Shown here: positions 1-64,000 of the stretch, piece after piece
Numbering within the stretch: the first letter of the stretch is position 1
Layout: each line of letters begins with the position of its first letter
Assembly: GCA_014610835.1 (NCBI GenBank)
Contig: QQXM01000145.1
Location: 6,165-70,164, forward strand
Direction: 5' to 3'
Source of the DNA: Erysipelotrichaceae bacterium 7770_A6
GTDB taxonomy: Bacteria; Bacillota_I; Bacilli_A; Erysipelotrichales; Erysipelotrichaceae
Length of the DNA: 64,000 bases
The notes under the pieces: generated by a model
What the model was told of the DNA's origin: nothing
The model's input: the letters and a program-made list of their open reading frames with translations, nothing else
Database searches by the model: none
Position numbers and translations under genes: made by a program

Positions 1-1
1 T

Positions 2-2812
2 GAGACGCTTCATGAGGATAAAAAGGAAAATGAAATCGTTCTTTATGAAGATAAAGAAGTATTTCAAGGAAAATTGAAGGCATTTATTCAAAAGCAGAAA
101 CAACTCCATCAAGAAGAAATTGCTTCAAAGGTAACATTGATTCAATCCGCTGAAGATTCAAAGAACCAGATAAAAGAATCTTTCTTGTCAAAAAAAGAAG
201 AGCTAAAGCAAATCAAGAAAGATATTAAAGAACAGAAGAAACAATTAAAGCAAGAAAAGAAAGCTTTAAAACAGGCAAAGAAAAAAAATTATGGATTTTG
301 GACGACCGTTTTTGTGATTCTTGTATGTACAATTGCGGCATTGTTGTTTTTTAGTGTGCAATGGGTTTTTCGTACATGGCCAAATTTGAAAATGGATGAA
401 TTAATATATCAGTTGACTGCACCGACTGAAGGTACAGCATCTGATATGTACTGGGCTTATTTTTACCAGGCAGGAATTCCTACAATTGTTTGTTTGATTG
501 TTTTTGTGGTTCTTGCGATTACATTGTCATATGCATCAAAGCAATTTAGAAATAAAGGAAAAGTTGCATTGAGTATTTGTTCTGTGATTTGTATTGGCTT
601 ATCTTTAATTGAAACAAATACGAAGCTAGATGCAACCAAATATTTTGAAAATAAAGGAGAGGGCAGTACTTTTATTGAATCTAACTATGTAGATCCAAAA
701 GACGTTTCATTAACATTTCCTGAAAAGAAAAGAAATGTGATCGTTCTGTATCTTGAATCTATGGAAATGACATATGCGAATAAAGAAAACGGTGGTGGAT
801 TTGATGGAAACTTTATTCCTCAATTAACACAGCTTTCAAAAGAAAATGAAAATTTCGCTGGCTCTGATACTGTGTTGAATGGAGCTCGTTCTACATCTGG
901 ATCAACTTGGACAATGGGTGGACTTTTTGCTTCCACTTCAGGATTACCCCTTATGGTTTCAATCGATGGGAATTCCATGGATACGCAAAATTCTTTCTTT
1001 AAAAATGCCACTGTACTAGGTGATATTCTCGATAAAGAAGGGTATCAACAGGTATTTGCCTGTGGATCCGATGCGACGTTTGGTGGAAGAAAACTTTATT
1101 TTACAGAGCATGGAAATTATGCAATTCATGATCTGAACTACAGAAAAGAAATAGGAGATTTGCCAGAAGACTATTATGTTTGGTGGGGATTTGAAGACGA
1201 AAAACTCATTGAATATGCAAAAGAAGATTTAACAGAATTAGCTTCTTCGAATCAGCCATTTAACTATACAATGTTGACGGTTGATACACACTTTGAAGAT
1301 GGTTATGTATGTGATCTGTGCCAGGAATTGCATGATGGAAATCAATATGGAAATGTGATTTCTTGTTCAGATAAACAGGTAAGTGAATTTATTTCCTGGA
1401 TTCAACAACAGGATTGGTATGATAATACAACAATTGTGATTACTGGCGATCATCCAACAATGGATAGTGATTTCTGTGATCCAGTTTCTTCTGATTATTC
1501 AAGAAAAGTGTATACGGCGTATATTAATGCAGATCCTGTAGAAAATCATTCTGAAGGAGAACGTCAATATACAACTTTGGATACTTTCCCTACAACGTTA
1601 GCTGCGATGGGTGTATCTATTGAAGGAAATCGTCTTGGCTTGGGTACAAATGTTTTTTCAGGTGAAGAAACACTGCTTGAAAAAGATGGTATGCAGATGA
1701 TTAATACAGAATTTTCTAAAAAATCTGATTTCTTGAATGCATTGGCAGATGTGAATCCGAATGCAGAAGGCATGCGTAATCGGGGATCTTTAGTTGGATT
1801 GGATTTCCATGTGGATGAAGTGAATGAAGATACATTGAGTGTTACTTGTGATGATTTGTATGGCATTAATGGAACATTGAATAGTCTGGAATTGTTTGTA
1901 CAAGATAGTGATGGTAATCAAACAAGCAATATCATGAACTATACAGGGGATGGAACATTTAAAGCACAGATTACAGTTCCGAATGGGAATATGGATTCTG
2001 TATATATTGGTGTAGATGCACATAGTACAGATAAAGATAAGAATTCTGTGACGGAAAGAATCTTTGAATATCGTGGAAATGCGAGAACATATCCAACAAA
2101 TGATTTGACAAGCTTTTTGAATGAATTGAATGCATTGGATCGTAATAGATACACAATTCTTATGAATACACAAGGAATTGGTGTGACGAATTTCAGTGAA
2201 AATGAAAAAATCCTTTTAGGAAAACTGGGGGCAGGAAACGTTGCTTCGAGTGATGGTAAAGCTGCTTTTGCGGTGATTGATGGAAATGCATCCTATTCTA
2301 AAGTGTCAGATGACTATCTAAGAGAAGGTGGAACGTTATCTGATGGAACACCATATGTAATTTCTTCTTCTTCAAACAGTGAACAAGTATCTTCTATTCT
2401 GCTTGGTGATGACTATGATGATTATTCTAGACAAGCTGAAGGAATCAATGTAGTTGTGTGGGATAAAGAAACACAATCTGTTGTTTGTTCAACATATTAT
2501 CAACAGATGAGTAAGGCACCATCTTTTGATGGTATTTCGACAAAAACTTCTTTGTTAAGCAACGATGTAGAAGTGATTGCGGATAATCCAATGCACTTTG
2601 ATGATGTGAAACATGTTGTAGCTGTGATGTATGATAATGAAAAATGTTCTAAAGTTGAAGAAGTGACAATGACATTGAATTATGACAATACATATATCGC
2701 AACATTTAAAGATGTGAAGAAAGATTTTTCAAATAAATCTATTTATGTCTATGCAGTGTATGAAAATGGCTCACGTGAATTAATTGAGAAGTATATGCAT
2801 GATTCTAAATGA
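2..2812 (+). CDS. OpgB/MdoB-like phosphoglycerol transferase (sulfatase fold), 5' partial
   Basis: The reading frame is open from the first complete codon at position 2, so the gene starts before the window; the internal TTG at 74 has no ribosome binding site. Counted from 74, residues 1-75 are a highly charged Lys/Glu helix, followed by about three membrane segments (roughly 75-180) and an extracellular alkaline-phosphatase-fold domain (about 215-520). Family motifs are visible: VLYLESME near 223 (metal ligand), STWTMGG near 275 (position of the catalytic Thr in OpgB-type enzymes), LTVDTHFEDGY and GDHPTMDSD. OpgB/LtaS relatives move sn-glycerol-1-phosphate onto surface glycans or glycolipids. 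The C-terminal 350 residues are extra for this family; about 675-805 resembles an ILEI/FAM3-type lectin-like fold (inference). The acceptor is probably the polymer made by the downstream genes. Confidence 0.82.
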   Translation, partial: ETLHEDKKENEIVLYEDKEVFQGKLKAFIQKQKQLHQEEIASKVTLIQSAEDSKNQIKESFLSKKEELKQIKKDIKEQKKQLKQEKKALKQAKKKNYGFWTTVFVILVCTIAALLFFSVQWVFRTWPNLKMDELIYQLTAPTEGTASDMYWAYFYQAGIPTIVCLIVFVVLAITLSYASKQFRNKGKVALSICSVICIGLSLIETNTKLDATKYFENKGEGSTFIESNYVDPKDVSLTFPEKKRNVIVLYLESMEMTYANKENGGGFDGNFIPQLTQLSKENENFAGSDTVLNGARSTSGSTWTMGGLFASTSGLPLMVSIDGNSMDTQNSFFKNATVLGDILDKEGYQQVFACGSDATFGGRKLYFTEHGNYAIHDLNYRKEIGDLPEDYYVWWGFEDEKLIEYAKEDLTELASSNQPFNYTMLTVDTHFEDGYVCDLCQELHDGNQYGNVISCSDKQVSEFISWIQQQDWYDNTTIVITGDHPTMDSDFCDPVSSDYSRKVYTAYINADPVENHSEGERQYTTLDTFPTTLAAMGVSIEGNRLGLGTNVFSGEETLLEKDGMQMINTEFSKKSDFLNALADVNPNAEGMRNRGSLVGLDFHVDEVNEDTLSVTCDDLYGINGTLNSLELFVQDSDGNQTSNIMNYTGDGTFKAQITVPNGNMDSVYIGVDAHSTDKDKNSVTERIFEYRGNARTYPTNDLTSFLNELNALDRNRYTILMNTQGIGVTNFSENEKILLGKLGAGNVASSDGKAAFAVIDGNASYSKVSDDYLREGGTLSDGTPYVISSSSNSEQVSSILLGDDYDDYSRQAEGINVVVWDKETQSVVCSTYYQQMSKAPSFDGISTKTSLLSNDVEVIADNPMHFDDVKHVVAVMYDNEKCSKVEEVTMTLNYDNTYIATFKDVKKDFSNKSIYVYAVYENGSRELIEKYMHDSK

Positions 2813-2848
2813 ATTATGTGAAATTATGGAAATATCAAATAATGCTTG

Positions 2849-2873
2849 AAGATGACGTAACGTCATCTTTTAA
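2849..2873 (+). terminator. Hairpin terminator after the phosphoglycerol transferase gene
   Basis: A 9-bp perfect stem AAGATGACG / CGTCATCTT with a TAA loop is followed by a short T run. It separates the partial first gene from rmlA. The same stem core occurs again at 33972-33997. Confidence 0.65.
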
Positions 2874-2902
2874 TATACTTGTAATAACGGAGGAAACCTA
2901 AG

Positions 2903-3817
2903 ATGAAAGGTATTATTCTAGCTGGTGGATCTGGTACAAGACTTTATCCACTCACTCGTGTCACAAGTAAACAATTATTGCCAGTCTATGACAAACCAAT
3001 GATTTTCTATCCAATTAGTACATTGATGCTGGCTGGTATCAGAGATATCTTAATTATCTCTACACCTCATGATCTTCCTAATTTTGAACAGCTGTTAGGT
3101 GATGGCAGTGAATTTGGCGTTCACTTTGAATACAAGGTACAGGAAGTTCCTAATGGACTTGCACAGGCATTTGTATTAGGTGAAGAATTTGTTGGTGATG
3201 ATACTGCCTGTCTGGTTCTTGGAGATAACATCTTCTATGGTAATCATTTTGGAAGTATGCTGAGAGAGGCAGTGAAGAATGCAGAAGAAAATCATCGTGC
3301 AACTGTGTTTGGTAAATATGTGAATGATCCAGAAAGATTTGGTATTGCGGAATTTGATGAAGAAGGAAAGGTCATTTCTTTAGAAGAAAAGCCAGTGCAT
3401 CCAAAGAGCAACTATGCAGTTGTTGGCTTATATTTCTATGACAATCGTGTCATTCAATATGCAAAGGAATTGGAACCAAGTGCACGTGGTGAATATGAAA
3501 TCACGGATTTAAATAGGATTTATCTTGAAGAAGGCGACTTGGATCTTCAGGTATTAGGTAGAGGATTCTCCTGGATCGATACAGGAACAATTGAATCTAT
3601 GGCAGAAGCTACAAACTATGTCAGAAGTATTGAACACATTCAAGGCATTCGTATTTCTGTTCCGGAAGAAATTGCTTTCTACAATCAATGGATTGATGAA
3701 GAACAGTTATTAGCGACTGCTGATCTATATGGAAAGAGTCCATATGGTGATTATTTAAGAAACTTGGCAAAGAATAGTATTCAAGGCCCAATTAATAAAC
3801 AGAAGAAGGAGAAATAA
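2903..3817 (+). CDS. rfbA: Glucose-1-phosphate thymidylyltransferase RmlA
   Basis: This enzyme makes dTDP-glucose from dTTP and glucose-1-phosphate, the first step to dTDP-L-rhamnose. The 304-residue protein has the nucleotidyltransferase signature [11 protein letters not shown] at residues 8-18, [15 protein letters not shown] directly after it and the metal-binding LGDNIFYG near 110. The length matches long-type RmlA (about 290-300). A GGAGG box lies 9 nt before the ATG. It opens a compact rmlABDC operon with 4 nt to rmlB. A weak -10 (TATACT, 2874-2879) lies just after the preceding terminator. Confidence 0.97.
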
Positions 3818-3821
3818 GAAA

Positions 3822-4853
3822 ATGAATATTTTAGTAACAGGTGGTGCAGGATTTATTGGTAGTAACTTTGTATTTCTGGAATTGAAAGAACATCCAGAAG
3901 ATAAGATTATCTGTGTTGATAAGTTAACATATGCTGGTAACTTGAAGACATTAAAGGATGTTATGGATAATCCACAATTCAAGTTCTATAAGACAGATAT
4001 CTGTGATAGAGAAGCAATTGACAAGATCTTCGCTGAAGAAAAGCCTGATATCGTAGTCAACTTTGCGGCTGAATCTCATGTAGATAGATCGATTGAAAAC
4101 CCAGAAGTATTCCTGGAAACAAATATCATTGGTACAAGTGTATTAATGGATGCTTCTAGAAAATATGGCGTAAAGAGATACCATCAGGTATCTACAGATG
4201 AAGTATATGGTGATTTACCTTTAGATAGACCTGATCTATTCTTTACAGAAGAAACACCATTACATACATCTTCTCCATATTCTTCTTCTAAGGCAGGAGC
4301 AGACTTATTAGTCAGTGCATATCATAGAACATTTGGCTTACCAGTTACAATTTCTAGATGCTCTAATAACTATGGTCCATATCAGTTCCCTGAAAAGCTG
4401 ATTCCATTAATGATTGCGAATGCTTTAGCTGATAAGTCATTACCTGTTTATGGTGAAGGCTTAAATGTTCGTGACTGGTTATATGTTGAAGATCATTGTA
4501 AAGCAATTGACTTAATTATCCGTAAGGGTACAGTTGGTGAAGTTTACAATATTGGTGGACATAATGAAATGAAGAACATTGATATTGTTAAAATTATCTT
4601 GAATGAATTAGGCAAGCCTGAATCTTTGATTACACATGTCACTGACCGTAAGGGACACGATCAAAGATATGCTATTGATCCTGCAAAGATTCATGCTGAA
4701 CTTGGATGGCTTCCTGAAACAATGTTTAAGGATGGTATCAAGAAGACAATTCAGTGGTATTTAGATAACAAAGAATGGTGGGAAGATATCATCTCTGGTG
4801 ACTATCAGAACTACTATGAAGAAATGTATGGCAAGAAAGAAGTAATTGAGTAA
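3822..4853 (+). CDS. rfbB: dTDP-glucose 4,6-dehydratase RmlB
   Basis: This NAD-dependent short-chain dehydrogenase family enzyme converts dTDP-glucose to dTDP-4-keto-6-deoxyglucose. At 343 residues it has normal length. It shows the Rossmann motif [11 protein letters not shown] at residues 6-16, the STDEVYGD active-site segment near 124 with the Asp/Glu pair of dehydratases, and the YxxxK motif YSSSK near 153. It is the second gene of the rhamnose operon, and its stop codon TAA shares one base with the rmlD start codon, suggesting translational coupling. Confidence 0.97.
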
Positions 4854-5776
4854 TGAAAGTATTTGTTACAGGTGTATGTGGTCAGCTTGGTCATGATGTC
4901 ATGAATGAGCTGGCAAAAAGAGGATATGAAGGCGTTGGTTCTGATATTCAGGCAGCTTATGCTGGTGTAGCAGATGGAACTGCGGTAACAACAGCTCCTT
5001 ATGTTTCTTTAGATATTACAGATCAGGCAGCAGTTGAGAAAGTAATTACGGATATTCATCCAGATGTCATTGTGCATTGTGCTGCGTGGACTGCAGTGGA
5101 TATGGCTGAAGATGACGACAAGGTTGCAAAGGTTCGTGCAATCAATGCTGGTGGGACACAGAATATTGCCAATGTCGCTAAAGCAATTGATGCTAAAATG
5201 GTATATATTTCTACAGACTATGTCTTTGATGGACAGGGTGAAACGCCTTGGCAGCCTGACTGTAAAGACTATAAGCCTATGAATGTATATGGTCAGACAA
5301 AGCTGGAAGGTGAACTTGCGGTTGCCAATACATTATCTAAGTATTTTATTGTTCGTATTGCATGGGTATTTGGCAAGAATGGAAAGAACTTTATCAAAAC
5401 AATGTTGAAGGTTGGCAAGAACCATGATGAAGTGAAAGTGGTTAATGACCAGATTGGCACACCAACATATACATTTGATTTAGCTAGATTGCTTGTAGAT
5501 ATGATTGAAACAGATAAATATGGTTACTATCATGCGACAAATGAAGGTGGCTATATTTCCTGGTATGATTTCACAAAGGAAATCTATAAAGTTGCTGGTT
5601 ATACAACAAAAGTTACTCCAGTAACAACTGAGGAATATGGTTTGAGTAAGGCTGCTAGACCATTTAATTCTAGACTGGATAAATCTAAGCTTGTAGAAAA
5701 TGGCTTTACACCATTACCTACATGGCAGGATGCGTTAAGAAGATATATTGATGAATTAGATATGGAGAATCTTTAA
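4853..5776 (+). CDS. rfbD: dTDP-4-dehydrorhamnose reductase RmlD
   Basis: RmlD performs the last step of dTDP-L-rhamnose synthesis, reducing the 4-keto group with NAD(P)H. The 307-residue protein carries the N-terminal nucleotide-binding motif TGVCGQLGHDV, the STDYVFDG segment near 119 and the catalytic YGQTK (YxxxK) near 145. The start overlaps the rmlB stop by one base (TAATG). The gene order A-B-D-C places RmlD before the epimerase RmlC, although RmlC acts first in the pathway. Confidence 0.96.
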   Translation: MKVFVTGVCGQLGHDVMNELAKRGYEGVGSDIQAAYAGVADGTAVTTAPYVSLDITDQAAVEKVITDIHPDVIVHCAAWTAVDMAEDDDKVAKVRAINAGGTQNIANVAKAIDAKMVYISTDYVFDGQGETPWQPDCKDYKPMNVYGQTKLEGELAVANTLSKYFIVRIAWVFGKNGKNFIKTMLKVGKNHDEVKVVNDQIGTPTYTFDLARLLVDMIETDKYGYYHATNEGGYISWYDFTKEIYKVAGYTTKVTPVTTEEYGLSKAARPFNSRLDKSKLVENGFTPLPTWQDALRRYIDELDMENL

Positions 5777-5777
5777 T

Positions 5778-6386
5778 ATGGGACAGATCAGTGTTGAAAA
5801 GAATGTTGGTGGAATTGAAGGCTTGTGTGTCATTACACCAGCAGTGCATGGAGATAACAGAGGTTACTTCATGGAAACATATAATGAAAATGATATGAAG
5901 GAAGCTGGATTTGATATCAATTTTGTGCAGGATAATCAGTCTATGTCAGTGAAGGGCGTATTGAGAGGCTTGCATTTCCAGAAGCATTTTCCTCAGTGCA
6001 AACTTGTTAGAGCAGTGAGAGGTTCTGTATTTGATGTTGCGGTTGATCTTAGAAGTGATTCTAAAACATATGGGAAATGGTATGGCGTTGAATTGACAGC
6101 TGAAAACAAGAAACAGTTCTTGATCCCTGAAGGTTTTGCACATGGTTTCTTAGTGTTGAGTGATGAAGCTGAATTCTGTTATAAAGTGAATGATTTCTGG
6201 CATGCCAATGATGAAGGTGGCTTAGCTTGGAATGATCCAGAAATTGGTGTTGAATGGCCTCATTTAGAAGGCACATATCCAGGAAGTGCAGATGCAAGTG
6301 GATATCATTTAGATGATGGTACTGCTTTGAATCTATCTGATAAGGATCAGAAATGGTTGGGCTTAAAGGATACATTTAAGTTTTAA
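5778..6386 (+). CDS. rfbC: dTDP-4-dehydrorhamnose 3,5-epimerase RmlC
   Basis: This cupin-fold epimerase converts dTDP-4-keto-6-deoxyglucose to the L-lyxo-4-keto intermediate that RmlD reduces. The 202-residue protein shows the GVLRGLHFQ motif with the catalytic His near residue 63, the VFDVAVDLR segment with the partner Asp and the PEGFAHGF strand. It starts 1 nt after the rmlD stop and ends the rhamnose operon; a terminator follows 15 nt downstream. Some RmlC proteins are shorter (about 180-190), the extra length being at the C terminus. Confidence 0.96.
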   Translation: MGQISVEKNVGGIEGLCVITPAVHGDNRGYFMETYNENDMKEAGFDINFVQDNQSMSVKGVLRGLHFQKHFPQCKLVRAVRGSVFDVAVDLRSDSKTYGKWYGVELTAENKKQFLIPEGFAHGFLVLSDEAEFCYKVNDFWHANDEGGLAWNDPEIGVEWPHLEGTYPGSADASGYHLDDGTALNLSDKDQKWLGLKDTFKF

Positions 6387-6400
6387 GGAAGATGTAGTAA

Positions 6401-6437
6401 AATAATGGTGGCGTAAAATTGCTGCCATTATTTTTAT
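6401..6437 (+). terminator. Rho-independent terminator of the rml operon
   Basis: A 12-bp stem (6401-6412 with 6421-6432, one G:T pair) has an 8-nt loop and is followed by a T-rich tail. The next start codon lies at 6439, directly after the tail, so the downstream gene needs its own transcription start. Confidence 0.75.
6423..6431 (+). promoter_or_regulatory. Extended -10 for a leaderless glycosyltransferase transcript
   Basis: TGC-CATTAT (6423-6431) is an extended -10 whose predicted start (about 6438) falls at the ATG at 6439. There is no recognisable -35 and no Shine-Dalgarno sequence. The site overlaps the terminator's descending arm. Confidence 0.4.
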
Positions 6438-6438
6438 T

Positions 6439-7137
6439 ATGAAGAAATTAATTATTATTCCAGCTTACAATGAGAGCGAAAACATTCTAAATACAGTAAA
6501 GTGTATCGAAGAGGATGCACCAGATTTTGATTATGTTGTGATTAACGATTGTTCCAAAGATAATACATTAGAGATTCTTGAGAACAATCATTTAAACTTT
6601 GTGAATCTTCCAGTAAATTTAGGGATTGGAGGGGCTGTGCAGACAGGCTATCAGTATGCATTAGAAAATGGATATGATGTTGCGGTACAGGTGGATGGTG
6701 ATGGTCAACATGACCCTAAGTTTTTAGGTAATCTGTTTGAAACACTTGTAAAAGAAAATGCAGACATGGTCATTGGATCAAGATTCATTAAAAATGAAGG
6801 ATTCCAATCTACTTTTATGAGAAGAGTAGGAATCACATATTTCACAAAATTAATTCATTCCTTAACAGGAAAAACAATTACAGATCCAACTTCAGGATTC
6901 CGTATGTGTAACCGTAGAGTAATTGAATTATTTTCTAAGGATTATCCTAGAGATTATCCAGAACCAGAAAGTATTGTAGCTTTGTTGAAAAGAAAGATGA
7001 AAGTGATTGAAGTTCCTGTACAGATGAAAGAAAGACAGGGTGGTGAATCATCCATCAATGCAAGTAAATCTGTATATTATATGATCAAAGTATCATTGGC
7101 GATTTTAATAGAGAATTTAAGGAAGTATAAAGTATGA
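6439..7137 (+). CDS. GT2 glycosyltransferase, dolichyl-phosphate-mannose-synthase type
   Basis: This cytoplasmic GT-A enzyme probably loads a sugar from a nucleotide donor onto a polyprenyl phosphate or a glycan intermediate. The 232-residue protein begins with MKKLIIIPAYNES. It has the first Asp in VVINDCSKDNT near 35, the DxD region VDGDGQHDPKF near 84 and GSRF near 113. There are no membrane segments, unlike DPM1-type proteins with C-terminal helices; the neighbouring DUF2304 protein (4-nt overlap) may supply them. The start is chosen from the conserved N terminus; there is no Shine-Dalgarno sequence and the ATG follows a -10 by 7 nt, suggesting leaderless translation. Confidence 0.88.
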   Translation: MKKLIIIPAYNESENILNTVKCIEEDAPDFDYVVINDCSKDNTLEILENNHLNFVNLPVNLGIGGAVQTGYQYALENGYDVAVQVDGDGQHDPKFLGNLFETLVKENADMVIGSRFIKNEGFQSTFMRRVGITYFTKLIHSLTGKTITDPTSGFRMCNRRVIELFSKDYPRDYPEPESIVALLKRKMKVIEVPVQMKERQGGESSINASKSVYYMIKVSLAILIENLRKYKV

Positions 7138-7481
7138 CAGTACAGTTAAGAATCATATTATTTATTTTGATCTTGTTAACTTTTGCTTTATTTGTTGATC
7201 AGATAAAACAGAAGAAATTGAAATTACAATATACATTAACATGGATGTTATTACTGCTGTTTATCTTGATTGTAACTGTATTTCCTGGAATTCTTGGCTT
7301 TGTGGCCAATATAATGGGAATTGCATTGCCAATCAATATGATCTTCTTCTTTGGTTTTTTGTTTACCTTAGTGATTATCTATCGATTAACTATGGCGGTT
7401 TCAAAACAATCTGAAGAAATAAAATTCTTAACACAAAAAGTTGCATTACTGGAGAAAGAAATCAATGACAAACATAAATGA
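7134..7481 (+). CDS. DUF2304 small membrane protein, partner of the adjacent GT2
   Basis: This 115-residue protein has three predicted membrane helices (about 5-22, 33-52 and 65-88) and a short basic/acidic C-terminal coil. The family is repeatedly found next to DPM1-like GT2 genes in polysaccharide loci, and a role as membrane anchor or partner is inferred from that. Its ATG overlaps the GT2 stop (ATGA), indicating translational coupling. Its 3' end overlaps the next gene by 17 nt. Confidence 0.75.
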   Translation: MTVQLRIILFILILLTFALFVDQIKQKKLKLQYTLTWMLLLLFILIVTVFPGILGFVANIMGIALPINMIFFFGFLFTLVIIYRLTMAVSKQSEEIKFLTQKVALLEKEINDKHK

Positions 7482-8301
7482 ACAACCTTTGGTGAGTGTA
7501 TGTATTCCATCATATAACAATGCAGATTACATTGATCAGACAATTTCATGTATTTTGAATCAAACATATAAAAACCTTGAGCTAGTTATCTGTGATGATC
7601 ATTCTAAAGATGATACAGTAGAGGTAATTCGAAAATTTGAAGATCCTAGAATTCGTTTATTGATCAATGAAAAGAATCTTGGAATGAGTGGGAACTGGAA
7701 TCATTGTCTTCAGCAATGTAAAGGTGAATTTATTAAGCTGATCTGTGCAGATGATATGCTTGCCTTAGATGCTCTTGAAAAAGAAGTGAATGCATTAATT
7801 GCACATCCAACTGCTTTGCTTGCGGAAAGCGATACACAATTTAGAGACTTAGAAGGAAATACAAAAGGCAGTTATACAAGATATAAAAAATCTGGTTTAG
7901 TAAGTGGGAAAGTCATCGCAAGAGCAGGTCTGTTTTCAAGAAACCTGTTTGGTGCACCATTGAATAATACATTCAGAAAATCTGTATTGGATCAGGTGCC
8001 TGGATTTGATCCTCAATTTAAATATATTTTAGATTATGATTTCTGGGTTAGTATTGCGTGTCTAGGAGACGTGTATATTATTCATGAACCATTGAATTAT
8101 TTCCGCTTGAGAAATGATTCCAATACTGGAAAAGTACTGACAACAGAACAAAAGGCATATGTTGAAGAACATAAGATGTTGCTTAGAAAACATGCATCTG
8201 CATTGCATATTTCAAGTCTTGATTTTGCATTGAGTGTTTTTATTCGAAAATGCTTGAATCTGGGGTCAAGAATCTATTTGCGATTGTTTATTGGAAAGTA
8301 G
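7465..8301 (+). CDS. GT2 family glycosyltransferase (polysaccharide assembly)
   Basis: This inverting GT-A glycosyltransferase has 278 residues. I chose the ATG at 7465 because GGAGAAAG lies just upstream and the protein then begins with the typical hydrophobic strand VSVCIPSYNNADYI; a TTG at 7441 is in frame but less likely. Motifs are CDDHSKDDT near 37, CADDM (DxD equivalent) near 90 and DYDFWVS near 190 for acceptor binding. It probably adds one sugar of the repeat unit on the cytoplasmic side. It overlaps the DUF2304 gene by 17 nt. Confidence 0.88.
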   Translation: MTNINEQPLVSVCIPSYNNADYIDQTISCILNQTYKNLELVICDDHSKDDTVEVIRKFEDPRIRLLINEKNLGMSGNWNHCLQQCKGEFIKLICADDMLALDALEKEVNALIAHPTALLAESDTQFRDLEGNTKGSYTRYKKSGLVSGKVIARAGLFSRNLFGAPLNNTFRKSVLDQVPGFDPQFKYILDYDFWVSIACLGDVYIIHEPLNYFRLRNDSNTGKVLTTEQKAYVEEHKMLLRKHASALHISSLDFALSVFIRKCLNLGSRIYLRLFIGK

Positions 8302-8315
8302 TAAAGGTTTGACGA

Positions 8316-9296
8316 ATGAATATTTTGTATACATTTAATGATAAATTTGTTCCTCAAGTAGCTGCAGCGATTACTTCTGTATGTGAAAATAATAAAAATG
8401 TATTTGAGATTCATTTTTATCTGATGTCTTTAAATGTTTCTCAAGAAAATGAAAAAAAATTAACAGCGTATATTCAGAAGTATGGAAGAGAAGTGTCATT
8501 CATTGAACTGGGTGATATGTCAGAACATTTTGATTTTGAAATTAATACATCTGGATGGAATCCAATTGTGTTGGCAAGGTTGTTGCTAGATAAACTACTG
8601 CCTTCTTCGCTAGATAGAATTTTATATCTCGATGGAGATACGATTGTAAGAGGCTCTTTAGAAGAATTGTATCAGACAGAAATGAAAGATCATGCGATTG
8701 CAGCTAGTTTAGAGCCAACATATGATCATGAACGTAAAGCTTCAATCGGTATGAAAGGGATGCCGTACTACAATGCTGGTGTGCTTCTGATTGATTTAAA
8801 CAACTGGAGAAGCCAGAATCTTGGAAAGAAAATTATTTCTTTCTATAAAGAACATGAAGGAAAACTTTTTTCAAATGATCAGGATGCAATTAATGGAACA
8901 TGTAAAGGACAAATTCTGACTTTGTCTGCTAAGTATAATTATTACAATATATTTGATCAGTATTCGTATCGTTTTTTGTCTAAACTTTGTGATTATCCAT
9001 ATATTGATAAAGATGTATTTGAAGAAGCTAGAAAGCATCCAGTGATTATTCATTATCTTGGAGAAGAAAGACCATGGAGAAAAGGAAATCATCATCGATT
9101 TAAAGATGATTATGACAATTATTTGAATATGACTCCATGGAAGGGTATGAATTATGAAGATGGATGGAACACATATTTTATGGCATGGGATACATTTAAT
9201 GTTCTTACTAAACCATTTCCATCATTGCGCTATCATATTATCAATGCATTAATTCCAGCATTTTTGAATTACAGAGCAAAGAAGGTGAAGAAATGA
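8316..9296 (+). CDS. GT8 family glycosyltransferase (LgtC/GspA-like)
   Basis: This retaining transferase uses a UDP-sugar, commonly UDP-Gal or UDP-Glc in this family. The 326-residue protein starts MNILYTFNDKFVPQ, typical of GT8. It has the metal-binding DxD in LYLDGDTIV near residue 106, YYNAGVLLID near 150 and the NDQDAIN segment near 189, and HYLGEERPW in the C-terminal part, all GT8 landmarks. It overlaps the next gene by 4 nt. The acceptor is unknown. Confidence 0.9.
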   Translation: MNILYTFNDKFVPQVAAAITSVCENNKNVFEIHFYLMSLNVSQENEKKLTAYIQKYGREVSFIELGDMSEHFDFEINTSGWNPIVLARLLLDKLLPSSLDRILYLDGDTIVRGSLEELYQTEMKDHAIAASLEPTYDHERKASIGMKGMPYYNAGVLLIDLNNWRSQNLGKKIISFYKEHEGKLFSNDQDAINGTCKGQILTLSAKYNYYNIFDQYSYRFLSKLCDYPYIDKDVFEEARKHPVIIHYLGEERPWRKGNHHRFKDDYDNYLNMTPWKGMNYEDGWNTYFMAWDTFNVLTKPFPSLRYHIINALIPAFLNYRAKKVKK

Positions 9297-10069
9297 CAGA
9301 AGATATCAAAATATATATTGCGACACATAAAAGCTTTACTCCTCCTAAGAATGATATTTATATTCCTTTGCAGGTAGGTGCGGAAGGTAAGAAAGACTTA
9401 GGCTATTTGAAAGATAATACTGGAGATAATATTTCCAGCATGAATCCATATTATTGTGAATTGACTGGAATGTATTGGATGTGGAAAAATACATCCGCAG
9501 ATATTATTGGGCTGGTACATTATCGTAGATATTTTTATGACAAGTACATCTTTAGTGATCCTAAAAAAATTCTGGATAAAAAAACTATTCAGAATATGAT
9601 GTCTAAGTATGATGTCATTGTCGCACAAAGAGGGTATACATGGTTTAACAAGGTTGGACCTCGCTATGGAAAATACTTGCCGGAAGGAAAAAGTGATATG
9701 AAAGTCACTGAAGAAGCAGTAAAGATAGTCACTCCAGAATATGCAAATGCTTTTGATACTGTGATGAATAGCAATCATTATTCTCAATTCAATATGATGA
9801 TTTGTAGAAAAGATGTATTTGATGCATATTGTGAATGGTTATTTGCAATCTTGAAATATGTGGAAGAACACCTAGAAATACCACTAAGTGAAAGAGAAGC
9901 ATATAATGCAAGAGTATTTGGATTTCTTTCGGAAAGATTATTAAATGTATGGCTGGTAAAGCATTCTGAATTGAAAGTAAAAGAACTGCCAGTCTTAAAT
10001 ACAGAAGAATCTATTGGAAAACAGAAAATAGAATCATGCTTTAAGAAAATATTGAAAGGAGTATTGTAA
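9293..10069 (+). CDS. DUF4422 family (putative glycosyltransferase)
   Basis: This 258-residue protein belongs to the DUF4422 family: KIYIATHKSF at the N terminus, YIPLQVGAEG near 24, CELTGMYWMWKN near 55 and GLVHYRRYF near 75. These proteins occur in capsule and exopolysaccharide clusters and have a GT-A-like fold; transferase activity is inferred. It overlaps the GT8 gene by 4 nt and is followed after 1 nt by glf. That position makes it a candidate for handling the galactofuranose produced by Glf, which is context inference only. Confidence 0.82.
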   Translation: MTEDIKIYIATHKSFTPPKNDIYIPLQVGAEGKKDLGYLKDNTGDNISSMNPYYCELTGMYWMWKNTSADIIGLVHYRRYFYDKYIFSDPKKILDKKTIQNMMSKYDVIVAQRGYTWFNKVGPRYGKYLPEGKSDMKVTEEAVKIVTPEYANAFDTVMNSNHYSQFNMMICRKDVFDAYCEWLFAILKYVEEHLEIPLSEREAYNARVFGFLSERLLNVWLVKHSELKVKELPVLNTEESIGKQKIESCFKKILKGVL

Positions 10070-10070
10070 G

Positions 10071-11189
10071 ATGAAGTACGATTATTTAGTAGTTGGATCA
10101 GGTTTATTTGGATCTATATTTGCACATGAAGCTAAAAAGGCTGGAAAGAGTGTACTGGTTATTGATAAAAGGCCTAATATTGCGGGAAATGTATATACAG
10201 AAGATGTAGAAGGTATCCATGTTCATAAGTATGGCGCACATATTTTCCATACAAATAATCAGGAAGTATGGGAATATATTCAGCAGTTTGCAACATTTAA
10301 CAGATTTACAAATAGTCCTGTTGCGAATTATAAGGGTGAACTGTATTCTCTTCCGTTTAACATGTACACATTTAATAAGATGTGGGGTGTTGTAACACCA
10401 GAAGAAGCACAGGCTAAGATTGAGGAACAAAAGAAAGCTGCCAATATTACAGAACCAAAGAATCTTGAAGAACAGGCGATTTCTTTAGTTGGTAAAGATA
10501 TTTATGAAAAACTAATTAAGGGATATACTGAAAAGCAATGGGGAAGAGAATGTAAAGATCTTCCATCCTTCATTATCAAAAGACTACCTGTTCGTTTAAC
10601 ATTTGATAACAATTATTTCAATGCTTTGTATCAAGGAATTCCAATGGGTGGCTATACAAAGATGGTTGCAAATATGCTGGATGGTATTGAAGTGAGATTA
10701 AATGAAGACTATCTTGCTAAGAAGGATGAATATGATTCGTTGGCAGAAAAAATCATCTATACTGGTCCAATTGATGCATATTTCAATTATTCACTAGGAA
10801 ATCTTGAATATCGTTCTGTTAGATTTGAAACAGAGTTATTGGACAAGCCAAACTATCAGGGTAACGCTGCAGTAAATTACACAGATAGAGAAACACCATA
10901 TACAAGAATCATTGAACATAAATGGTTTGAATTTGGTAAGGATGATCATGGTAATGATATTCCAAAGACTGTGATTTCAAAAGAATATTCATCTGAATGG
11001 AAACCTGGTGATGAACCATATTATCCAGTGAATGATGAAAAGAATGGTGCACTATATGCAAAGTATAAGGAATTGGCAGATAAAGAAACAAATGTAGTAT
11101 TTGGTGGAAGACTTGGTGAATACAAATACTATGATATGGATGCGGTCATTGCTTCTGCATTAGATTGTGTAAAAAGAGAAATTCATTGA
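10071..11189 (+). CDS. glf: UDP-galactopyranose mutase
   Basis: Glf converts UDP-galactopyranose to UDP-galactofuranose using reduced FAD. The 372-residue protein shows the dinucleotide-binding motif VVGSGLFGSIFA at 6-17, VIDKRPNIAGN with the acidic ribose-binding region, HKYGAHIFHT near 52-61 and EKQWGRE near 155. The C-terminal GRLGEYKYYDMD segment near 344 is a Glf hallmark. Its presence implies that the polymer built by this locus contains galactofuranose. It ends the sub-operon; a strong terminator follows. Confidence 0.97.
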   Translation: MKYDYLVVGSGLFGSIFAHEAKKAGKSVLVIDKRPNIAGNVYTEDVEGIHVHKYGAHIFHTNNQEVWEYIQQFATFNRFTNSPVANYKGELYSLPFNMYTFNKMWGVVTPEEAQAKIEEQKKAANITEPKNLEEQAISLVGKDIYEKLIKGYTEKQWGRECKDLPSFIIKRLPVRLTFDNNYFNALYQGIPMGGYTKMVANMLDGIEVRLNEDYLAKKDEYDSLAEKIIYTGPIDAYFNYSLGNLEYRSVRFETELLDKPNYQGNAAVNYTDRETPYTRIIEHKWFEFGKDDHGNDIPKTVISKEYSSEWKPGDEPYYPVNDEKNGALYAKYKELADKETNVVFGGRLGEYKYYDMDAVIASALDCVKREIH

Positions 11190-11199
11190 TAATGAATTT

Positions 11200-11252
11200 G
11201 TGTTATAGAAGTTGAAACAGGAATCCTGTATGCCTTCTGTAACACTTTTTTT
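11200..11252 (+). terminator. Terminator after glf
   Basis: A 12-bp stem (11200-11211 with 11234-11245, one mismatch) has a long loop that can itself fold and is followed by seven T. The flippase gene downstream has its own -10. Confidence 0.75.
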
Positions 11253-11257
11253 ATTGA

Positions 11258-11266
11258 TGATATAAT
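11258..11266 (+). promoter_or_regulatory. Extended -10 promoter of the flippase gene (leaderless)
   Basis: TGA-TATAAT (11258-11266) is a consensus extended -10. The predicted start at about 11273 leaves only about 3 nt before the ATG at 11276, and there is no Shine-Dalgarno sequence. Confidence 0.6.
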
Positions 11267-11275
11267 AATAGCTGT

Positions 11276-12718
11276 ATGAAAAATTCATTGGCTAAAAATT
11301 ATATATTTAATTTAATATTTCAAATGTTAACGGTTATTACACCGTTAATTACAACTCCATATGTAGCTAGAGTATTAGGTGCTGTAAATAATGGAATTTA
11401 TGGATATACATTTTCCATCGTTACATATTTTATTCTTTTTGGATCTTTGGGGATTGCGATGTATGGACAAAGGGAAATTGCCTACGTTCAGCATGACAAG
11501 GAAAAACAGGCAAATATTTTCTGGGAATTAGTAACGATTCGTATTTTTACAAATATTATTGCGCTCATTATTTTTTATCTGCTGTTCTGTATGAATGGTG
11601 CATATGCAATATATTACAAAATTTTAATTTTTGAACTTGTTGCGAATGCAATTGATGTGAGCTGGTATTTCATGGGAATAGAAGAGTTTGGAAAACCGGT
11701 TGTGCGCAATATTATTGTAAAAATACTTGGGCTGATCTGTATTTTTGCTTTTGTGAAAACAAAAGATGATTTGTGGAAATATTTATTGATTTACAGTTTA
11801 TCTGATTTTTTAGGGAATATTACATTGTGGCTATATCTTCCAAAATATATTCCGTTTGTTTCATTGAGAAAATTATCATTTAAGATACATTTTTCACCAA
11901 TTATGTCTTTGTTTATTCCGCAGGTTGCAACGCAGGTATATACAGTCTTGGATAAAACAATGGTTGGAAATATCACAAATGATATGGCGGAAGTTGGTTA
12001 TTATGATAATGCCCAGAAAATTGTGAAAGCTTTATTGTGTCTTGTTACCGCGATGAGTTCTGTGATGTCTAGTCGTATTGCCAGTACCTTTGCGGAAGGT
12101 AATAAAGATGATATGAAAGTATATTTACGACAATCGATTCATTTGGTATGGATGATTGCGGTTCCATTTACGCTTGGATTGATTGGAATATCGAGAGCAT
12201 TTGTTCCGTGGTATTTTGGAGAAGGATATGAACCAGTTCGATATTTGATGTGTGCAACAACACCAATTCTTTTAGCAATTGGATTAAGTAATATTACAGG
12301 AATTCAGTATTTGATTCAGGTTGGAGAACAGAAAATCTATACATTTTCAGTTGTTGTTGGAGCAATTGTAAATATGATTTTTAATTTTATTTTAATTCAT
12401 GCAATTGGGACGATTGGAGCAGTCATTTCTACAGTACTGGCTGAATATACAATTCTTGCGGTGCAGTTATATTTCGTACATCAAGATATATCTGTGAAGG
12501 AGTTTTTTAAACCATCGATAAAGTATTTGATTGCGGGAATAGCGATGTTGTTGTGTGTGGTACTAACTGGATATTTCATCACAAATATTTCACTATCTAT
12601 TGTTATTTCTATCATGGTTGGAATTGTTGTATATATTGCAATGTTGTTTTTGCTGAAAGATACATTCTTTTTATTAATATGTAATCAAATCATTTGGAAA
12701 TTTTTGAAAAAGAAATAA
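11276..12718 (+). CDS. Polysaccharide flippase (Wzx, MOP superfamily)
   Basis: This 480-residue integral membrane protein has about 14 hydrophobic segments and the N-terminal pattern of Wzx/RfbX flippases (TPLITTPYVARVLGA, residues 21-35, then YGYTFSIVTYF). Such proteins move polyprenyl-pyrophosphate-linked repeat units across the membrane. The family assignment is secure; the substrate is inferred to be the repeat unit made by the surrounding transferases. No partner Wzy polymerase is visible in the window. The ATG sits about 3 nt after the predicted transcription start. Confidence 0.92.
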   Translation: MKNSLAKNYIFNLIFQMLTVITPLITTPYVARVLGAVNNGIYGYTFSIVTYFILFGSLGIAMYGQREIAYVQHDKEKQANIFWELVTIRIFTNIIALIIFYLLFCMNGAYAIYYKILIFELVANAIDVSWYFMGIEEFGKPVVRNIIVKILGLICIFAFVKTKDDLWKYLLIYSLSDFLGNITLWLYLPKYIPFVSLRKLSFKIHFSPIMSLFIPQVATQVYTVLDKTMVGNITNDMAEVGYYDNAQKIVKALLCLVTAMSSVMSSRIASTFAEGNKDDMKVYLRQSIHLVWMIAVPFTLGLIGISRAFVPWYFGEGYEPVRYLMCATTPILLAIGLSNITGIQYLIQVGEQKIYTFSVVVGAIVNMIFNFILIHAIGTIGAVISTVLAEYTILAVQLYFVHQDISVKEFFKPSIKYLIAGIAMLLCVVLTGYFITNISLSIVISIMVGIVVYIAMLFLLKDTFFLLICNQIIWKFLKKK

Positions 12719-12730
12719 GGGTGAGTAAAA

Positions 12731-13600
12731 ATGGGAGAATATTCTGAAGGTATTTTACATAAGTTGTGGGACTATGAATTGAGTATTTATAATGAATTTG
12801 CTAGAGTTTGTGAAAAGTATGGTTTTCGTTATTTTGCTTCTTATGGAACAGTGATTGGTGCAATGAGACATCGTGGATTTATTCCTTGGGATGATGATAT
12901 GGATGTTGGAATGCCTAGAGAAGATTATGAAAAGTTTCTAGAAGTTGCACCAAAAGAATTGGGCAGTACTTTTGAATTGCTGGAAGCAAGAAAAACAAAA
13001 GGATATGTACTTCCTTTTGCAAAATTAACACGTTCAGATACAACATTTATTGAAGCTACAGATACAGATCGAAAGTATCATTCAGGTATTTTTATTGATA
13101 TTTTTCCATTTGATAAAGTTCCTGAAGATGCTGTTCAAAGGCAGAAAATTCAACAGAAATGCTGGGTTATTGCGAGATTAATGGTTCTTTGTGACTATCC
13201 AAAGCCAAAATTACCTTCCAGTGTAAAGGGATTCAAAAAACAAGTGGCATATTTTGGATGTTATGTTGTTCATGGTCTATTGCTGCTGTTTGGTCAGAGT
13301 GCTAAAAAACTACAGAGTCGCTACACAGCAGTTGCATCAAAATACGGTAAAGAACATGATACAAATCGATATGCGGAATTCATGTTATATAAATATGAAG
13401 ATAATTATGGCAAAGAAGATGTTACGTATTCTGAAGAAGAATTGTTGCCTGCTGTAGATATGCAATATGAAACACAGAGTATTAAAGTTCCACAGAATAG
13501 TGATGCTTATTTAAAGAAAACATATGGAGAATATATGACACTGCCTCCTGTTGAAAAAAGACATTGTCATTTCCCAGCTGTTTTAAAATTTGACGAATAA
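12731..13600 (+). CDS. licD: LicD family phosphorylcholine transferase
   Basis: LicD proteins transfer phosphorylcholine (or another phospho-substituent) from CDP-choline to a glycan before export. The 289-residue protein contains the diagnostic LicD core: FASYGTVIGAMRHRGFIPWD near 35-54 followed by DDDMDVGMPREDY, with the Asp cluster that binds metal and nucleotide. GIFIDIFPFD follows near 120. An SD (GGGTGAG) precedes the ATG. The downstream choline kinase/cytidylyltransferase and BCCT transporter genes support choline as the substrate. Confidence 0.92.
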   Translation: MGEYSEGILHKLWDYELSIYNEFARVCEKYGFRYFASYGTVIGAMRHRGFIPWDDDMDVGMPREDYEKFLEVAPKELGSTFELLEARKTKGYVLPFAKLTRSDTTFIEATDTDRKYHSGIFIDIFPFDKVPEDAVQRQKIQQKCWVIARLMVLCDYPKPKLPSSVKGFKKQVAYFGCYVVHGLLLLFGQSAKKLQSRYTAVASKYGKEHDTNRYAEFMLYKYEDNYGKEDVTYSEEELLPAVDMQYETQSIKVPQNSDAYLKKTYGEYMTLPPVEKRHCHFPAVLKFDE

Positions 13601-13603
13601 AGA

Positions 13604-13632
13604 TTGCGAATCGTTGTAACTTATGACATAAT
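13604..13632 (+). promoter_or_regulatory. Promoter of the licCA-licC-BCCT unit
   Basis: TTGCGA (13604-13609), a 17-nt spacer and CATAAT (13627-13632) preceded by TGA (extended -10). It begins 4 nt after the licD stop and gives a leader of about 20 nt containing the AAAGAGG ribosome binding site of the fusion gene. Confidence 0.6.
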
Positions 13633-13660
13633 GTTCATGAAAATACAAAAAGAGGTTTTT

Positions 13661-15412
13661 ATGAACATTCAAGATTGTACAATTCTAAAAAATTTACTTG
13701 ATAAAAGTAATCAGACACAAAGAAGTATTGCTTTATCTACGAATTATTCATTAGGAACAGTAAATCGTTCAGTGAATCACTTGATAGATCAAGGCTATAT
13801 CAATGATAATTTGCAATTATCTGAAAAAGCATACAATGAACTCAAAGAAAATCAACCGCAGAGAGCTGTGATACTCGCTGCGGGTTTTGGTATGCGCATG
13901 GTACCAATTAATACAGAAGTTCCAAAAGGCTTATTACAGGTTGGTAATGAAACTTTAATTGAGAGGCTGATTAAACAGTTACATGAAGCTGGTATTGTTG
14001 AAATTGATGTTGTTGTTGGTTTCTTGAAAGAACAATTTGAATTTCTGATTGATCAATATCATGTGAATTTAATTTATAATCCGGATTATTCTACAAAAAA
14101 TAATTTATATTCCTTAAACTTAGTGAAAGATCATTTAGAGAATTGTTATATTATTCCGTGTGATATCTGGTGTGATATCAATCCATTTTCTAAAAATGAA
14201 TTTGTATCATGGTATATGGTAAATGATCAGAAAGATAGAAATAGTCCTGTTCGTGTGAACCGAAAAGAAGAATTGGTAGATGTAGGAAATGATGAAGCTG
14301 GCAATCATATGATTGGAATTGCCTATGTGAATCATAAGGATGCACAAGAATTGAGAAATAATATTGCTAAGCTTTGTGAGAATGCTAAAAATGATAATTT
14401 ATTCTGGGAAGATGCATTATATGAAGATGGAAAATATATCCTGTATTCTCGTGTTGTTCATGAAAGTGATGTCATAGAAATCAATACGTATGAACAATTG
14501 AGAGAATTAGATCATCATTCGAATCATTTGAAGTCAGATGCAATGAGTATTATTTGCGATTCTTTGCATGTTTCAAATCAAGAGATTACAGATATTAAAG
14601 TTTTGAAAAAGGGAATGACAAATCGTTCGTTTTTATTTACATGTAATGAACAAAAATACATTATGCGTATTCCTGGAGAAGGAACAGATCAATTAATTGA
14701 TCGTAAACAGGAGGCAGAAGTATATCAAGTTATTCATGATAAAGATATTTGCGATGATATTGTTTATATCAATCCTGAAAATGGATACAAGATTACAAAA
14801 TATCTAGAAAATGCAAGAGTATGTGATCCACTGAATGAAGAAGATACCTATAAATGTATGCGTAGATTGAAAGTATTTCATTCTATGAATTTACAGGTGC
14901 ATCATGATTTTGATATTTATAAGCAGATTGCGTTTTATGAATCGCTTTGGGATGGGACACCATCTGTTTATCGAGATTATCAGATGACGAAAACAAATGT
15001 TATGAAATTAAGAAATTTTGTGGAAAAACATATTGAGAAACGTTGCTTAACACATATCGATGCAGTTCCTGATAATTTCTTGTTTGTTGAGGATGGAAGT
15101 GTGCGATTGATTGACTGGGAATATGCTGGCATGCAGGATCCACATGTGGATATTGCGATGTTTTGCATATATGCATTATATGATCGACAACATGTGGATA
15201 TGTTGATTGATCAGTATTTTGATGGAAATTGTCCAAAAGAAACTCGAATCAAGATTTATTGTTACATAGCTTTATGTGGACTTCTTTGGAGCAACTGGTG
15301 TGAATATAAGAGAAATCTTGGTGTTGAGTTTGGTGAATATTCTTTAAAACAATATCGATATGCAAAAGATTATTATCGTATTGTTGAAAAAGAACTGGGG
15401 GAAAATTTATGA
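13661..15412 (+). CDS. wHTH - phosphocholine cytidylyltransferase - choline kinase fusion (LicCA-like)
   Basis: This 583-residue three-domain protein starts at 13661, where AAAGAGG precedes the ATG. Residues 5-60 are a winged helix-turn-helix (SLGTVNRSVNHLIDQGYI). About 65-285 is a LicC-type nucleotidyltransferase (VILAAGFGMRMVPI, then VPKGLLQVG). About 300-560 is a choline-kinase/APH fold with GMTNRSF near 322, the catalytic loop THIDAVPDN near 463 and the metal-binding LIDWEY near 483. Together these would make CDP-choline from choline. A fused licCA is known from Treponema; the added wHTH suggests autoregulation or an N-terminal docking role (inference). The stop overlaps the next ATG. Confidence 0.88.
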   Translation: MNIQDCTILKNLLDKSNQTQRSIALSTNYSLGTVNRSVNHLIDQGYINDNLQLSEKAYNELKENQPQRAVILAAGFGMRMVPINTEVPKGLLQVGNETLIERLIKQLHEAGIVEIDVVVGFLKEQFEFLIDQYHVNLIYNPDYSTKNNLYSLNLVKDHLENCYIIPCDIWCDINPFSKNEFVSWYMVNDQKDRNSPVRVNRKEELVDVGNDEAGNHMIGIAYVNHKDAQELRNNIAKLCENAKNDNLFWEDALYEDGKYILYSRVVHESDVIEINTYEQLRELDHHSNHLKSDAMSIICDSLHVSNQEITDIKVLKKGMTNRSFLFTCNEQKYIMRIPGEGTDQLIDRKQEAEVYQVIHDKDICDDIVYINPENGYKITKYLENARVCDPLNEEDTYKCMRRLKVFHSMNLQVHHDFDIYKQIAFYESLWDGTPSVYRDYQMTKTNVMKLRNFVEKHIEKRCLTHIDAVPDNFLFVEDGSVRLIDWEYAGMQDPHVDIAMFCIYALYDRQHVDMLIDQYFDGNCPKETRIKIYCYIALCGLLWSNWCEYKRNLGVEFGEYSLKQYRYAKDYYRIVEKELGENL

Positions 15413-16134
15413 ATCAAGTTGAAAGAGCAATTATTATGGCAGCAGGAACTGGAAGTAGAATGCATCCAGTGACTTTAGATACTCCTAAACCAATGGTTGA
15501 AGTAAATGGAAAAAGAATGATTGATACTGTCATTGATGCACTGCATCAAAATGATATTTATGATATTTATGTTGTTGTGGGATATTTAAAAGATAAATTT
15601 AATGCATTGTTAGAGAAGTACCCAGATATTCATCTTATCGATAATCCTTATTATGATTCCTGTAATAATATTGCATCTTTATATGTTGCAAGAGATTATA
15701 TCTGCAATGCAATTATTTTAGATGGAGATCAGATTATTTATAATCCAAAGATTCTTTTTAAAGAGTTTGATAAATCTGGATATAACAGTATTTATACGGA
15801 AACTAAAACAGATGAATGGCTGCAGACAGTAGAAAACGGTATTGTGACGCATTGTAGTCGTACTGGTGGAGAAAAAGGATGGCAGCTTTATAGTATCTCA
15901 AGATGGAATGAAAAAGATGGAAAGAAACTAAAACATCATCTGGAAATAGAATTTGAACAGAAGAAAAATAGACAAATTTATTGGGATGATGTAGCGATGT
16001 TCTGTTATCCACAGGAATATCAGTTAGGTGTTTATCCTATGGAAAAGGATGATGTGATTGAAATTGATAACTATGATGAATTGATTCAATTAGATAAGAA
16101 ATATGTAAACTATGAGGCGAAAAATCATGAATAA
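15409..16134 (+). CDS. LicC-like nucleotidyltransferase (CTP:phosphocholine cytidylyltransferase family)
   Basis: This 241-residue protein has a single NTP-transferase domain: AIIMAAGTGSRMHPVT (residues 8-23), TPKPMVEVNGKRMIDT, LDGDQII near 105 and a C-terminal WDDVAMF segment with ENDNYDEL-like ending typical of LicC/GCD1 relatives. It overlaps the fusion gene by 4 nt and the BCCT gene by 8 nt, so it belongs to the choline unit. Because the fusion already contains a LicC domain, this copy may use another phospho-substrate or be a duplicate. The product is uncertain, the family is not. Confidence 0.82.
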   Translation: MNQVERAIIMAAGTGSRMHPVTLDTPKPMVEVNGKRMIDTVIDALHQNDIYDIYVVVGYLKDKFNALLEKYPDIHLIDNPYYDSCNNIASLYVARDYICNAIILDGDQIIYNPKILFKEFDKSGYNSIYTETKTDEWLQTVENGIVTHCSRTGGEKGWQLYSISRWNEKDGKKLKHHLEIEFEQKKNRQIYWDDVAMFCYPQEYQLGVYPMEKDDVIEIDNYDELIQLDKKYVNYEAKNHE

Positions 16135-17644
16135 GAAAAAAATAGACTGGATGATCACAATTGTTCCTTTAACGCTGATTATTGTTCTTTGCGTTTTGTT
16201 TTTCTTCATGCCAGAACAATCTAATGTAGTTTTATCGGAAATTCGTTTCTTTTTTGGAGATACATTTGGTGTCTATTATTTGGTGATTGGTCTTGGTATT
16301 TTCTTATTATCCTTCTATATTGCTTTATCTAAATATGGAGATATTGTATTGGGAGAAAAGAATGAAAAGCCAAAATATTCATTTTTTGCATGGGGATCCA
16401 TGATGTTTACGTGTGGACTTGCGGCAGATATTTTGTTTTATTCATTCTCTGAATGGATTTTATATGCAACAGATCCACATATTAAAGAATTAGGCAATAT
16501 TCAGGAATGGGCTGGTGTATTTCCATTATTCCATTGGAGCTTTATTCCTTGGTCCTTTTATCTTGTTTTAGCAGTTGCCTTTGGTTTTATGCTTCATGTA
16601 AGAAAAAGGAATCGTCAGAAATATTCAGAGGCATGTAGACCAATCCTTGGTGAACATACAGATGGATTTGTTGGAAGAGTGATTGATTTGCTGGCAGTAT
16701 TTGCTTTACTTGCAGGTACTGCAACGACATTTAGTGTTGCGACGCCTTTGATGGCCGCAATCATTGAAAGATTATTTCATTTCGCAGTAGATAGAACTAC
16801 GATCAATGTGATTATTCTTTTGATTACATGTGCAGTTTACACATATTCTTTATTACATGGTTTTAAAGGAATCAGTTATCTTGCGAATGCTTGCATTTAT
16901 ATGTTTTTTGGATTGCTTGCATTTGTATTTGTTTTTGGTGGACAGGCAAGATATATCATTGAAACAGGTTTTGCATCTCTTGGTACAATGATTCAGAATT
17001 TCATAGGATTAGCTACATATACAGATCCCCTAAGAACATCTAATTTCCCACAAAACTGGACAATTTATTATTGGGCATACTGGATGGTATGGTGTGTTGC
17101 AGCGCCATTCTTTATTGGAAATATTTCTAGAGGAAGAACAGTTCGACAAACAATTTTGGGTGGCTATGTATTTGGCGTTGGATCTACATTGGTTAGTTTT
17201 ATTGTTTTGGGAAATTATTCCATGGGACTGCAGATGAGCGGTGCTGTAGATTTTATCTCAAACTATCTTGCGAGCGGAGATATGTATGGATTAATTGTAT
17301 CGATGATTGAAACAATGCCTTTTTCTAAAGTTATCATGGTTGTTGTGTTATTAACAATGATTGCATTTTATGCGACTTCTTTTGATTCTATTGCTTTAAC
17401 AGCGTCATGTTATAGTTATCACTCTTTAAAAGAAGACGAACAGCCACATAAGGCAGTACAATTAATGTGGTGTATATTATTGATATTGTTACCAATTGCA
17501 TTGTTATTTGCGGACAGTTCAATGAGTAACTTGCAATCCGTCAGCATTGTTGCAGCATTTCCGATTGGAATTGTTATTGTTTTGATTTCTATGAGTTTCT
17601 TGAAAGATGCAGAGCAATATATAAAAGAACTGAGTAAGAAGTAA
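16127..17644 (+). CDS. BCCT family choline/betaine transporter
   Basis: This 505-residue protein has 12 predicted membrane helices. BCCT signatures are present: FHWSFIPWSFYLVLAV in the trimethylammonium-binding region and WAYWMVWCVAAPFF then ISRGRTVRQ later in the sequence. I chose the ATG at 16127 (MNKKKIDWM) because GAGGCG lies 9 nt upstream; an ATG at 16112 is also in frame. It overlaps the LicC-like gene. Context predicts choline uptake for phosphorylcholine decoration, a job done by LicB or BetT-type permeases elsewhere. Confidence 0.9.
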   Translation: MNKKKIDWMITIVPLTLIIVLCVLFFFMPEQSNVVLSEIRFFFGDTFGVYYLVIGLGIFLLSFYIALSKYGDIVLGEKNEKPKYSFFAWGSMMFTCGLAADILFYSFSEWILYATDPHIKELGNIQEWAGVFPLFHWSFIPWSFYLVLAVAFGFMLHVRKRNRQKYSEACRPILGEHTDGFVGRVIDLLAVFALLAGTATTFSVATPLMAAIIERLFHFAVDRTTINVIILLITCAVYTYSLLHGFKGISYLANACIYMFFGLLAFVFVFGGQARYIIETGFASLGTMIQNFIGLATYTDPLRTSNFPQNWTIYYWAYWMVWCVAAPFFIGNISRGRTVRQTILGGYVFGVGSTLVSFIVLGNYSMGLQMSGAVDFISNYLASGDMYGLIVSMIETMPFSKVIMVVVLLTMIAFYATSFDSIALTASCYSYHSLKEDEQPHKAVQLMWCILLILLPIALLFADSSMSNLQSVSIVAAFPIGIVIVLISMSFLKDAEQYIKELSKK

Positions 17645-17651
17645 TGTGTTT

Positions 17652-17681
17652 TTGAAAAGAAATGAATACAAATGTTATAAT
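17652..17681 (+). promoter_or_regulatory. Strong promoter of the DegT-transferase operon
   Basis: TTGAAA (17652-17657), an 18-nt spacer and TATAAT (17676-17681) with an upstream TG (extended -10). The AGAAGG ribosome binding site follows at 17691-17696, before the ATG at 17705. Confidence 0.75.
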
Positions 17682-17704
17682 ATTACCTAAAGAAGGTGAT
17701 AAAC

Positions 17705-18919
17705 ATGAGTAAACCTATTCCATTTTCTCCTCCTGATATTACAGAAGAAGAAATCAAAGAAGTGAGTGATGCATTAAGAAGCGGATGGATCACAACAGGA
17801 CCACGAACAAAGCAATTCGAAAAGAATTTATGTGAATATTTAAGAGTTGATAACTGTGTATGCTTAAATAGTGCAACAGCAGCGGAGGAATTGAATTTTA
17901 GAATTCTTGGTATTGGTGAGGGAGATGAAGTTATCGTTCCTGCGTATACATATACTGCGAGTGCTTCTGCGGCAATTCATTGTGGTGCGACAGTAAAATT
18001 TGTGGATTCTCAAATTGACAGTGTTGAAATGGATTATCAGGCACTTGAAAATGCAATTACAGAAAAAACAAAGGCAATTGTACCGGTAGATTTGGGTGGT
18101 GTGCCTTGTGACTATGATACGATCTACAAAATTGTAGAAAAAAAGAAATCTTTATTTCATCCAGCAAACGACATTCAAAAAGCAATTGGCAGAGTGATTG
18201 TAGTGGCAGATGGTGCACATGCTTTGGGTGCAAGCAGAAATGGTGTAACTGTAGGCAATCTTGCAGACTTTACTTCCTTTTCTTTTCATGCGGTTAAGAA
18301 TCTGACAACTGCAGAAGGCGGATGTGCTACATGGAAACATATTGATGGTATTGATGATGGAGAACTCTATCATTTATATCAGCTGTATTCTTTACATGGA
18401 CAAAGCAAAGATGCGTTAGCGAAAACAAAAGCAGGTGCGTGGGAATATGATATTGTCGGACCTTGGTATAAATGTAATATGACAGATATCATGGCTGCGA
18501 TTGGATTAGTACAATTAAAAAGATATCCTTCTTTGATTCAAAGAAGATATGAAATTGTGAAGAAGTATGATGAGGCAATGGATGCAATGCACATTGAACA
18601 TATTCAACATGTCAGTGATGTATATCATTCCAGTGCACATTTATATATGATTCGCATTCCTGATATCTCTGTGGAACAAAGAAATGAAATTATTACAAGG
18701 ATGGCAGAAAATGGCGTGGCTACAAATGTCCACTATAAACCATTACCAATGATGAGTGGATATAAAGCATATGGATGGGATATTAAAGATTTCCCAAATG
18801 CATATCACTTATATCACAATGAGATTACATTGCCATTACATACATTATTGAGTAATGAAGATGTTGAAATTGTGATTCAGACATTAAGAAGTACATTAGA
18901 AGAAATGAAATTATTATGA
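17705..18919 (+). CDS. DegT/DnrJ/EryC1/StrS PLP-dependent sugar aminotransferase
   Basis: This 404-residue enzyme aminates a nucleotide-linked keto-sugar. It begins SKPIPFSPPDITEEEI, typical of PglE-type enzymes. It has AYTYTASASAAIHCGA near 80 and ADGAHALGA near 170, with the Asp and His that contact PLP, and the Schiff-base Lys in SFHAVKNLTTAEGG near 198. The start at 17705 follows an AGAAGG box; the upstream GTG at 17696 lies inside that box. It overlaps the phosphoglycosyl transferase by 4 nt, so the aminated sugar is probably the first sugar loaded on undecaprenyl phosphate. Confidence 0.93.
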   Translation: MSKPIPFSPPDITEEEIKEVSDALRSGWITTGPRTKQFEKNLCEYLRVDNCVCLNSATAAEELNFRILGIGEGDEVIVPAYTYTASASAAIHCGATVKFVDSQIDSVEMDYQALENAITEKTKAIVPVDLGGVPCDYDTIYKIVEKKKSLFHPANDIQKAIGRVIVVADGAHALGASRNGVTVGNLADFTSFSFHAVKNLTTAEGGCATWKHIDGIDDGELYHLYQLYSLHGQSKDALAKTKAGAWEYDIVGPWYKCNMTDIMAAIGLVQLKRYPSLIQRRYEIVKKYDEAMDAMHIEHIQHVSDVYHSSAHLYMIRIPDISVEQRNEIITRMAENGVATNVHYKPLPMMSGYKAYGWDIKDFPNAYHLYHNEITLPLHTLLSNEDVEIVIQTLRSTLEEMKLL

Positions 18920-19599
18920 TATTGAGAAGCTGGGACAAATTACCTGAATATATGAGAAATGATAAGGTGAAACCTTATTATGAATTATTAAAGAAAAGAA
19001 CAGGTTCTTTAATAATGAAGAGAATATTTGATATTGTGATGTCCTTGCTTCTTTTAATGATTCTTTCTCCTGTATTTTTAGTTGTTTCTATCTGGATCAA
19101 GCTGGATTCAAAAGGGCCTGTCTTTTTTAGACAGGTACGTGTGACTACGTATGGAAAACAGTTTCGCATTTTTAAATTTAGAACGATGTGTGAGAATGCG
19201 GAAAAGAAGGGATCATTAGTGACTGTTGGAAATGATTCTAGAATCACAAAAGTTGGAGAAAAAATCAGACATTGTCGTTTAGATGAAATTCCTCAATTGT
19301 TAAATGTTTTAGCTGGTGATATGACATTTGTTGGTACTAGACCGGAAGTTGTGAAGTATGTAAATGCATATAGTGATGAAATGTATGCAACACTTCTATT
19401 ACCGGCAGGAATTACTTCCGTTGCATCCATTCAGTACAAGGATGAAGATGAAATCTTATCAAAAGCAAAAGATCCTGATGATGCGTATATTCATGAAGTA
19501 CTTCCGGACAAGATGAAATATAATCTTGCATCGATTGAGAATTTCAGCTTCTTAAATGAAATTAAAACAATGGTAAATACATTGAAAGCAGTGATATGA
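18916..19599 (+). CDS. Initiating phosphoglycosyl transferase (PglC/WbaP-type bacterial sugar transferase)
   Basis: This enzyme transfers a phospho-sugar from a UDP-sugar to undecaprenyl phosphate, starting each repeat unit. It has 227 residues. An N-terminal 35-residue extension (ILRSWDKLPEYM) precedes KRIFDIVMSLLLLMI, the re-entrant membrane helix. The catalytic core KGPVFFRQVR, FRIFKFRTM, RHCRLDEIPQL and FVGTRPE follows. The short monotopic form, without the large N-terminal membrane domain, is as in PglC. The ATG overlaps the aminotransferase stop, linking the two functions. Confidence 0.93.
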   Translation: MILRSWDKLPEYMRNDKVKPYYELLKKRTGSLIMKRIFDIVMSLLLLMILSPVFLVVSIWIKLDSKGPVFFRQVRVTTYGKQFRIFKFRTMCENAEKKGSLVTVGNDSRITKVGEKIRHCRLDEIPQLLNVLAGDMTFVGTRPEVVKYVNAYSDEMYATLLLPAGITSVASIQYKDEDEILSKAKDPDDAYIHEVLPDKMKYNLASIENFSFLNEIKTMVNTLKAVI

Positions 19600-20726
19600 A
19601 AAAAGCATTGATATTTGACACATACGATGACTATAACATTCGTATTCAATACATAAAATCTGCATTAGAAAGAAATGGGTATGAAACCATGATTTATTTT
19701 GCGGATTTTGATCATGTTAAAAAACAATACTATACAAAAAAAAGAGAAGATGTACATTACATTCATGTCAGTGATTATCAAAAGAATCTTTCTTATGCAA
19801 GAATTGCTTCTCATATGAAATTTGCGAAAGCATGCGTGGAAATAGCTGAAAAACATACAGATGTATCACTGATTTATGTCATGGTTCCACCAAATAGTAT
19901 GGTGAAGCAATTTGCTTTGTATAAAAGAAAGCATGAAAATGTTAAAATCTGGTTTGATGTGTTAGATATGTGGCCGGAAAGCTTGCCCGTATCTGATAAA
20001 ATCAAAAAGCTTGGAGCTTGTATTTTCAATCAGTGGGCTAAACTTAGAAATCGATATTTAAATGATTGTGATCTTGTTTCTTTTGAATGTAATCTATTTA
20101 GAGACACATTAAAACAATTTGTTGATGCAAAGAAACAGACAACAATTTATTTATCACAGGATAATCATATGATTGATTCATATGACAGCTTCAATGAGCA
20201 GATCAATTTCTTATATTGTGGTTCTATTAATCACATTATTGATATTGATAAAATAGTATCAATTTTAAAAGATATAATGCGTCTGAAAAAGGTTCACTTG
20301 GATATTATTGGTGATGGAGAAAATAAAGATGCATTTCTTCAACAGTTAGATATTCATCACATCCCATATACATATCATGGTCTGGTTTATGATGAAGAAA
20401 AGAAAAGAAACATTTATAGACACTGTCATTTTGGATTCAATATCATGAAAGATAGTGTTTATGTTGGTTTAACAATGAAATCATTGGATTATCTGTCTTA
20501 TGGATTGCCTATGATTAATAATATCAAAGGAGATTCTTTATCACTTGTTGAAAGTGAAAAAATTGGATTGAATGTAAATGATGCATTGATTCAAAATATT
20601 ACTTCTTTATCTGAAGAAGAATACTTTGTGATGAAAGAAAATGTAAAAAAGACATTTCTTGCATATTTTGATAGACATTGCATTGATCAACAATTAGATC
20701 AGAACATAAAAGAACTGGAGGACTAA
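19596..20726 (+). CDS. GT4-like glycosyltransferase
   Basis: This 376-residue protein has the two-Rossmann (GT-B) layout: an N-terminal acceptor half and a C-terminal donor half with FLYCGSINHIIDIDKIV near 205, HLDIIGDGENK near 233 and YHGLVYDEEKK near 260. In place of the usual ExFGxxxxE it has FNIMKDSVYVGLTMKSLDYL near 287, a diverged version. It overlaps the preceding gene by 4 nt. It probably adds a sugar to the lipid-linked intermediate; donor and linkage are unknown. Confidence 0.82.
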   Translation: MKKALIFDTYDDYNIRIQYIKSALERNGYETMIYFADFDHVKKQYYTKKREDVHYIHVSDYQKNLSYARIASHMKFAKACVEIAEKHTDVSLIYVMVPPNSMVKQFALYKRKHENVKIWFDVLDMWPESLPVSDKIKKLGACIFNQWAKLRNRYLNDCDLVSFECNLFRDTLKQFVDAKKQTTIYLSQDNHMIDSYDSFNEQINFLYCGSINHIIDIDKIVSILKDIMRLKKVHLDIIGDGENKDAFLQQLDIHHIPYTYHGLVYDEEKKRNIYRHCHFGFNIMKDSVYVGLTMKSLDYLSYGLPMINNIKGDSLSLVESEKIGLNVNDALIQNITSLSEEEYFVMKENVKKTFLAYFDRHCIDQQLDQNIKELED

Positions 20727-20729
20727 GAT

Positions 20730-21650
20730 ATGAATATATCTGTAGCGATGGCTGTATATAATGGGGGGAAATATTTAAGGGAACAACTGGATTCTATTTT
20801 GAAACAGTTAGATGAAATGGATGAGTTGATTATTTCTTACAATGATTCTACTGATGATACACTAAAAATTCTTGAAGAGTATGTGTATAAGTATGAAATC
20901 ATCAAAGTTTATCATTGGGAAGAAAAAGGTGTTATCTCAAACTTTGAAAATGCTATTACACATTGTACAAATGCTTATATTTTCTTATCTGATCAAGATG
21001 ATGTCTGGGCTGATGATAAAGTGAAAAAGGTGATGGATGCTTTCAATTCAGATAAAACAATTTTAACTGTAATGCATAATTGTGAATATGTGGATGATAA
21101 CCTGAATCCTTTAGGAAAAGACTTGTTTTCTGATCGAAATGTAAAACTTGGATTCTTAAAGAATCTGTTTATCAATGGATATCAAGGAAGCTGTATGGCA
21201 TTTAAGAAGGATCTGGTTCCATTTATTACACCAATGCCTAAAACAGTGGCAATGCATGATCAATGGATTGGTATTTTAGCTGAAAGAGCAGGTCATATTA
21301 AGTTTTTGACAGAACCATTAATGAAATATAGAAAACATACAGGTTCTCATTCAACAGAACATGTTCCATTTGGCAAGAAAATGAAATGGATTGGTAAAAT
21401 GGCATTCCATGTTGGAGAAACATTAAATGAGAAAAAAATGTTGAAATGGTATCTGCAGAGCATCTATGCACCTGAAAAGAAAGCGGATTTCGACTTTGAT
21501 GATTATGGATATTCAGAACACGAACTGGAAGAAAGAACAAAGGAAAAACCATCAAATACTAACAATACATCAGAACTTGAAAATAATAATGGTGAAACGA
21601 TGATGTATATGGTTAATAAACTGAATCAAAATAAAGAAGAAGAGAAATAA
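20730..21650 (+). CDS. GT2 family glycosyltransferase (rhamnosyltransferase-like)
   Basis: This 306-residue inverting GT-A enzyme has SVAMAVYNGGKYLREQLDSI at the N terminus and ELIISYNDSTDDT near 33. The DxD-equivalent FLSDQDDVW near 85 resembles WbbL/RgpF-like rhamnosyltransferases, and HDQWIG near 173 is the acceptor/base region. Rhamnose as donor fits the rmlABDC operon upstream (inference). Residues after about 250 form an acidic, Asn/Glu-rich tail that looks disordered and is not typical of the family. Confidence 0.85.
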   Translation: MNISVAMAVYNGGKYLREQLDSILKQLDEMDELIISYNDSTDDTLKILEEYVYKYEIIKVYHWEEKGVISNFENAITHCTNAYIFLSDQDDVWADDKVKKVMDAFNSDKTILTVMHNCEYVDDNLNPLGKDLFSDRNVKLGFLKNLFINGYQGSCMAFKKDLVPFITPMPKTVAMHDQWIGILAERAGHIKFLTEPLMKYRKHTGSHSTEHVPFGKKMKWIGKMAFHVGETLNEKKMLKWYLQSIYAPEKKADFDFDDYGYSEHELEERTKEKPSNTNNTSELENNNGETMMYMVNKLNQNKEEEK

Positions 21651-21671
21651 GCAAGCCAGGAGGAGTTTTGT

Positions 21672-22604
21672 ATGAAAATATTGAGCGTTATCGTTCCATG
21701 TTTTAATGAAGAGCAGGCTCTTCCTTTTTTCTATGAGGAGATAAAGAAAATATCTGTAAAGATGAAAGATGTTTCTTTTGAATATCTTTTCATTGATGAT
21801 GGATCCAACGACAATACATTATCTTTAATAAAAAAATATTCTGAAATGGATGAAAGAATTAAATATATATCTTTTTCAAGAAATTTTGGTAAAGAAGCAG
21901 CAATTTATGCTGGCTTAAAGCGTTGTAAAGGTGATTTTGTTGTCATTATGGATGCAGATTTACAGGATCCGCCTTCTCTTTTACCAGAAATGTATGAAGC
22001 AATCGTACATGAAGGTTATGACAGTGTAGCGACGCGTAGAGTGAATCGAAAAGGTGAACCGTTGATTCGTTCTTTCTTTGCGAAATTGTTTTATAAGATC
22101 ATGAATCATATTTCAGATTCTAAGATTGTAGATGGTGCTAGAGATTATCGCATGATGACGCGTCAGATGGTTGATGCCATTCTTTCTATGTGTGAATATA
22201 ATCGTTTCTCAAAAGGTGTTTTTGGATGGATTGGGTTTCGTACAAAATGGATTGCCTATGAGAATGTGGAAAGAGTTGCGGGAAATACAAAATGGTCATT
22301 CTGGGAGTTGTTTAAGTATTCTATTGAAGGAATGACTGCGTTTAGTGTTAAGCCTTTACAGATTGCATCAATCTTTGGCGTGTTATTTTCATTGATTGCA
22401 CTATTAATGATTATTGTGATTGTAGTTCGAACTTTGATTTTTGGTGATCCTACAAGTGGGTGGCCTTCATTAGTGTGTATTATTATGTTGATTGGTGGAA
22501 TTCAGTTATTGTGTATTGGAATATTGGGACAATATCTTTCTAAAACGTACTTAGAAACAAAGAAAAGACCAATCTATATTGAAAGAGAAAGTAATGTGAA
22601 ATAG
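21672..22604 (+). CDS. Polyprenyl-phosphate GT2 glycosyltransferase (GtrB/ArnC-like)
   Basis: This 310-residue protein has a cytoplasmic GT-A domain (SVIVPCFNEEQALP at 5-18, FIDDGSNDNT near 39, MDADLQDPP near 95, RRVNRKGEP near 123) and two C-terminal membrane helices (about 230-255 and 265-290). Family members make polyprenyl-phosphate-linked Glc or another sugar for side-chain addition on the outside. AGGAGG lies 9 nt before the ATG. It is the last glycosyltransferase of the locus. A partner flippase/GtrC-type transferase is not visible. Confidence 0.9.
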   Translation: MKILSVIVPCFNEEQALPFFYEEIKKISVKMKDVSFEYLFIDDGSNDNTLSLIKKYSEMDERIKYISFSRNFGKEAAIYAGLKRCKGDFVVIMDADLQDPPSLLPEMYEAIVHEGYDSVATRRVNRKGEPLIRSFFAKLFYKIMNHISDSKIVDGARDYRMMTRQMVDAILSMCEYNRFSKGVFGWIGFRTKWIAYENVERVAGNTKWSFWELFKYSIEGMTAFSVKPLQIASIFGVLFSLIALLMIIVIVVRTLIFGDPTSGWPSLVCIIMLIGGIQLLCIGILGQYLSKTYLETKKRPIYIERESNVK

Positions 22605-22648
22605 GTTATGGTTTGTTTAGGGAGTTATTATGATTTCCTTAAGCTTCC

Positions 22649-22677
22649 TTGAATCATAGCTGGATTACATTTAAAAT
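22649..22677 (+). promoter_or_regulatory. Promoter of the sortase-LCP unit (leaderless)
   Basis: TTGAAT (22649-22654), a 17-nt spacer and TAAAAT (22672-22677). The predicted start at about 22684 coincides with the ATG at 22685; no ribosome binding site is present. Confidence 0.6.
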
Positions 22678-22684
22678 AATGTCT

Positions 22685-23470
22685 ATGGCAAAGAAAAAAA
22701 GAAAATTAACAAAATTTGGAAGAATATTATCAGATATTGTAATAGTAGTTTGTTTAATGATTGCTGGTTTTTCAGGATGGAATCTTTATAAAGAGTTACA
22801 TGAATATCAAGAAAGCAAAGAAACGTATGAAAAACTGACACCATCAGTTGTGATTGAAAAGCCAAGTACAGATGAGAGCGGCAATACAGTTACTGCACCG
22901 GAATTTGACTGGGGAAAATTGAAAGAAATCAATGGTGATTTTGTTGGATGGATCAGACTGGATGACAGTACAGTTGATTATCCATTTGTACAAGGTACAG
23001 ACAATGAATATTATTTAAGACATTTATTTGATGGAACATATAATAATTCAGGCTGTGTGTTCATGGATGTGAATAACAATAGAGATTTCAGTGATAAGAA
23101 TACAATTCTATATGCGCATAATATGAAGAATGGGACAATGTTTGCTTCTATTGAGAAGTACAAAGATGCTTCGTATTATGATGGCCATAAAGTGATTCAT
23201 ATCTATACAGAAGCAGCGACGTATGATGTTTACCCAGTCGCTGGTATTGTGACAGATGGACAAGATGATTATGTTCGTACGTCTTTTAGCGATGATAATG
23301 ATTTTATGTCTTATGTTAATCGCTTTGTAAGCTCGTCTACATTTACATCTGAACAGTCTATTGAAGCATCGGATCGTATGATTATGTTAAGCACATGTAA
23401 TTATGATAGAAGTGATGGTAGATATGTTCTGATTGGAAAACTAGTTCAAGAGGATAATAATGCACAATAA
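22685..23470 (+). CDS. Class B sortase
   Basis: This 261-residue membrane-anchored cysteine transpeptidase has a basic N terminus, one membrane helix (about 17-38) and a sortase barrel. SrtB features are VDYPFVQGTDNEYYL, GCVFMDVNNN, the catalytic His in LYAHNMKNGTMF near 143, the Cys in TLSTCNYD near 238 and the Arg in SDGRYVLIGKL. It would attach sorted proteins to peptidoglycan. The start at 22685 (MAKKKRKL) is preferred because transcription is predicted to begin there; ATG 22679 is the alternative. It overlaps the LCP gene by 11 nt. No sorting-signal substrate is seen nearby. Confidence 0.9.
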   Translation: MAKKKRKLTKFGRILSDIVIVVCLMIAGFSGWNLYKELHEYQESKETYEKLTPSVVIEKPSTDESGNTVTAPEFDWGKLKEINGDFVGWIRLDDSTVDYPFVQGTDNEYYLRHLFDGTYNNSGCVFMDVNNNRDFSDKNTILYAHNMKNGTMFASIEKYKDASYYDGHKVIHIYTEAATYDVYPVAGIVTDGQDDYVRTSFSDDNDFMSYVNRFVSSSTFTSEQSIEASDRMIMLSTCNYDRSDGRYVLIGKLVQEDNNAQ

Positions 23471-25262
23471 GCATAGAAACGAAGAATACATTGAAGATGT
23501 TCAAATGATTCAGCCAGTAAAAAGAAAAAAGAAAAAGAAGAAAAAAAGAAAGAGAAGACTATCTTCTCAATTTTACTGGATGCTGCTTGTAATATCTGCC
23601 ATTGCGACGTTTTTAGTTCTTTTTAATGCGCCTATGTTTCCAAAGAAATGGTCATTTTTAGTACTGTTTTTATTGGCGGGTATATTACTTTTAACAGGTA
23701 TTTTTACAGCTGTTTTTTCTCCGAGAAATAGAATTCAGAAGTTTATTAACTGTACGCTTGCATTATGTTTAGGTTTTGTATCTGTATTAACACCTTACTA
23801 TATAAATAAAATTACTGAATTATTTGAAAGTGCATTAGGAGATAAAGTAAGAATTAATCTATATGTTTTAACGGATGAATATAAATCACAATATCCTGAC
23901 ACTTTTAGAAATGTGATTACACTGCCAGAAATGGATAGTAATGGAAATTTTAAAAATGTTGATATGCAGGATTATGCAGATGCGGTATATGGTACAACAA
24001 TTGAAACAGATACAACGAATCAACAATACGCACTCAAACAGTTAAAACAGTTGTGTGGAAAACAAGTGCAGACAATTGATAAAAATGCGTTATCTGATGC
24101 AGTTCAGGCTTTTTATAACAATCATACAGACATTTTGATTATGTCAGAAGCTTTAGCGGGAACCATTTCAGATATGCAAGGATTTGAGAATTTTGAAACA
24201 GACACGAAGATTCTATATTCATTTGATCGTCCAATTGATGCATCTGCTTCTGATACAGTTGCGGTAGATATGACAAGAAAACCATTTACAATCTTCTTTG
24301 GAGGAAATGATACAACAGGTGCATTGTCTTTAGAGGGAAGAACAGATGTGAATATGACGGTTACCGTAAATCCAAATACACATCAAATTCTGATTTCTAA
24401 TCTGCCAAGAGATTCCTGGATAAAGAATCCATATTACAACGATAAGAGAGATAAATTAACACATCTTGGATTAGCAGGTATTGATAATACATTAAAGGGA
24501 TTGGGTAATATTTATGGTATTGAAATTCCAAACTATATGATTGTGAATTTCGATACATTTATGGTTATTATTCAAGCATTGAAAGGTGTAACGATTGATA
24601 ATCCATATGCGTTTACTGCAATCGATGGTCAATACTTCCCGGAAGGTACAATTGGCTTGGATGGCGCTGGTGCTTTGATGTATGTTCGAGAAAGACAAAA
24701 TTTACCTGATGGTGATTTTGGTAGAAATATGCATCAGCAGATTGTTATGCGTGCAATCATTGAAAAGATATGTTCGCCAGATATCATGATGCAGATTAAT
24801 TCCATTATTGATGGCATGAATGGAATGTTCTTAACAAATATATCGATGAATTCTATCTGGGCTTTAGTGAATAAACAATTAGATGAAGGAATTGAATGGA
24901 ATATTGTGAATTATCATGTTGGTGGGGAAACAGGTATGGAAATCTGTGCATCTGCAACAGGTCAATATTTATCTGTTGTGTATCCATATGATAATCAGAT
25001 TGAATTTGTAAGAAATGAAATTCAAAAAGTCATGGATGGCGAAACAATTACACAGGAAGAATTGCCAGAAGGTAAAATTACGACAGATTATTCGGCAGAT
25101 CATATCTCACTGAATTCACAAAAAAATCAAACATACCAATACGAAAAAGATTCTAATGATTATGAAGAACCATCGTATGATCAAAATTATAGTGAAGATG
25201 ATGAAAATCAGGACTATAATAGTACGGATGAAAATAGATACAATGAAGATGTAGAAGAATAG
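23460..25262 (+). CDS. LytR-CpsA-Psr (LCP) family glycopolymer ligase
   Basis: LCP enzymes transfer undecaprenyl-linked teichoic acid or capsule to peptidoglycan. The 600-residue protein has a very basic cytoplasmic N terminus (KRKKKKKKKRKRR), three membrane helices (about 38-60, 63-85 and 92-112) and an accessory extracellular domain. The LCP core is at about 285-450, with RTDVNMTVTVNP, SNLPRDSWI, MIVNFDTF and the catalytic-site Arg region YVRERQNLPDGDFGRNMHQQ. A Tyr/Asp/Glu-rich disordered tail follows. It overlaps the sortase gene, with AGAGG upstream of its ATG. It is the likely final attachment enzyme of this locus. Confidence 0.93.
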   Translation: MHNKHRNEEYIEDVQMIQPVKRKKKKKKKRKRRLSSQFYWMLLVISAIATFLVLFNAPMFPKKWSFLVLFLLAGILLLTGIFTAVFSPRNRIQKFINCTLALCLGFVSVLTPYYINKITELFESALGDKVRINLYVLTDEYKSQYPDTFRNVITLPEMDSNGNFKNVDMQDYADAVYGTTIETDTTNQQYALKQLKQLCGKQVQTIDKNALSDAVQAFYNNHTDILIMSEALAGTISDMQGFENFETDTKILYSFDRPIDASASDTVAVDMTRKPFTIFFGGNDTTGALSLEGRTDVNMTVTVNPNTHQILISNLPRDSWIKNPYYNDKRDKLTHLGLAGIDNTLKGLGNIYGIEIPNYMIVNFDTFMVIIQALKGVTIDNPYAFTAIDGQYFPEGTIGLDGAGALMYVRERQNLPDGDFGRNMHQQIVMRAIIEKICSPDIMMQINSIIDGMNGMFLTNISMNSIWALVNKQLDEGIEWNIVNYHVGGETGMEICASATGQYLSVVYPYDNQIEFVRNEIQKVMDGETITQEELPEGKITTDYSADHISLNSQKNQTYQYEKDSNDYEEPSYDQNYSEDDENQDYNSTDENRYNEDVEE

Positions 25263-25277
25263 AAAGAAGGAAAATGT

Positions 25278-25949
25278 ATGTACACAATAAATGATTTATA
25301 CGATTTAAATCACACACAGGGAAAAGAATACTTATCTAAGTTTACATATCCATGGGAAGCATTAAAAGGAATCAAAGATATGATTGTTGAAATTGGTTCT
25401 CAATTACCAAAGGATGAATATGACGAAGTGAAAGAACATGTATGGGTTCATAAAACGGCACATGTATTTGCATCTGCATATTTAGGTGCACCTTGTATTA
25501 TTGGTGCAAATACTGAAGTTAGACATTGTGCATTTATTCGTGGTTCTGCTTTGGTTGGAGAAGATTGTGTTGTTGGTAACAGCTGTGAATTGAAGAATGT
25601 TATTTTATTTGATCATGTGCAGACACCACATTATAACTATGTTGGTGATTCCATTCTTGGCTATTATGCACATACTGGTGCTGGTGCGATTACTTCTAAT
25701 GTTAAGAGTGATAAGAATCTGGTTGTTGTACATGATCGTATCCATCATGAAGAAATAGAAACAGGCTTAAAGAAGTTTGGAGCTATGTTAGGGGATCATG
25801 TTGAAGTTGGATGCAATAGTGTATTGAATCCTGGTACAGTGATTGGTAGAAATAGCAGAGTTTATCCTACAAGCTGTGTAAGAGGTGTTGTTCCTGAAAA
25901 TAGCATCTGGAAGAATGATGGAACAATTAAAATGCAAGAAAATGTGTGA
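25278..25949 (+). CDS. Left-handed beta-helix (hexapeptide-repeat) protein, GlmU C-domain-like
   Basis: This 223-residue protein is dominated by hexapeptide repeats from about residue 55 onward (VWVHKTAHVFASAYLGAP, CIIGANTEVRHCAFIRGSAL, VVGNSCELKNV, GAGAITSNVKSD). The N-terminal 50 residues are helical. It resembles the acetyltransferase half of GlmU or a nucleotidyltransferase-associated beta helix, but no pyrophosphorylase domain is present. AGAAGGAAA precedes the ATG. Acyltransferase activity on a sugar is possible; the substrate is not evident. A terminator follows, so this is the last gene of the envelope locus. Confidence 0.72.
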   Translation: MYTINDLYDLNHTQGKEYLSKFTYPWEALKGIKDMIVEIGSQLPKDEYDEVKEHVWVHKTAHVFASAYLGAPCIIGANTEVRHCAFIRGSALVGEDCVVGNSCELKNVILFDHVQTPHYNYVGDSILGYYAHTGAGAITSNVKSDKNLVVVHDRIHHEEIETGLKKFGAMLGDHVEVGCNSVLNPGTVIGRNSRVYPTSCVRGVVPENSIWKNDGTIKMQENV

Positions 25950-25956
25950 TGAATGG

Positions 25957-25981
25957 GAGTATACTGAGGTATACTCTTTTT
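25957..25981 (+). terminator. Terminator closing the envelope locus
   Basis: A perfect 8-bp stem GAGTATAC / GTATACTC with loop TGAG, followed by five T. Confidence 0.85.
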
Positions 25982-26003
25982 ATGAGTTTAGGGGAATGAA
26001 TGT

Positions 26004-26048
26004 ATGTTGTTTACAAGTGAAGCAATTGAAAAGGATAATGCACGATGA
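26004..26048 (+). CDS. Possible 14-residue leader peptide coupled to the pentapeptide gene
   Basis: A small ORF encoding MLFTSEAIEKDNAR has a good ribosome binding site (TAGGGGAA, about 8 nt upstream). Its stop codon TGA overlaps the next ATG (ATGA). This arrangement suggests translational coupling, or a degraded N-terminal remnant of another gene. It has no recognisable family. Confidence 0.3.
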   Translation: MLFTSEAIEKDNAR

Positions 26049-26661
26049 AAAAACCAGTACTACCGAAATTTTCACAAGAATGTGTTCTATGTAACTGTAA
26101 TGAAATCAATGACCGTATGGATAATGCATGTTTTAGTGAAGACAGTATTACAGATGATCTGTATCAGCAGGAATTTTTTGAGTGTGAATTTAAGAATGTA
26201 TCTATTCATACAAAAATGATTTCCTGTTTATTTGCGGATGTGATTTTTGATCATTGTGATCTGTCCAATGCATGCTTCAGTGAATCTGTTTTTCGAAGAT
26301 GTATCTTTCGCAATTGCAGGATGACAGGAATTGATTTTTCAGATTGTTCTTTTACAGATGTAACGATGCATGATTCCCTTGCTTTATTGGCAAATCTGAA
26401 TCAGACAACATGGAAAATGCAGAATGGAAACAAATGTGTTTTCAGGAAACTTCCTTCTATAATGTAAAGCTTAAAGATATCAACGTCAAAGATTGTGATT
26501 TTACATCCAGTGAATTTAACCAGACAAAACTATCAGGTATTGATGTATCTTCAAGTAATATTGAATCTATCGCTACACAGCCAGAAAATTTAAAAGGGAT
26601 GATTGTCAATCGTGAACAGGCAGTTGCTTTAGCACAACTGTTAGGAATTATTGTTAAGTAA
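26045..26661 (+). pseudogene. Pentapeptide-repeat protein gene broken by a -1 frameshift
   Basis: Two overlapping frames together encode one pentapeptide-repeat protein of about 205 residues. The first frame (26045-26467) covers residues 1-121 plus nonsense. The second frame, in register from about 26407 to 26661, continues the repeats (CFQETSFYNVKLKDINVKD) and ends with the typical tail NLKGMIVNREQAVALAQLLG. One missing A in the run in TGGAAAATGC (about 26408-26413) would rejoin TTWK to NAEWKQ. Such beta-helix proteins can mimic DNA or bind gyrase; no specific role can be assigned. The shift may be a real mutation, phase variation or a sequencing error. Confidence 0.75.
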
Positions 26662-26662
26662 C

Positions 26663-26684
26663 TACTTTCACAATACTTTCACAA
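26663..26684. repeat. Tandem 11-bp direct repeat (TACTTTCACAA x2)
   Basis: Two exact adjacent copies of TACTTTCACAA lie just after the pentapeptide gene. An 8-bp inverted repeat follows (ATTACACA 26685-26692 with TGTGTAAT 26711-26718). The 11-bp period, with TTCACA half-sites, resembles binding sites of OmpR/PhoB-type regulators; function is not shown. Confidence 0.4.
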
Positions 26685-26760
26685 ATTACACATATATTTC
26701 TCACAACTACTGTGTAATATATAATTGTTTTCAAGAAGAATAATTTCTTTCCCTCCCAGA

Positions 26761-26787
26761 AGATCTGTTTCAACAGGTCTTTTTTTT
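26761..26787 (+). terminator. Terminator upstream of the MntP-like gene
   Basis: Stem AGATCTGTT / AACAGGTCT (one G:T pair) with a tight loop, followed by seven T. Confidence 0.65.
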
Positions 26788-26872
26788 ACGAATGAACAAA
26801 AGTATAGGATTGTATATCACAATTGTTTGAATCTTTATGTAAAATATGAATGCTGAAGAAAAGGAGAGAAAC

Positions 26873-27439
26873 ATGCTGAAGGAGATAATGATTTTTTTTG
26901 GATTGTCCATTGATAGTTTTGTGCTGATGATGAATAAAGGTGCACAATTAAGAAACATGAATATGAAGAAAATTTCCACGTACGCATTAGAATTTGCATT
27001 TGTCGCGATGGGAATGTTTATGTTTGGTTTTTTGTGTAGTAAGCCATTTATAGTCAGTATTGCAAGAGTAAAAATTGAAATTGCAATTGCTTGTCTGATT
27101 ATTTTGATTATTGGTACAGTGATCGCAACAAAAGCAGTTTTAAACAAAGATTTTGAAGAAAGACTTGATACTAGCTTTGATTGTAAAGTGTTATTGAAGC
27201 AGGCATTATTTACAAGTATAGATGTATTCTTTGTTGGTGTAGCGTATGGATTTTTGGAAGTTCATGCAATTAATGCATTGATTATTTCTTTCGTAATTAC
27301 ATTTTTAGCTGTGTCAACTGCACTGCTAATAGGGTATAATTGTGGTGCGAAGTATCAAAGAATCATACGATTGGTTGGTGGAATTCTTATGATAGTCTTC
27401 GGCATTTATTTGATAACTACTTATATAGTGATGAGGTAA
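26873..27439 (+). CDS. MntP-like membrane protein (putative metal efflux)
   Basis: This 188-residue protein has six predicted membrane helices arranged as two similar halves. Each half contains an Asp-bearing helix, GLSIDSFVLMMNKGA near 9-23 and FTSIDVFFVGVAYGF near 112-126, as in the MntP manganese exporter family. It is diverged from classical MntP (Ala/Gly-rich DAFAVS is DSFVLM here), so the substrate is uncertain. The start at 26873 is set by AAGGAGAG 5-12 nt upstream; an ATG at 26846 lacks an SD. It lies 2 nt before a TetR regulator gene. Confidence 0.68.
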   Translation: MLKEIMIFFGLSIDSFVLMMNKGAQLRNMNMKKISTYALEFAFVAMGMFMFGFLCSKPFIVSIARVKIEIAIACLIILIIGTVIATKAVLNKDFEERLDTSFDCKVLLKQALFTSIDVFFVGVAYGFLEVHAINALIISFVITFLAVSTALLIGYNCGAKYQRIIRLVGGILMIVFGIYLITTYIVMR

Positions 27440-27441
27440 TT

Positions 27442-28011
27442 ATGGAATATCATAAAAATCTCATGAAAATATCTTTGGCTGAGAATTTGAGAAGTCTGAT
27501 GCTGCGTCATATGTTTGAAAAGATTACAATCAAACAGATCTGTGATGCAACGGGAGTCATTCGTGCTACATTCTATAACTATTTCAGTGATAAATATGAT
27601 TGCCTAAATTGGATCGTTTATCATGACATTGTAGAAAACACAAAAGATTACGTAGAAAGTGGCGATTTTGAAAAAGCTCTGACAGCTGCGCTTGAAGTTC
27701 TCATTCAAAACAAGCAATTCTACCGTATTGCGTATCACGTAACGGGACAGAATAGCTTTGAAGATATGATTCGTGATAACTTAAGAATATTAGTCATGAA
27801 ATTTCTGGAAAAATATCGTAAAGAAAATTTTCTTCCTCAATATTCAAATGAATTATTGTCTCGATATGATGCAGAATCTTTAGCGTTTAATATTCGTATG
27901 TTTGTCAACGAAATTGGTGGTGCAAAAAGTGTTGAAGAAACAAAACAAATGACACTTGATCTTATGAAGAATTCATTCTTTGACTTTGCGGATGTAAAAG
28001 AAGTCAAATAA
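27442..28011 (+). CDS. TetR/AcrR family transcriptional regulator
   Basis: This 189-residue protein has an N-terminal TetR HTH at about 12-58: ITIKQICDATGVIRATFYNY, then FSDKYDCLNWIV. The ligand-binding half, with a conserved NQNSFEDMI-like region, matches the TetR_C group found in DhaS-like regulators. The start at 27442 follows GAGG by 5 nt; upstream in-frame codons lie inside the membrane-protein gene. It is co-transcribed with the MntP-like gene and 25 nt upstream of the esterase gene, so it may control either one. Confidence 0.88.
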   Translation: MEYHKNLMKISLAENLRSLMLRHMFEKITIKQICDATGVIRATFYNYFSDKYDCLNWIVYHDIVENTKDYVESGDFEKALTAALEVLIQNKQFYRIAYHVTGQNSFEDMIRDNLRILVMKFLEKYRKENFLPQYSNELLSRYDAESLAFNIRMFVNEIGGAKSVEETKQMTLDLMKNSFFDFADVKEVK

Positions 28012-28036
28012 ATGAGTTCTTTTTTTAGAGGTTACT

Positions 28037-29332
28037 ATGAAAACAATACAAGTAAAAACAAAACTAGGAATATTAGAAGGCGAATCTAAAGTAAATTCTA
28101 TGATCTTTAGAGGAGTACCATATGCGGAAGCTCCTGTAGGAGATAGAAGATTTAAAGTACCGATGAAAAAGGCAAAATGGGATGGGATTTATGAAGCATT
28201 GGAATTCAAGAGCCAATGTCCTCAGGCAGATCCAACGGAAGGTTTCTATGGGAAAGAATTCTATACGGATCCAAAGTATCCATTGCCTCCACAAAGTGAA
28301 GATTGCTTGTACTTGAACATCTGGGTGCCAAAGAAAGAAGGGAAATTTCCAGTGGCATTCTGGATCCATGGAGGTGCATTTGATCATGGCTTTTCTTCAG
28401 AAATGGAATTTGATGGGGAAAAATATGCTTCTCACGATGTTATCCTTGTAACAGTGAATTATCGTGTTGGTGTATTTGGATTTTATGCAGATCCTGTCTT
28501 AACAAAAGAGAATACATTCCATACAACAGGAAACTATGGCTTATTAGATCAAATCATGGCTTTGCAGTGGGTGTATGACAATATTGATGCATTTCATGGA
28601 GATCGTAATAGAATTACGGTATTTGGCCAGTCTGCAGGTGCAATGAGCACACAGGCACTGATTACTTCGCCTTTAGCGAAAGGCTTGATCCATAGTGCAA
28701 TTTTCCAGTCAGGTGCAGGTGTAGAAAATGGCATCACACGTACAAAGAAAATGAGTGATGCATATCATACAGGAGATTTGATTCGTAAGCTGTGCAAAGT
28801 AAAAAATGTCAATGCACTTAGAAAACTGGATGCGAGTAAACTTGTTTCCATTTTACCGGAGTTATATAAAGAATGTGGTGGACTTGCATTTGGTCCTGTG
28901 AATGATGGATATCTTCTGCAGGAAGATATGGATGTTGCCGCAAAGAATGGCAGAATTCATAACATTCCTTATATGATTGGTATGACAAGCGAGGATATAA
29001 CAATTGAAAAAGGTACAGATGCTAGAAAATCAAAGTTCTATGAGGGATGTATGAAGTTTCTAGAACTTCGATTGATTTATTCCAAGAATCCTTGTTATAT
29101 GTATTATTTTTCTAAGAATTTACCATCAGATGATGCTGGTGCATTCCATTCTTCTGAACTGTGGTATATGTTTGGTACATTGGATCGCTGCTGGAGAAAT
29201 ATGAATGCACGTGATTATCGTTTGTCGGAAGCAATGATTACTGCGTGGACAAATTTCATGAAAAATGATGATCCGGGTGCTCAATGGAAACCATATACAA
29301 AGAAAGAACAATTTGTTAGAAATTTTATGTAA
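28037..29332 (+). CDS. Type-B carboxylesterase / lipase
   Basis: This 431-residue alpha/beta hydrolase hydrolyses carboxylic esters. It has the oxyanion-hole motif WIHGGAFDHG near 110, the nucleophile elbow FGQSAGAMS with Ser near 197, the acidic residue in GMTSEDIT near 318 and the catalytic His in FHSSELWYMFG near 370, so the full triad is present. There is no signal peptide, so the enzyme is cytoplasmic. It is shorter than PnbA (about 490), mostly between the acid and His motifs. AGAGG precedes the start. A bidirectional terminator follows. Confidence 0.9.
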   Translation: MKTIQVKTKLGILEGESKVNSMIFRGVPYAEAPVGDRRFKVPMKKAKWDGIYEALEFKSQCPQADPTEGFYGKEFYTDPKYPLPPQSEDCLYLNIWVPKKEGKFPVAFWIHGGAFDHGFSSEMEFDGEKYASHDVILVTVNYRVGVFGFYADPVLTKENTFHTTGNYGLLDQIMALQWVYDNIDAFHGDRNRITVFGQSAGAMSTQALITSPLAKGLIHSAIFQSGAGVENGITRTKKMSDAYHTGDLIRKLCKVKNVNALRKLDASKLVSILPELYKECGGLAFGPVNDGYLLQEDMDVAAKNGRIHNIPYMIGMTSEDITIEKGTDARKSKFYEGCMKFLELRLIYSKNPCYMYYFSKNLPSDDAGAFHSSELWYMFGTLDRCWRNMNARDYRLSEAMITAWTNFMKNDDPGAQWKPYTKKEQFVRNFM

Positions 29333-29335
29333 GAT

Positions 29336-29380
29336 GACAAAAAAAGCAGATTAGTCCGTAGACGCATCTGCTTTTTTGTC
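29336..29380. terminator. Bidirectional terminator between convergent genes
   Basis: GACAAAAAAAGCAGAT (29336-29351) pairs with ATCTGCTTTTTTGTC (29366-29380). The stem serves the esterase on + and the sulfatase gene on -, whose last codons (KKADAS) lie inside the hairpin. Confidence 0.75.
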
Positions 29381-31717
29381 ATTTGTGCTTTTTGGGTAGA
29401 ATAATTCAACATCACGATTTTTATCAAATACGTTGTTGTATTGCAACATTCTATATTCCTGAATACTTTCATCATCAATGTCATCGACAGATTCATAGAA
29501 GTTACCTTCAGCATCATAACATCCATATAATGAAATAACAGGATATTGATCTTTTAATTCATACAAGAACTGCTGGTATGGAGTGAGTTCCATATTCGCT
29601 GTGTGAAGAATTAAACTAGATAGATAGTTTGCGCTGAGCTTGTCATATGTCTGATCTTCAATGTCATAGTTTGCCCAGATCAAGAATGGTGTAACATACT
29701 GCTTGATATCTTCTTCTGGCGTTCCACTTGTTGGGAAGAAGAGACGATCACTTGCGGAACCAAGGGACGGCTGGTGATCACCATACATGATGATCATGAC
29801 ATTTTCATCGACATTCTCAAAGTATTCAATGAGTTTTTTGAATGCTTCATCTGTTAGTTTGATCAATGAAAGATAGTTTTCTGCAGTGTCATAGTTTTCA
29901 TTGCCATAGCTTGTAAGATCTACAGTCTGCGTTAAATCATCCGCATTTTTATAAGAGCCGTGGTTCTGATAAGTAACGTTGAATAAGAATTGATTCTTAC
30001 CTTTGTTTTCTTCGTAATTCTCGATAACTTTTTCAAAATCCTGTTCATCTGTTGGATAACCGTGAATCGTATCTAAACCATCAAATGTTTCTGCGAAAAC
30101 CGTATCTTTGAATTGGAGTTTCTGGTATGCAGTTCTTCTGTTCCAGTTTGTTGATTTGCCTAAATGCATGCCTGTTGTTAAATAATCATTACGATTCATA
30201 TAAGAAATCGTTGAAGGAACGGAACGGTTCATATACATGTTGTATGGATATACACCTGCCTGGAAGAACGCTGTTGAGTTACCTGTGAGTGTTTCATATT
30301 CTGTATTACATGTACCACCGCCACGAACAGATACATAGAGATTTCCGCGAATCGTATTCTCTAAGGAATTAAAGTAAGGCGTAATGCCTTCGGCAATCGT
30401 TGTGCCGCCAATATCTAGATCACTGAATGATTCATTCATGATCTGAATGATCGTTGTTGGTTTTGTGTTTTTTTCATCTGCTTCTGCATCTGCTTTTGCT
30501 TTTGTACTATATTCTTCTTTTAATGCATTGAGTTTATCTTCACTGTATCCATCCGGTTTTGTTGGCTGGTTTTCTAAGAACTGACGAACCAGACCCGTGA
30601 AAGTTAAAGTTGTACCTTCATTCTGGAATGTGGATAGTAATCGAATATCCCATAAATAGTAAGAACCAATACTGTTAAAGAACAATGCAACGACAAGTAC
30701 AATGATTGGATACGCTGTATACCATTTATTGATCTTTGTTTTGTCTCTTGGTACACAACGCATAACGAGATATAACATTGCATCCACGATGAATGCAAAA
30801 ATCATAATGTAATTTAAATGAATATCATAGTTTGCCGCAACATCCATTGCCGTTCCGAGTGCTGTAAAGTCCCAAGGGGCAATTGGACGATTTCTAAATA
30901 CGACTACAAATGTGGAAACAATTGCATAGAGTGTAAATGTGATATTCGCAAGATTTAACCCCATTGGTCTTCTAAAGAAGATGAGATGGAAAATCTTGTA
31001 GATGACAATCATAATACCAACGTTTAATAAACGTAATCCAGTATTGATATAGAAGAAGTTGCCTAATATGTTCTCCATCATGAAGAATACCCAGCATGGA
31101 GCTGCGAGTAGCATGAGTTCATTTAATGGAATGGCGTTAGATAATTCTAAATGTTTATCAATCATTACCGCAATGATCCATGCGAGTACCATGATAAATA
31201 CATAGACTTGAATGATAATGAATTTTGGAAGATATTCTTCTGTCTGGAATTGTACCCAGCCTTCTACATTCTGCAGATTCAAATGAATTTGATCATTTTC
31301 AAGAGAGATATCAATGCCTTGGGAACCTGCTAATTGAGATGTAAAGTTGCTGGAAGTATATTCACGAACAGTCATTGGACCAAACGACAATGTGATTTTG
31401 TTGATGGTCATGCTCTTGACACCTTGCAGCTGCATCTGCAGGCTGTTTGTTACGATAGGTACATTCGTAATTGCAATCTCTTTATAATATGGTGCGACAT
31501 CGTACCATGTTTTATGACCGTTGTAGTTGTATGTTTCGAAGATTTCTTCGTTACGATCAGTGTTGTAGTTGGCAAGTACAATCGTTCCTTCACTGCAGCT
31601 ATCTAGATCTACATGGTATGACAAGTGTGGTGTATATAATACAAGAAATAATCCTGAAACAAATAAGAACCACACAATTCTTTTAATAGAAAATATCTGT
31701 TTTAATTTACTCAACAT
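29351..31717 (-). CDS. LTA-synthase family phosphoglycerol transferase-like sulfatase
   Basis: This 788-residue membrane enzyme has one N-terminal helix (about 14-32), an extracellular beta-rich domain of about 125 residues, then five or six helices (about 160-360). A C-terminal extracellular sulfatase domain follows at about 415-700. Visible motifs are IMNESFSDLDIGG (metal ligand), GGGTCNTEYETLTG with the catalytic Thr, and MYGDHQPSLG near the C-terminal metal site. Family members polymerise or transfer glycerol phosphate from phosphatidylglycerol. The inserted N-terminal domain distinguishes it from plain LtaS. A weak promoter (TTTATA, 17 nt, TATAAC on -) lies near 31750-31778. Confidence 0.85.
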   Translation of the reverse strand: MLSKLKQIFSIKRIVWFLFVSGLFLVLYTPHLSYHVDLDSCSEGTIVLANYNTDRNEEIFETYNYNGHKTWYDVAPYYKEIAITNVPIVTNSLQMQLQGVKSMTINKITLSFGPMTVREYTSSNFTSQLAGSQGIDISLENDQIHLNLQNVEGWVQFQTEEYLPKFIIIQVYVFIMVLAWIIAVMIDKHLELSNAIPLNELMLLAAPCWVFFMMENILGNFFYINTGLRLLNVGIMIVIYKIFHLIFFRRPMGLNLANITFTLYAIVSTFVVVFRNRPIAPWDFTALGTAMDVAANYDIHLNYIMIFAFIVDAMLYLVMRCVPRDKTKINKWYTAYPIIVLVVALFFNSIGSYYLWDIRLLSTFQNEGTTLTFTGLVRQFLENQPTKPDGYSEDKLNALKEEYSTKAKADAEADEKNTKPTTIIQIMNESFSDLDIGGTTIAEGITPYFNSLENTIRGNLYVSVRGGGTCNTEYETLTGNSTAFFQAGVYPYNMYMNRSVPSTISYMNRNDYLTTGMHLGKSTNWNRRTAYQKLQFKDTVFAETFDGLDTIHGYPTDEQDFEKVIENYEENKGKNQFLFNVTYQNHGSYKNADDLTQTVDLTSYGNENYDTAENYLSLIKLTDEAFKKLIEYFENVDENVMIIMYGDHQPSLGSASDRLFFPTSGTPEEDIKQYVTPFLIWANYDIEDQTYDKLSANYLSSLILHTANMELTPYQQFLYELKDQYPVISLYGCYDAEGNFYESVDDIDDESIQEYRMLQYNNVFDKNRDVELFYPKSTNDKKADASTD

Positions 31718-31719
31718 AT

Positions 31720-31736
31720 TTCACAAAAATTTCACT
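31720..31736. promoter_or_regulatory. TTCACA-N5-TTCACT direct repeat in the leader of the LTA-synthase-like gene
   Basis: Two TTCACA-like half-sites with 11-bp spacing lie just upstream of the ATG on the - strand, downstream of its weak -10. The arrangement recalls PhoB/PhoP-family sites and repeats the pattern at 26663-26684. Speculative. Confidence 0.25.
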
Positions 31737-31870
31737 TTCTTTAATGACCGTTATAGTTTAGCACTTTTCGCATATAAAATCTTGTTAAAAACGTGTGAAA
31801 ATCTGAAGATTCAGTGAAGATGAAAAAAACTGTTAAGTATTTAATAGAATAACAAGAGTTTCCTGACGTT

Positions 31871-31899
31871 TTGAATAACAAATAGTTACATGTTATATT
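31871..31899 (+). promoter_or_regulatory. Promoter of the AlbA_2/ATPase gene
   Basis: TTGAAT (31871-31876), a 17-nt spacer and TATATT (31894-31899) preceded by TGT (extended -10). It gives a leader of about 50 nt. Confidence 0.65.
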
Positions 31900-31957
31900 T
31901 TCTATAAAACAAAAAATTATGATCATGCAATGAATTATCGAAAGGATGAGAACATAT

Positions 31958-33643
31958 ATGGTTAAAGTAATGACTGAAGAAGAATTTAAAAAAATATTAG
32001 ATAAAGGTGAAACAGATACAGTAGAATTTAAGTCTTGGGTTAAAGCGCGAAATATGAAAGAAATTATTTCTCTTGCGGTCGATGAATTGATTGCTTTTGC
32101 AAATAGCAAAGGGGGAACAGTTTATTTTGGAGTAGAGGATAATCCAGTTGAAGTTACAGGATGCAATCGAAACTATGACGGGCAGCGTATGATAGAGGGT
32201 ATTTATGATAAGACTATACCACCATTATTTTCAGAAATATCAGCTTTTGAGTATGAAGGAAAACTTGTTATCGCATTATCAGTCAAAGCGGATGGGAAAA
32301 CATACACAACTACCGATGGAAGATGTTTGAAACGTCTAGGAAGAAACACAAAGCCAGCATACCCAGATGAGTTGAACAATGTATATTCTTCTACTCAAAA
32401 CCCAGATTTTTCAGCGAGAATCATGAGCGATAGCACTCTAGGTGATATAAATAAATTGGAAGTATACAACTTGAAGGAAAAACTAAGAGTTAGAGATTCT
32501 AAATCAACTTTGCCAGATTTGGATGACATAGATTTTTTAAGAGATTTGCAACTTATAAAATTTGATGGAGATATAGAAAAATTGACAATTGCAGGTTTAC
32601 TCTTTGTTGGAAAAGAAACATCTATTCAAAGGTTGCTGCCACAAGCAGAAGTTATCTATTTGCATTATTCAACCAATAATTTAGAAGAGTATGATGCAAG
32701 AATTGACTTGAAGCTGCCATTAATAAGTGTTATTGATAAATTGACGGAGAGAGTACAAGCATACAGTAAGATAGAGAATATTCAGGTTGGATTATTTAGA
32801 CTTGAAGTTGAAGATTTTCCAGAAAGAGTATTTCAAGAAGCACTATTAAATGCGTTGTCCCACAGAGACTATCAAAGTAACGCGGCAGTTTATGTAAAAC
32901 AATATCCAGATCGAATAGTTATAGAAAATCCAGGCGGATTTCTTGATGGAATTACAGAAAATAATATCATTACTCATCCATCGATACCGAGGAACAAACT
33001 GATAGCAGAGACACTTCAAAATTTAAAATATGTTCAGAGAACGGGACAAGGGGTAGATATTATCTTTAAAGACATGGTTTCGATGGGGAAACCTTATCCA
33101 AAATACAGATCGTTTAATGATGCTGTTTCACTTACTATCTTTAGCGCAATTGACAATATTGAATTTGTTAAATTTATTACTGAAATACAAGATAAAAGTA
33201 ACAAGATTATGCCTTTAGCTGAAATGATGATATTAAGAACTCTTTTGGATAACAGGAAAGAACAATTGTCAGAATTATCCAAAAAAGTTCAAAAATCTTT
33301 AGATGAAACGAAAAAATTGTGCAATGAACTAGTTAATAGTGGATTGATAGAAATTGTTGGAAAAGAATATATGTTGACAGCTAAAGTTTATGAGGCTCTA
33401 AAATCGGATGTTGAATATACTAGAGATAAAACGATTCAATACATTAAAGCTAAAAGTATGATTCTAGAATACTTACAAACAAATGATCAGATAACATCCG
33501 CCAAGATACAAGAAATGTGCGGATTTACAAAACAACAAGCAAGAATTGTTATTGATAAAATGAGAAGTGGAAAGTTAATTGCTTTAAAAGGTAAAGGACC
33601 TGCAGCTAGATATGTTTTGATTAATGGATTGAGTGATAATTGA
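31958..33643 (+). CDS. AlbA_2 (Schlafen-type) domain ATP-binding protein with wHTH
   Basis: This 561-residue protein starts at ATG 31958, preceded by AAAGGATGAG. It has an N-terminal AlbA_2/Schlafen-like domain (TVEFKSWVKARNMKEI, ELIAFANSKGGTVYFGV, about 15-130). An HATPase_c_4 region follows (EALLNALSHRDY near 297, IENPGGFLDGI near 320, RTGQGVDIIF), and the C terminus holds two winged-helix-like segments. Such proteins are annotated as transcriptional regulators or putative defence/stress proteins; their molecular role is largely unknown. The gene stands alone between AT-rich spacers, which is compatible with recent acquisition. Confidence 0.8.
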   Translation: MVKVMTEEEFKKILDKGETDTVEFKSWVKARNMKEIISLAVDELIAFANSKGGTVYFGVEDNPVEVTGCNRNYDGQRMIEGIYDKTIPPLFSEISAFEYEGKLVIALSVKADGKTYTTTDGRCLKRLGRNTKPAYPDELNNVYSSTQNPDFSARIMSDSTLGDINKLEVYNLKEKLRVRDSKSTLPDLDDIDFLRDLQLIKFDGDIEKLTIAGLLFVGKETSIQRLLPQAEVIYLHYSTNNLEEYDARIDLKLPLISVIDKLTERVQAYSKIENIQVGLFRLEVEDFPERVFQEALLNALSHRDYQSNAAVYVKQYPDRIVIENPGGFLDGITENNIITHPSIPRNKLIAETLQNLKYVQRTGQGVDIIFKDMVSMGKPYPKYRSFNDAVSLTIFSAIDNIEFVKFITEIQDKSNKIMPLAEMMILRTLLDNRKEQLSELSKKVQKSLDETKKLCNELVNSGLIEIVGKEYMLTAKVYEALKSDVEYTRDKTIQYIKAKSMILEYLQTNDQITSAKIQEMCGFTKQQARIVIDKMRSGKLIALKGKGPAARYVLINGLSDN

Positions 33644-33971
33644 GTTTTTATAAAATAAAACTCAATAAAAAACTCGATTTCTGTTAATAGCAATTATTAG
33701 AATGGTAAATAAGCCGAAATTTGATTGCGTTTATTTTTTACGAAAACTCGATTAAAACTCGTTGAAAATTATTTGTACAACGTTAATTATTCGTTAAACA
33801 TCTGTACAGCACTTATTAAGATGATGGAAAATATTTTTACTTTTGATTAGTTACTGATATCAGCATTGATACCAGTAAAAACTGCGTACATAAAAATAGT
33901 AGACATCATTTCAAAATCTATTCTAACATTGTGGAAGAAATATGAACGTTTAGTCATAGAAGAATAATGAA
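33644..33971. other. AT-rich intergenic region without a recognisable gene
   Basis: About 330 bp contain no convincing ORF. An inverted repeat ATTGAGTTTT / AAAACTCAAT (33639-33648 with 33657-33666) overlaps the stop codon of the preceding gene and probably acts as a terminator, although no T run follows. The motif AACTCGAT/AACTCGTT occurs three times within about 100 bp. Confidence 0.5.
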
Positions 33972-33997
33972 AAAAAGATGACGTCGACGTCATCTTT
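33972..33997 (-). terminator. Palindromic terminator of the CobW operon
   Basis: AAAAAGATGACGT pairs with ACGTCATCTTTTT as a near-perfect palindrome with flanking A and T runs, so it can act on either strand. It lies just downstream of the CobW-YcgQ-like gene on -. Confidence 0.75.
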
Positions 33998-34001
33998 TTC
34001 G

Positions 34002-34943
34002 CTAATTAAATGTTACAAATTCATCTTCTGGCTTATGATAGTTAGAAATACGGTTTGCATATAGAACACATGTTTTACCACCATTTTCCATAGGAATTGT
34101 TTTGAGATGCCCTTGTACTTCATACCAGTTGCCTTTTGTCATTTCCTGGATCTTTACACCTGTAACTGTAATACCACATTCAGATGTATCTGCTGCGCAG
34201 CAAACCATTGCACGTCTAGCCATAATAAATGTCTGATGATAGCCTGGAATACTTTCAGCATAGTACCCACGAAGAATAACTTCTTTTTCATCATATTTAT
34301 CTGGATTTTCTACAGCATCCATATACCATAATCCATAGTCATCATCTTTGATGTCAATGATGGGAGCATTGATATCAAATGGCAGACCACCATCTTTTAA
34401 TTCAATTGCTTCACCAAAATTTCCTTCATAGAAGATTTGTGCCCTGCGGTTAATTGCTTTGATATTTCCTCTTAGCATGCTTCCGGATGTTTCTTCTGTG
34501 CATCGATTACAGATAACAGTATCAGAATAACGAATCTGTTCATACATCATTTGACGTAATGGTCCCATGAATGTAGCAAATGTTGAAGCATCTACTGGTG
34601 TTAGAATCTGTACAAGTGGCCAGAAATCAGGCATGTTAGAAATGATACTTTCAGGAATTGCCAGTGTACCATTCCATTCAATGAATACCTGATCTGGATG
34701 ATAGATCGTATCTAATTCATGCATCTTTTCTGGTGTAAATGTTTCCACATCATCAACATATTCAATAAATGCATGATGATCATTCAGCCAGTCTTCTTCA
34801 TATTCTTCTTCGCCTTGTTCAAAGCAGACAATTAAAGTTCTAGATACACCTTCCATGAAGTTTGGATCACTTAATGTATCTTTAATTAATGTTGTTTTTC
34901 CAGAATCTAGAAAACCAGTGAATAAATATACAGGTGTTGCCAT
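34002..34943 (-). CDS. CobW-type GTPase fused to a YcgQ/DUF1980-like C-terminal domain
   Basis: This 313-residue protein has an N-terminal P-loop GTPase domain of the COG0523 metallochaperone type (YLFTGFLDSGKTTLI, residues 5-19; VFIEWNGT near 87). The usual CxCC metal motif is missing and the NKxD base-recognition motif appears as NRCT (near 145). Residues from about 205 resemble the C-terminal domain of YcgQ (DUF1980/TIGR03943), with RRAMVCCAADTSE near 242 and WYEVQGHL. These families are linked to zinc homeostasis. It lies 1 nt downstream of the His-rich CobW gene, so the two are co-expressed and probably act together. Confidence 0.72.
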   Translation of the reverse strand: MATPVYLFTGFLDSGKTTLIKDTLSDPNFMEGVSRTLIVCFEQGEEEYEEDWLNDHHAFIEYVDDVETFTPEKMHELDTIYHPDQVFIEWNGTLAIPESIISNMPDFWPLVQILTPVDASTFATFMGPLRQMMYEQIRYSDTVICNRCTEETSGSMLRGNIKAINRRAQIFYEGNFGEAIELKDGGLPFDINAPIIDIKDDDYGLWYMDAVENPDKYDEKEVILRGYYAESIPGYHQTFIMARRAMVCCAADTSECGITVTGVKIQEMTKGNWYEVQGHLKTIPMENGGKTCVLYANRISNYHKPEDEFVTFN

Positions 34944-34944
34944 A

Positions 34945-36084
34945 TTACTTCACCCTAAATAATGTCTTAATGTTTTCTACATCAACATGTTCACCAATGA
35001 CAGTAATCAATCCAGTATAGGCAGCTTTACCTGCACGGATATCTACATCGCCAGGAACATAGTCAAAGAATAACCAGGATCCATCTGTTGCAGGAACGAT
35101 ACCTTTCGCACGAACGATATTTTCGCCAAGGCCTTTGAGCGCTTCACGAATGTCGTCTTCTGTATAACGGTTAACTGTTTCAATACCAATAGAATCAAAT
35201 ACATCATCTGCATCTAATCCGTGATGGTGATGATGGTGGTGATGGTGTTCATGTTCACCTCCACCAATATGTACTTTATTTCCTTCACTTAAGCCTTCAT
35301 TTGCATGTTCAATTTCTTCGGAATGATCATGATGGTGGCAACATTCATGTTCTTCTTCGTCATGGTGATGATGACATTCATGCTCTTCCTCATGATGGTG
35401 TCCACAACAACATTCATGTTCGTCCTCATCATGGTGATGATGTTCATGTTCCTCTTCATCAAAATCCAATTCTTCCAGCCCTTCAGGGAAGCCGTTACTG
35501 GAACCAGTCATTGCTTCATAGATACTTTCCCCATTGAGATCATCCCATGGTGTTGTGATGATTCTTACATCAGGATTCAGTTCACGAATGATAGAAACAT
35601 CTTCATTCAACCTATCTTCACTTACCAGCTGTGTTCTACTTAAAGTAACACAACAAGCTGTAGAAATCTGATCGTCAAAGAATTCTTTGAAGTTCTTGTG
35701 ATAGATCTTGCATCTTTTCGCATCTACGACAGCACTATAGCTGTTGAGCTCCAATCCTTCTACAGATTTTACGATAGAAAGAATATCTGATAATTTACCT
35801 ACACCACTTGGTTCAATGATGATATGGTCAGGATGGTATGTATTTTCAACTTTTTCCAAAGCATCATGGAAATCTCCCTGCAATGTGCAGCAGACACATC
35901 CACCATTAATTTCATTGATTGTGATACCAGCTTCCTGTAAGAAACCGCCATCAATACCAATTTCACCAAATTCATTTTCTACTAATACTACTTTTTTGCC
36001 CGCAAATACATCTTTGATTAATTTCTGAATCAATGTTGTTTTACCAGCACCTAAGAATCCACTAATGACATCTACTTTACTCAT
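34945..36084 (-). CDS. CobW/COG0523 metallochaperone GTPase with His/Cys-rich insert
   Basis: This 379-residue protein has the Walker A GFLGAGKTT at residues 9-17, NEFGEIGIDG near 37 (Switch region) and the metal-binding CVCC near 63. A low-complexity insert follows at about 209-288 with roughly 31 His and 6 Cys, then a C-terminal CobW_C domain (from about 300). COG0523 proteins use GTP hydrolysis to hand zinc, cobalt or similar metals to client proteins; the insert probably stores or senses metal. The NKxD motif is replaced by SRTQ near 147. It is first in a two-gene operon and has GAGGA before the ATG. Confidence 0.9.
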   Translation of the reverse strand: MSKVDVISGFLGAGKTTLIQKLIKDVFAGKKVVLVENEFGEIGIDGGFLQEAGITINEINGGCVCCTLQGDFHDALEKVENTYHPDHIIIEPSGVGKLSDILSIVKSVEGLELNSYSAVVDAKRCKIYHKNFKEFFDDQISTACCVTLSRTQLVSEDRLNEDVSIIRELNPDVRIITTPWDDLNGESIYEAMTGSSNGFPEGLEELDFDEEEHEHHHHDEDEHECCCGHHHEEEHECHHHHDEEEHECCHHHDHSEEIEHANEGLSEGNKVHIGGGEHEHHHHHHHHHGLDADDVFDSIGIETVNRYTEDDIREALKGLGENIVRAKGIVPATDGSWLFFDYVPGDVDIRAGKAAYTGLITVIGEHVDVENIKTLFRVK

Positions 36085-36114
36085 TTTTTTATCCTCACTT
36101 TCACGTGCTTTATC

Positions 36115-36123
36115 ATTATAACA
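36115..36123 (-). promoter_or_regulatory. Extended -10 promoter of the CobW operon
   Basis: On the - strand TGT-TATAAT, about 30 nt before the ATG; no good -35. No clear Zur box was recognised by eye. Confidence 0.5.
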
Positions 36124-36173
36124 AAGTCGTCAAATATTGGTTGTAAAGTGATTTTTGAAATATTCAGAATTAT

Positions 36174-36203
36174 TTGAAGATAATGGAGTGAATGTTGTAA
36201 AAT
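36174..36203 (+). promoter_or_regulatory. Promoter of the solute-binding lipoprotein gene
   Basis: TTGAAG (36174-36179), an 18-nt spacer and TAAAAT (36198-36203). The AGGAGG box at 36228-36233 and the ATG at 36245 follow. Confidence 0.55.
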
Positions 36204-36244
36204 CTATAAGTGTTATTAATATGAACCAGGAGGAAATGAGTAAT

Positions 36245-37441
36245 ATGAATACGAACAAGTTAATGAAAATAGGACTATCCGCATTGATATCTACGAGTAT
36301 GCTGGCTGGTTGTACAAAAAAAGAAATATCTAAAACTTCTGAAGAACAAACGTCTACTGTTGAAGAAGAATCCTTAAGTGCGACGCTAAAAGTCTGGGCA
36401 CCTGAAGAAGAAACTGGAAAAGACAGCTGGATGGAAAAAGAAATCAAAGCATTTAAAAAAGCACATCCAAAATGGGATTTAACAATTGAAACAGAAGCAG
36501 TTGCTTTTGCGGATGTGAAAAATAAACTGGCAGAAGATGCAGAAAATTTACCTGATGTATATTTATTTGATTCAAATGATCTTTCAAGTCTTATCGAAGC
36601 AAATGGTATTGCGGAACTTGGTGGTGAAACTTTAAATACAATTGAAAATGAGAATAGTTCTACAATTGTAAATACAGTGACATATGATGGGGCAGTGTAT
36701 GGTGTTCCGTATACATCTAGTGATACGTGGTGCATGTATTATGACAAGAGCGTGTTTGGTGAAGATGTTGTTAAGAATATTGATGCAATGCTAAAAAAAG
36801 GAAAAGTAGGCTTTTCTTTACTGGATGGAAAATATATTTCAGCATTCTATTTTGGTGCTGGAATGAATAGTGCAGTTGATTTTGCCAGTGAAAATGCAAC
36901 GGCAGTGACAGACTATCTGGTTGATTTGAAAAATTCTAAAAACTTTGTGAATTCCAAAGAAGATCCCGCAACACTTTTAAAGAACGGTACAGTGAATGCG
37001 GTATTTGCTTCCACAAGTGATTATGCATCCATGGAAGAAGCACTTGGAAAAGAAAACATTGCGGTATGTGCAATGCCTGAATATACATTGAACGGAAAAG
37101 AAGTACAGTTAAAAACAACAGTTTCTACAAAAGCAGCTGCAGTTGTTCCAACAAGCAAAAGTATTAAGGCAGCCGTAGCATTTGCAGGCTTTTTAGGTAG
37201 TGCACAGTCACAATTGAATCACTATGACAAGTGGCATGTACTTCCAGTCAATATGAGTATTGAAACAGATGATGCTGCAATCAAAACACAGATCGATGCT
37301 TTGCAGAATACATCTATTGTTTTGACATCACAGAATAGTGATGTTTCTCGTTTTGAAAAAATGGGAAATGATATTGCAAGTGGTGTTGTAAAACATACTG
37401 TAGTAGAACAGCCAACAGAAGAAAATACTACATCCAGCTAG
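36245..37441 (+). CDS. Extracellular solute-binding lipoprotein, family 1 (maltose-binding-like)
   Basis: This 398-residue secreted lipoprotein has a lysine-containing signal peptide with lipobox MLAGC (Cys 23). It is followed by a type-2 periplasmic binding fold: ATLKVWAPEEETGKDSWMEK near 45, LPDVYLFDSNDLSSL near 100 and YDGAVYGVPYTSSDTWCMYY near 145. It binds a sugar or oligosaccharide and would normally deliver it to an ABC permease. No permease or ATPase genes are nearby, so it is an orphan. The start at 36245 fits the AGGAGG spacing (11 nt); ATG 36236 is too close. Confidence 0.85.
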   Translation: MNTNKLMKIGLSALISTSMLAGCTKKEISKTSEEQTSTVEEESLSATLKVWAPEEETGKDSWMEKEIKAFKKAHPKWDLTIETEAVAFADVKNKLAEDAENLPDVYLFDSNDLSSLIEANGIAELGGETLNTIENENSSTIVNTVTYDGAVYGVPYTSSDTWCMYYDKSVFGEDVVKNIDAMLKKGKVGFSLLDGKYISAFYFGAGMNSAVDFASENATAVTDYLVDLKNSKNFVNSKEDPATLLKNGTVNAVFASTSDYASMEEALGKENIAVCAMPEYTLNGKEVQLKTTVSTKAAAVVPTSKSIKAAVAFAGFLGSAQSQLNHYDKWHVLPVNMSIETDDAAIKTQIDALQNTSIVLTSQNSDVSRFEKMGNDIASGVVKHTVVEQPTEENTTSS

Positions 37442-37502
37442 TCATATAATTTTATTAAAAGCAGTTTTTTGTATATAATCATTTCGATGTGAGGGAATGA
37501 TT

Positions 37503-38294
37503 ATGAAAGCTGCTTTTTTTGATATTGATGGTACGTTAAAACCATTTAATGAAATTGAATTACGAGATACAACGATTGCAATGCTACATGCATTACAGGA
37601 AAAAGGAATTAAAGTGTTTCTGGCGAGTGGCAGACCACCTGTACAATTACCATTGCTTGGAAAGAAATTGAATGCTTTTCCATGGGATGGGTATGTCCTT
37701 TTGAATGGTCAATACGTCATGGATAAAGACAAGCATTGTTTTTATAAACTGCCGATTTGTAAAGAAGCGTTGCATTCTTTGGTTCCATGGCTCAAAGAGA
37801 ATGCGGATTATGCTTGTACATTCATGGAAGAAAATGATTCTTATGATATTACATTTAATAAAGCACATTATGAATATTTAAAAAGTATTGGAAAAGAAGA
37901 TTATATGTTAAGAGTAGAAGATCCGGTTCGCTCATATACACATGATACGTATCAGATCTGTCCACGTATTCCAAGCAAGGATGATGCGGAATGGGTAAAA
38001 CATGCACCAGGTATGAAATCTGCAAGATGGACAGAAGAATTTGCGGACATGATTCCATTAGAAGGTGGAAAACCTGTAGGAATGCAGAAAATACTGGATT
38101 ACTATGGTATTGATCAGAAAGATACGATTGCCTTTGGTGATGGTGGAAATGATATGACAATGCTTGAATTTGCGGCTATAGGTGTTGCGATGGGAAATGC
38201 GAATGATGAAGTGAAATCACATGCAGACTACGTTACAGATACAAGTGAAAACGATGGTATCCTGAAAGCATTCCAGCATTTTGGTATTTTATAA
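37503..38294 (+). CDS. Cof-type HAD-IIB phosphatase
   Basis: This 263-residue cytoplasmic phosphatase has HAD motif I FFDIDGTLKPF at 5-15, motif II LASGRPPVQ near 43, motif III Lys near 195 (GGKPVGMQKIL) and motif IV IAFGDGGNDMTML near 212. Family members dephosphorylate sugar phosphates, FMN or related metabolites. The start at 37503 is preferred because GAGGG lies 7 nt upstream; the ATG at 37497 overlaps the SD. TATAAT at 37474-37479 is a probable -10. Confidence 0.92.
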   Translation: MKAAFFDIDGTLKPFNEIELRDTTIAMLHALQEKGIKVFLASGRPPVQLPLLGKKLNAFPWDGYVLLNGQYVMDKDKHCFYKLPICKEALHSLVPWLKENADYACTFMEENDSYDITFNKAHYEYLKSIGKEDYMLRVEDPVRSYTHDTYQICPRIPSKDDAEWVKHAPGMKSARWTEEFADMIPLEGGKPVGMQKILDYYGIDQKDTIAFGDGGNDMTMLEFAAIGVAMGNANDEVKSHADYVTDTSENDGILKAFQHFGIL

Positions 38295-38366
38295 TATTCA
38301 AGTTTTGTTCACTTAAAGAAGAAAAAAATGTTGTATTCTAGATAGGCAAAAAGTGGGGAAAAGAAC

Positions 38367-38729
38367 ATGTTTAATTTCTTGAGAAAACTGAAAAAAGAGA
38401 AAAAAGAAGAAAACAGAACAGAAGAAAAAAGCGCTGCCGCAAAACAAGACCTCAGTAATGGGATTGCGAGAGGAATGTATTGTGAATTGTGTGGATATAT
38501 GGAAGTAAATGAAGATAGTAATGAACTTCCAATGGAAGGCTATGCTATTTGTCCAAATTGTGGCGGTACTTTAAAAATTGGCTGGTTTATGAAAACAGAA
38601 GATGGATATCACCTGTCTGAAAATGCTGCACCAGTTGCATTGGAAAAGAAGAAAGCAAGTGGTGGACATTATCGTGTGAGAAAACCTGGTCCAAATAGAA
38701 GCAGAAGAAAAGGGAATCGAAATCATTGA
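38367..38729 (+). CDS. Small zinc-ribbon protein of unknown function
   Basis: This 120-residue protein has a charged Lys/Glu N-terminal helix (about 5-28), a central CxxC...CxxC zinc ribbon (MYCELCGYM near 37 and AICPNCGGTL near 58) and a very basic C terminus (VRKPGPNRSRRKGNRNH). The composition suggests nucleic-acid or protein binding. I do not recognise a named family. It has a GGGGA ribosome binding site. It lies tail-to-tail with the AraC gene, the two stop codons being adjacent. Confidence 0.7.
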   Translation: MFNFLRKLKKEKKEENRTEEKSAAAKQDLSNGIARGMYCELCGYMEVNEDSNELPMEGYAICPNCGGTLKIGWFMKTEDGYHLSENAAPVALEKKKASGGHYRVRKPGPNRSRRKGNRNH

Positions 38730-39584
38730 TCATTGAGATTGATGATTTTTTTGATGGCTTTTTCGGAATTGTTTTGGTGTCATACCTGTATATTCTTTGA
38801 AGTTTCTTGAAAAATGGGAGCGATCATGATAACCATTGAATTCTGCAATTTCTTGAATTGTCATTTCTGTTGTGAGTAGAAGATGCATGGATTCTTCCAT
38901 TCGGATAGATAATAGTTTTTTTGAAAATGACATGCCTGTAATCTTTTTGAAGCGATAGGAAAGGTAGTCTGGGTGATAATTGAATTCTTTTGCGACCTGA
39001 TCTAACGTAACATCGCGATAGTGATCTCCAATATATTTCATGATTTTACCAAAGATATGATTCTGGATCATTGTGGATCTTGGAATGAGTAAAGTTTCTG
39101 AATGATTTCGATCTAAGAATGAAAATAAGCCTACAAGTAATAAACGGATTATTTTTTCATGATATATATCATCTCTTGGAAATTCATTGAAAATGAGTTC
39201 AAGTGTATAGAGTGCATCATTGCCAATATTAGAAAAATATAAATGTTCTCCACTTGCATCTGGTGCATGTAGAAAATCATACAGGATCCTGCAGTCTGAA
39301 ATCTGGGAATCAAATAGACTGTCAAAAAAGGATGCTTGAAAATCATAGACAAGAAGTGATTCTGTTGCCTGATATTGCATGTCTTCTCTTGAAAATATTA
39401 AATCATGAGACAGTGCATGATATGTTGTTCCGTCTAATGTAATTTCACATTCATTTTGCGGAATGATCATTGTGAAATATGTACTGATACCTTCCGTGGT
39501 AATCGATGCTTGAATATCTTTCATGATCAATAGTATATCATTCGAGTATAAGAATCGGCCATGTTTTAAATTGGAACTGTCCAT
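38730..39584 (-). CDS. AraC family transcriptional regulator
   Basis: This 284-residue protein has an N-terminal cupin-like sensor domain (about 25-165) and a C-terminal AraC DNA-binding domain with two HTH motifs (LDQVAKEFNYHPDYLSYRF near 190; TIQEIAEFNGYHDRSHFSRN near 240, then FKEYTGMTPKQFR). It is divergent from the flavin reductase gene and so its probable regulator. The start is uncertain. ATG 39584 has no SD; a second ATG at 39524 lies 7 nt after an extended -10 (TGA-TATACT, 39532-39540 on -) and could be a leaderless start giving 264 residues. Confidence 0.85.
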   Translation of the reverse strand: MDSSNLKHGRFLYSNDILLIMKDIQASITTEGISTYFTMIIPQNECEITLDGTTYHALSHDLIFSREDMQYQATESLLVYDFQASFFDSLFDSQISDCRILYDFLHAPDASGEHLYFSNIGNDALYTLELIFNEFPRDDIYHEKIIRLLLVGLFSFLDRNHSETLLIPRSTMIQNHIFGKIMKYIGDHYRDVTLDQVAKEFNYHPDYLSYRFKKITGMSFSKKLLSIRMEESMHLLLTTEMTIQEIAEFNGYHDRSHFSRNFKEYTGMTPKQFRKSHQKNHQSQ

Positions 39585-39636
39585 TGTTCACAAATTCACA
39601 ACCTCGTACACTAGTAGCACTGAAAGGGTAGAGGAA

Positions 39637-41604
39637 ATGAAAAAGAAATTATTAACATGCATGCTTGCCTGTGTAATGAGTGTTTCTCTTTTTGGATGTT
39701 CCAGTACTTCTAATAGTACAGCGGCAGAAGCAAAAGATGGCACTTACACAGCAACAGCACAAGGATTTGAAAAGGGTGATGTTAAAGTCACAATTACAGT
39801 GAAAGATGGAAAGATTACAGATGCTGAAGTAGATTCTAGCAGCCAGTCGAAAGGATTTGGAGCAGACGCTGCGGAAGGGTTAGCAAAGGAAATCGTAGAA
39901 GCACAGTCTGGTGATATTGATGTTGTATCTGGTGCGACTGCTACACGTGATGCGGTAAGCGAAGCTGTAGAAGATTGTATGAAGCAGGCTGGTTTATCCA
40001 CAGAAACAAAGAAGGGTGAAGATGAAACATTAGAAGCAGATGTTGTCGTTGTAGGTATGGGTGCATCTGGTACAACTGCTGCTTTAAGAGCAAGTGAAGG
40101 TGGTGCTTCTGTCATTGGTATTGAAGCAACGGAATCTATTGGTGGATTTGGAAATGCAGCGCAGGGTATGTTCGCAGTTGGATCTGTTGAACAAAAAGCA
40201 CGTTATGCTGATGGTGAAACAACAGATGAAGAATACTGGTATGATCACTTCCAGGAACGTAACAACAACATGGGAAATTCTAAGCTGATCCGTGAATTTA
40301 TTGCAGAAGCTAAGAATACAGTTTCTTATATGTTAAATCATGGAGTTGGATTCTTCCTGTCTGAAACAGCACAGCAGATTGCACACTTTGATACAGAAGT
40401 TGTATACCACAGATGGAACAATGCAAACCCATTTGAATATTTAGGGGATGCATTGGATAAAGCTGGTGTGGATGTGCATTATGCTACTACAGCGAATTCA
40501 ATCATTGTTGACAAGGATGGAAATGCAACTGGTGTAAAGTGCACAAAGAAAGATGGCGGCACATTAACGGTCAATGCAAAATCCGTTGTAATTTCTACAG
40601 GTTCTTTCGCAAATAATGAAGAACTTATGAAGGAAACATTAGGTGAAGATGTATATGCAAACTGCAATGTTTTAGCTGGATCATATGCCCCTGGTGTGGA
40701 TATGATGTGGGACATTGGCGCTGACAAGGGTGAATTGTTAACAATGAACCATGGTGTTACAACACAGGGATGTGATGATGAAGTTGTATCTCAGTTAACA
40801 CTCAACTCTCCAATTTTATGGGTCAATAACCAAGGCAAGAGATTTATGAATGAAGATTTATTGAAAGATACTGTTGAATTTACATCTTCTGTACTTTCTC
40901 AAGGTGGCTATGCGTATACAATCGTTGATCAGGCTACAGTAGATAGATGGACAGATATGTCTCAGGAAAATACAGGTACCTGGGTACATTACTGGGATAG
41001 ATTTGGTATCGTTGATGAAAATGGCAATCCAACAATCTATCATGCGCCTATCAGCAGTGATGATTGGAAGAGTGGCTTTGATCAGTTGACAGAAGCAAAT
41101 GAAGGTGGTGTATTTGATGCACTTGAAGAAGCTGCAGCATTCATTGGATGTGATGTAGAAGATCTGCAGGAAACAGTAGATAACTACAATAGCTATGTGA
41201 AGAGCGGCAAGGATGAAGAATTCTTCAAGTCTAAGGAATCTTTGAAGTATTCTGTTTCTGAAGGACCTTACTATGTAACGAAGGGACATGCTGGTGTATT
41301 AGGCGCTCTTGGTGGCGTGAATACAAACGAAAAGCTTCAGGTATTGAATGAAGATCATGAAGTCATCAAGAATCTCTATGCAACGGGTAATAACGTTTCT
41401 GGTATCTCTTATGGTACATATCAGGATGTTGAAGGTGTTGGTTTAGGTTTCTCATTGACATCAGGCAGACTTGCAGGTATTCAGGCCGCAAGAAATGCTG
41501 GATATGAAGTTGAAGATGACACAACAGCATTAACAGAAACTGGTAAAGAAACGATGCAGACAGCTACAGAACGCGGCATGAATGGAAATTTAGAAAGTCA
41601 TTAA
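39637..41604 (+). CDS. Secreted FMN-binding / FAD-dependent reductase lipoprotein (fumarate/urocanate reductase-like)
   Basis: This 655-residue lipoprotein has a signal peptide with lipobox SLFGC (Cys 22). An FMN-binding domain (about 35-125) follows, with the flavinylation motif SGATAT near 108, where ApbE attaches FMN to Thr. The FAD-binding flavoprotein domain (about 135-640) has VVVVGMGASGTTAALRA, GGFGNAAQG and SYGTYQDVEGVGLGFSLT. Such enzymes reduce fumarate, urocanate or other alpha-beta-unsaturated acids outside the cell using electrons from membrane flavoproteins. The start at 39637 has AGAGGA upstream. The electron acceptor cannot be told from sequence. Confidence 0.9.
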   Translation: MKKKLLTCMLACVMSVSLFGCSSTSNSTAAEAKDGTYTATAQGFEKGDVKVTITVKDGKITDAEVDSSSQSKGFGADAAEGLAKEIVEAQSGDIDVVSGATATRDAVSEAVEDCMKQAGLSTETKKGEDETLEADVVVVGMGASGTTAALRASEGGASVIGIEATESIGGFGNAAQGMFAVGSVEQKARYADGETTDEEYWYDHFQERNNNMGNSKLIREFIAEAKNTVSYMLNHGVGFFLSETAQQIAHFDTEVVYHRWNNANPFEYLGDALDKAGVDVHYATTANSIIVDKDGNATGVKCTKKDGGTLTVNAKSVVISTGSFANNEELMKETLGEDVYANCNVLAGSYAPGVDMMWDIGADKGELLTMNHGVTTQGCDDEVVSQLTLNSPILWVNNQGKRFMNEDLLKDTVEFTSSVLSQGGYAYTIVDQATVDRWTDMSQENTGTWVHYWDRFGIVDENGNPTIYHAPISSDDWKSGFDQLTEANEGGVFDALEEAAAFIGCDVEDLQETVDNYNSYVKSGKDEEFFKSKESLKYSVSEGPYYVTKGHAGVLGALGGVNTNEKLQVLNEDHEVIKNLYATGNNVSGISYGTYQDVEGVGLGFSLTSGRLAGIQAARNAGYEVEDDTTALTETGKETMQTATERGMNGNLESH

Positions 41605-41626
41605 TTCTTTAGGAGCTTTATGAAGC

Positions 41627-41675
41627 AAAAACAGCTTTAAATGGCATCAATAAGCCTTTTAGAGCTGTTTTGTGT
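41627..41675 (+). terminator. Terminator after the flavin reductase gene
   Basis: AAAAACAGCT (41627-41636) pairs with AGCTGTTTT (41663-41671), with a partly structured loop and a T-rich tail. Confidence 0.65.
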
Positions 41676-41779
41676 TTTGTTGATGTTTATCGTATTTTTT
41701 GGCTTTTTATATGAGATATATTTGTTTTTCTTTTTTGGATAGAAGTGAAAAAATCTTTTCTAATTTGTTGGAATTTCAC

Positions 41780-41808
41780 TTGAACTATACCCGTTCTCAA
41801 TTTATATT
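41780..41808 (+). promoter_or_regulatory. Promoter of the hybrid histidine kinase gene
   Basis: TTGAAC (41780-41785), a 17-nt spacer and TATATT (41803-41808). The leader contains AAAGGAG before a GTG start. Confidence 0.6.
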
Positions 41809-41847
41809 ATTTTTACCAGATATATCCTTGATGGAAAGGAGCCTTGT

Positions 41848-44800
41848 GTGAGACACTATGTAAATAATGAAACAGACTCCGCATTGTATAAGGAGTTGAA
41901 ATACTCACAATTATTACAAGAAAAAAATGACAGTGAGCAATTTTTAAAATTAATCGCACCTAAGTATCTAGGTGTTTATGTTGTAGATAAACAAACAGAT
42001 CAATTTAGAGAGATCATTACACCGGAATTTTTCCCAACACTACTGAAAGATAAAGAGTGGAAGTTTTCAACGATGATAGATGAATATCGGAAGCATTTTG
42101 TAAAGGAATCTTATCGTAGTGTATTTGATGCGGTGATGGATTATGGCTATGTGTATTCTGTTTTAAAAGAAAAGTCAGAACTATGTTATCTTTACCGCAA
42201 GATGGATGGTGATTTAGTAAAGCTTCAAATTAAATCATATTCAAAACAGGATGAGAATTTATCTATCTGGATTTTTACGAGCGAAGAGAGTGATGAAGCA
42301 ATTTATGAATCATTAGGCACTGCGAGATGGAAGATCGTGTTTGACGAAAATGAAAATCCACTTGTATATCAAGGAAATAATGCATTATGTCGTATGTTCC
42401 ATTATGCATATGAAGATTTTTCGAGTGGCTTTCGTTCTTTCTTGTCTTATGTACATCCAGATGATGTCAATAAAGTAAAACAATCCATTGATAAATTTAA
42501 AACATTACAAAATCTAAATGAACAACATGATGATGAATTTCGATTGAGAAACTCTGATGGAGAATATCAATGGGTACATTCCATTGGAAAAACAATTTGG
42601 CAGGAAAATGGAAAAATCAAGAATGTCTGTGGAATTTTTATTGATATTAACAAGAGAAAACAAAAAGAAGAGAAACAGAGAAGAATCATTGATGGGCTTG
42701 CGAATGAGTATGTAACGATGTGGCTGGTCCACCCTGATCAGACTTGTGAGCTTTGCCGTTATAAATATGCGGAATGGGTCATTCAGGAAGCCATCGAGAT
42801 GTTTGGAAAAATCAATCACTATACAAAATCTATGCGTGATTATGCTGAACGTTATATTGACGAAGAAAATCGTGCAGCATTTTTAAAAGACACAGCATAT
42901 GAAATAGTATTGAAAGAAATACAGGAAAATCCAATCTATCAGGTAATTTATCAAAGAAATACATATGGACAGCGGGCATACTATCAGATTTCGTTTGCAA
43001 AACTGGATAAAAATGATAATTCTTTCGTCATGGGATTTAAAGATGTGAACGAAGTTGTTCTGGAAGAAATTAAAAAGAACAATCAACTCGAAGCTGCATT
43101 ACATAAAATTGAAAAAGAAAAAGATATTCTAGATAAGTTATGTTCTGACTTTACGGCAGTTTATTTTGTTGAATTAAATTCTAAAACATTTGAATCTGTA
43201 CATATTTCTTCAAATACAAACGCAGAAGATATCTTAAGAAAGCAAGTGTTCTATAATTTTGATAGTTATTGTATGCGTTATGCATCCTCTTATATTTCTG
43301 AAAGTGATAAAAAAGATTTTCTGGAGTGGTTTAAATGCGAAAATTTAAAGAAAAATTTAACTGAAAATAACCGCATAACATATCACTATCAAAGTTTTTC
43401 TAACAAGAGTCATCAAAAATATTTTGAAGCACAGGCAATTAAGGTTAAAGAAGATGAAAAACATTGTTATGCACTTTTAGGTTTTAGATATATTGACGAT
43501 ATCATGGAGAAAGAAAAAGCAATCCAGGAACAAATTCAAAAGGCATATGAAGAAGTGATTGAAAGTAATGAAATCATTTCTGCAATTGCGAAATCATATT
43601 GTCATATTTATTTAATCAATCTTGAAAAAGATGAATTTGAAGAGATATCGCATGATAGTACAGTACATCATTTCACAGGAAATAAAGGTTGTGCTTCAAA
43701 ACGATTTAAAGAGAGATGTGAAGAGAGTGTTGAGTTAGAATATCGAGAGATGTTTTATGAATTCACAAATTTTGAAACCATTCAAAATCATTTAGCAAAG
43801 GATGATGAAACTGTCACGGAATATAAGATGCTTGATGGAAACTGGCATCGTCTTGTGTTTATTGCGAAAAATCGTGATGAAAATGGGAAAGTGATTGAAA
43901 TCATCTGTACAATACGTAGTATCAGTGAAGTGAAGAGAAGGGAATTGAATTTGCATTATGAAGCAGAAGAAGCAAGACATGAAGTTGAAGCGAAAAATCG
44001 ATTCCTTTCAAATATGTCTCATGATATCCGCACACCATTAAATGGCATGATTGGAATGTTGCGTATGGCAGAACAATATCCAGATGATTTGAAAATGCGT
44101 CAATCATTAAAAGCGAAAGTAAATGAATCATTGGATTATCTAGTTACATTGATCAACAATATTCTTGAGCTTAATAAGCTGGAAACAGATAAAACGGAAA
44201 TTGTATGTATGCCATTTAATATGATTGAAGTCATTCAAGATGCATGTTTCCGTTCATACAGAAAAGCAAAAGAAAAGAATATTACTTTCCATATGGATGT
44301 AGATAAAAAAAGCATTCAATATCCATATGTAGTAAGTAACGCTACATATATTGATAGAATCTTTGCAAACTTAACTGAAAATGCGGTAAAGTTCACGGAA
44401 GAAAATGGAAATATCGATGTGTATTACAGAGAAATTCATCATGATGATACACATGTGACAGTTGAATTTGGATGTAGGGATGATGGAATCGGTATGTCTG
44501 AAGAGTTTATGAAATATGCTTTTGATGCATTTTCACAAGAAAAAAAGACAAGTCGTTCTAAGTATGAAGGAAGTGGTTTAGGTTTATCGATTGTAAAGAA
44601 ACTTGTAGATAAGTTAGATGGAACCATTGAAGTAGCCAGCAAGAAAAATGTTGGTACAGATATAAAGATCTGTATGACATTTGAAATTGGAGAAAAAGTA
44701 AATTCTAACAGTATTCTAGAAAATTATTCTGATTTGAAAGGATTAAGAGCACTTGTTGTAGAAGATAATGAATTAAATACAGAAGTTGTGAAATTCTTGC

Positions 44801-45117
44801 TTGAAAAGAATGGAATCATTGTAGATTGTGTTGGAGATGGTGTGCAGGCTTTAAAGAGTTTTGAAAAATCCAGTCTTGGATATTATGCGATGATATTAAT
44901 GGATATTCTGATGCCAAGAATGAATGGGTTAGAAGCTACAAGAAGAATTCGAACTCTACAAAGGAAAGATGCTTCTTTGATTCCGATTATTGCGATGAGT
45001 GCAAATGCTTTTTCGGATGATATCATGCGTGGGAAAATGGCAGGAATGAATGAATATCTTGCGAAACCATTAGATGAAGAAACGTTGATTCGTGCAATTA
45101 GAAAATGCTTAAAATAA
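41848..45117 (+). CDS. Soluble multi-PAS hybrid sensor histidine kinase with receiver domain
   Basis: This 1089-residue protein has no membrane segment. The N-terminal two thirds hold several PAS-like repeats; the clearest is about 150-275, with GEYQWVHSIGKTIWQENGKI and a following PAC motif. HisKA follows with the phospho-acceptor His in SNMSHDIRTPLNGMIG near 727, HATPase_c with NLTENAVKF near 841 and GSGLGLSIVKKLV near 908, and a receiver with LMDILMP near 1016. The start is GTG at 41848, six nt after AAAGGAG. No HPt or output regulator is adjacent, so its target is unknown. Confidence 0.9.
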   Translation: MRHYVNNETDSALYKELKYSQLLQEKNDSEQFLKLIAPKYLGVYVVDKQTDQFREIITPEFFPTLLKDKEWKFSTMIDEYRKHFVKESYRSVFDAVMDYGYVYSVLKEKSELCYLYRKMDGDLVKLQIKSYSKQDENLSIWIFTSEESDEAIYESLGTARWKIVFDENENPLVYQGNNALCRMFHYAYEDFSSGFRSFLSYVHPDDVNKVKQSIDKFKTLQNLNEQHDDEFRLRNSDGEYQWVHSIGKTIWQENGKIKNVCGIFIDINKRKQKEEKQRRIIDGLANEYVTMWLVHPDQTCELCRYKYAEWVIQEAIEMFGKINHYTKSMRDYAERYIDEENRAAFLKDTAYEIVLKEIQENPIYQVIYQRNTYGQRAYYQISFAKLDKNDNSFVMGFKDVNEVVLEEIKKNNQLEAALHKIEKEKDILDKLCSDFTAVYFVELNSKTFESVHISSNTNAEDILRKQVFYNFDSYCMRYASSYISESDKKDFLEWFKCENLKKNLTENNRITYHYQSFSNKSHQKYFEAQAIKVKEDEKHCYALLGFRYIDDIMEKEKAIQEQIQKAYEEVIESNEIISAIAKSYCHIYLINLEKDEFEEISHDSTVHHFTGNKGCASKRFKERCEESVELEYREMFYEFTNFETIQNHLAKDDETVTEYKMLDGNWHRLVFIAKNRDENGKVIEIICTIRSISEVKRRELNLHYEAEEARHEVEAKNRFLSNMSHDIRTPLNGMIGMLRMAEQYPDDLKMRQSLKAKVNESLDYLVTLINNILELNKLETDKTEIVCMPFNMIEVIQDACFRSYRKAKEKNITFHMDVDKKSIQYPYVVSNATYIDRIFANLTENAVKFTEENGNIDVYYREIHHDDTHVTVEFGCRDDGIGMSEEFMKYAFDAFSQEKKTSRSKYEGSGLGLSIVKKLVDKLDGTIEVASKKNVGTDIKICMTFEIGEKVNSNSILENYSDLKGLRALVVEDNELNTEVVKFLLEKNGIIVDCVGDGVQALKSFEKSSLGYYAMILMDILMPRMNGLEATRRIRTLQRKDASLIPIIAMSANAFSDDIMRGKMAGMNEYLAKPLDEETLIRAIRKCLK

Positions 45118-45124
45118 ATATGCA

Positions 45125-45150
45125 AAATGCAGTCATTGACTGCATTTTTA
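45125..45150. terminator. Bidirectional terminator
   Basis: A perfect 10-bp stem AAATGCAGTC / GACTGCATTT with loop ATT, between convergent genes (kinase on +, LD-carboxypeptidase on -). Confidence 0.8.
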
Positions 45151-46134
45151 CTTGAGACTGAATGTGATAGATGCTTGATGGTGTTTGTAGTTTAAGTTAA
45201 GGATTGCACCATTGATCATTGTGAAATGTGGATTTGTGTGACCGATATCTGCATCATAGATCACAGGAATATCTTCACATGAAGTTGTGAGTGCTTCTTG
45301 ATAGCTCATGCCAGTTTCACTGGATTCAAACAGTGTTCTGCCCACAATGATTGCTTTTGTGCTTTCAAACCATCCAGCATAACGCATCTGAATGAGGGTA
45401 CGGTAGAGTACTTCTGCACTGAGTGAGAAGTTATCGAAATACCAGATGATTCCGTCATCTGCATACTTTTCAATAAACTTCTTTGTGCCATCAAACTTTG
45501 TACCAATTAAATCTTTTAATACATCAATACATCCACCAATACATCTGCCAGATGTTGTGAGTTCTTCTTGTGTACAGTTCCATTGTACTTTTGTATCTGG
45601 AACAAATCCTTCAACATCCCATGGCAATGCTTTCTGGTATTCTGGATAGTTTGTCTGTTCAATGAGATTTCCTTTGATGATTTCGAGGTTGTTTTTGACA
45701 AATTGTGGTAATGGTTGCAGGTCATAGCTGGATCCTCCATTGAAACCGTAGATCGTAGCGACATCACATAGTGTTGTGTATGGATATAGGACACCTGTTG
45801 GATCACTTGCACCCATAATGAACTTTGGGTGCTTTTTTAATGTTTCAAATGAAATGTATGGAATCATTTCGTTTAAGAAATCTCCGCCTTTTGCACACAT
45901 TACAAAATCTACTTCTGGATCTTGAAAGAGTTGATTTAATTCATCTCCTCTTTGTTTTGCGCTTCCTCCTCGTGGATCATTGACTCTAACGTGCTGTGTT
46001 TCTTTGATTTTGTAACCTTGTTGTTTTAGTGTATCTAAACAGGCATCAAAGCTTTCTAGATCTTTTCCTGCACCTGCACTTGGTGCACAGATTCCTATTG
46101 TTGAACCGTTTGTTAAAAATGATGGATAAATCAT
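45148..46134 (-). CDS. S66 family LD-carboxypeptidase / MccF-like peptidase
   Basis: This 328-residue cytoplasmic serine peptidase has the N-terminal GICAPSAGAG, the nucleophile Ser in FIMGASDPTG near 109, and Glu and His of the triad in the C-terminal half (GHTNPHFTMINGA near 298). Members cleave the L,D-bond of recycled muropeptides or, as MccF, give immunity to microcin C. The insertion around residues 145-185 favours the MccF-like subgroup. AAAGGAGTT precedes the ATG and TATAAT on - lies at 46156-46161. Confidence 0.87.
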   Translation of the reverse strand: MIYPSFLTNGSTIGICAPSAGAGKDLESFDACLDTLKQQGYKIKETQHVRVNDPRGGSAKQRGDELNQLFQDPEVDFVMCAKGGDFLNEMIPYISFETLKKHPKFIMGASDPTGVLYPYTTLCDVATIYGFNGGSSYDLQPLPQFVKNNLEIIKGNLIEQTNYPEYQKALPWDVEGFVPDTKVQWNCTQEELTTSGRCIGGCIDVLKDLIGTKFDGTKKFIEKYADDGIIWYFDNFSLSAEVLYRTLIQMRYAGWFESTKAIIVGRTLFESSETGMSYQEALTTSCEDIPVIYDADIGHTNPHFTMINGAILNLNYKHHQASITFSLK

Positions 46135-46190
46135 GTGTAACTCCTTTTGGAAATATTATAGAGGAAAATGTGGAGGATGGGGAAGAGGAT

Positions 46191-46215
46191 ATACTTAAGT
46201 ATATTGTGATAAAAT
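46191..46215 (+). promoter_or_regulatory. Promoter and 14-bp palindrome before the methyltransferase-helicase pair
   Basis: TATACTTAAGTATA (46191-46204) is a perfect palindrome lying just upstream of an extended -10 (TGA-TAAAAT, 46207-46215). It occupies the spacer/-35 area, where an operator would block polymerase. Confidence 0.45.
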
Positions 46216-46238
46216 AGTTATCAAAGGAATTGGATCGT

Positions 46239-46823
46239 ATGGATAAGACACTGGAATACTATAATCAAAATGCAAAGCAATTTACTTCAACAACACAAAC
46301 ATTAGAGTTCTCTCAAACACAGGATAAATTTTTGAACTATTTAAAAAGTGATGCGAAGATCCTGGATTTTGGATGTGGCGCTGGTAGAGATACAAAGTAT
46401 TTTCTGGAACATGAATATGATGTAGATGCAAGTGATGGTTCCATTGAAATGGTCAAAGCTGCATCAAAATTGACAGGATTGGATGTTAAATTGTTATTGT
46501 TTGAAGATTTGAATGAAAAAGATATGTATGATGGTATTTGGGCGTGTTCTTCTATCCTGCATTGTAAAAAGGAACAATTGATCATTGTATTTCAAAAGAT
46601 GGCAGATGCATTAAAAGAGAATGGAATTGTATATACTTCTTTCAAATATGGGAATGATTCTTGTGAAAGAAATGGTAGATATTTCACAGATTTCACAAGT
46701 GAATCATTTCATGATTTCATGCTGAAGATCCCATTTGCACTTGTGGAAGAATGGCAATCAAGTGATATTCGACCAGGCAGAGAAAATGAAAAGTGGCTGA
46801 ATCTGATTCTGAGAAAAAAATAA
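46239..46823 (+). CDS. Class I SAM-dependent methyltransferase (small-molecule type)
   Basis: This 194-residue protein has motif I AKILDFGCGAGRDTKYFL near 38-55, an acidic residue after strand 2 (VDASDGSIEMV) and motif IV DGIWACSSILHC near 95. It resembles TehB/UbiE-type methyltransferases. It lacks the DPPY/NPPY motif of DNA amino-methyltransferases, so it is unlikely to modify DNA bases. The start at 46239 is preceded by AAAGGA (10 nt); a TTG at 46230 is in frame but lies against the SD. It is 1 nt from the helicase gene and probably co-translated. Confidence 0.83.
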   Translation: MDKTLEYYNQNAKQFTSTTQTLEFSQTQDKFLNYLKSDAKILDFGCGAGRDTKYFLEHEYDVDASDGSIEMVKAASKLTGLDVKLLLFEDLNEKDMYDGIWACSSILHCKKEQLIIVFQKMADALKENGIVYTSFKYGNDSCERNGRYFTDFTSESFHDFMLKIPFALVEEWQSSDIRPGRENEKWLNLILRKK

Positions 46824-46824
46824 T

Positions 46825-49302
46825 ATGAATGAAGCAGAATTCTTAGAAAAGTATCAAATGTGCAGGAAAGAAAAAGTAATGTATCCAAATGGTGGATACA
46901 GTATTTTCTATGCAAAAGATGATATTTCCATCATCATTGATATCGATATATGTAAACAGGATACAAAAACATTTTCGTATTCTCTTTTGACGGATAAGCA
47001 GAATGCTTATATGAAAGAATATATGCATGTGTATCGCTTTCTTGGGTATGATGAAAATAGAATTGATGCATGTATGTTTGGTCAGATGGATTGTGAAGAA
47101 AATTATCTGAAAATCAATGATCGTTCAAATCATGCAGAAGCATCGCCTTTAGAAATGAAATTTGAAGATAGTTTTGCATCTGTTTATGGGATGTCTTCTT
47201 TAAAGTATTTGAATAAAGAATATGCGATTACAACACAACAGGGGAATCATTTTTATCTGGATTACTATATTTCAAGTGAGAATGGAAATATCGCAATTGA
47301 AGAAAATGGTATTCATTATCATCATCCAATGATCATTCGTGAAAAGAAATATATTCAGCAGTTAGATAAGCAAAATGCATGTTCCACACAGAACATTAAA
47401 CTTTATCGATTTTCCAGTGAGGATTGTCTGTTTGAAAATCGTATTGAAGATGATATCAAAACATATATTGGTGAAAATACATCTTCTTTTAAAGAAACAG
47501 GTATTTTGGCGGAAAGAAAGTTCAAACTGTATGAACATCAGGAGATCACATTAGAGGAAATTCATCATCAAAGAAATAATGGCGTGAAATCATTTCTTGT
47601 AGTACTTCCTACAGCGAGTGGAAAATCTAAGATCATTGAAGAAGATATCCAGTCATATGCGAAATCTTTTGTGGATTTGAAAGTGTTGATTCTTGTTCCT
47701 ACAGTGCGTGTGAAAGAGGATTGGGAAAATCGTGTGAATACATCATTGAAGGGAATGCATGTGGATGGGAAAACATATGCATCAATTATTCGCCATATTT
47801 CTCAATATGATCCACATTCTTATGACTATATTGTGGTGGATGAAGCGCATCATGCGGTTGCACCTGTATTAAAGAGAACGATACAGTTTTTTGATCCTTC
47901 ATTTTTAATTGGATTGACCGCAACAGATCAACGACCGGATAAAAAGAAACTGGAATCTATTTTTGGCAGCTATTCTACACATCTTTCTTTGAAAGAAGCA
48001 ATGGATAAAGGAATTATTGCGAAAGCAAATGTGTATCGTTTGAAAACCAATCTGGATTTAAGCAAGATTCGATTTAATGGAAAAGATTATGTGAATGCAG
48101 ATCTTGAAAAGACAATCAGTATTACATCTAGAAATGAATTAATTGGACAAGTTTTAAGTGAATATTTTAGTGATGGTCAATGCAAAGAGTATCAAGGTGT
48201 CATCTTTTGCGTGAATACAAGGCATGCATCTAAGATGGCGGAGATACTGAATAAACAATTTGGTATTTCTGCAAAAAGCTATACAAGAGAAAGCAAACAT
48301 CCAGAAGAAATCATGCAGGATTTTAAGAATCATAAGATTCGTTTCTTGTGTGCCTGTAATATGATTTCTGAAGGATGGGATTATCCTGAATTGCGTATTA
48401 TTGTGATGGCTAGACCAACATTGTCAAAAGTTCTTTACCAGCAGCAGATTGGAAGAGGCCTCCGAAAAACAGATACAAAGAAAAATGTTTTTATCATTGA
48501 TGTTGTGGATGAATATGGTGCTGCTTTGAAAGCTTGTAATATGCATGTGCTGTTTGATAATCCTTGCTATGTTCCTTTTGGAGATATTTCTCAAACATAC
48601 AATGTTGGTGATGTTATTGAAGTGGATGGAATTCATGAAGAAATCGAAAGGATTGAACGGGTAGATATTCATTCGTTTGAAGAAGAATATGGTTCGTATT
48701 TGAGTAAAGAACAGGTTGCGCGTGAATATTTCGTGGATACAAAAACAATTTCATCATGGATCAAAAAGAAAACGATTCTTCCAACAAAAGAATTTATGTT
48801 TGGAAGTAAATCCATTCCACTGTTTTCTAAAGAAGATGTTGAGAAATATCGAACACAGTTAAAGATTCCAATGCATACAGATGAAACAATCAAAGAAGAC
48901 TTTTTTTCGTTCTTGAAAGAAAGAGATTATTCCTATTCGTATAAAATGGTGTTTTTATTGTCCTTTATTCATCATATGAATGAAATTGGAGATGTGAATA
49001 TTGATGAAGTATTAGATTCCTACCGTTCTTTTTACCAGGATCGTATTGATCATGGTTTGAAAGTTGATCGAAACGGGTGCCCATATACAACTGATACATT
49101 AAATGATATCTCTTATGTGAAAAGGAGTATGCTGACAAATCCATTTGAAAAGTTTGAAAGAAAAAGATTTATGTATTACTCCAAAGATTTAAAGATGCTT
49201 TCTATCAACCATGCTTTATTTTCTAGAATGAATACTGAAGACTGGAAGGTGGTTGAAAATCAAATGCGAGAAGACTTAAACAATTATTATCAAAACATAT
49301 AA
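46825..49302 (+). CDS. Superfamily 2 helicase with N-terminal PD-(D/E)XK-like nuclease domain
   Basis: This 825-residue protein has three parts. Residues about 130-215 look like a Vsr/DUF559-type nuclease fold: FYLDYYISSENG, then IAIEENGIHYHHP and a Lys-rich helix. Residues about 245-590 are an SF2 helicase with LPTASGKS (Walker A) near 262, VVDEAHHAV near 337, GLTATDQRPD, SEGWDYPELR near 511 and QQIGRGLRK near 539. The C terminus has a MerR-like helix-turn-helix (LSKEQVAREYFVDTKTISSW near 630). It may process damaged or foreign DNA; no partner defence gene is recognisable. A strong terminator follows. Confidence 0.8.
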   Translation: MNEAEFLEKYQMCRKEKVMYPNGGYSIFYAKDDISIIIDIDICKQDTKTFSYSLLTDKQNAYMKEYMHVYRFLGYDENRIDACMFGQMDCEENYLKINDRSNHAEASPLEMKFEDSFASVYGMSSLKYLNKEYAITTQQGNHFYLDYYISSENGNIAIEENGIHYHHPMIIREKKYIQQLDKQNACSTQNIKLYRFSSEDCLFENRIEDDIKTYIGENTSSFKETGILAERKFKLYEHQEITLEEIHHQRNNGVKSFLVVLPTASGKSKIIEEDIQSYAKSFVDLKVLILVPTVRVKEDWENRVNTSLKGMHVDGKTYASIIRHISQYDPHSYDYIVVDEAHHAVAPVLKRTIQFFDPSFLIGLTATDQRPDKKKLESIFGSYSTHLSLKEAMDKGIIAKANVYRLKTNLDLSKIRFNGKDYVNADLEKTISITSRNELIGQVLSEYFSDGQCKEYQGVIFCVNTRHASKMAEILNKQFGISAKSYTRESKHPEEIMQDFKNHKIRFLCACNMISEGWDYPELRIIVMARPTLSKVLYQQQIGRGLRKTDTKKNVFIIDVVDEYGAALKACNMHVLFDNPCYVPFGDISQTYNVGDVIEVDGIHEEIERIERVDIHSFEEEYGSYLSKEQVAREYFVDTKTISSWIKKKTILPTKEFMFGSKSIPLFSKEDVEKYRTQLKIPMHTDETIKEDFFSFLKERDYSYSYKMVFLLSFIHHMNEIGDVNIDEVLDSYRSFYQDRIDHGLKVDRNGCPYTTDTLNDISYVKRSMLTNPFEKFERKRFMYYSKDLKMLSINHALFSRMNTEDWKVVENQMREDLNNYYQNI

Positions 49303-49325
49303 AAGGATCCAATGCGGATCCTTTT
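49301..49325. terminator. Bidirectional terminator
   Basis: A perfect 10-bp stem AAAAGGATCC / GGATCCTTTT with loop AATGC, overlapping the stop codons of the convergent helicase (+) and macro-domain (-) genes. Confidence 0.85.
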
Positions 49326-49836
49326 AACCTTCTTCGATTGCTTTATCGTATGCTTTCTTTGTCTTTTCATCAAAGCATACCCATACAATTTCCTCAAATG
49401 CATCTGGTAGAGCATCTGTAAATTCCTTTACTGCTTGATACGCTATATGTGCAGCTTCATCCAGTGGATAGCTATAGACACCTGTAGAAATAGATGGAAA
49501 TGCAATTTTTCGAATTCCATTGATCGAAGCAAGCTTTAAAGAATTTACATAACAATTCTTTAACAGTTGTGCTTCATTACCATTTCCGTAATAGACAGGT
49601 CCTACTGTATGAATGATATATTCACAAGGAATACGATAGGCAGAAGTAATCTTTGCTTCACCTGTAGGACAGCCGTGAAGTTTTCTACATTCTTCTAATA
49701 AGAGTGGTCCGGCAGCTCTATGAATTGCGCCATCCACACCACCTCCACCAAGTAAAGATTCATTTGCGGCATTGACAATGGCATCCATGCCTTTGATTTT
49801 TGTGATGTCGCCTAAGACTGTAGTAATCTTTGTCAT
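49324..49836 (-). CDS. Macro domain protein (O-acetyl-ADP-ribose deacetylase-like)
   Basis: This 170-residue single macro domain of MacroD/YmdB type has [20 protein letters not shown] at residues 7-26, [12 protein letters not shown] near 28-39, the GEAKITSAY strand and [10 protein letters not shown] near 115. It hydrolyses O-acetyl-ADP-ribose and may remove ADP-ribose from proteins. The ATG overlaps the TmcAL stop by 4 nt (ATGA), so the two are co-translated. Confidence 0.93.
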
Positions 49837-50945
49837 CGGATGTAATGTGCTCCTTTGATTTCTAGATCTAATAATCGTTTTCTTTCTTCTTCTGGTAATA
49901 CACTTGTGTATAGCTGGGTGGCTTGAAATTCTATATCACGATATGACTTTGGAATTTCTGCAAACTTTGAAGCAATATGTACTTCTTCTTTGCGTTTTGA
50001 ATGCAGCCATTCTCTACCCTTGTTATTAAATGCCAGGATACGGAGTGTATCTAGCTTTGGTAAGTTCTTTACGTCTTCTTTTGTAATCTGCATCATGATC
50101 TGTACAAGACATCGTCTAATCTTGCTTGCGGTATAGCGATAGTTCACGCACGCCTGTATGAATTCCTGGTATGTTGCACATTTCTCTGCGTTTTTCTTTA
50201 AGTGATTTTCAATGCCTTCACTGATCAAGAAATATTCAGATAACTTAGAAGATGGCGTCATCATTAAATATGTTCGAATATATGGATAGAACATATCCAT
50301 TGTGACATAAGATGAGTGCAACAGTTCTTCTTTCATTGGTGTAGTAATTTCAATGTCTTTCTTCTGCATGCATGCATTTCTAATGGCATATGCACTTGCA
50401 AGTGGCTGAATCGTTTCATCGAAGTATCCTGTATTTCTTTGAATCAATACTGGTTTGATCTTTGTATCTTTGATGGCTTTTAAATAACATACAGCTAAGA
50501 TGTCATTTGGTTCCATTTGTGATGTGAGTAATGAATATGCTTTTGGAAAGGATACACCTGTATCCATGATTTCTTTGATGTGATTGAGATTGACAGGGGT
50601 ATCTGCAATCTCTGACAGGTTTTCAATATTTCCACATTCACTGCCAAATGAAATATAATCTACATCTGCCAGTTTCAATAGATCTACACCACCTTGTGCA
50701 AATTGATGGGCAGCTTGGGTTGCGTAGATGTATGGTAATTCAATAACAACGTCAATTCCATTTTTTACTGCTGCTTCTGCTCTTTTCCATTTATCAATAA
50801 ATGCGGGTTCTCCTCGCTGCATAAAATGAGATGACATGATGGCAATCATGACATCTGCGTTTGTTTTTTTTCTTGCTTGTTCAATCTGATATTGATGTCC
50901 ATTATGAAATGGATTGTATTCGCAAATAATTCCACATGTTTTCAT
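49833..50945 (-). CDS. tmcAL: tRNA(Met) cytidine acetate ligase TmcAL (YlbM)
   Basis: TmcAL makes N4-acetylcytidine at position 34 of elongator tRNA-Met from acetate and ATP. The 370-residue protein begins [16 protein letters not shown] with the nucleotidyltransferase HxGH motif (HNGH), then [20 protein letters not shown] and FGSECGN near 98. It is slightly shorter than the Bacillus protein (about 415), at the C terminus. There is no Shine-Dalgarno sequence; a -10 (TACAAT) ends 6 nt before the ATG, suggesting a leaderless mRNA. Confidence 0.93.
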
Positions 50946-50951
50946 GTCTCT

Positions 50952-50957
50952 ATTGTA
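50952..50957 (-). promoter_or_regulatory. -10 box of tmcAL (leaderless)
   Basis: TACAAT on - ; the predicted start falls on the A of the ATG at 50945. Confidence 0.45.
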
Positions 50958-50961
50958 TATG

Positions 50962-50994
50962 AAAAAAAGTTGAAAGCCAAAACTTTCAACTTTT
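50962..50994 (-). terminator. Terminator of the mupG-like gene
   Basis: A 12-bp perfect stem AAAAGTTGAAAG / CTTTCAACTTTT with loop CCAAAA; on - it is followed by a T run (complement of 50962-50968). Confidence 0.85.
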
Positions 50995-50999
50995 GTGAA

Positions 51000-52085
51000 T
51001 TAAAGAATACCGAATGGAGTGTCAGCTACGACCCAGTCAAGAAGAATTTCTTCATTTGGATTGAGTTTGCCAACGAGGTTGTATTCATTGGATACTTCAA
51101 TATCATGACATACGACCCAGAGTTCACCACGGTAATGTTCGAGGTTATCGTTAACAATCAATAGATCACCACGATGTGCTGTAAAGCCTTCCTTTGATCT
51201 TGGTGGAATGGACTGTCCCTTGAAGACAACACGTGTTCCTGAGCTTCTCAGGATGTCATCGTTGCAGTCACCACGCTGGTTGTGCTTGTCGTAATATACA
51301 ATTTGTTTTTCAAGTGGTGTGATGTCATCAACAAGTGTAGCTTTCATTGTGATCTTTGTAAGATCAGTATCAGCCATTGCTTTGAGTTCTTCGTCACTTG
51401 CATATGCATTACCAACTAAGATATCCTGACATAGATTCATCGCAATTAGGTGTCTTAGCTGAAGATCAATTGGAAGATCTCTATGCATTTCCAGTGTTGG
51501 CAAGCCATCAAATACTGGCCATGGACCAAATGTGTTCTTTTCGTTAGAAGAAACGAAAGATGCAACTCTGAAACCTGCATTCTTGTATCTAGATGTTAAT
51601 TCTAGATATCTCTTTAATCCCATACCTGTATGACGCTGTGGGAAGAAGTTGGAACAGAAACACATATTTTCCTGATCTGCACCTGTTTCAATCAAATTTC
51701 TGAAAGCAATGTTGCCAGATGCGTTGTATTCGATCTTGATACCATATGGGTTTCTTGTGATTGCGGCATCTTCTTGAGAAGAGAAATGACCATCTAAACG
51801 GATGATATCAAGTCCAATCTCATGGAAAACGGACAAATCATAAGGTGTTGCACCAATGTGTGCGAATACTTCTGGGTTTGTATCCGCAGATACTGTTAAA
51901 CCACATTCGTGTGCGACCTGACAGAACTTTGAGAAGTTTTTAACGAGTTCCTCTTTGGACTCCTTTACTGATAGGAAACATGTAAAAACTCTCTTGAAGC
52001 CTAGTTCTCCTGCTTTTTTCATGTAAGCAAATACGTCTTCGTAAGTGCTATGTTCTGGATAAACAGATATACCTAATGTTTTCAT
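51000..52085 (-). CDS. MupG/DUF871 family 6-phospho-N-acetylmuramidase-like protein
   Basis: This 361-residue cytoplasmic TIM-barrel glycosidase has MKTLGISVYPEHSTYEDVFA at the N terminus, then GFKRVFTCF, ADTNPEVF near 66 and IRLDGHFSS near 89. The C-terminal small domain (from about 240) includes THRGDLLIVND-like sequence. MupG hydrolyses MurNAc-6P-GlcNAc during cell-wall recycling; substrate specificity here is inferred from family. The start at 52085 is set by the conserved N terminus; an upstream TTG-type extension is unlikely. A TACAAT -10 ends 6 nt before the ATG, so the mRNA is probably leaderless. Confidence 0.85.
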   Translation of the reverse strand: MKTLGISVYPEHSTYEDVFAYMKKAGELGFKRVFTCFLSVKESKEELVKNFSKFCQVAHECGLTVSADTNPEVFAHIGATPYDLSVFHEIGLDIIRLDGHFSSQEDAAITRNPYGIKIEYNASGNIAFRNLIETGADQENMCFCSNFFPQRHTGMGLKRYLELTSRYKNAGFRVASFVSSNEKNTFGPWPVFDGLPTLEMHRDLPIDLQLRHLIAMNLCQDILVGNAYASDEELKAMADTDLTKITMKATLVDDITPLEKQIVYYDKHNQRGDCNDDILRSSGTRVVFKGQSIPPRSKEGFTAHRGDLLIVNDNLEHYRGELWVVCHDIEVSNEYNLVGKLNPNEEILLDWVVADTPFGIL

Positions 52086-52091
52086 AACTCC

Positions 52092-52097
52092 ATTGTA
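52092..52097 (-). promoter_or_regulatory. -10 box of the mupG-like gene (leaderless)
   Basis: TACAAT on - ; the predicted start falls on the A of the ATG at 52085. GGAG in between is only 2 nt from the ATG, too close to act as a Shine-Dalgarno. Confidence 0.45.
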
Positions 52098-52174
52098 AAG
52101 GAGGAAAAAAATAATCAATATGGTAGTTTTTTTCAGATGCATTAAAATATAGAAAAAGACCTAAGGAAATCATT

Positions 52175-52807
52175 ATGAATGAATTTATTTATGGGAAAGA
52201 AGAGATGGACTATCTTTGTCAAAAAGATGCAAGAATGAAAGAAGTGATTGAAACACTTGGGATGATTCATCGAGAAGTGGATGATGATTTGTTTACAAGT
52301 GTGATTCACCATATTGTTGGTCAACAGATTTCTACAAAAGCACAGAAAACCATTTATCAAAGAATGAAAGATGGATTAGGTGTAATTGATGAAGATACGA
52401 TATGTGAAGCAAGTGATGCATATTTACAGAGCTTTGGTTTAACATTTCGAAAAGTTTCGTATATGAAAGACTTTGCTTTGAAAGTTAGAAATCATGAGAT
52501 TGATCTAGATGGATTGTATGTAAAGAGTGATGAAGAAGTAATTGAAATTTTGCAGTCATTGAAAGGCATTGGCAGATGGACTGCGGAAATGATCCTTTTA
52601 TTCTGCATGCAGAGAAAGAATGTATTTGCGTATGATGATTTAGCAATTCAAAGAGGGTTGCGTATGGTTTATCATCATCGTAAGATTACAAAACAGCTGT
52701 TTGAGAAATATCGAAGAAGATTTTCACCATATTGTTCCATTGCGAGCTTATATCTTTGGGCAGTATCTGGTGGAAAGATAGAGGGAATGAAAGATTATGG
52801 CAAATAA
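52175..52807 (+). CDS. DNA-3-methyladenine glycosylase II (AlkA-like, HhH-GPD)
   Basis: This 210-residue base-excision repair glycosylase removes alkylated purines. It has HHIVGQQISTKAQKTIYQRM near 46, the helix-hairpin-helix LKGIGRWTAEM near 129 and the catalytic Asp in FAYDDLAIQRG near 151. The AlkA N-terminal beta domain is absent, as in compact Gram-positive enzymes. TAAGGA lies 8 nt before the ATG. It overlaps the next gene, a methyl-DNA methyltransferase, by 11 nt. Confidence 0.92.
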   Translation: MNEFIYGKEEMDYLCQKDARMKEVIETLGMIHREVDDDLFTSVIHHIVGQQISTKAQKTIYQRMKDGLGVIDEDTICEASDAYLQSFGLTFRKVSYMKDFALKVRNHEIDLDGLYVKSDEEVIEILQSLKGIGRWTAEMILLFCMQRKNVFAYDDLAIQRGLRMVYHHRKITKQLFEKYRRRFSPYCSIASLYLWAVSGGKIEGMKDYGK

Positions 52808-53303
52808 TATCATGTATTATGATTCACCAATTGGTAGAATGGTGCTTGTTTCAGATGGGGAAGGACTTTGTGGTGTGTATTTTGTTGGGCAGAAGTATGA
52901 TCGTGCTGGAGTTGATGATGTCATTGAACAGGAAGATGAATACTTATTGGATGCGAAGCGATGGCTGGATATTTATTTCCAGGGAAAAGTACCTGACTTT
53001 CTTCCAAAACTTCATATGATTGGAAGTGAATTTCAATTAGAAGTATGGAATCAGTTATTACAGATTCCTTATGGTCAAACAACAACGTATGGTTCTATTG
53101 CGTCTCACTGTAAAAAAGAACATATGTCTGCGCAGGCAGTTGGCGGTGCGGTTGGCAGAAATAAAATTTCTATTATTGTGCCTTGTCATAGAGTCATCGG
53201 CAGTGATGGATCATTAACAGGATATGCTTCTGGATTGGATAAGAAAAAGCAATTGTTGCGTCTAGAGGGTATAAAAAACAAGGAGATTCCTGTAAAATAC
53301 TAA
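52797..53303 (+). CDS. ogt: Methylated-DNA-[protein]-cysteine S-methyltransferase
   Basis: This 168-residue suicide repair protein accepts the methyl group of O6-methylguanine on Cys. It has EVWNQLLQIPYGQTTTYGSI near 82-101 with the Tyr and Arg-finger region, the active site IIVPCHRVIG near 126 and GYASGLDKKKQLLRLEG at the C terminus. It overlaps the AlkA-like gene by 11 nt, forming a two-gene alkylation-repair operon. The length matches Ogt proteins (160-175). Confidence 0.95.
   Translation: MANNIMYYDSPIGRMVLVSDGEGLCGVYFVGQKYDRAGVDDVIEQEDEYLLDAKRWLDIYFQGKVPDFLPKLHMIGSEFQLEVWNQLLQIPYGQTTTYGSIASHCKKEHMSAQAVGGAVGRNKISIIVPCHRVIGSDGSLTGYASGLDKKKQLLRLEGIKNKEIPVKY
53293..53298 (+). promoter_or_regulatory. 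-10 box before the rhodanese-TtcA gene (leaderless candidate)
   Basis: TAAAAT preceded by TG; the predicted start is at about 53305, 2 nt before the ATG at 53307. It overlaps the end of the ogt gene. Confidence 0.4.
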
Positions 53304-53306
53304 ACT

Positions 53307-54443
53307 ATGAATGAAATAACAATTGATGAATTAAAGAAGTTAGATGCCAGTACATATGTATTGGTGGATATTAGAGAAGAAGAGAAAGTATTAAAGAATC
53401 CGATTGACCATAGTGTTGTTCTATCAATGGATGAAGTTGAAAAGCATGCATTTGATCGTGACAAGAAGATCGTTGTTGTGTGTGATCGTGGAAAATTGAG
53501 TATTCCTGTTGTACTTGCTTTGTGCGATCAAGGATATGATGCGGTGAGTCTGCATGGTGGATATGTTTCCATTGTCATGGATAAAATGAAAGAAAATAAT
53601 TCCATACAATTTGCGGAAAAAGTGGAAAGAAGTATCATTAAAACATATCGTAAACAGATCTGGTCAAAGTTTACAAAGGCGGTACGTGATTATGAATTGA
53701 TCAAAGAAGGGGATCGGATTGCGGTTTGTATTTCTGGTGGAAAAGATTCGATGCTGATGGCAAAGTGCTTTCAGGAATTGCATAAGTATTCTGAGATCCA
53801 TTTTGATGTGAAGTTTGTGGTCATGGATCCTGGATATTCTAAAGAGAATCGCTTGATCATTGAAGATAATGCAAGAAAGTTGAATATTCCTATTGAAATC
53901 TTTGAAACGGATATCTTTGAGAATGTATTCCATATTGATAAGAATCCTTGTTATATCTGTGCAAGAATGCGTAGAGGACATTTATATAACTATGCTAAAA
54001 ATATAGGATGTAATAAGATTGCATTAGGTCATCATTTTGATGATGTGATTGAAACAATTGTGATGTCTATGTTATATGGTGCACAGATTCAGACAATGAT
54101 GCCTAAATTACATTCCAATCATTTTGAAGGTATGGAAGTCATTCGTCCTTTATATCTTGTAAGAGAAGATGATATTAAAGCATGGGCAAAACATAATAAC
54201 CTGTACTTTATCCAATGTGCATGTAAATTTACAGACACATGTTCTTCAGAGGCGTGCTTAACGCGTCCTCGTTCAAAACGTGTTGAAGTAAAGAATCTGA
54301 TTCGTGACTTAAAAAAGACAAATCCATATGTGGAACAGAATATCTTCAAGAGTGTTGAAAATGTCAGTTTGAAGACAATCATTGCCTATAAAGATGATAA
54401 AGAAAAGCATCATTTCTTAGATACATATGATGATGTGAAATGA
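53307..54443 (+). CDS. Rhodanese - TtcA-like tRNA thiolation ATPase fusion
   Basis: This 378-residue protein has an N-terminal rhodanese domain (about 1-95, active-site Cys in VVVVCDRGKLS near 59) joined to a PP-loop ATPase. The latter has AVCISGGKDSMLMAK near 139, a CxxC pair in NPCYICARM near 215, GHHFDDVIET near 243 and further Cys in CACKFTDTC near 308. TtcA/TtuA enzymes thiolate tRNA using an iron-sulfur cluster; the fused rhodanese may deliver persulfide sulfur. There is no Shine-Dalgarno sequence. It follows ogt by 3 nt. Confidence 0.87.
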   Translation: MNEITIDELKKLDASTYVLVDIREEEKVLKNPIDHSVVLSMDEVEKHAFDRDKKIVVVCDRGKLSIPVVLALCDQGYDAVSLHGGYVSIVMDKMKENNSIQFAEKVERSIIKTYRKQIWSKFTKAVRDYELIKEGDRIAVCISGGKDSMLMAKCFQELHKYSEIHFDVKFVVMDPGYSKENRLIIEDNARKLNIPIEIFETDIFENVFHIDKNPCYICARMRRGHLYNYAKNIGCNKIALGHHFDDVIETIVMSMLYGAQIQTMMPKLHSNHFEGMEVIRPLYLVREDDIKAWAKHNNLYFIQCACKFTDTCSSEACLTRPRSKRVEVKNLIRDLKKTNPYVEQNIFKSVENVSLKTIIAYKDDKEKHHFLDTYDDVK

Positions 54444-54481
54444 AACTTATGAAACAAAACTTGATTTCATAAGTTTTTTTC
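54444..54481 (+). terminator. Terminator after the rhodanese-TtcA gene
   Basis: An 11-bp perfect stem AACTTATGAAA / TTTCATAAGTT followed by a run of T. Confidence 0.85.
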
Positions 54482-54524
54482 TTTAGAAATGTATCAATAC
54501 ATGCATAATATGACAGGATCATTA

Positions 54525-54533
54525 TGATAAGAT
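54525..54533 (+). promoter_or_regulatory. Extended -10 of the aminopeptidase gene
   Basis: TGA-TAAGAT (54525-54533), without a clear -35; a 20-25 nt leader contains CGAGG. Confidence 0.4.
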
Positions 54534-54558
54534 ACGTGCATTGAATCGAGGAAAAAAT

Positions 54559-55764
54559 ATGAATTTAGAAGAAATGAAAAGAAAGTACGCATATACATTG
54601 GCTCGTGTTGGTTTAAACGTACAAAAAGGACAGACAGTTCTTGTGGAAGCGGCAATTGAAGGAAGTGCATTTACACCGGTATTTTGTGAAGAGTGTTACA
54701 AGCTTGGCGCGAGTAATGTAGTGGTGCATTATCTGGATCAGGCGAATTTAAAAGTTGCATCTTTATATCGTAGTAAAGAAGATGTTGAAAAAGTAGAAGA
54801 CTGGGAAGTTTTACAGAATCAAAAATATCTTGATGAAGGTGCATGTTATGTACGTCTTGAAGGAGTGAATCCAAAATTGATGGAAGATCTTCCAGAAGAA
54901 AAGGCAAATGCGGTATTTGCACATGTGGATGCAGTGAGAAATATTATGCGTAAGGCAAGTCGTGATAAGCATTGTCAATGGCTGATTGCGATGATTCCTA
55001 CAAAAGAGTGGGCAGACTATATTATGCCAGATGTAGAGGAAAGCAAACGTTTAGAGGAATTATGGAAGCTGTTATTAAAGCTTTGTTATATCGATGAAAC
55101 AAATGATGTTGTTCAAACATGGAAAGAAAAAAGGGACAGAAATCATGAAAGAGGAAAGAAAATTGATGCGTATCATTTTACGAAATTTCACTATACCGCA
55201 TCCAATGGAACAGATCTGGTTGTGGAATTGACACCAGATTCTAAATTCTCCTATGAAAGAAAAGATGACGGAATCTCTTTTACGCCAAATATTCCTACAG
55301 AAGAAATCTGTACAACACCTGAAAAGTATGGAACAAATGGTGTCGTATATGCTTCTAGACCACTTGTGCTTGGTGGAAAGAGTGTAGAAAATTTTGGTTT
55401 CCGCTTTGAAAATGGAAAAGTTGTAGAAGTCATTGCGAATGAAGGAAAAGAAATGTTAGAAGCACTGGTTCGGATGGATGAAAATGCTTGTTATTTGGGA
55501 GAGTGTGCATTAGTGGAATATCATTCTCCAATTTCTATGAGTCACCGTGTGTATTACACAACGTTAATTGATGAGAATGCTTCTTGTCATTTAGCACTTG
55601 GCAGAGGATTAAACGTGCAGCAGCCAAAAGATTCTAGGTATACCTTCAATGACTCAAAGATTCATATTGATTTTATGATTGGTACAAGTGATATGCATAT
55701 TGTTGGTACGACAGAAGATGGAAAAGAAGTTGTGATATTTGATCAGGGTGATTTTATGCTGTAA
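54559..55764 (+). CDS. M29 family aminopeptidase (AmpS/PepS)
   Basis: This 401-residue cytoplasmic metallopeptidase removes N-terminal residues from peptides. M29 features are YAYTLARVGLNVQKGQTVLV at the N terminus, the metal ligands in IPTEEICTTP near 252, YHSPIS near 322 and LIDENASCHLALGRG near 337, and HIDFMIGTSDMHI near 373. The start at 54559 follows GAGG by 7 nt; a TTG at 54541 is less likely. It is monocistronic with a strong terminator. Confidence 0.93.
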   Translation: MNLEEMKRKYAYTLARVGLNVQKGQTVLVEAAIEGSAFTPVFCEECYKLGASNVVVHYLDQANLKVASLYRSKEDVEKVEDWEVLQNQKYLDEGACYVRLEGVNPKLMEDLPEEKANAVFAHVDAVRNIMRKASRDKHCQWLIAMIPTKEWADYIMPDVEESKRLEELWKLLLKLCYIDETNDVVQTWKEKRDRNHERGKKIDAYHFTKFHYTASNGTDLVVELTPDSKFSYERKDDGISFTPNIPTEEICTTPEKYGTNGVVYASRPLVLGGKSVENFGFRFENGKVVEVIANEGKEMLEALVRMDENACYLGECALVEYHSPISMSHRVYYTTLIDENASCHLALGRGLNVQQPKDSRYTFNDSKIHIDFMIGTSDMHIVGTTEDGKEVVIFDQGDFML

Positions 55765-55787
55765 GGGCATAATATTGCCCTTTTTTT
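55763..55787 (+). terminator. Terminator of the aminopeptidase gene
   Basis: Stem AAGGGCA / TGCCCTT with loop TAATAT and a T run. Confidence 0.85.
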
Positions 55788-56120
55788 GATTTTCTTGAAC
55801 GGAATGGTATTCATACACAAAGAGCTGGTAATGGAAAAGAATGTGTAGATATATTGGAAAATAGTGAGGAACATGCATTTGATTTTGTGTTTATGGATAT
55901 TCAGATGCCGATAATGAATGGCTATGAAGCAACAAAATTCATTCGTAAATCGCAGAGAAAAGATATCCAGAATATTCCTGTTGTTGCGATGAGTGCGGAT
56001 GCATTTGCGGAAGATGTTGAAGCTTGTTTGAAAGCTGGCATGAATGGTCATATTTCAAAACCAATTGATTTTAAAGAAGTGATGAAAGTGATTGAAAAGT
56101 ATTGTTCAACAAATCAATGA
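55788..56120 (+). pseudogene. Relic receiver (REC) domain of a hybrid histidine kinase
   Basis: The frame reads DFLERNGIHTQRAGNGKECV and continues through the phospho-acceptor loop FVFMDIQMPIMNGYEA, the Thr/Ser-position AMSADAF and the Lys in GHISKPID to a stop at 56120. It is the C-terminal three quarters of a receiver domain of the kind ending hybrid kinases. It starts abruptly next to the aminopeptidase terminator, lacks the first Asp/Glu strand and has no start codon with a ribosome binding site. The rest of the kinase is missing. TTG 55854 could start an 88-residue product, but this is unlikely to be functional. Confidence 0.78.
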
Positions 56121-56131
56121 GACGCTATAAT
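56102..56131 (+). promoter_or_regulatory. Promoter of the YitT-family gene (leaderless)
   Basis: TTGTTC (56102-56107), an 18-nt spacer and TATAAT (56126-56131); the predicted start is at about 56138 and the ATG at 56141. The -35 lies inside the relic receiver gene. Confidence 0.6.
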
Positions 56132-56140
56132 AGTTGCGTT

Positions 56141-56986
56141 ATGAAACGATATCTGAATGTAGTATTAGGCTCTGTGTTATTGAGCGTTGGTATCTGGCTG
56201 TTTGTGACTCCAAATGGAATTAACTTTGGAGGAATGATTGGTACAGCGCAGTTAATTGAGCGCTTGCTTCGTATGTTGATACATATTCCAGCAAATATCA
56301 ATGTGCTTGGTATTATTAACTTTTGCTTGAATATTCCTTTATTCTTTTTTGCATTGAAAATCATGCATAAAGATTTCTGCGTAAAAACAATTCTTTCTTT
56401 GGTGATTCAAACAGTGTTGTTATCTGTTTTGCCGCCATTAAAACAGCCCTTAGTGAATGATATGATACTGAATACGATCTTTGCTTCAGCAATTTGTGGT
56501 ATTGGGGTTGGAACTGCATTGAGTGGCAGTGGATGCTGCGGTGGTATTGATATCGCCACGATGTGTATTGTGAAAAAACATCCTGATTTTAAAACAGGAC
56601 AGTTATCTATTTATTTCAATATTGTATTGTTTGGTATTTGTCTGTTCTTTGATGATTTGAAGACAATTATGTATTCTGTTTTGTTTGTTGCATTGTTATA
56701 TACGATTGCTGATCGTTGTCATGCGCAGAATATTAATGTAACTGCTTTGATTTTTACAAAAAATCACGATTTGAAGAAGACAATTATGTCGACGATGGGA
56801 CGTGGCGTTACGTATTGGAATGGGAAAGGTGCATATACAGAAACAGATACTGAAATCTTGTATGTTGCCATTAACAAATATGAAGTGCAGCAATTGAATG
56901 AATTGATTCATGAAGCTGATCCACATGCATTTGTGACTTTATCACAAGGATCTATGATTCATGGAGGGTTTGAAAAACGATTATAG
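56141..56986 (+). CDS. YitT family (DUF161/DUF2179) membrane protein
   Basis: This 281-residue protein has five or six N-terminal membrane helices (about 7-200) with VTPNGINFGGMIGTAQLIE near 21 and GSGCCGGIDIATMCIVKKH near 128-146. A C-terminal cytoplasmic DUF2179 domain follows at about 205-275 (GRGVTYWNGKGAYTETD). The family is widespread in Firmicutes with no settled biochemical role. I chose the ATG at 56141 because the predicted transcript starts about 3 nt upstream and the first helix follows at once; the longer frame from 56102 overlaps the relic receiver gene. Confidence 0.85.
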   Translation: MKRYLNVVLGSVLLSVGIWLFVTPNGINFGGMIGTAQLIERLLRMLIHIPANINVLGIINFCLNIPLFFFALKIMHKDFCVKTILSLVIQTVLLSVLPPLKQPLVNDMILNTIFASAICGIGVGTALSGSGCCGGIDIATMCIVKKHPDFKTGQLSIYFNIVLFGICLFFDDLKTIMYSVLFVALLYTIADRCHAQNINVTALIFTKNHDLKKTIMSTMGRGVTYWNGKGAYTETDTEILYVAINKYEVQQLNELIHEADPHAFVTLSQGSMIHGGFEKRL

Positions 56987-57014
56987 AAGACATGGAATGA
57001 TCTGTGTCTTTTTT
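56987..57014 (+). terminator. Terminator of the YitT-family gene
   Basis: Stem AAGACA / TGTCTT (56987-56992 with 57005-57010) followed by T residues. Two direct repeats AGTTCGCTC(A/G)AAA at 57030-57054 lie just downstream, of unknown role. Confidence 0.6.
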
Positions 57015-57067
57015 ATTTTGAAGATAAATAGTTCGCTCAAAAGTTCGCTCGAAAAAAATGGATACAA

Positions 57068-57093
57068 AAAAACCGCATAAATAAGCGGTTTTT
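57068..57093. terminator. Bidirectional terminator beside tRNA-Thr
   Basis: AAAAACCGC (57068-57076) pairs with GCGGTTTTT (57085-57093). It can end the tRNA transcript on - and read-through on +. Confidence 0.75.
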
Positions 57094-57107
57094 AGAGCTT
57101 AGTACAG

Positions 57108-57180
57108 TGCCGACTATAGGACTTGAACCTACGACCTATGCGTTACGAGTGCATTGCTCTACCAACTAAGCTAAGTCGGC
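57108..57180 (-). tRNA. tRNA-Thr (anticodon CGT)
   Basis: A complete cloverleaf reads on -: acceptor GCCGACT / AGTCGGC with discriminator A, D-arm with AGTTGGTAGAGC, anticodon loop CTCGTAA (anticodon at 57145-57147) and T-arm with loop TTCAAGT. CCA is not encoded. The base pair closing the anticodon loop appears as an A-C mismatch (positions 31-39), otherwise all stems pair. Confidence 0.93.
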
Positions 57181-57207
57181 AGTGCAAATATTATAACTGA
57201 TTTTTTC

Positions 57208-58092
57208 TTAATGTACAAATTTATCACATGGATGTTTGCGATAGGCTAAAGGTGTACAGCCATATTCTTTCTTAAACATGCGATTGAAATATGATTGTTG
57301 ATCAAAACCACAGGAAGAAGAGATTTGAGAAATGGACTGCTCTGTACTTCTTAAAAGATTAGATGCAATTTCTAAGCGATATAGATTTAGGAAATCAATG
57401 GGTGAATGTTTCGTATATAGATTAAACATTCTTGAACATTTTGATATTGATACATTTCCGTATTCTGCAATATCACGCAATGATATCTTATCTGCATAAT
57501 TCTTGTATATGTATGAAGTCATTTTATTTAACAGTTCCATATCATCTAAATGATGTGGATCAACTTCTGGAATATGTGTTTCTAATCGTTCATAAATCAA
57601 TTGCAGGATTGTATATGCATCAGACATCATGCCAAGCATGTATGCACTTGATCGCATAGCGTCTAACTGCTGGATGTGATGAAATGCATTGATGAGTGAA
57701 GAATGCTGATCAAAGATCATATAGTCAATGCTTGTGTTTTCAACAATTGGTTTTGCATAATTGGCATAAATCAATGGATCATTGGAATAAATAGATGGAT
57801 GAATCAATACAACATTAAATTTACAATATTCTGATTCGTTTAATGTTGATGAGTGTAATTGATTTGCATTCACAAATATGATTTGACCTTTTGTTACTTT
57901 TACCTGTTCATCATTAATGTTGTAATAGAGATATCCATCTAATATTTCCATCATTTCAATTTCTTCATGAATATGCTGGATGGAATGAAAGTTAGAATCT
58001 GGAAGCATTTCTTCTTGTTTTACAAAAATCTTTAAGTTGTCGTCTGTGTAATGGACGTTTGATGTGTAGTTTCTATATAAATTCAGTGTCAT
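57208..58092 (-). CDS. AraC family transcriptional regulator with cupin sensor
   Basis: This 294-residue protein has an N-terminal cupin domain (about 25-120; [20 protein letters not shown]) and a C-terminal AraC domain with two HTHs ([20 protein letters not shown] near 215 and [20 protein letters not shown] near 262, then [15 protein letters not shown]). It is probably a metabolite-responsive activator; the target is unknown. It is divergent from rubrerythrin. The start at 58092 lies 6 nt after TATAAT and has no Shine-Dalgarno sequence, so it is a leaderless candidate. A longer frame from 58119 would run through the promoter. Confidence 0.87.
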
Positions 58093-58098
58093 GACAAA

Positions 58099-58104
58099 AT
58101 TATA
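58099..58104 (-). promoter_or_regulatory. -10 box of the AraC gene (leaderless)
   Basis: Consensus TATAAT on - ; the predicted start is the A of the ATG at 58092. Confidence 0.55.
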
Positions 58105-58188
58105 CAAAAAATAAAGCAAAAATCTACTATTATTTATCTAACAATGCTAATATTATATTACCAACAAGTCAAAGAGGAGGACTTACAT

Positions 58189-58728
58189 ATGACAAATAAA
58201 TACGCAGGTACAAAAACTGAAAAGAATTTACGTGAAGCATTTGCTGGCGAATCTCAGGCTAGAAATAAATATACATACTTCGCTAGCGTTGCTAAGAAGG
58301 CTGGCTATGAACAGATTGCTGCTTTGTTCTTGAAGACAGCTGAAAATGAAAAAGAACATGCGAAACTATGGTTTAAGGCCTTAGGCGAATTAGGTGATAC
58401 AGAAGCTAACTTGAAGGCTGCTGCTGAAGGCGAAAACTATGAGTGGACAGATATGTATGATCGTATGGCACAGGAAGCTGATGAAGAAGGTTTCCATGAA
58501 CTTGCTGAACAGTTCAGAGGTGTAGGTGCTATTGAAAAGCATCATGAAGAAAGATATAGAAAACTTCTTGCAAATGTAGAAGAAAAGAAAGTATTTGAAA
58601 AGAGTGGCGTTACAGTTTGGGAATGCAGAAACTGTGGTCATATCGTAATTGGTACAAAGGCACCAGATGTTTGCCCAGTATGCAAGCATCCACAGTCTTA
58701 CTTCGAAGTGCATGAAGAAAACTATTAA
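58189..58728 (+). CDS. Rubrerythrin (peroxide reductase)
   Basis: Rubrerythrin reduces hydrogen peroxide in anaerobes using a diiron centre and a rubredoxin site. The 179-residue protein has the ferritin-like diiron motifs [15 protein letters not shown] near 14, [10 protein letters not shown] near 50 and EKHHEERY near 117, and a C-terminal rubredoxin domain ([12 protein letters not shown] and CPVCKHP). The start at 58189 follows AGAGGAGG by 8 nt. It is 11 nt from desulfoferrodoxin, making an oxidative-stress operon. Confidence 0.95.
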
Positions 58729-58739
58729 CAGGTGAGAAT

Positions 58740-59114
58740 ATGAAATTTTATAAGTGTGAAGGATGCGGTAATTTTATTACATTCTTAAATGAAAAGAGTG
58801 GCTGTACTCCAAAATGTTGTGGAGAAACAATGAATGAAGTGATTCCTAACACAACAGATGCTGCAAATGAAAAACACGTTCCTGTGATTGAAAAGAATGG
58901 GAATGTTGTAAAAGTAACTGTTGGTTCTGTAGAACATCCAATGGTTGAAAAACACTACATCCAATGGATCATTCTTGAAACAAAGAACGGTTTCATGAAG
59001 CATGATCTTCATCCAGAAGAAAAGCCAGAAGCTACATTCACATTGAATGATGGTGATGAAGTCGTTGCAGCATATGAACTATGCAACCTGCATGGACTTT
59101 GGAAAGCTGAATAA
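58740..59114 (+). CDS. dfx: Desulfoferrodoxin (superoxide reductase, two-iron type)
   Basis: This enzyme reduces superoxide to peroxide, which rubrerythrin next door then removes. The 124-residue protein has an N-terminal desulforedoxin-like iron site (CEGCG at 6-10 and CCGETM near 29). The catalytic centre II has His ligands in EKHVPVIEKNG near 44, EHPMVEKHYI near 64 and CNLHGLW near 115. One extra Cys precedes the CC pair, as CTPKCC. A terminator with a GAAA tetraloop follows. Confidence 0.95.
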   Translation: MKFYKCEGCGNFITFLNEKSGCTPKCCGETMNEVIPNTTDAANEKHVPVIEKNGNVVKVTVGSVEHPMVEKHYIQWIILETKNGFMKHDLHPEEKPEATFTLNDGDEVVAAYELCNLHGLWKAE

Positions 59115-59121
59115 AACAAAC

Positions 59122-59143
59122 AAAACCACCGAAAGGTGGTTTT
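59122..59143. terminator. Terminator with GAAA tetraloop
   Basis: A perfect 9-bp stem AAAACCACC / GGTGGTTTT with loop GAAA, between the convergent dfx (+) and CYTH (-) genes. Confidence 0.88.
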
Positions 59144-59663
59144 ACTTTTGTCTAGTTTGCTGCCAGTATGCTGCCATGGATTGATTTGGCTGATTTGTTA
59201 CATCATCATTGAGATAGTCGCTCAGATCAACCTGCTTTGGATCAAATGCATTTGCTTCTTCTTCACTCTTGAATTCAATTTCAGCATAATAGAATTCTGA
59301 AGGCAGTCCTTCATCAACATGACTGACTTCTAAGTGATGTCCATCTTTTAATAAATATGTGTTTCTTAGTTTATTGATGAGTGGTAAGCCAATGAGATCT
59401 TCTAATTCTTCAAACTTTTCTTCTGGAATTTCCATTTCGATTTCTTTTCTTGTGAGTAATCCTGAAGATTTGAAGCAAAGAATGAATTCATCTTTTACTG
59501 GCTGATCTTTGGATGAATAAATCATTTTTTCTTCGCGGATGCGTACAGTTGGATGTGTTGCAATATATCCTTGACGCATTTGCTGAGAGAATAGCAATGG
59601 TAGATCAGGAAAACCATTTACCATCCATTTTCTTTCAATTTCTAATGGTGTTTTATTTGTCAT
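59142..59663 (-). CDS. CYTH domain protein (triphosphatase/adenylate-cyclase-like fold)
   Basis: This 173-residue protein starts TPLEIERKWMV, the ExExK signature that names the CYTH tunnel fold. RIREEKMIYSS, FILCFKSSGLLTRKEIEMEI and HLEVSHVDEGLPSEFYYAEI supply the other charged strands. Related enzymes hydrolyse inorganic triphosphate or similar. It is the last chromosomal gene before the integrated element. The -10 TAGAAT (59670-59675 on -, with a weak TTCATT 17 nt upstream) ends 6 nt before the ATG and no SD is present. Confidence 0.88.
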   Translation of the reverse strand: MTNKTPLEIERKWMVNGFPDLPLLFSQQMRQGYIATHPTVRIREEKMIYSSKDQPVKDEFILCFKSSGLLTRKEIEMEIPEEKFEELEDLIGLPLINKLRNTYLLKDGHHLEVSHVDEGLPSEFYYAEIEFKSEEEANAFDPKQVDLSDYLNDDVTNQPNQSMAAYWQQTRQK

Positions 59664-59669
59664 ATTTAT

Positions 59670-59698
59670 ATTCTATCTTGTTTTCGATAACGAATGAA
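59670..59698 (-). promoter_or_regulatory. Promoter of the CYTH gene (leaderless)
   Basis: TTCATT (59693-59698), a 17-nt spacer and TAGAAT (59670-59675) on - ; the start is predicted at the ATG. Confidence 0.4.
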
Positions 59699-59795
59699 GA
59701 AAAAAACACAAATCGGAATTTGTGGAGAGATTTCCTGAACTTTCCTTATTTTACAGGCTTTTCAGCCCATTAAATAGTGAAATGATATGTATTTT

Positions 59796-59886
59796 CCCTT
59801 ATTTTTGCCCTTATGCGGAATCCGCAAGGGAAATAAGGGGAATTTTTGTCGCATTGCATATCAATAATTGGTTCAGTGAACCAATT
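59796..59886. repeat. Two inverted repeats at the integrase end of the element
   Basis: A long imperfect hairpin is formed by 59796-59818 and 59822-59840 (CCCTTATTT...AAATAAGGG with inner TGCGGAATCCGCA). It is followed by the perfect stem AATTGGTTC / GAACCAATT (59866-59874 with 59878-59886). The second may be the integrase terminator; the first lies where arm-type integrase/excisionase sites or the element end are expected. Confidence 0.5.
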
Positions 59887-59891
59887 TTGAT

Positions 59892-61187
59892 TTAAGCATT
59901 GCTCGCTACTTTATCAAGAAGTCTTGCGGAATCCCGTTTTGCTTTTCTTGTTGAGTGAGCGTAAATATTCATTGTGGTACTGACATCAGAGTGTCCTAAC
60001 AGTTCCTGTACATCTTTCGGTGCAGCCCCATTGGAAAGCAGATTGCTGGTGTAGGTGTGACGTAACTGGTGGAAATGGAAATCTTCAAATCCTTCCAGTT
60101 TCTTTGACACTGATCTGCATACAATGCCGAGTGTACTCGGCAGTTCCAGGGAGCCATCCGGTCGCAGGCAGACAAAGGAGATTTCTTTGTAATCTGCCGG
60201 GACTTCCTGTGTACCGTCAAGATGATAGTATTCATAATAGACCCTGTTTTTCACATGCACTTCTTTGTAGTAATTGCGGTGATAGAGTTCGCCATACTGC
60301 ATCCGGTTTTTGAGCTGCTCTTTTCTGGTAGCTTTCAGTATTTCAGTCAGAGTATCTCCAAAATCAACAATTCTTACTTTTTTCCGTTTCGTTGGTCCAA
60401 TAATGTTTTTGTGTTTCATGCCGTCGTAGCGGATACTGCGTTTTATGGTCAGGCATTGTTCTTCAAGGTTAATGTCCTGCCATGTAAGACCACAGGTTTC
60501 CCCGATACGGAGTCCAGCATAATACGCAATCTGAATCGGCAGAATGGCAGGTGGGTTTTTCTTTTCCAGATACTTGATAAGTCGCTCATAATCCTCGTGT
60601 GAAATCGGCTGTGTGCTTTCTTCCACTTCATCATCGGAAAAGAGGTCAACTTCCTCTGCCTGTCGTTTCAGCTTGATATATTGCATCGGATTGAAACTGA
60701 TTAACTGTTTTGGAAATACTGCAAAACGGAATGACTGCTGTAACACTGCGGAAAAAGAATGGATATAATCTTTGCTGTATCCTTTTCTTACTTTCCCATC
60801 TGGAAACTCACCACCAAATGTAAGCAGGTCGAGGAAACCCTGTAAATGTTCGGCAGTAACTGTTTTCAGCTTTCGGTCTGCAATCGGGTGTTTCTTGATA
60901 CATCGGATTGCACCAAGATAATTTTCCACTGTACCGTTGCTGAGTGTCCCAGTTTTCAGTTCTTCTTCTGCCCACATGTCCAGAAGTTCCCCTACGGTAA
61001 GATTATCTGCCTTTGCAACAAACTTCTTATCTTCGTAGTCTTCCAGTGCCTTGCGGAGAAGCTTTTCCGTCTCACTTTTACTTTCGGTTCCGGCATATTC
61101 TTTCTGAACCATTTTTCCGCTTGCGTCCTCTACATAGAAGCGATAGTACCATTTCTTTCCTTTTTTTCTAACAGATCCTTTTGCCAT
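59892..61187 (-). CDS. int: Tyrosine recombinase / integrase
   Basis: This 431-residue phage/Tn916-type integrase has an N-terminal AP2-like arm-binding domain (SVRKKGKKWYYRFYVEDASG), a SAM-like core-binding domain (about 65-170) and a C-terminal catalytic domain. Catalytic residues are visible: Arg in YYAGLRIGETCGL near 222, HQLRHTY near 384, GHSD near 408 and the Tyr nucleophile in NIYAHST near 418. The start at 61187 follows AAAGGAG by 10 nt. It points outward to the left end, as usual for such elements. Confidence 0.94.
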   Translation of the reverse strand: MAKGSVRKKGKKWYYRFYVEDASGKMVQKEYAGTESKSETEKLLRKALEDYEDKKFVAKADNLTVGELLDMWAEEELKTGTLSNGTVENYLGAIRCIKKHPIADRKLKTVTAEHLQGFLDLLTFGGEFPDGKVRKGYSKDYIHSFSAVLQQSFRFAVFPKQLISFNPMQYIKLKRQAEEVDLFSDDEVEESTQPISHEDYERLIKYLEKKNPPAILPIQIAYYAGLRIGETCGLTWQDINLEEQCLTIKRSIRYDGMKHKNIIGPTKRKKVRIVDFGDTLTEILKATRKEQLKNRMQYGELYHRNYYKEVHVKNRVYYEYYHLDGTQEVPADYKEISFVCLRPDGSLELPSTLGIVCRSVSKKLEGFEDFHFHQLRHTYTSNLLSNGAAPKDVQELLGHSDVSTTMNIYAHSTRKAKRDSARLLDKVASNA

Positions 61188-61252
61188 AATCGTATGTCTC
61201 CTTTCGATATCAGACAATCGGAACTGTTGAAATGCTTCTTGCGTGTAGGCAT

Positions 61253-61272
61253 CTTATGGACAAGTCCATAAG
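61253..61272. repeat. Perfect inverted repeat CTTATGGAC-AA-GTCCATAAG
   Basis: A 9-bp perfect stem with 2-nt centre lies between the XRE and integrase genes. There is no T run, so it is not an ordinary terminator. The sequence CTTATGGACAA recurs at 62897-62907 in the candidate oriT. Confidence 0.55.
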
Positions 61273-61347
61273 CCAATTCGCCGCTCGTCAAATCTGTAAA
61301 CAGCCTGACTCGCTTGTGCTCATTGTATCACAACTCCGGTTGCCTTA

Positions 61348-61977
61348 CTATACCGATTCAGAATCGTCATACATAACTTCGGATAAAAGATTTGCAAGCC
61401 TTTGTTCTGCCGCTTCCGGTTTCTTTGAATAGAGCCTTACAACATCTGCCATATCGTTAAATGCGTTGACAGTATGTGTGATCTCCCTGAGAAACATAAT
61501 CTCATTATATTCATCTTTCGATTCAAATCCCATTACTTTAGCAATGTCCACATCTTTAGTACTGCCTTTGTAATTTTTACAGGCGAACTGAAACGAATCC
61601 AGAAACAGTTCATATTGCTTTAACATTAACAGCAGTAAGTCTTTAGAAAAAGCGTCTTCTGTTTTATTAAGATCAAGAGGTAACTGTTTAAGAATATCGC
61701 CCATCACATCACGAATCTGCAATTCTTTCTTATCCGTAATATCAGTTTCATATTCATCGGTTTCCCCTTTGAGCCATTCAATCGATACATGAAGTGCTTC
61801 CGAAAGACCTTCCAGTACCATCTTTTTGGTATTGTCAATCGAACCATTCTCATAACGCAGGATTGTGGAAGCGGTAACTCCCATCTTCTCTGCGACATAA
61901 GGCTGTGTCAGATTTAATTCCAGACGGCGCTGTTTTGCCCTGCTGCCGATCAGCTTGCGTAGTTCTTTATCTTTCAT
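61348..61977 (-). CDS. XRE family repressor of the mobile element
   Basis: This 209-residue protein has an N-terminal Cro/CI-type HTH (LNLTQPYVAEKMGVTASTIL near 22-41, then RYENGSIDNTKKMVL) and a mostly helical C-terminal part of unknown fold that may form dimers or bind a ligand. The start at 61977 follows AAAGGAGG. The gene is divergent from the excisionase, and palindromic ATTGCA-N3-TGCAAT operators lie between. It probably holds the element in the integrated state by repressing xis. Confidence 0.88.
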   Translation of the reverse strand: MKDKELRKLIGSRAKQRRLELNLTQPYVAEKMGVTASTILRYENGSIDNTKKMVLEGLSEALHVSIEWLKGETDEYETDITDKKELQIRDVMGDILKQLPLDLNKTEDAFSKDLLLLMLKQYELFLDSFQFACKNYKGSTKDVDIAKVMGFESKDEYNEIMFLREITHTVNAFNDMADVVRLYSKKPEAAEQRLANLLSEVMYDDSESV

Positions 61978-62008
61978 GCTGATGTGCCTCCTTTTTCGGT
62001 ATGTCATT

Positions 62009-62037
62009 ACTATACCACGCAACAAAATATATTGCAA
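62009..62037 (-). promoter_or_regulatory. Promoter of the XRE repressor
   Basis: TTGCAA (62032-62037), a 17-nt spacer and TATAGT (62009-62014) on -, with an upstream TG (extended -10). The -35 is inside operator O1, predicting autoregulation. Confidence 0.65.
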
Positions 62038-62045
62038 TATGCAAT
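62031..62045. promoter_or_regulatory. Operator O1 (ATTGCA-N3-TGCAAT)
   Basis: A 15-bp perfect dyad over the -35 of the repressor promoter; identical half-sites to O2 at 62120-62134. Confidence 0.65.
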
Positions 62046-62063
62046 TTTAAGAAAAGCAGCAAA

Positions 62064-62078
62064 ATTTCATAATGCTTG
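62064..62078. promoter_or_regulatory. Degenerate operator O3 at the xis -35
   Basis: ATTTCA-TAA-TGCTTG matches O2 at 11 of 15 positions and overlaps the -35 of the excisionase promoter by three bases. A weaker site here would let repressor switch promoters according to concentration. Confidence 0.35.
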
Positions 62079-62104
62079 ACAAAGCAATATAAACACGCTA
62101 TACT
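62076..62104 (+). promoter_or_regulatory. Strong promoter of the excisionase-mobilisation unit
   Basis: TTGACA (62076-62081), a 17-nt spacer and TATACT (62099-62104), nearly consensus. Start predicted at about 62111, upstream of O2. Confidence 0.8.
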
Positions 62105-62119
62105 GACAGCACAAATGAA

Positions 62120-62134
62120 ATTGCATAATGCAAT
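62120..62134. promoter_or_regulatory. Operator O2 (ATTGCA-TAA-TGCAAT)
   Basis: A 15-bp perfect dyad just downstream of the predicted xis start and upstream of its ribosome binding site; bound repressor would block elongation or initiation. Confidence 0.65.
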
Positions 62135-62152
62135 TCGAAAGGAGGTGGTCAT

Positions 62153-62383
62153 ATGACGCAAAGAAAGATTGCCTTATCTATTGAGGAAGCTGCTGATTAT
62201 ACGGGAATTGGCAGGAACACCCTGCGAAAGTTGGTAGAGTGGAAGAAACTTCCGGTATTGAAGGTTGGGAGAAAAGTCCTGATCAAAACGGATATGCTGG
62301 AACTTTTTATGGAAGCCAACGAGGGCAGGGACTTGAGGGATAAGGGAAATGTGAAAGCAGTCACAAGAAACGGTTCAACTTAA
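62153..62383 (+). CDS. xis: Excisionase (Tn916 Xis-like, winged helix)
   Basis: This 76-residue basic DNA-binding protein directs integrase toward excision. It has the MerR/Xis-type helix-turn-helix LSIEEAADYTGIGRNTLRKL (residues 7-26) followed by the wing LPVLKVGRKVLIKT. The length is close to Tn916 Xis (67). AAAGGAGG precedes the ATG. It is driven by a near-consensus promoter with repressor operators; it lies on the opposite strand from int, unlike the adjacent xis-int pair of Tn916. Confidence 0.9.
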   Translation: MTQRKIALSIEEAADYTGIGRNTLRKLVEWKKLPVLKVGRKVLIKTDMLELFMEANEGRDLRDKGNVKAVTRNGST

Positions 62384-62527
62384 AAAAGCGGTTCCCGAAG
62401 AAACCGCCAAAGGTTCTATCAGACCGGAGTCATGATATACCTACACGCAAGCAGATTATACCATGTACTTCGTCTGACAGACAACAGGAAACTTATGTTT
62501 GGAAAAAAAGAAAGGACGATGATATTT

Positions 62528-62842
62528 ATGGCAAGATCAACAAAGAGTTATGAGGAGCGTATGCTCCAGTTGGAAAAGAAAGAACAGGAAAGCCTTGAGA
62601 AAGCAAAACAGTATGCAGCACAGAAACGGGAACTGAAGAAACGTCAGAAAGATGTGGAAACCAAAAAACGGACACACAGGCTCTGCCAGATTGGCGGTGC
62701 AGTGGAATCGGTACTGGGTTCTGCGATTGAGGAAGATGATATCCCAAAGCTGATCGGCTTCTTAAAAAGGCAGGAAGCAAATGGGAAATTCTTCTCAAAG
62801 GCAATGCAGAAAGAGCCAGTTGCAAATACGGAGGAAGTGTAA
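62528..62842 (+). CDS. DUF3847 family mobilisation-associated protein
   Basis: This 104-residue protein has a long charged N-terminal helix (about 5-50) and the DUF3847 core THRLCQIGGAVESVLG near 53, then KLIGFLKRQEANGKFF. The family is regularly encoded just upstream of MobA/MobL relaxases in Firmicutes elements; an accessory role at oriT is inferred. The start at 62528 is 11 nt after AAAGGA; upstream in-frame ATGs are less well spaced. The region 62384-62527 before it shows only a possible leader. Confidence 0.82.
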   Translation: MARSTKSYEERMLQLEKKEQESLEKAKQYAAQKRELKKRQKDVETKKRTHRLCQIGGAVESVLGSAIEEDDIPKLIGFLKRQEANGKFFSKAMQKEPVANTEEV

Positions 62843-62889
62843 TGCCGGAGGGAGTGGAGTTTCCATTCCCTTCATTGCTTTTTTATGAA

Positions 62890-63090
62890 GGGCGCACTTA
62901 TGGACAACCAGAGGTCGTCCGTATAAGTTTGCCACAGGTGGCAACCGGTCTGCGCTTACGCTTGCCGGGCTCGTTCCGTCGGCGGGGCTTTCAGCCAGAC
63001 CTGCTCATGCCGCAGGAGGCACTCTTCGCCAGAGGGGCACATTCCATGCAGGCTGTTATGCACAGGGCACTCTTACGCAGAGGGTGCTCC
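62890..63090. other. Hairpin-rich candidate origin of transfer (oriT)
   Basis: About 200 bp of GC-rich sequence between DUF3847 and relaxase genes holds several dyads. One is ACTTATGGAC...GTCCGTATAAGT (62896-62928). A second is TTGCCAC-AG-GTGGCAA (62928-62944). Two similar GCACTCT...AGAG-type hairpins lie at 63019-63038 and 63067-63087. Position directly 5' of the relaxase gene fits an oriT. A frame (62842-63195) is open through it, but its sequence looks like translated repeats, not a protein. Confidence 0.4.
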
Positions 63091-63170
63091 GGCAGATACC
63101 ATTTTCTTTTAGGAAAAACGTTACCTGCCGGAAATCAAAGCCGGATACGGCAGAATGGGGGAAACGGAGC

Positions 63171-64000
63171 ATGGCGATTTTTCATTATACAGTAAAGATT
63201 GTTGGACGCAGCAAAGGAAAATCCATCATATCGGCGTCTGCTTATCTCAATGGCGATGTGATGAAAAATGAAGAAACAGGCAGGATCAGCTACTATACTT
63301 CAAAAAAAGAAGTCGTTTATACCAGCCTGCTGATGTGTGAAAATGCACCACAGGAATGGCAGAATGTACCTGCTGAAAATATCAGACGGTTCCAGAAATC
63401 TGTCCGATATAAAAGGGCAGATAACCAAAATGCTGCACTGGAAAAATTCAAACTTACTTTTCAGAAGCAGCGTTTATGGAATGAAGTCTTGAGGATAGAA
63501 AAAAGTTCAGATGCACAACTCGGCAGGTCATTTGAGTTCTCACTTCCGAAAGAATGGAGCCGACAGGAACAGATTGATTATACAACTGAATATATTCAAA
63601 AGACCTTTGTAGATAAGGGAATGTGTGCGGATTGGAGTATCCACGATAAAGGAGATGGTAATCCCCATGTGCATTTACTGGTGACGATGCGACCATTCAA
63701 TTCAGACCACTCATGGGGTAACAAAGAAATCAAGGATTGGGAGTTTGTCAGAGATGAAAATGGAAATATTGTGGTGGATGAATCCCATCCGGACTGGTGG
63801 CAGGATAAAAAGGACCCTGACCGTCATGGAATCCGAATCCCCGTACTTGATGAAAATGGAGTCCAGAAAGTCGGGACAAGGAACCGCAAACAGTGGAAAC
63901 GTGTATTAACCGATGCTACCGGGTGGAACAATCCGAAAAATTGTGAGCTATGGCGGAGCGAATGGGCAAACGTCTGTAATGCACATTTGAAAACGGAAAA
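63171..64000 (+). CDS. MobA/MobL family relaxase, 3' partial
   Basis: The frame is open from ATG 63171 to the end of the window (276 codons seen). It begins AIFHYTVKIVGRSKGKSIIS and continues SASAYLNGD, as in MobQ-class (MobA/MobL) relaxases. The metal-binding HxH motif is in GNPHVHLLVTMRPF near residue 165, after SFEFSLPKEWSRQEQ. The enzyme nicks oriT through an N-terminal Tyr (likely in HYTVK) and leads the strand into the recipient. The helicase/primase-like C terminus is outside the window. Confidence 0.93.
   Translation, partial: MAIFHYTVKIVGRSKGKSIISASAYLNGDVMKNEETGRISYYTSKKEVVYTSLLMCENAPQEWQNVPAENIRRFQKSVRYKRADNQNAALEKFKLTFQKQRLWNEVLRIEKSSDAQLGRSFEFSLPKEWSRQEQIDYTTEYIQKTFVDKGMCADWSIHDKGDGNPHVHLLVTMRPFNSDHSWGNKEIKDWEFVRDENGNIVVDESHPDWWQDKKDPDRHGIRIPVLDENGVQKVGTRNRKQWKRVLTDATGWNNPKNCELWRSEWANVCNAHLKTE

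Follow-up and report, generated by a model that had tools for sequence, protein, structure and literature searches.

A probable minority class of leaderless genes, with a -10 box close against the start codon, in an Erysipelotrichaceae bacterium

Does an Erysipelotrichaceae bacterium, in which most genes appear to rely on ordinary Shine-Dalgarno (SD) sites, also transcribe some of its genes from the start codon itself? The question is raised by a stretch of 64,000 nt from the genome of Erysipelotrichaceae bacterium 7770_A6 (the whole of which is referred to here as the window), in which a preliminary description had named ten genes as leaderless or possibly so, each lacking an SD site and each with a -10-like hexamer at a seemingly fixed distance before its ATG. 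Our analysis makes it very probable, as judged from sequence statistics, that this genome contains a minority leaderless class, the mRNAs of which would begin at or within 3 nt of the ATG, beside genes led by SD sites. A peak in the spacing between box and start codon, the missing SD sites, several promoter-like features and the position of the genes at the head of their transcription units are observed directly.

The source genome comprises 2.28 Mb in 233 contigs and has a GC content of 35 %. The genome-wide sample covered 857 kb of it (38 %) and 755 genes, including those of the window. Genes were called by a simple hexamer score, and their starts were chosen by ourselves rather than taken from a curated annotation. 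For blind tests, each gene was given one start by a rule that ignored the -10 box, namely the best SD start or else the first ATG. The strict motif was TANAAT, ending 6-9 nt before the ATG, while the preliminary description had used the looser TANNNT; dinucleotide shuffles of the upstream regions (60 shuffles for the TANAAT test) provided the chance level. The sequences nearest to tmcAL of the window come from uncultured Erysipelotrichaceae, followed by Breznakia and Traorella, which places the source in Erysipelotrichales or close to it. The segment 60001-64000 of the window has a G+C fraction of 0.433, compared with approximately 0.34 elsewhere in the window.

Seven of the ten named genes are well supported, and an eighth, the AraC-type gene at 39524, is a plausible leaderless case:

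11261..11278, + strand: wzx-like flippase; TATAAT (11261-11266) with TG extension, 9 nt, ATG 11276
22672..22687, + strand: sortase; TAAAAT (22672-22677), 7 nt, ATG 22685
39522..39537, - strand: AraC-type regulator; TATACT (39537-39532) with TG extension, 7 nt, ATG 39524
50943..50957, - strand: tmcAL; TACAAT (50957-50952), 6 nt, ATG 50945
52083..52097, - strand: mupG; TACAAT (52097-52092), 6 nt (GGAGTT), ATG 52085
56126..56143, + strand: yitT; TATAAT (56126-56131), 9 nt, ATG 56141; YitT_membrane profile aligned from residue 4
58090..58104, - strand: AraC-type regulator; TATAAT (58104-58099), 6 nt, ATG 58092
59661..59675, - strand: gene named CYTH in the preliminary description; TAGAAT (59675-59670), 6 nt, ATG 59663

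The observation that four genes of the - strand (tmcAL, mupG, the AraC-type gene at 58092 and CYTH) share a spacing of exactly 6 nt holds. The boxes of wzx, the AraC-type gene at 39524, sortase and CYTH score 6.9, 5.8, 5.7 and 5.1 bits and are equalled in 0.6, 1.8, 2.4 and 3.8 % of shuffles, respectively. A terminator-like hairpin followed by a T run lies just upstream of tmcAL (z -3.8). The product of CYTH gave no Pfam match, and the gene, present in at most four of 60 relatives, was dropped as a candidate for a conserved case.

The alternative that survives best, although it is improbable, is that the starts were wrongly placed, the true SD-led start lying elsewhere, or that a second, more distant promoter produces leadered mRNAs. 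In-frame alternatives are indeed available in several genes, including an ATG at 22679 in sortase and an open frame that reaches 52142 in mupG, and leadered and leaderless transcripts of one gene can coexist. Nevertheless, Pfam profile alignments begin at residues 1-11 of the chosen starts of many genes (holA, dnaE, mnmA, Maf, tmcAL and others), and such matches from or near the first residue support these starts. Within the window, Polysacc_synt aligns from residue 5 of the wzx product and MupG_N from residue 4 of the mupG product, while residue 1 of the tmcAL product coincides with position 1 of HIGH_NTase1 and is also the start residue of its orthologues. Moreover, 42 of the 46 genes with a 6-7 nt spacing lack an SD site, as a match of at least 5 nt was found in only four of them, compared with 95 of 174 genes with a spacing of 18-35 nt (p 5e-9).

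The second alternative, that in a genome of 35 % GC the A+T-rich sequence before genes yields -10-like hexamers by chance and that those near an ATG were simply picked, has its strongest footing in the looser motif. TANNNT occurs 6-9 nt before the start of 49 SD-less genes against 26.4 +- 5.0 expected, which means that about half of these matches are due to chance, and boxes such as those listed above turn up in 0.6-4 % of shuffled upstream regions. Any one gene taken alone is a weak case, whereas the excess across the genome is not due to chance. With the strict motif, 29 of 206 SD-less genes carry a box at 6-9 nt under the blind start rule, compared with 4.0 +- 1.7 in the shuffles (maximum 7 in 60), and repeated shuffling gave an expectation of 3.4 with a maximum of 8. 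When the window is left out the signal is unchanged (25 observed, 3.2 expected). No excess is present among the SD genes (n=516; 4 observed, 7.9 expected), out-of-frame ATGs near gene starts show no TANAAT peak at 6-9 nt, and there is no peak in a relative of only 28 % GC (G037). Chance is thus already refuted for the class and, highly unlikely as a general explanation, may account for single genes only. The genome-wide distance comparison proposed in the preliminary description, carried out here on 38 % of the genome, gives a positive answer.

The distance itself proved less rigid than first described. Counts of TANAAT before in-frame ATGs near gene starts are 27, 19, 3 and 11 at 6, 7, 8 and 9 nt, fall to 0-6 at 10-16 nt and then rise to a wide second maximum that sets in at about 18 nt and represents the leadered genes. 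The peak at 6-7 nt and a smaller group at 9 nt therefore stand, whereas a strictly fixed spacing does not. Boxes at 8 nt are rare (3, compared with 19 at 7 nt and 11 at 9 nt; Poisson P ~2e-4 against the mean of the two neighbours), and a simple rule based on distance does not account for an excess at 9 nt that is missing at 8 nt, where counts stay at background. Raw counts of TATAAT and its spacing to any ATG, with no gene filter, were too noisy and were dropped. The class amounts to about 3.5 % of genes when estimated from the excess with the strict motif and blind starts, and to about 6.5 % when all starts are admitted (49 candidates among 755 genes), so that approximately one gene in 15-30 appears to be leaderless in this bacterium.

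For two of the genes named in the preliminary description, a leaderless start is not supported:

6394..6440, + strand: hairpin before GT2 6439; 3' arm runs into the ATG; -19.7 kcal/mol, z -5.2
53293..53309, + strand: rhodanese-TtcA-like gene; TAAAAT at 8 nt, inside the upstream gene; ATG 53307

GT2 has no acceptable -10 box, its sole candidate being a weak CATTAT (-1.0 bits, equalled in 16 % of shuffled upstream regions) for which chance accounts. The strong hairpin, T-rich in its 3' arm, is situated in the interval between GT2 and the preceding gene, which ends at 6386. Since the 3' arm extends into the ATG of GT2, a transcript that reads through the hairpin would have this start codon masked. 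The rhodanese-TtcA-like gene has its ATG 3 nt past the stop codon of a co-directional upstream gene (TAAactATG), and its box stands at the 8-nt spacing that shows no genome-wide excess, for which reasons translational coupling is probably likelier here than a leaderless start. As an account of the whole class, the least credible alternative is translational coupling to an upstream gene, or re-initiation after it, which would explain the missing SD sites with no promoter at the start codon. Of the other SD-less genes, 65 of 177 do follow a co-directional gene at a distance of no more than 20 nt. Genes whose box stands at 6-7 nt, however, are by gene layout first in their unit in 20 of 22 cases (307 of 495 among SD genes; p 0.006) and many diverge from their neighbour, leaving no upstream ribosome.

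The surroundings of the boxes resemble those of promoters. The base preceding the ATG is a pyrimidine in 93 % of the genes with 6-nt spacing, and in 21 of 24 class genes compared with 106 of 182 other SD-less genes (p 0.006). A pyrimidine is the usual context before a transcription start at A, and its presence here is as expected, if only as an indirect sign, for transcription starting on the A of the ATG. A TG extension at the right offset was found in 12 of 42 class genes, well above most other offsets, and in 33 of 83 leadered promoters. On the other hand, matches to TTGACA at 15-19 nt were not enriched in the class (mean 3.12 compared with 3.01 in shuffles; a good -35 in 2 of 42 genes, not above shuffles), and leadered promoters showed only a slight surplus (3.30 compared with 3.03). 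The -35 element is so either not needed in the class or too degenerate to be recognised; extended -10 promoters can work without one. Start codons at 6-7 nt (46 ATG, 6 TTG and 3 GTG) did not differ clearly from those with strong SD sites (333, 34 and 25), and some of the TTG and GTG cases are background. The arrangement at tmcAL, CYTH and some other genes raised the suspicion that these promoters directly follow the terminator of the preceding gene. Terminator-like hairpins within 45 nt of the -10 box precede 12 of 54 putative leaderless genes and 10 of 92 leadered genes (p 0.09); this is suggestive only, and compact junctions of terminator, promoter and ATG may favour leaderless starts. The class is functionally mixed and includes dnaE, holA, mnmA, RNase HIII, Maf, a pseudouridine synthase, a SpoU methylase, transporters and regulators. 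In both holA, which encodes the delta subunit of DNA polymerase III, and dnaE (L142:7106), the box lies 6 nt before the ATG.

We propose that a promoter of the sigma-A type, often with an extended -10 element (TGnTANAAT), is set close against the start codon. Transcription would then start on the A of the ATG where the box is 6-7 nt away, or 2-3 nt earlier where it is 9 nt away. The resulting mRNA, with AUG at its 5' end, would be read with no SD site, most likely through direct binding of the 70S ribosome and initiator tRNA as in other bacteria, the accepted route to a 5' AUG (reviewed in PMC9031893), while most of the remaining genes would use ordinary SD sites. That two initiation modes coexist, as the preliminary description had suggested, is well supported at the sequence level by the statistics within this genome, together with two orthologues in a genome of the same genus.

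These orthologues encode a cation-efflux protein (43 % identity; box at 7 nt) and fumarase (57 %; box at 6 nt) and have kept the box within otherwise diverged upstream regions, although few orthologues could be compared. In that same-genus genome (G029; 182 genes), the blind-start TANAAT test gave 3 genes against 0.4 expected, whereas three genomes of another family in the same order, pooled (463 genes), gave 1 against 1.5 expected; the difference between the source genome and these three is significant (p 1e-5). The leaderless signal is hence strong here, weaker in one genome of the same genus and absent from three genomes of another family of the order, a useful contrast that rests on small samples. 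When 29 neighbourhoods of tmcAL from the same genus were pooled, none of 90 genes had a strict box at 6-9 nt and six had the looser TANNAT, which indicates that the class varies between species. The idea that the tmcAL box is conserved in the genus was rejected, as it mostly is not, many of the 29 relatives having TATCAT or TAACAT approximately 20-30 nt upstream. Even so, tmcAL, mostly leadered in the genus, has TATAAT or TATATT 6 nt before the ATG in Breznakia pachnodae and one Traorella, and the mupG orthologues of two genomes from that other family (G041 and G050) are SD-led, with AGGAGG-type or AAAGGAG sites. Such differences among relatives imply that single genes switch mode. In a wider set of tmcAL loci (L007-L080, from many Bacilli and some Clostridia), the distance from -10 box to start codon peaks sharply at 15-18 nt, in 39 of 74 tmcAL genes and in other genes too, with a GGTGAT-type SD site directly after the box; these leaders of about 9-11 nt consist of little beyond the SD site.

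Loss of ribosomal protein S1 was considered as a cause of the leaderless class and rejected. Among 60 genomes from the genus and the order, none reached the rpsA cut-off for a full-length S1, and loss of S1 consequently does not separate the two families. A long S1-like match was seen in three of these 60 genomes only, all of one genus, and S21 in 57. A possible scenario, to which we give slightly less than even odds, is that a leaderless class, missing from the neighbouring family, was acquired or retained in this lineage, with single genes such as tmcAL and mupG switching mode and a few such as holA being leaderless across distant Firmicutes. If so, comparison of sister families would be a natural way to ask which conditions favour leaderless starts, and closely related lineages could be used to study why such starts are gained and lost.

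The preliminary description presented leaderless genes as a surprise for Firmicutes, and this is too strong. Zheng et al. 2011 (PMC3160421) predicted leaderless genes for 56 out of 209 genomes of Firmicutes, mainly in Lactobacillales and Mycoplasma, and RNA-seq has shown 8-9 % of mRNAs or operons to be leaderless in Streptococcus agalactiae, S. pyogenes and S. pneumoniae (PMC4448216, PMC6431027, PMC6212727). The TA-led genes of Zheng et al. resemble those described here in having a TAtAAT and a TG peak just before the ATG, in lacking SD sites and in forming a minority (mean 4.2 %, range 2.4-16.6 %). Their account is, however, centred on Lactobacillales and Mycoplasma, and its text does not name Erysipelotrichales. 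In the one paper of the searched library that brings together leaderless genes, promoters and Erysipelotrichi, the lineage is named in a reference alone. In enterococci (Enterococcus faecalis and E. faecium), fewer than 1 % of mRNAs are leaderless (PMC7724050), which indicates that the leaderless share varies strongly among Firmicutes; RNA-seq found nine leaderless transcripts in Mycoplasma gallisepticum. The class also matters for annotation, because programs that expect an SD site before each gene will place these starts wrongly.

The leaderless mRNAs of S. agalactiae all begin with AUG, 90 % of them at its A (see the streptococcal studies cited above), and for a leaderless promoter of the pneumococcus, luciferase activity was the same whether or not a ribosome-binding site had been added. 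In streptococci, 5' ends have been mapped by RNA-seq, with reporter tests in the pneumococcus, whereas the evidence presented here is from sequence. RNA-seq shows holA to be leaderless in S. agalactiae, and here its predicted leaderless start has the form TGATATAAT-6 nt-ATG (L159:1076); both enterococci likewise have a leaderless gene for a subunit of DNA polymerase III, as the present bacterium would. The kind of class described is already known from streptococci and mycoplasmas, and the new part is the lineage in which it occurs.
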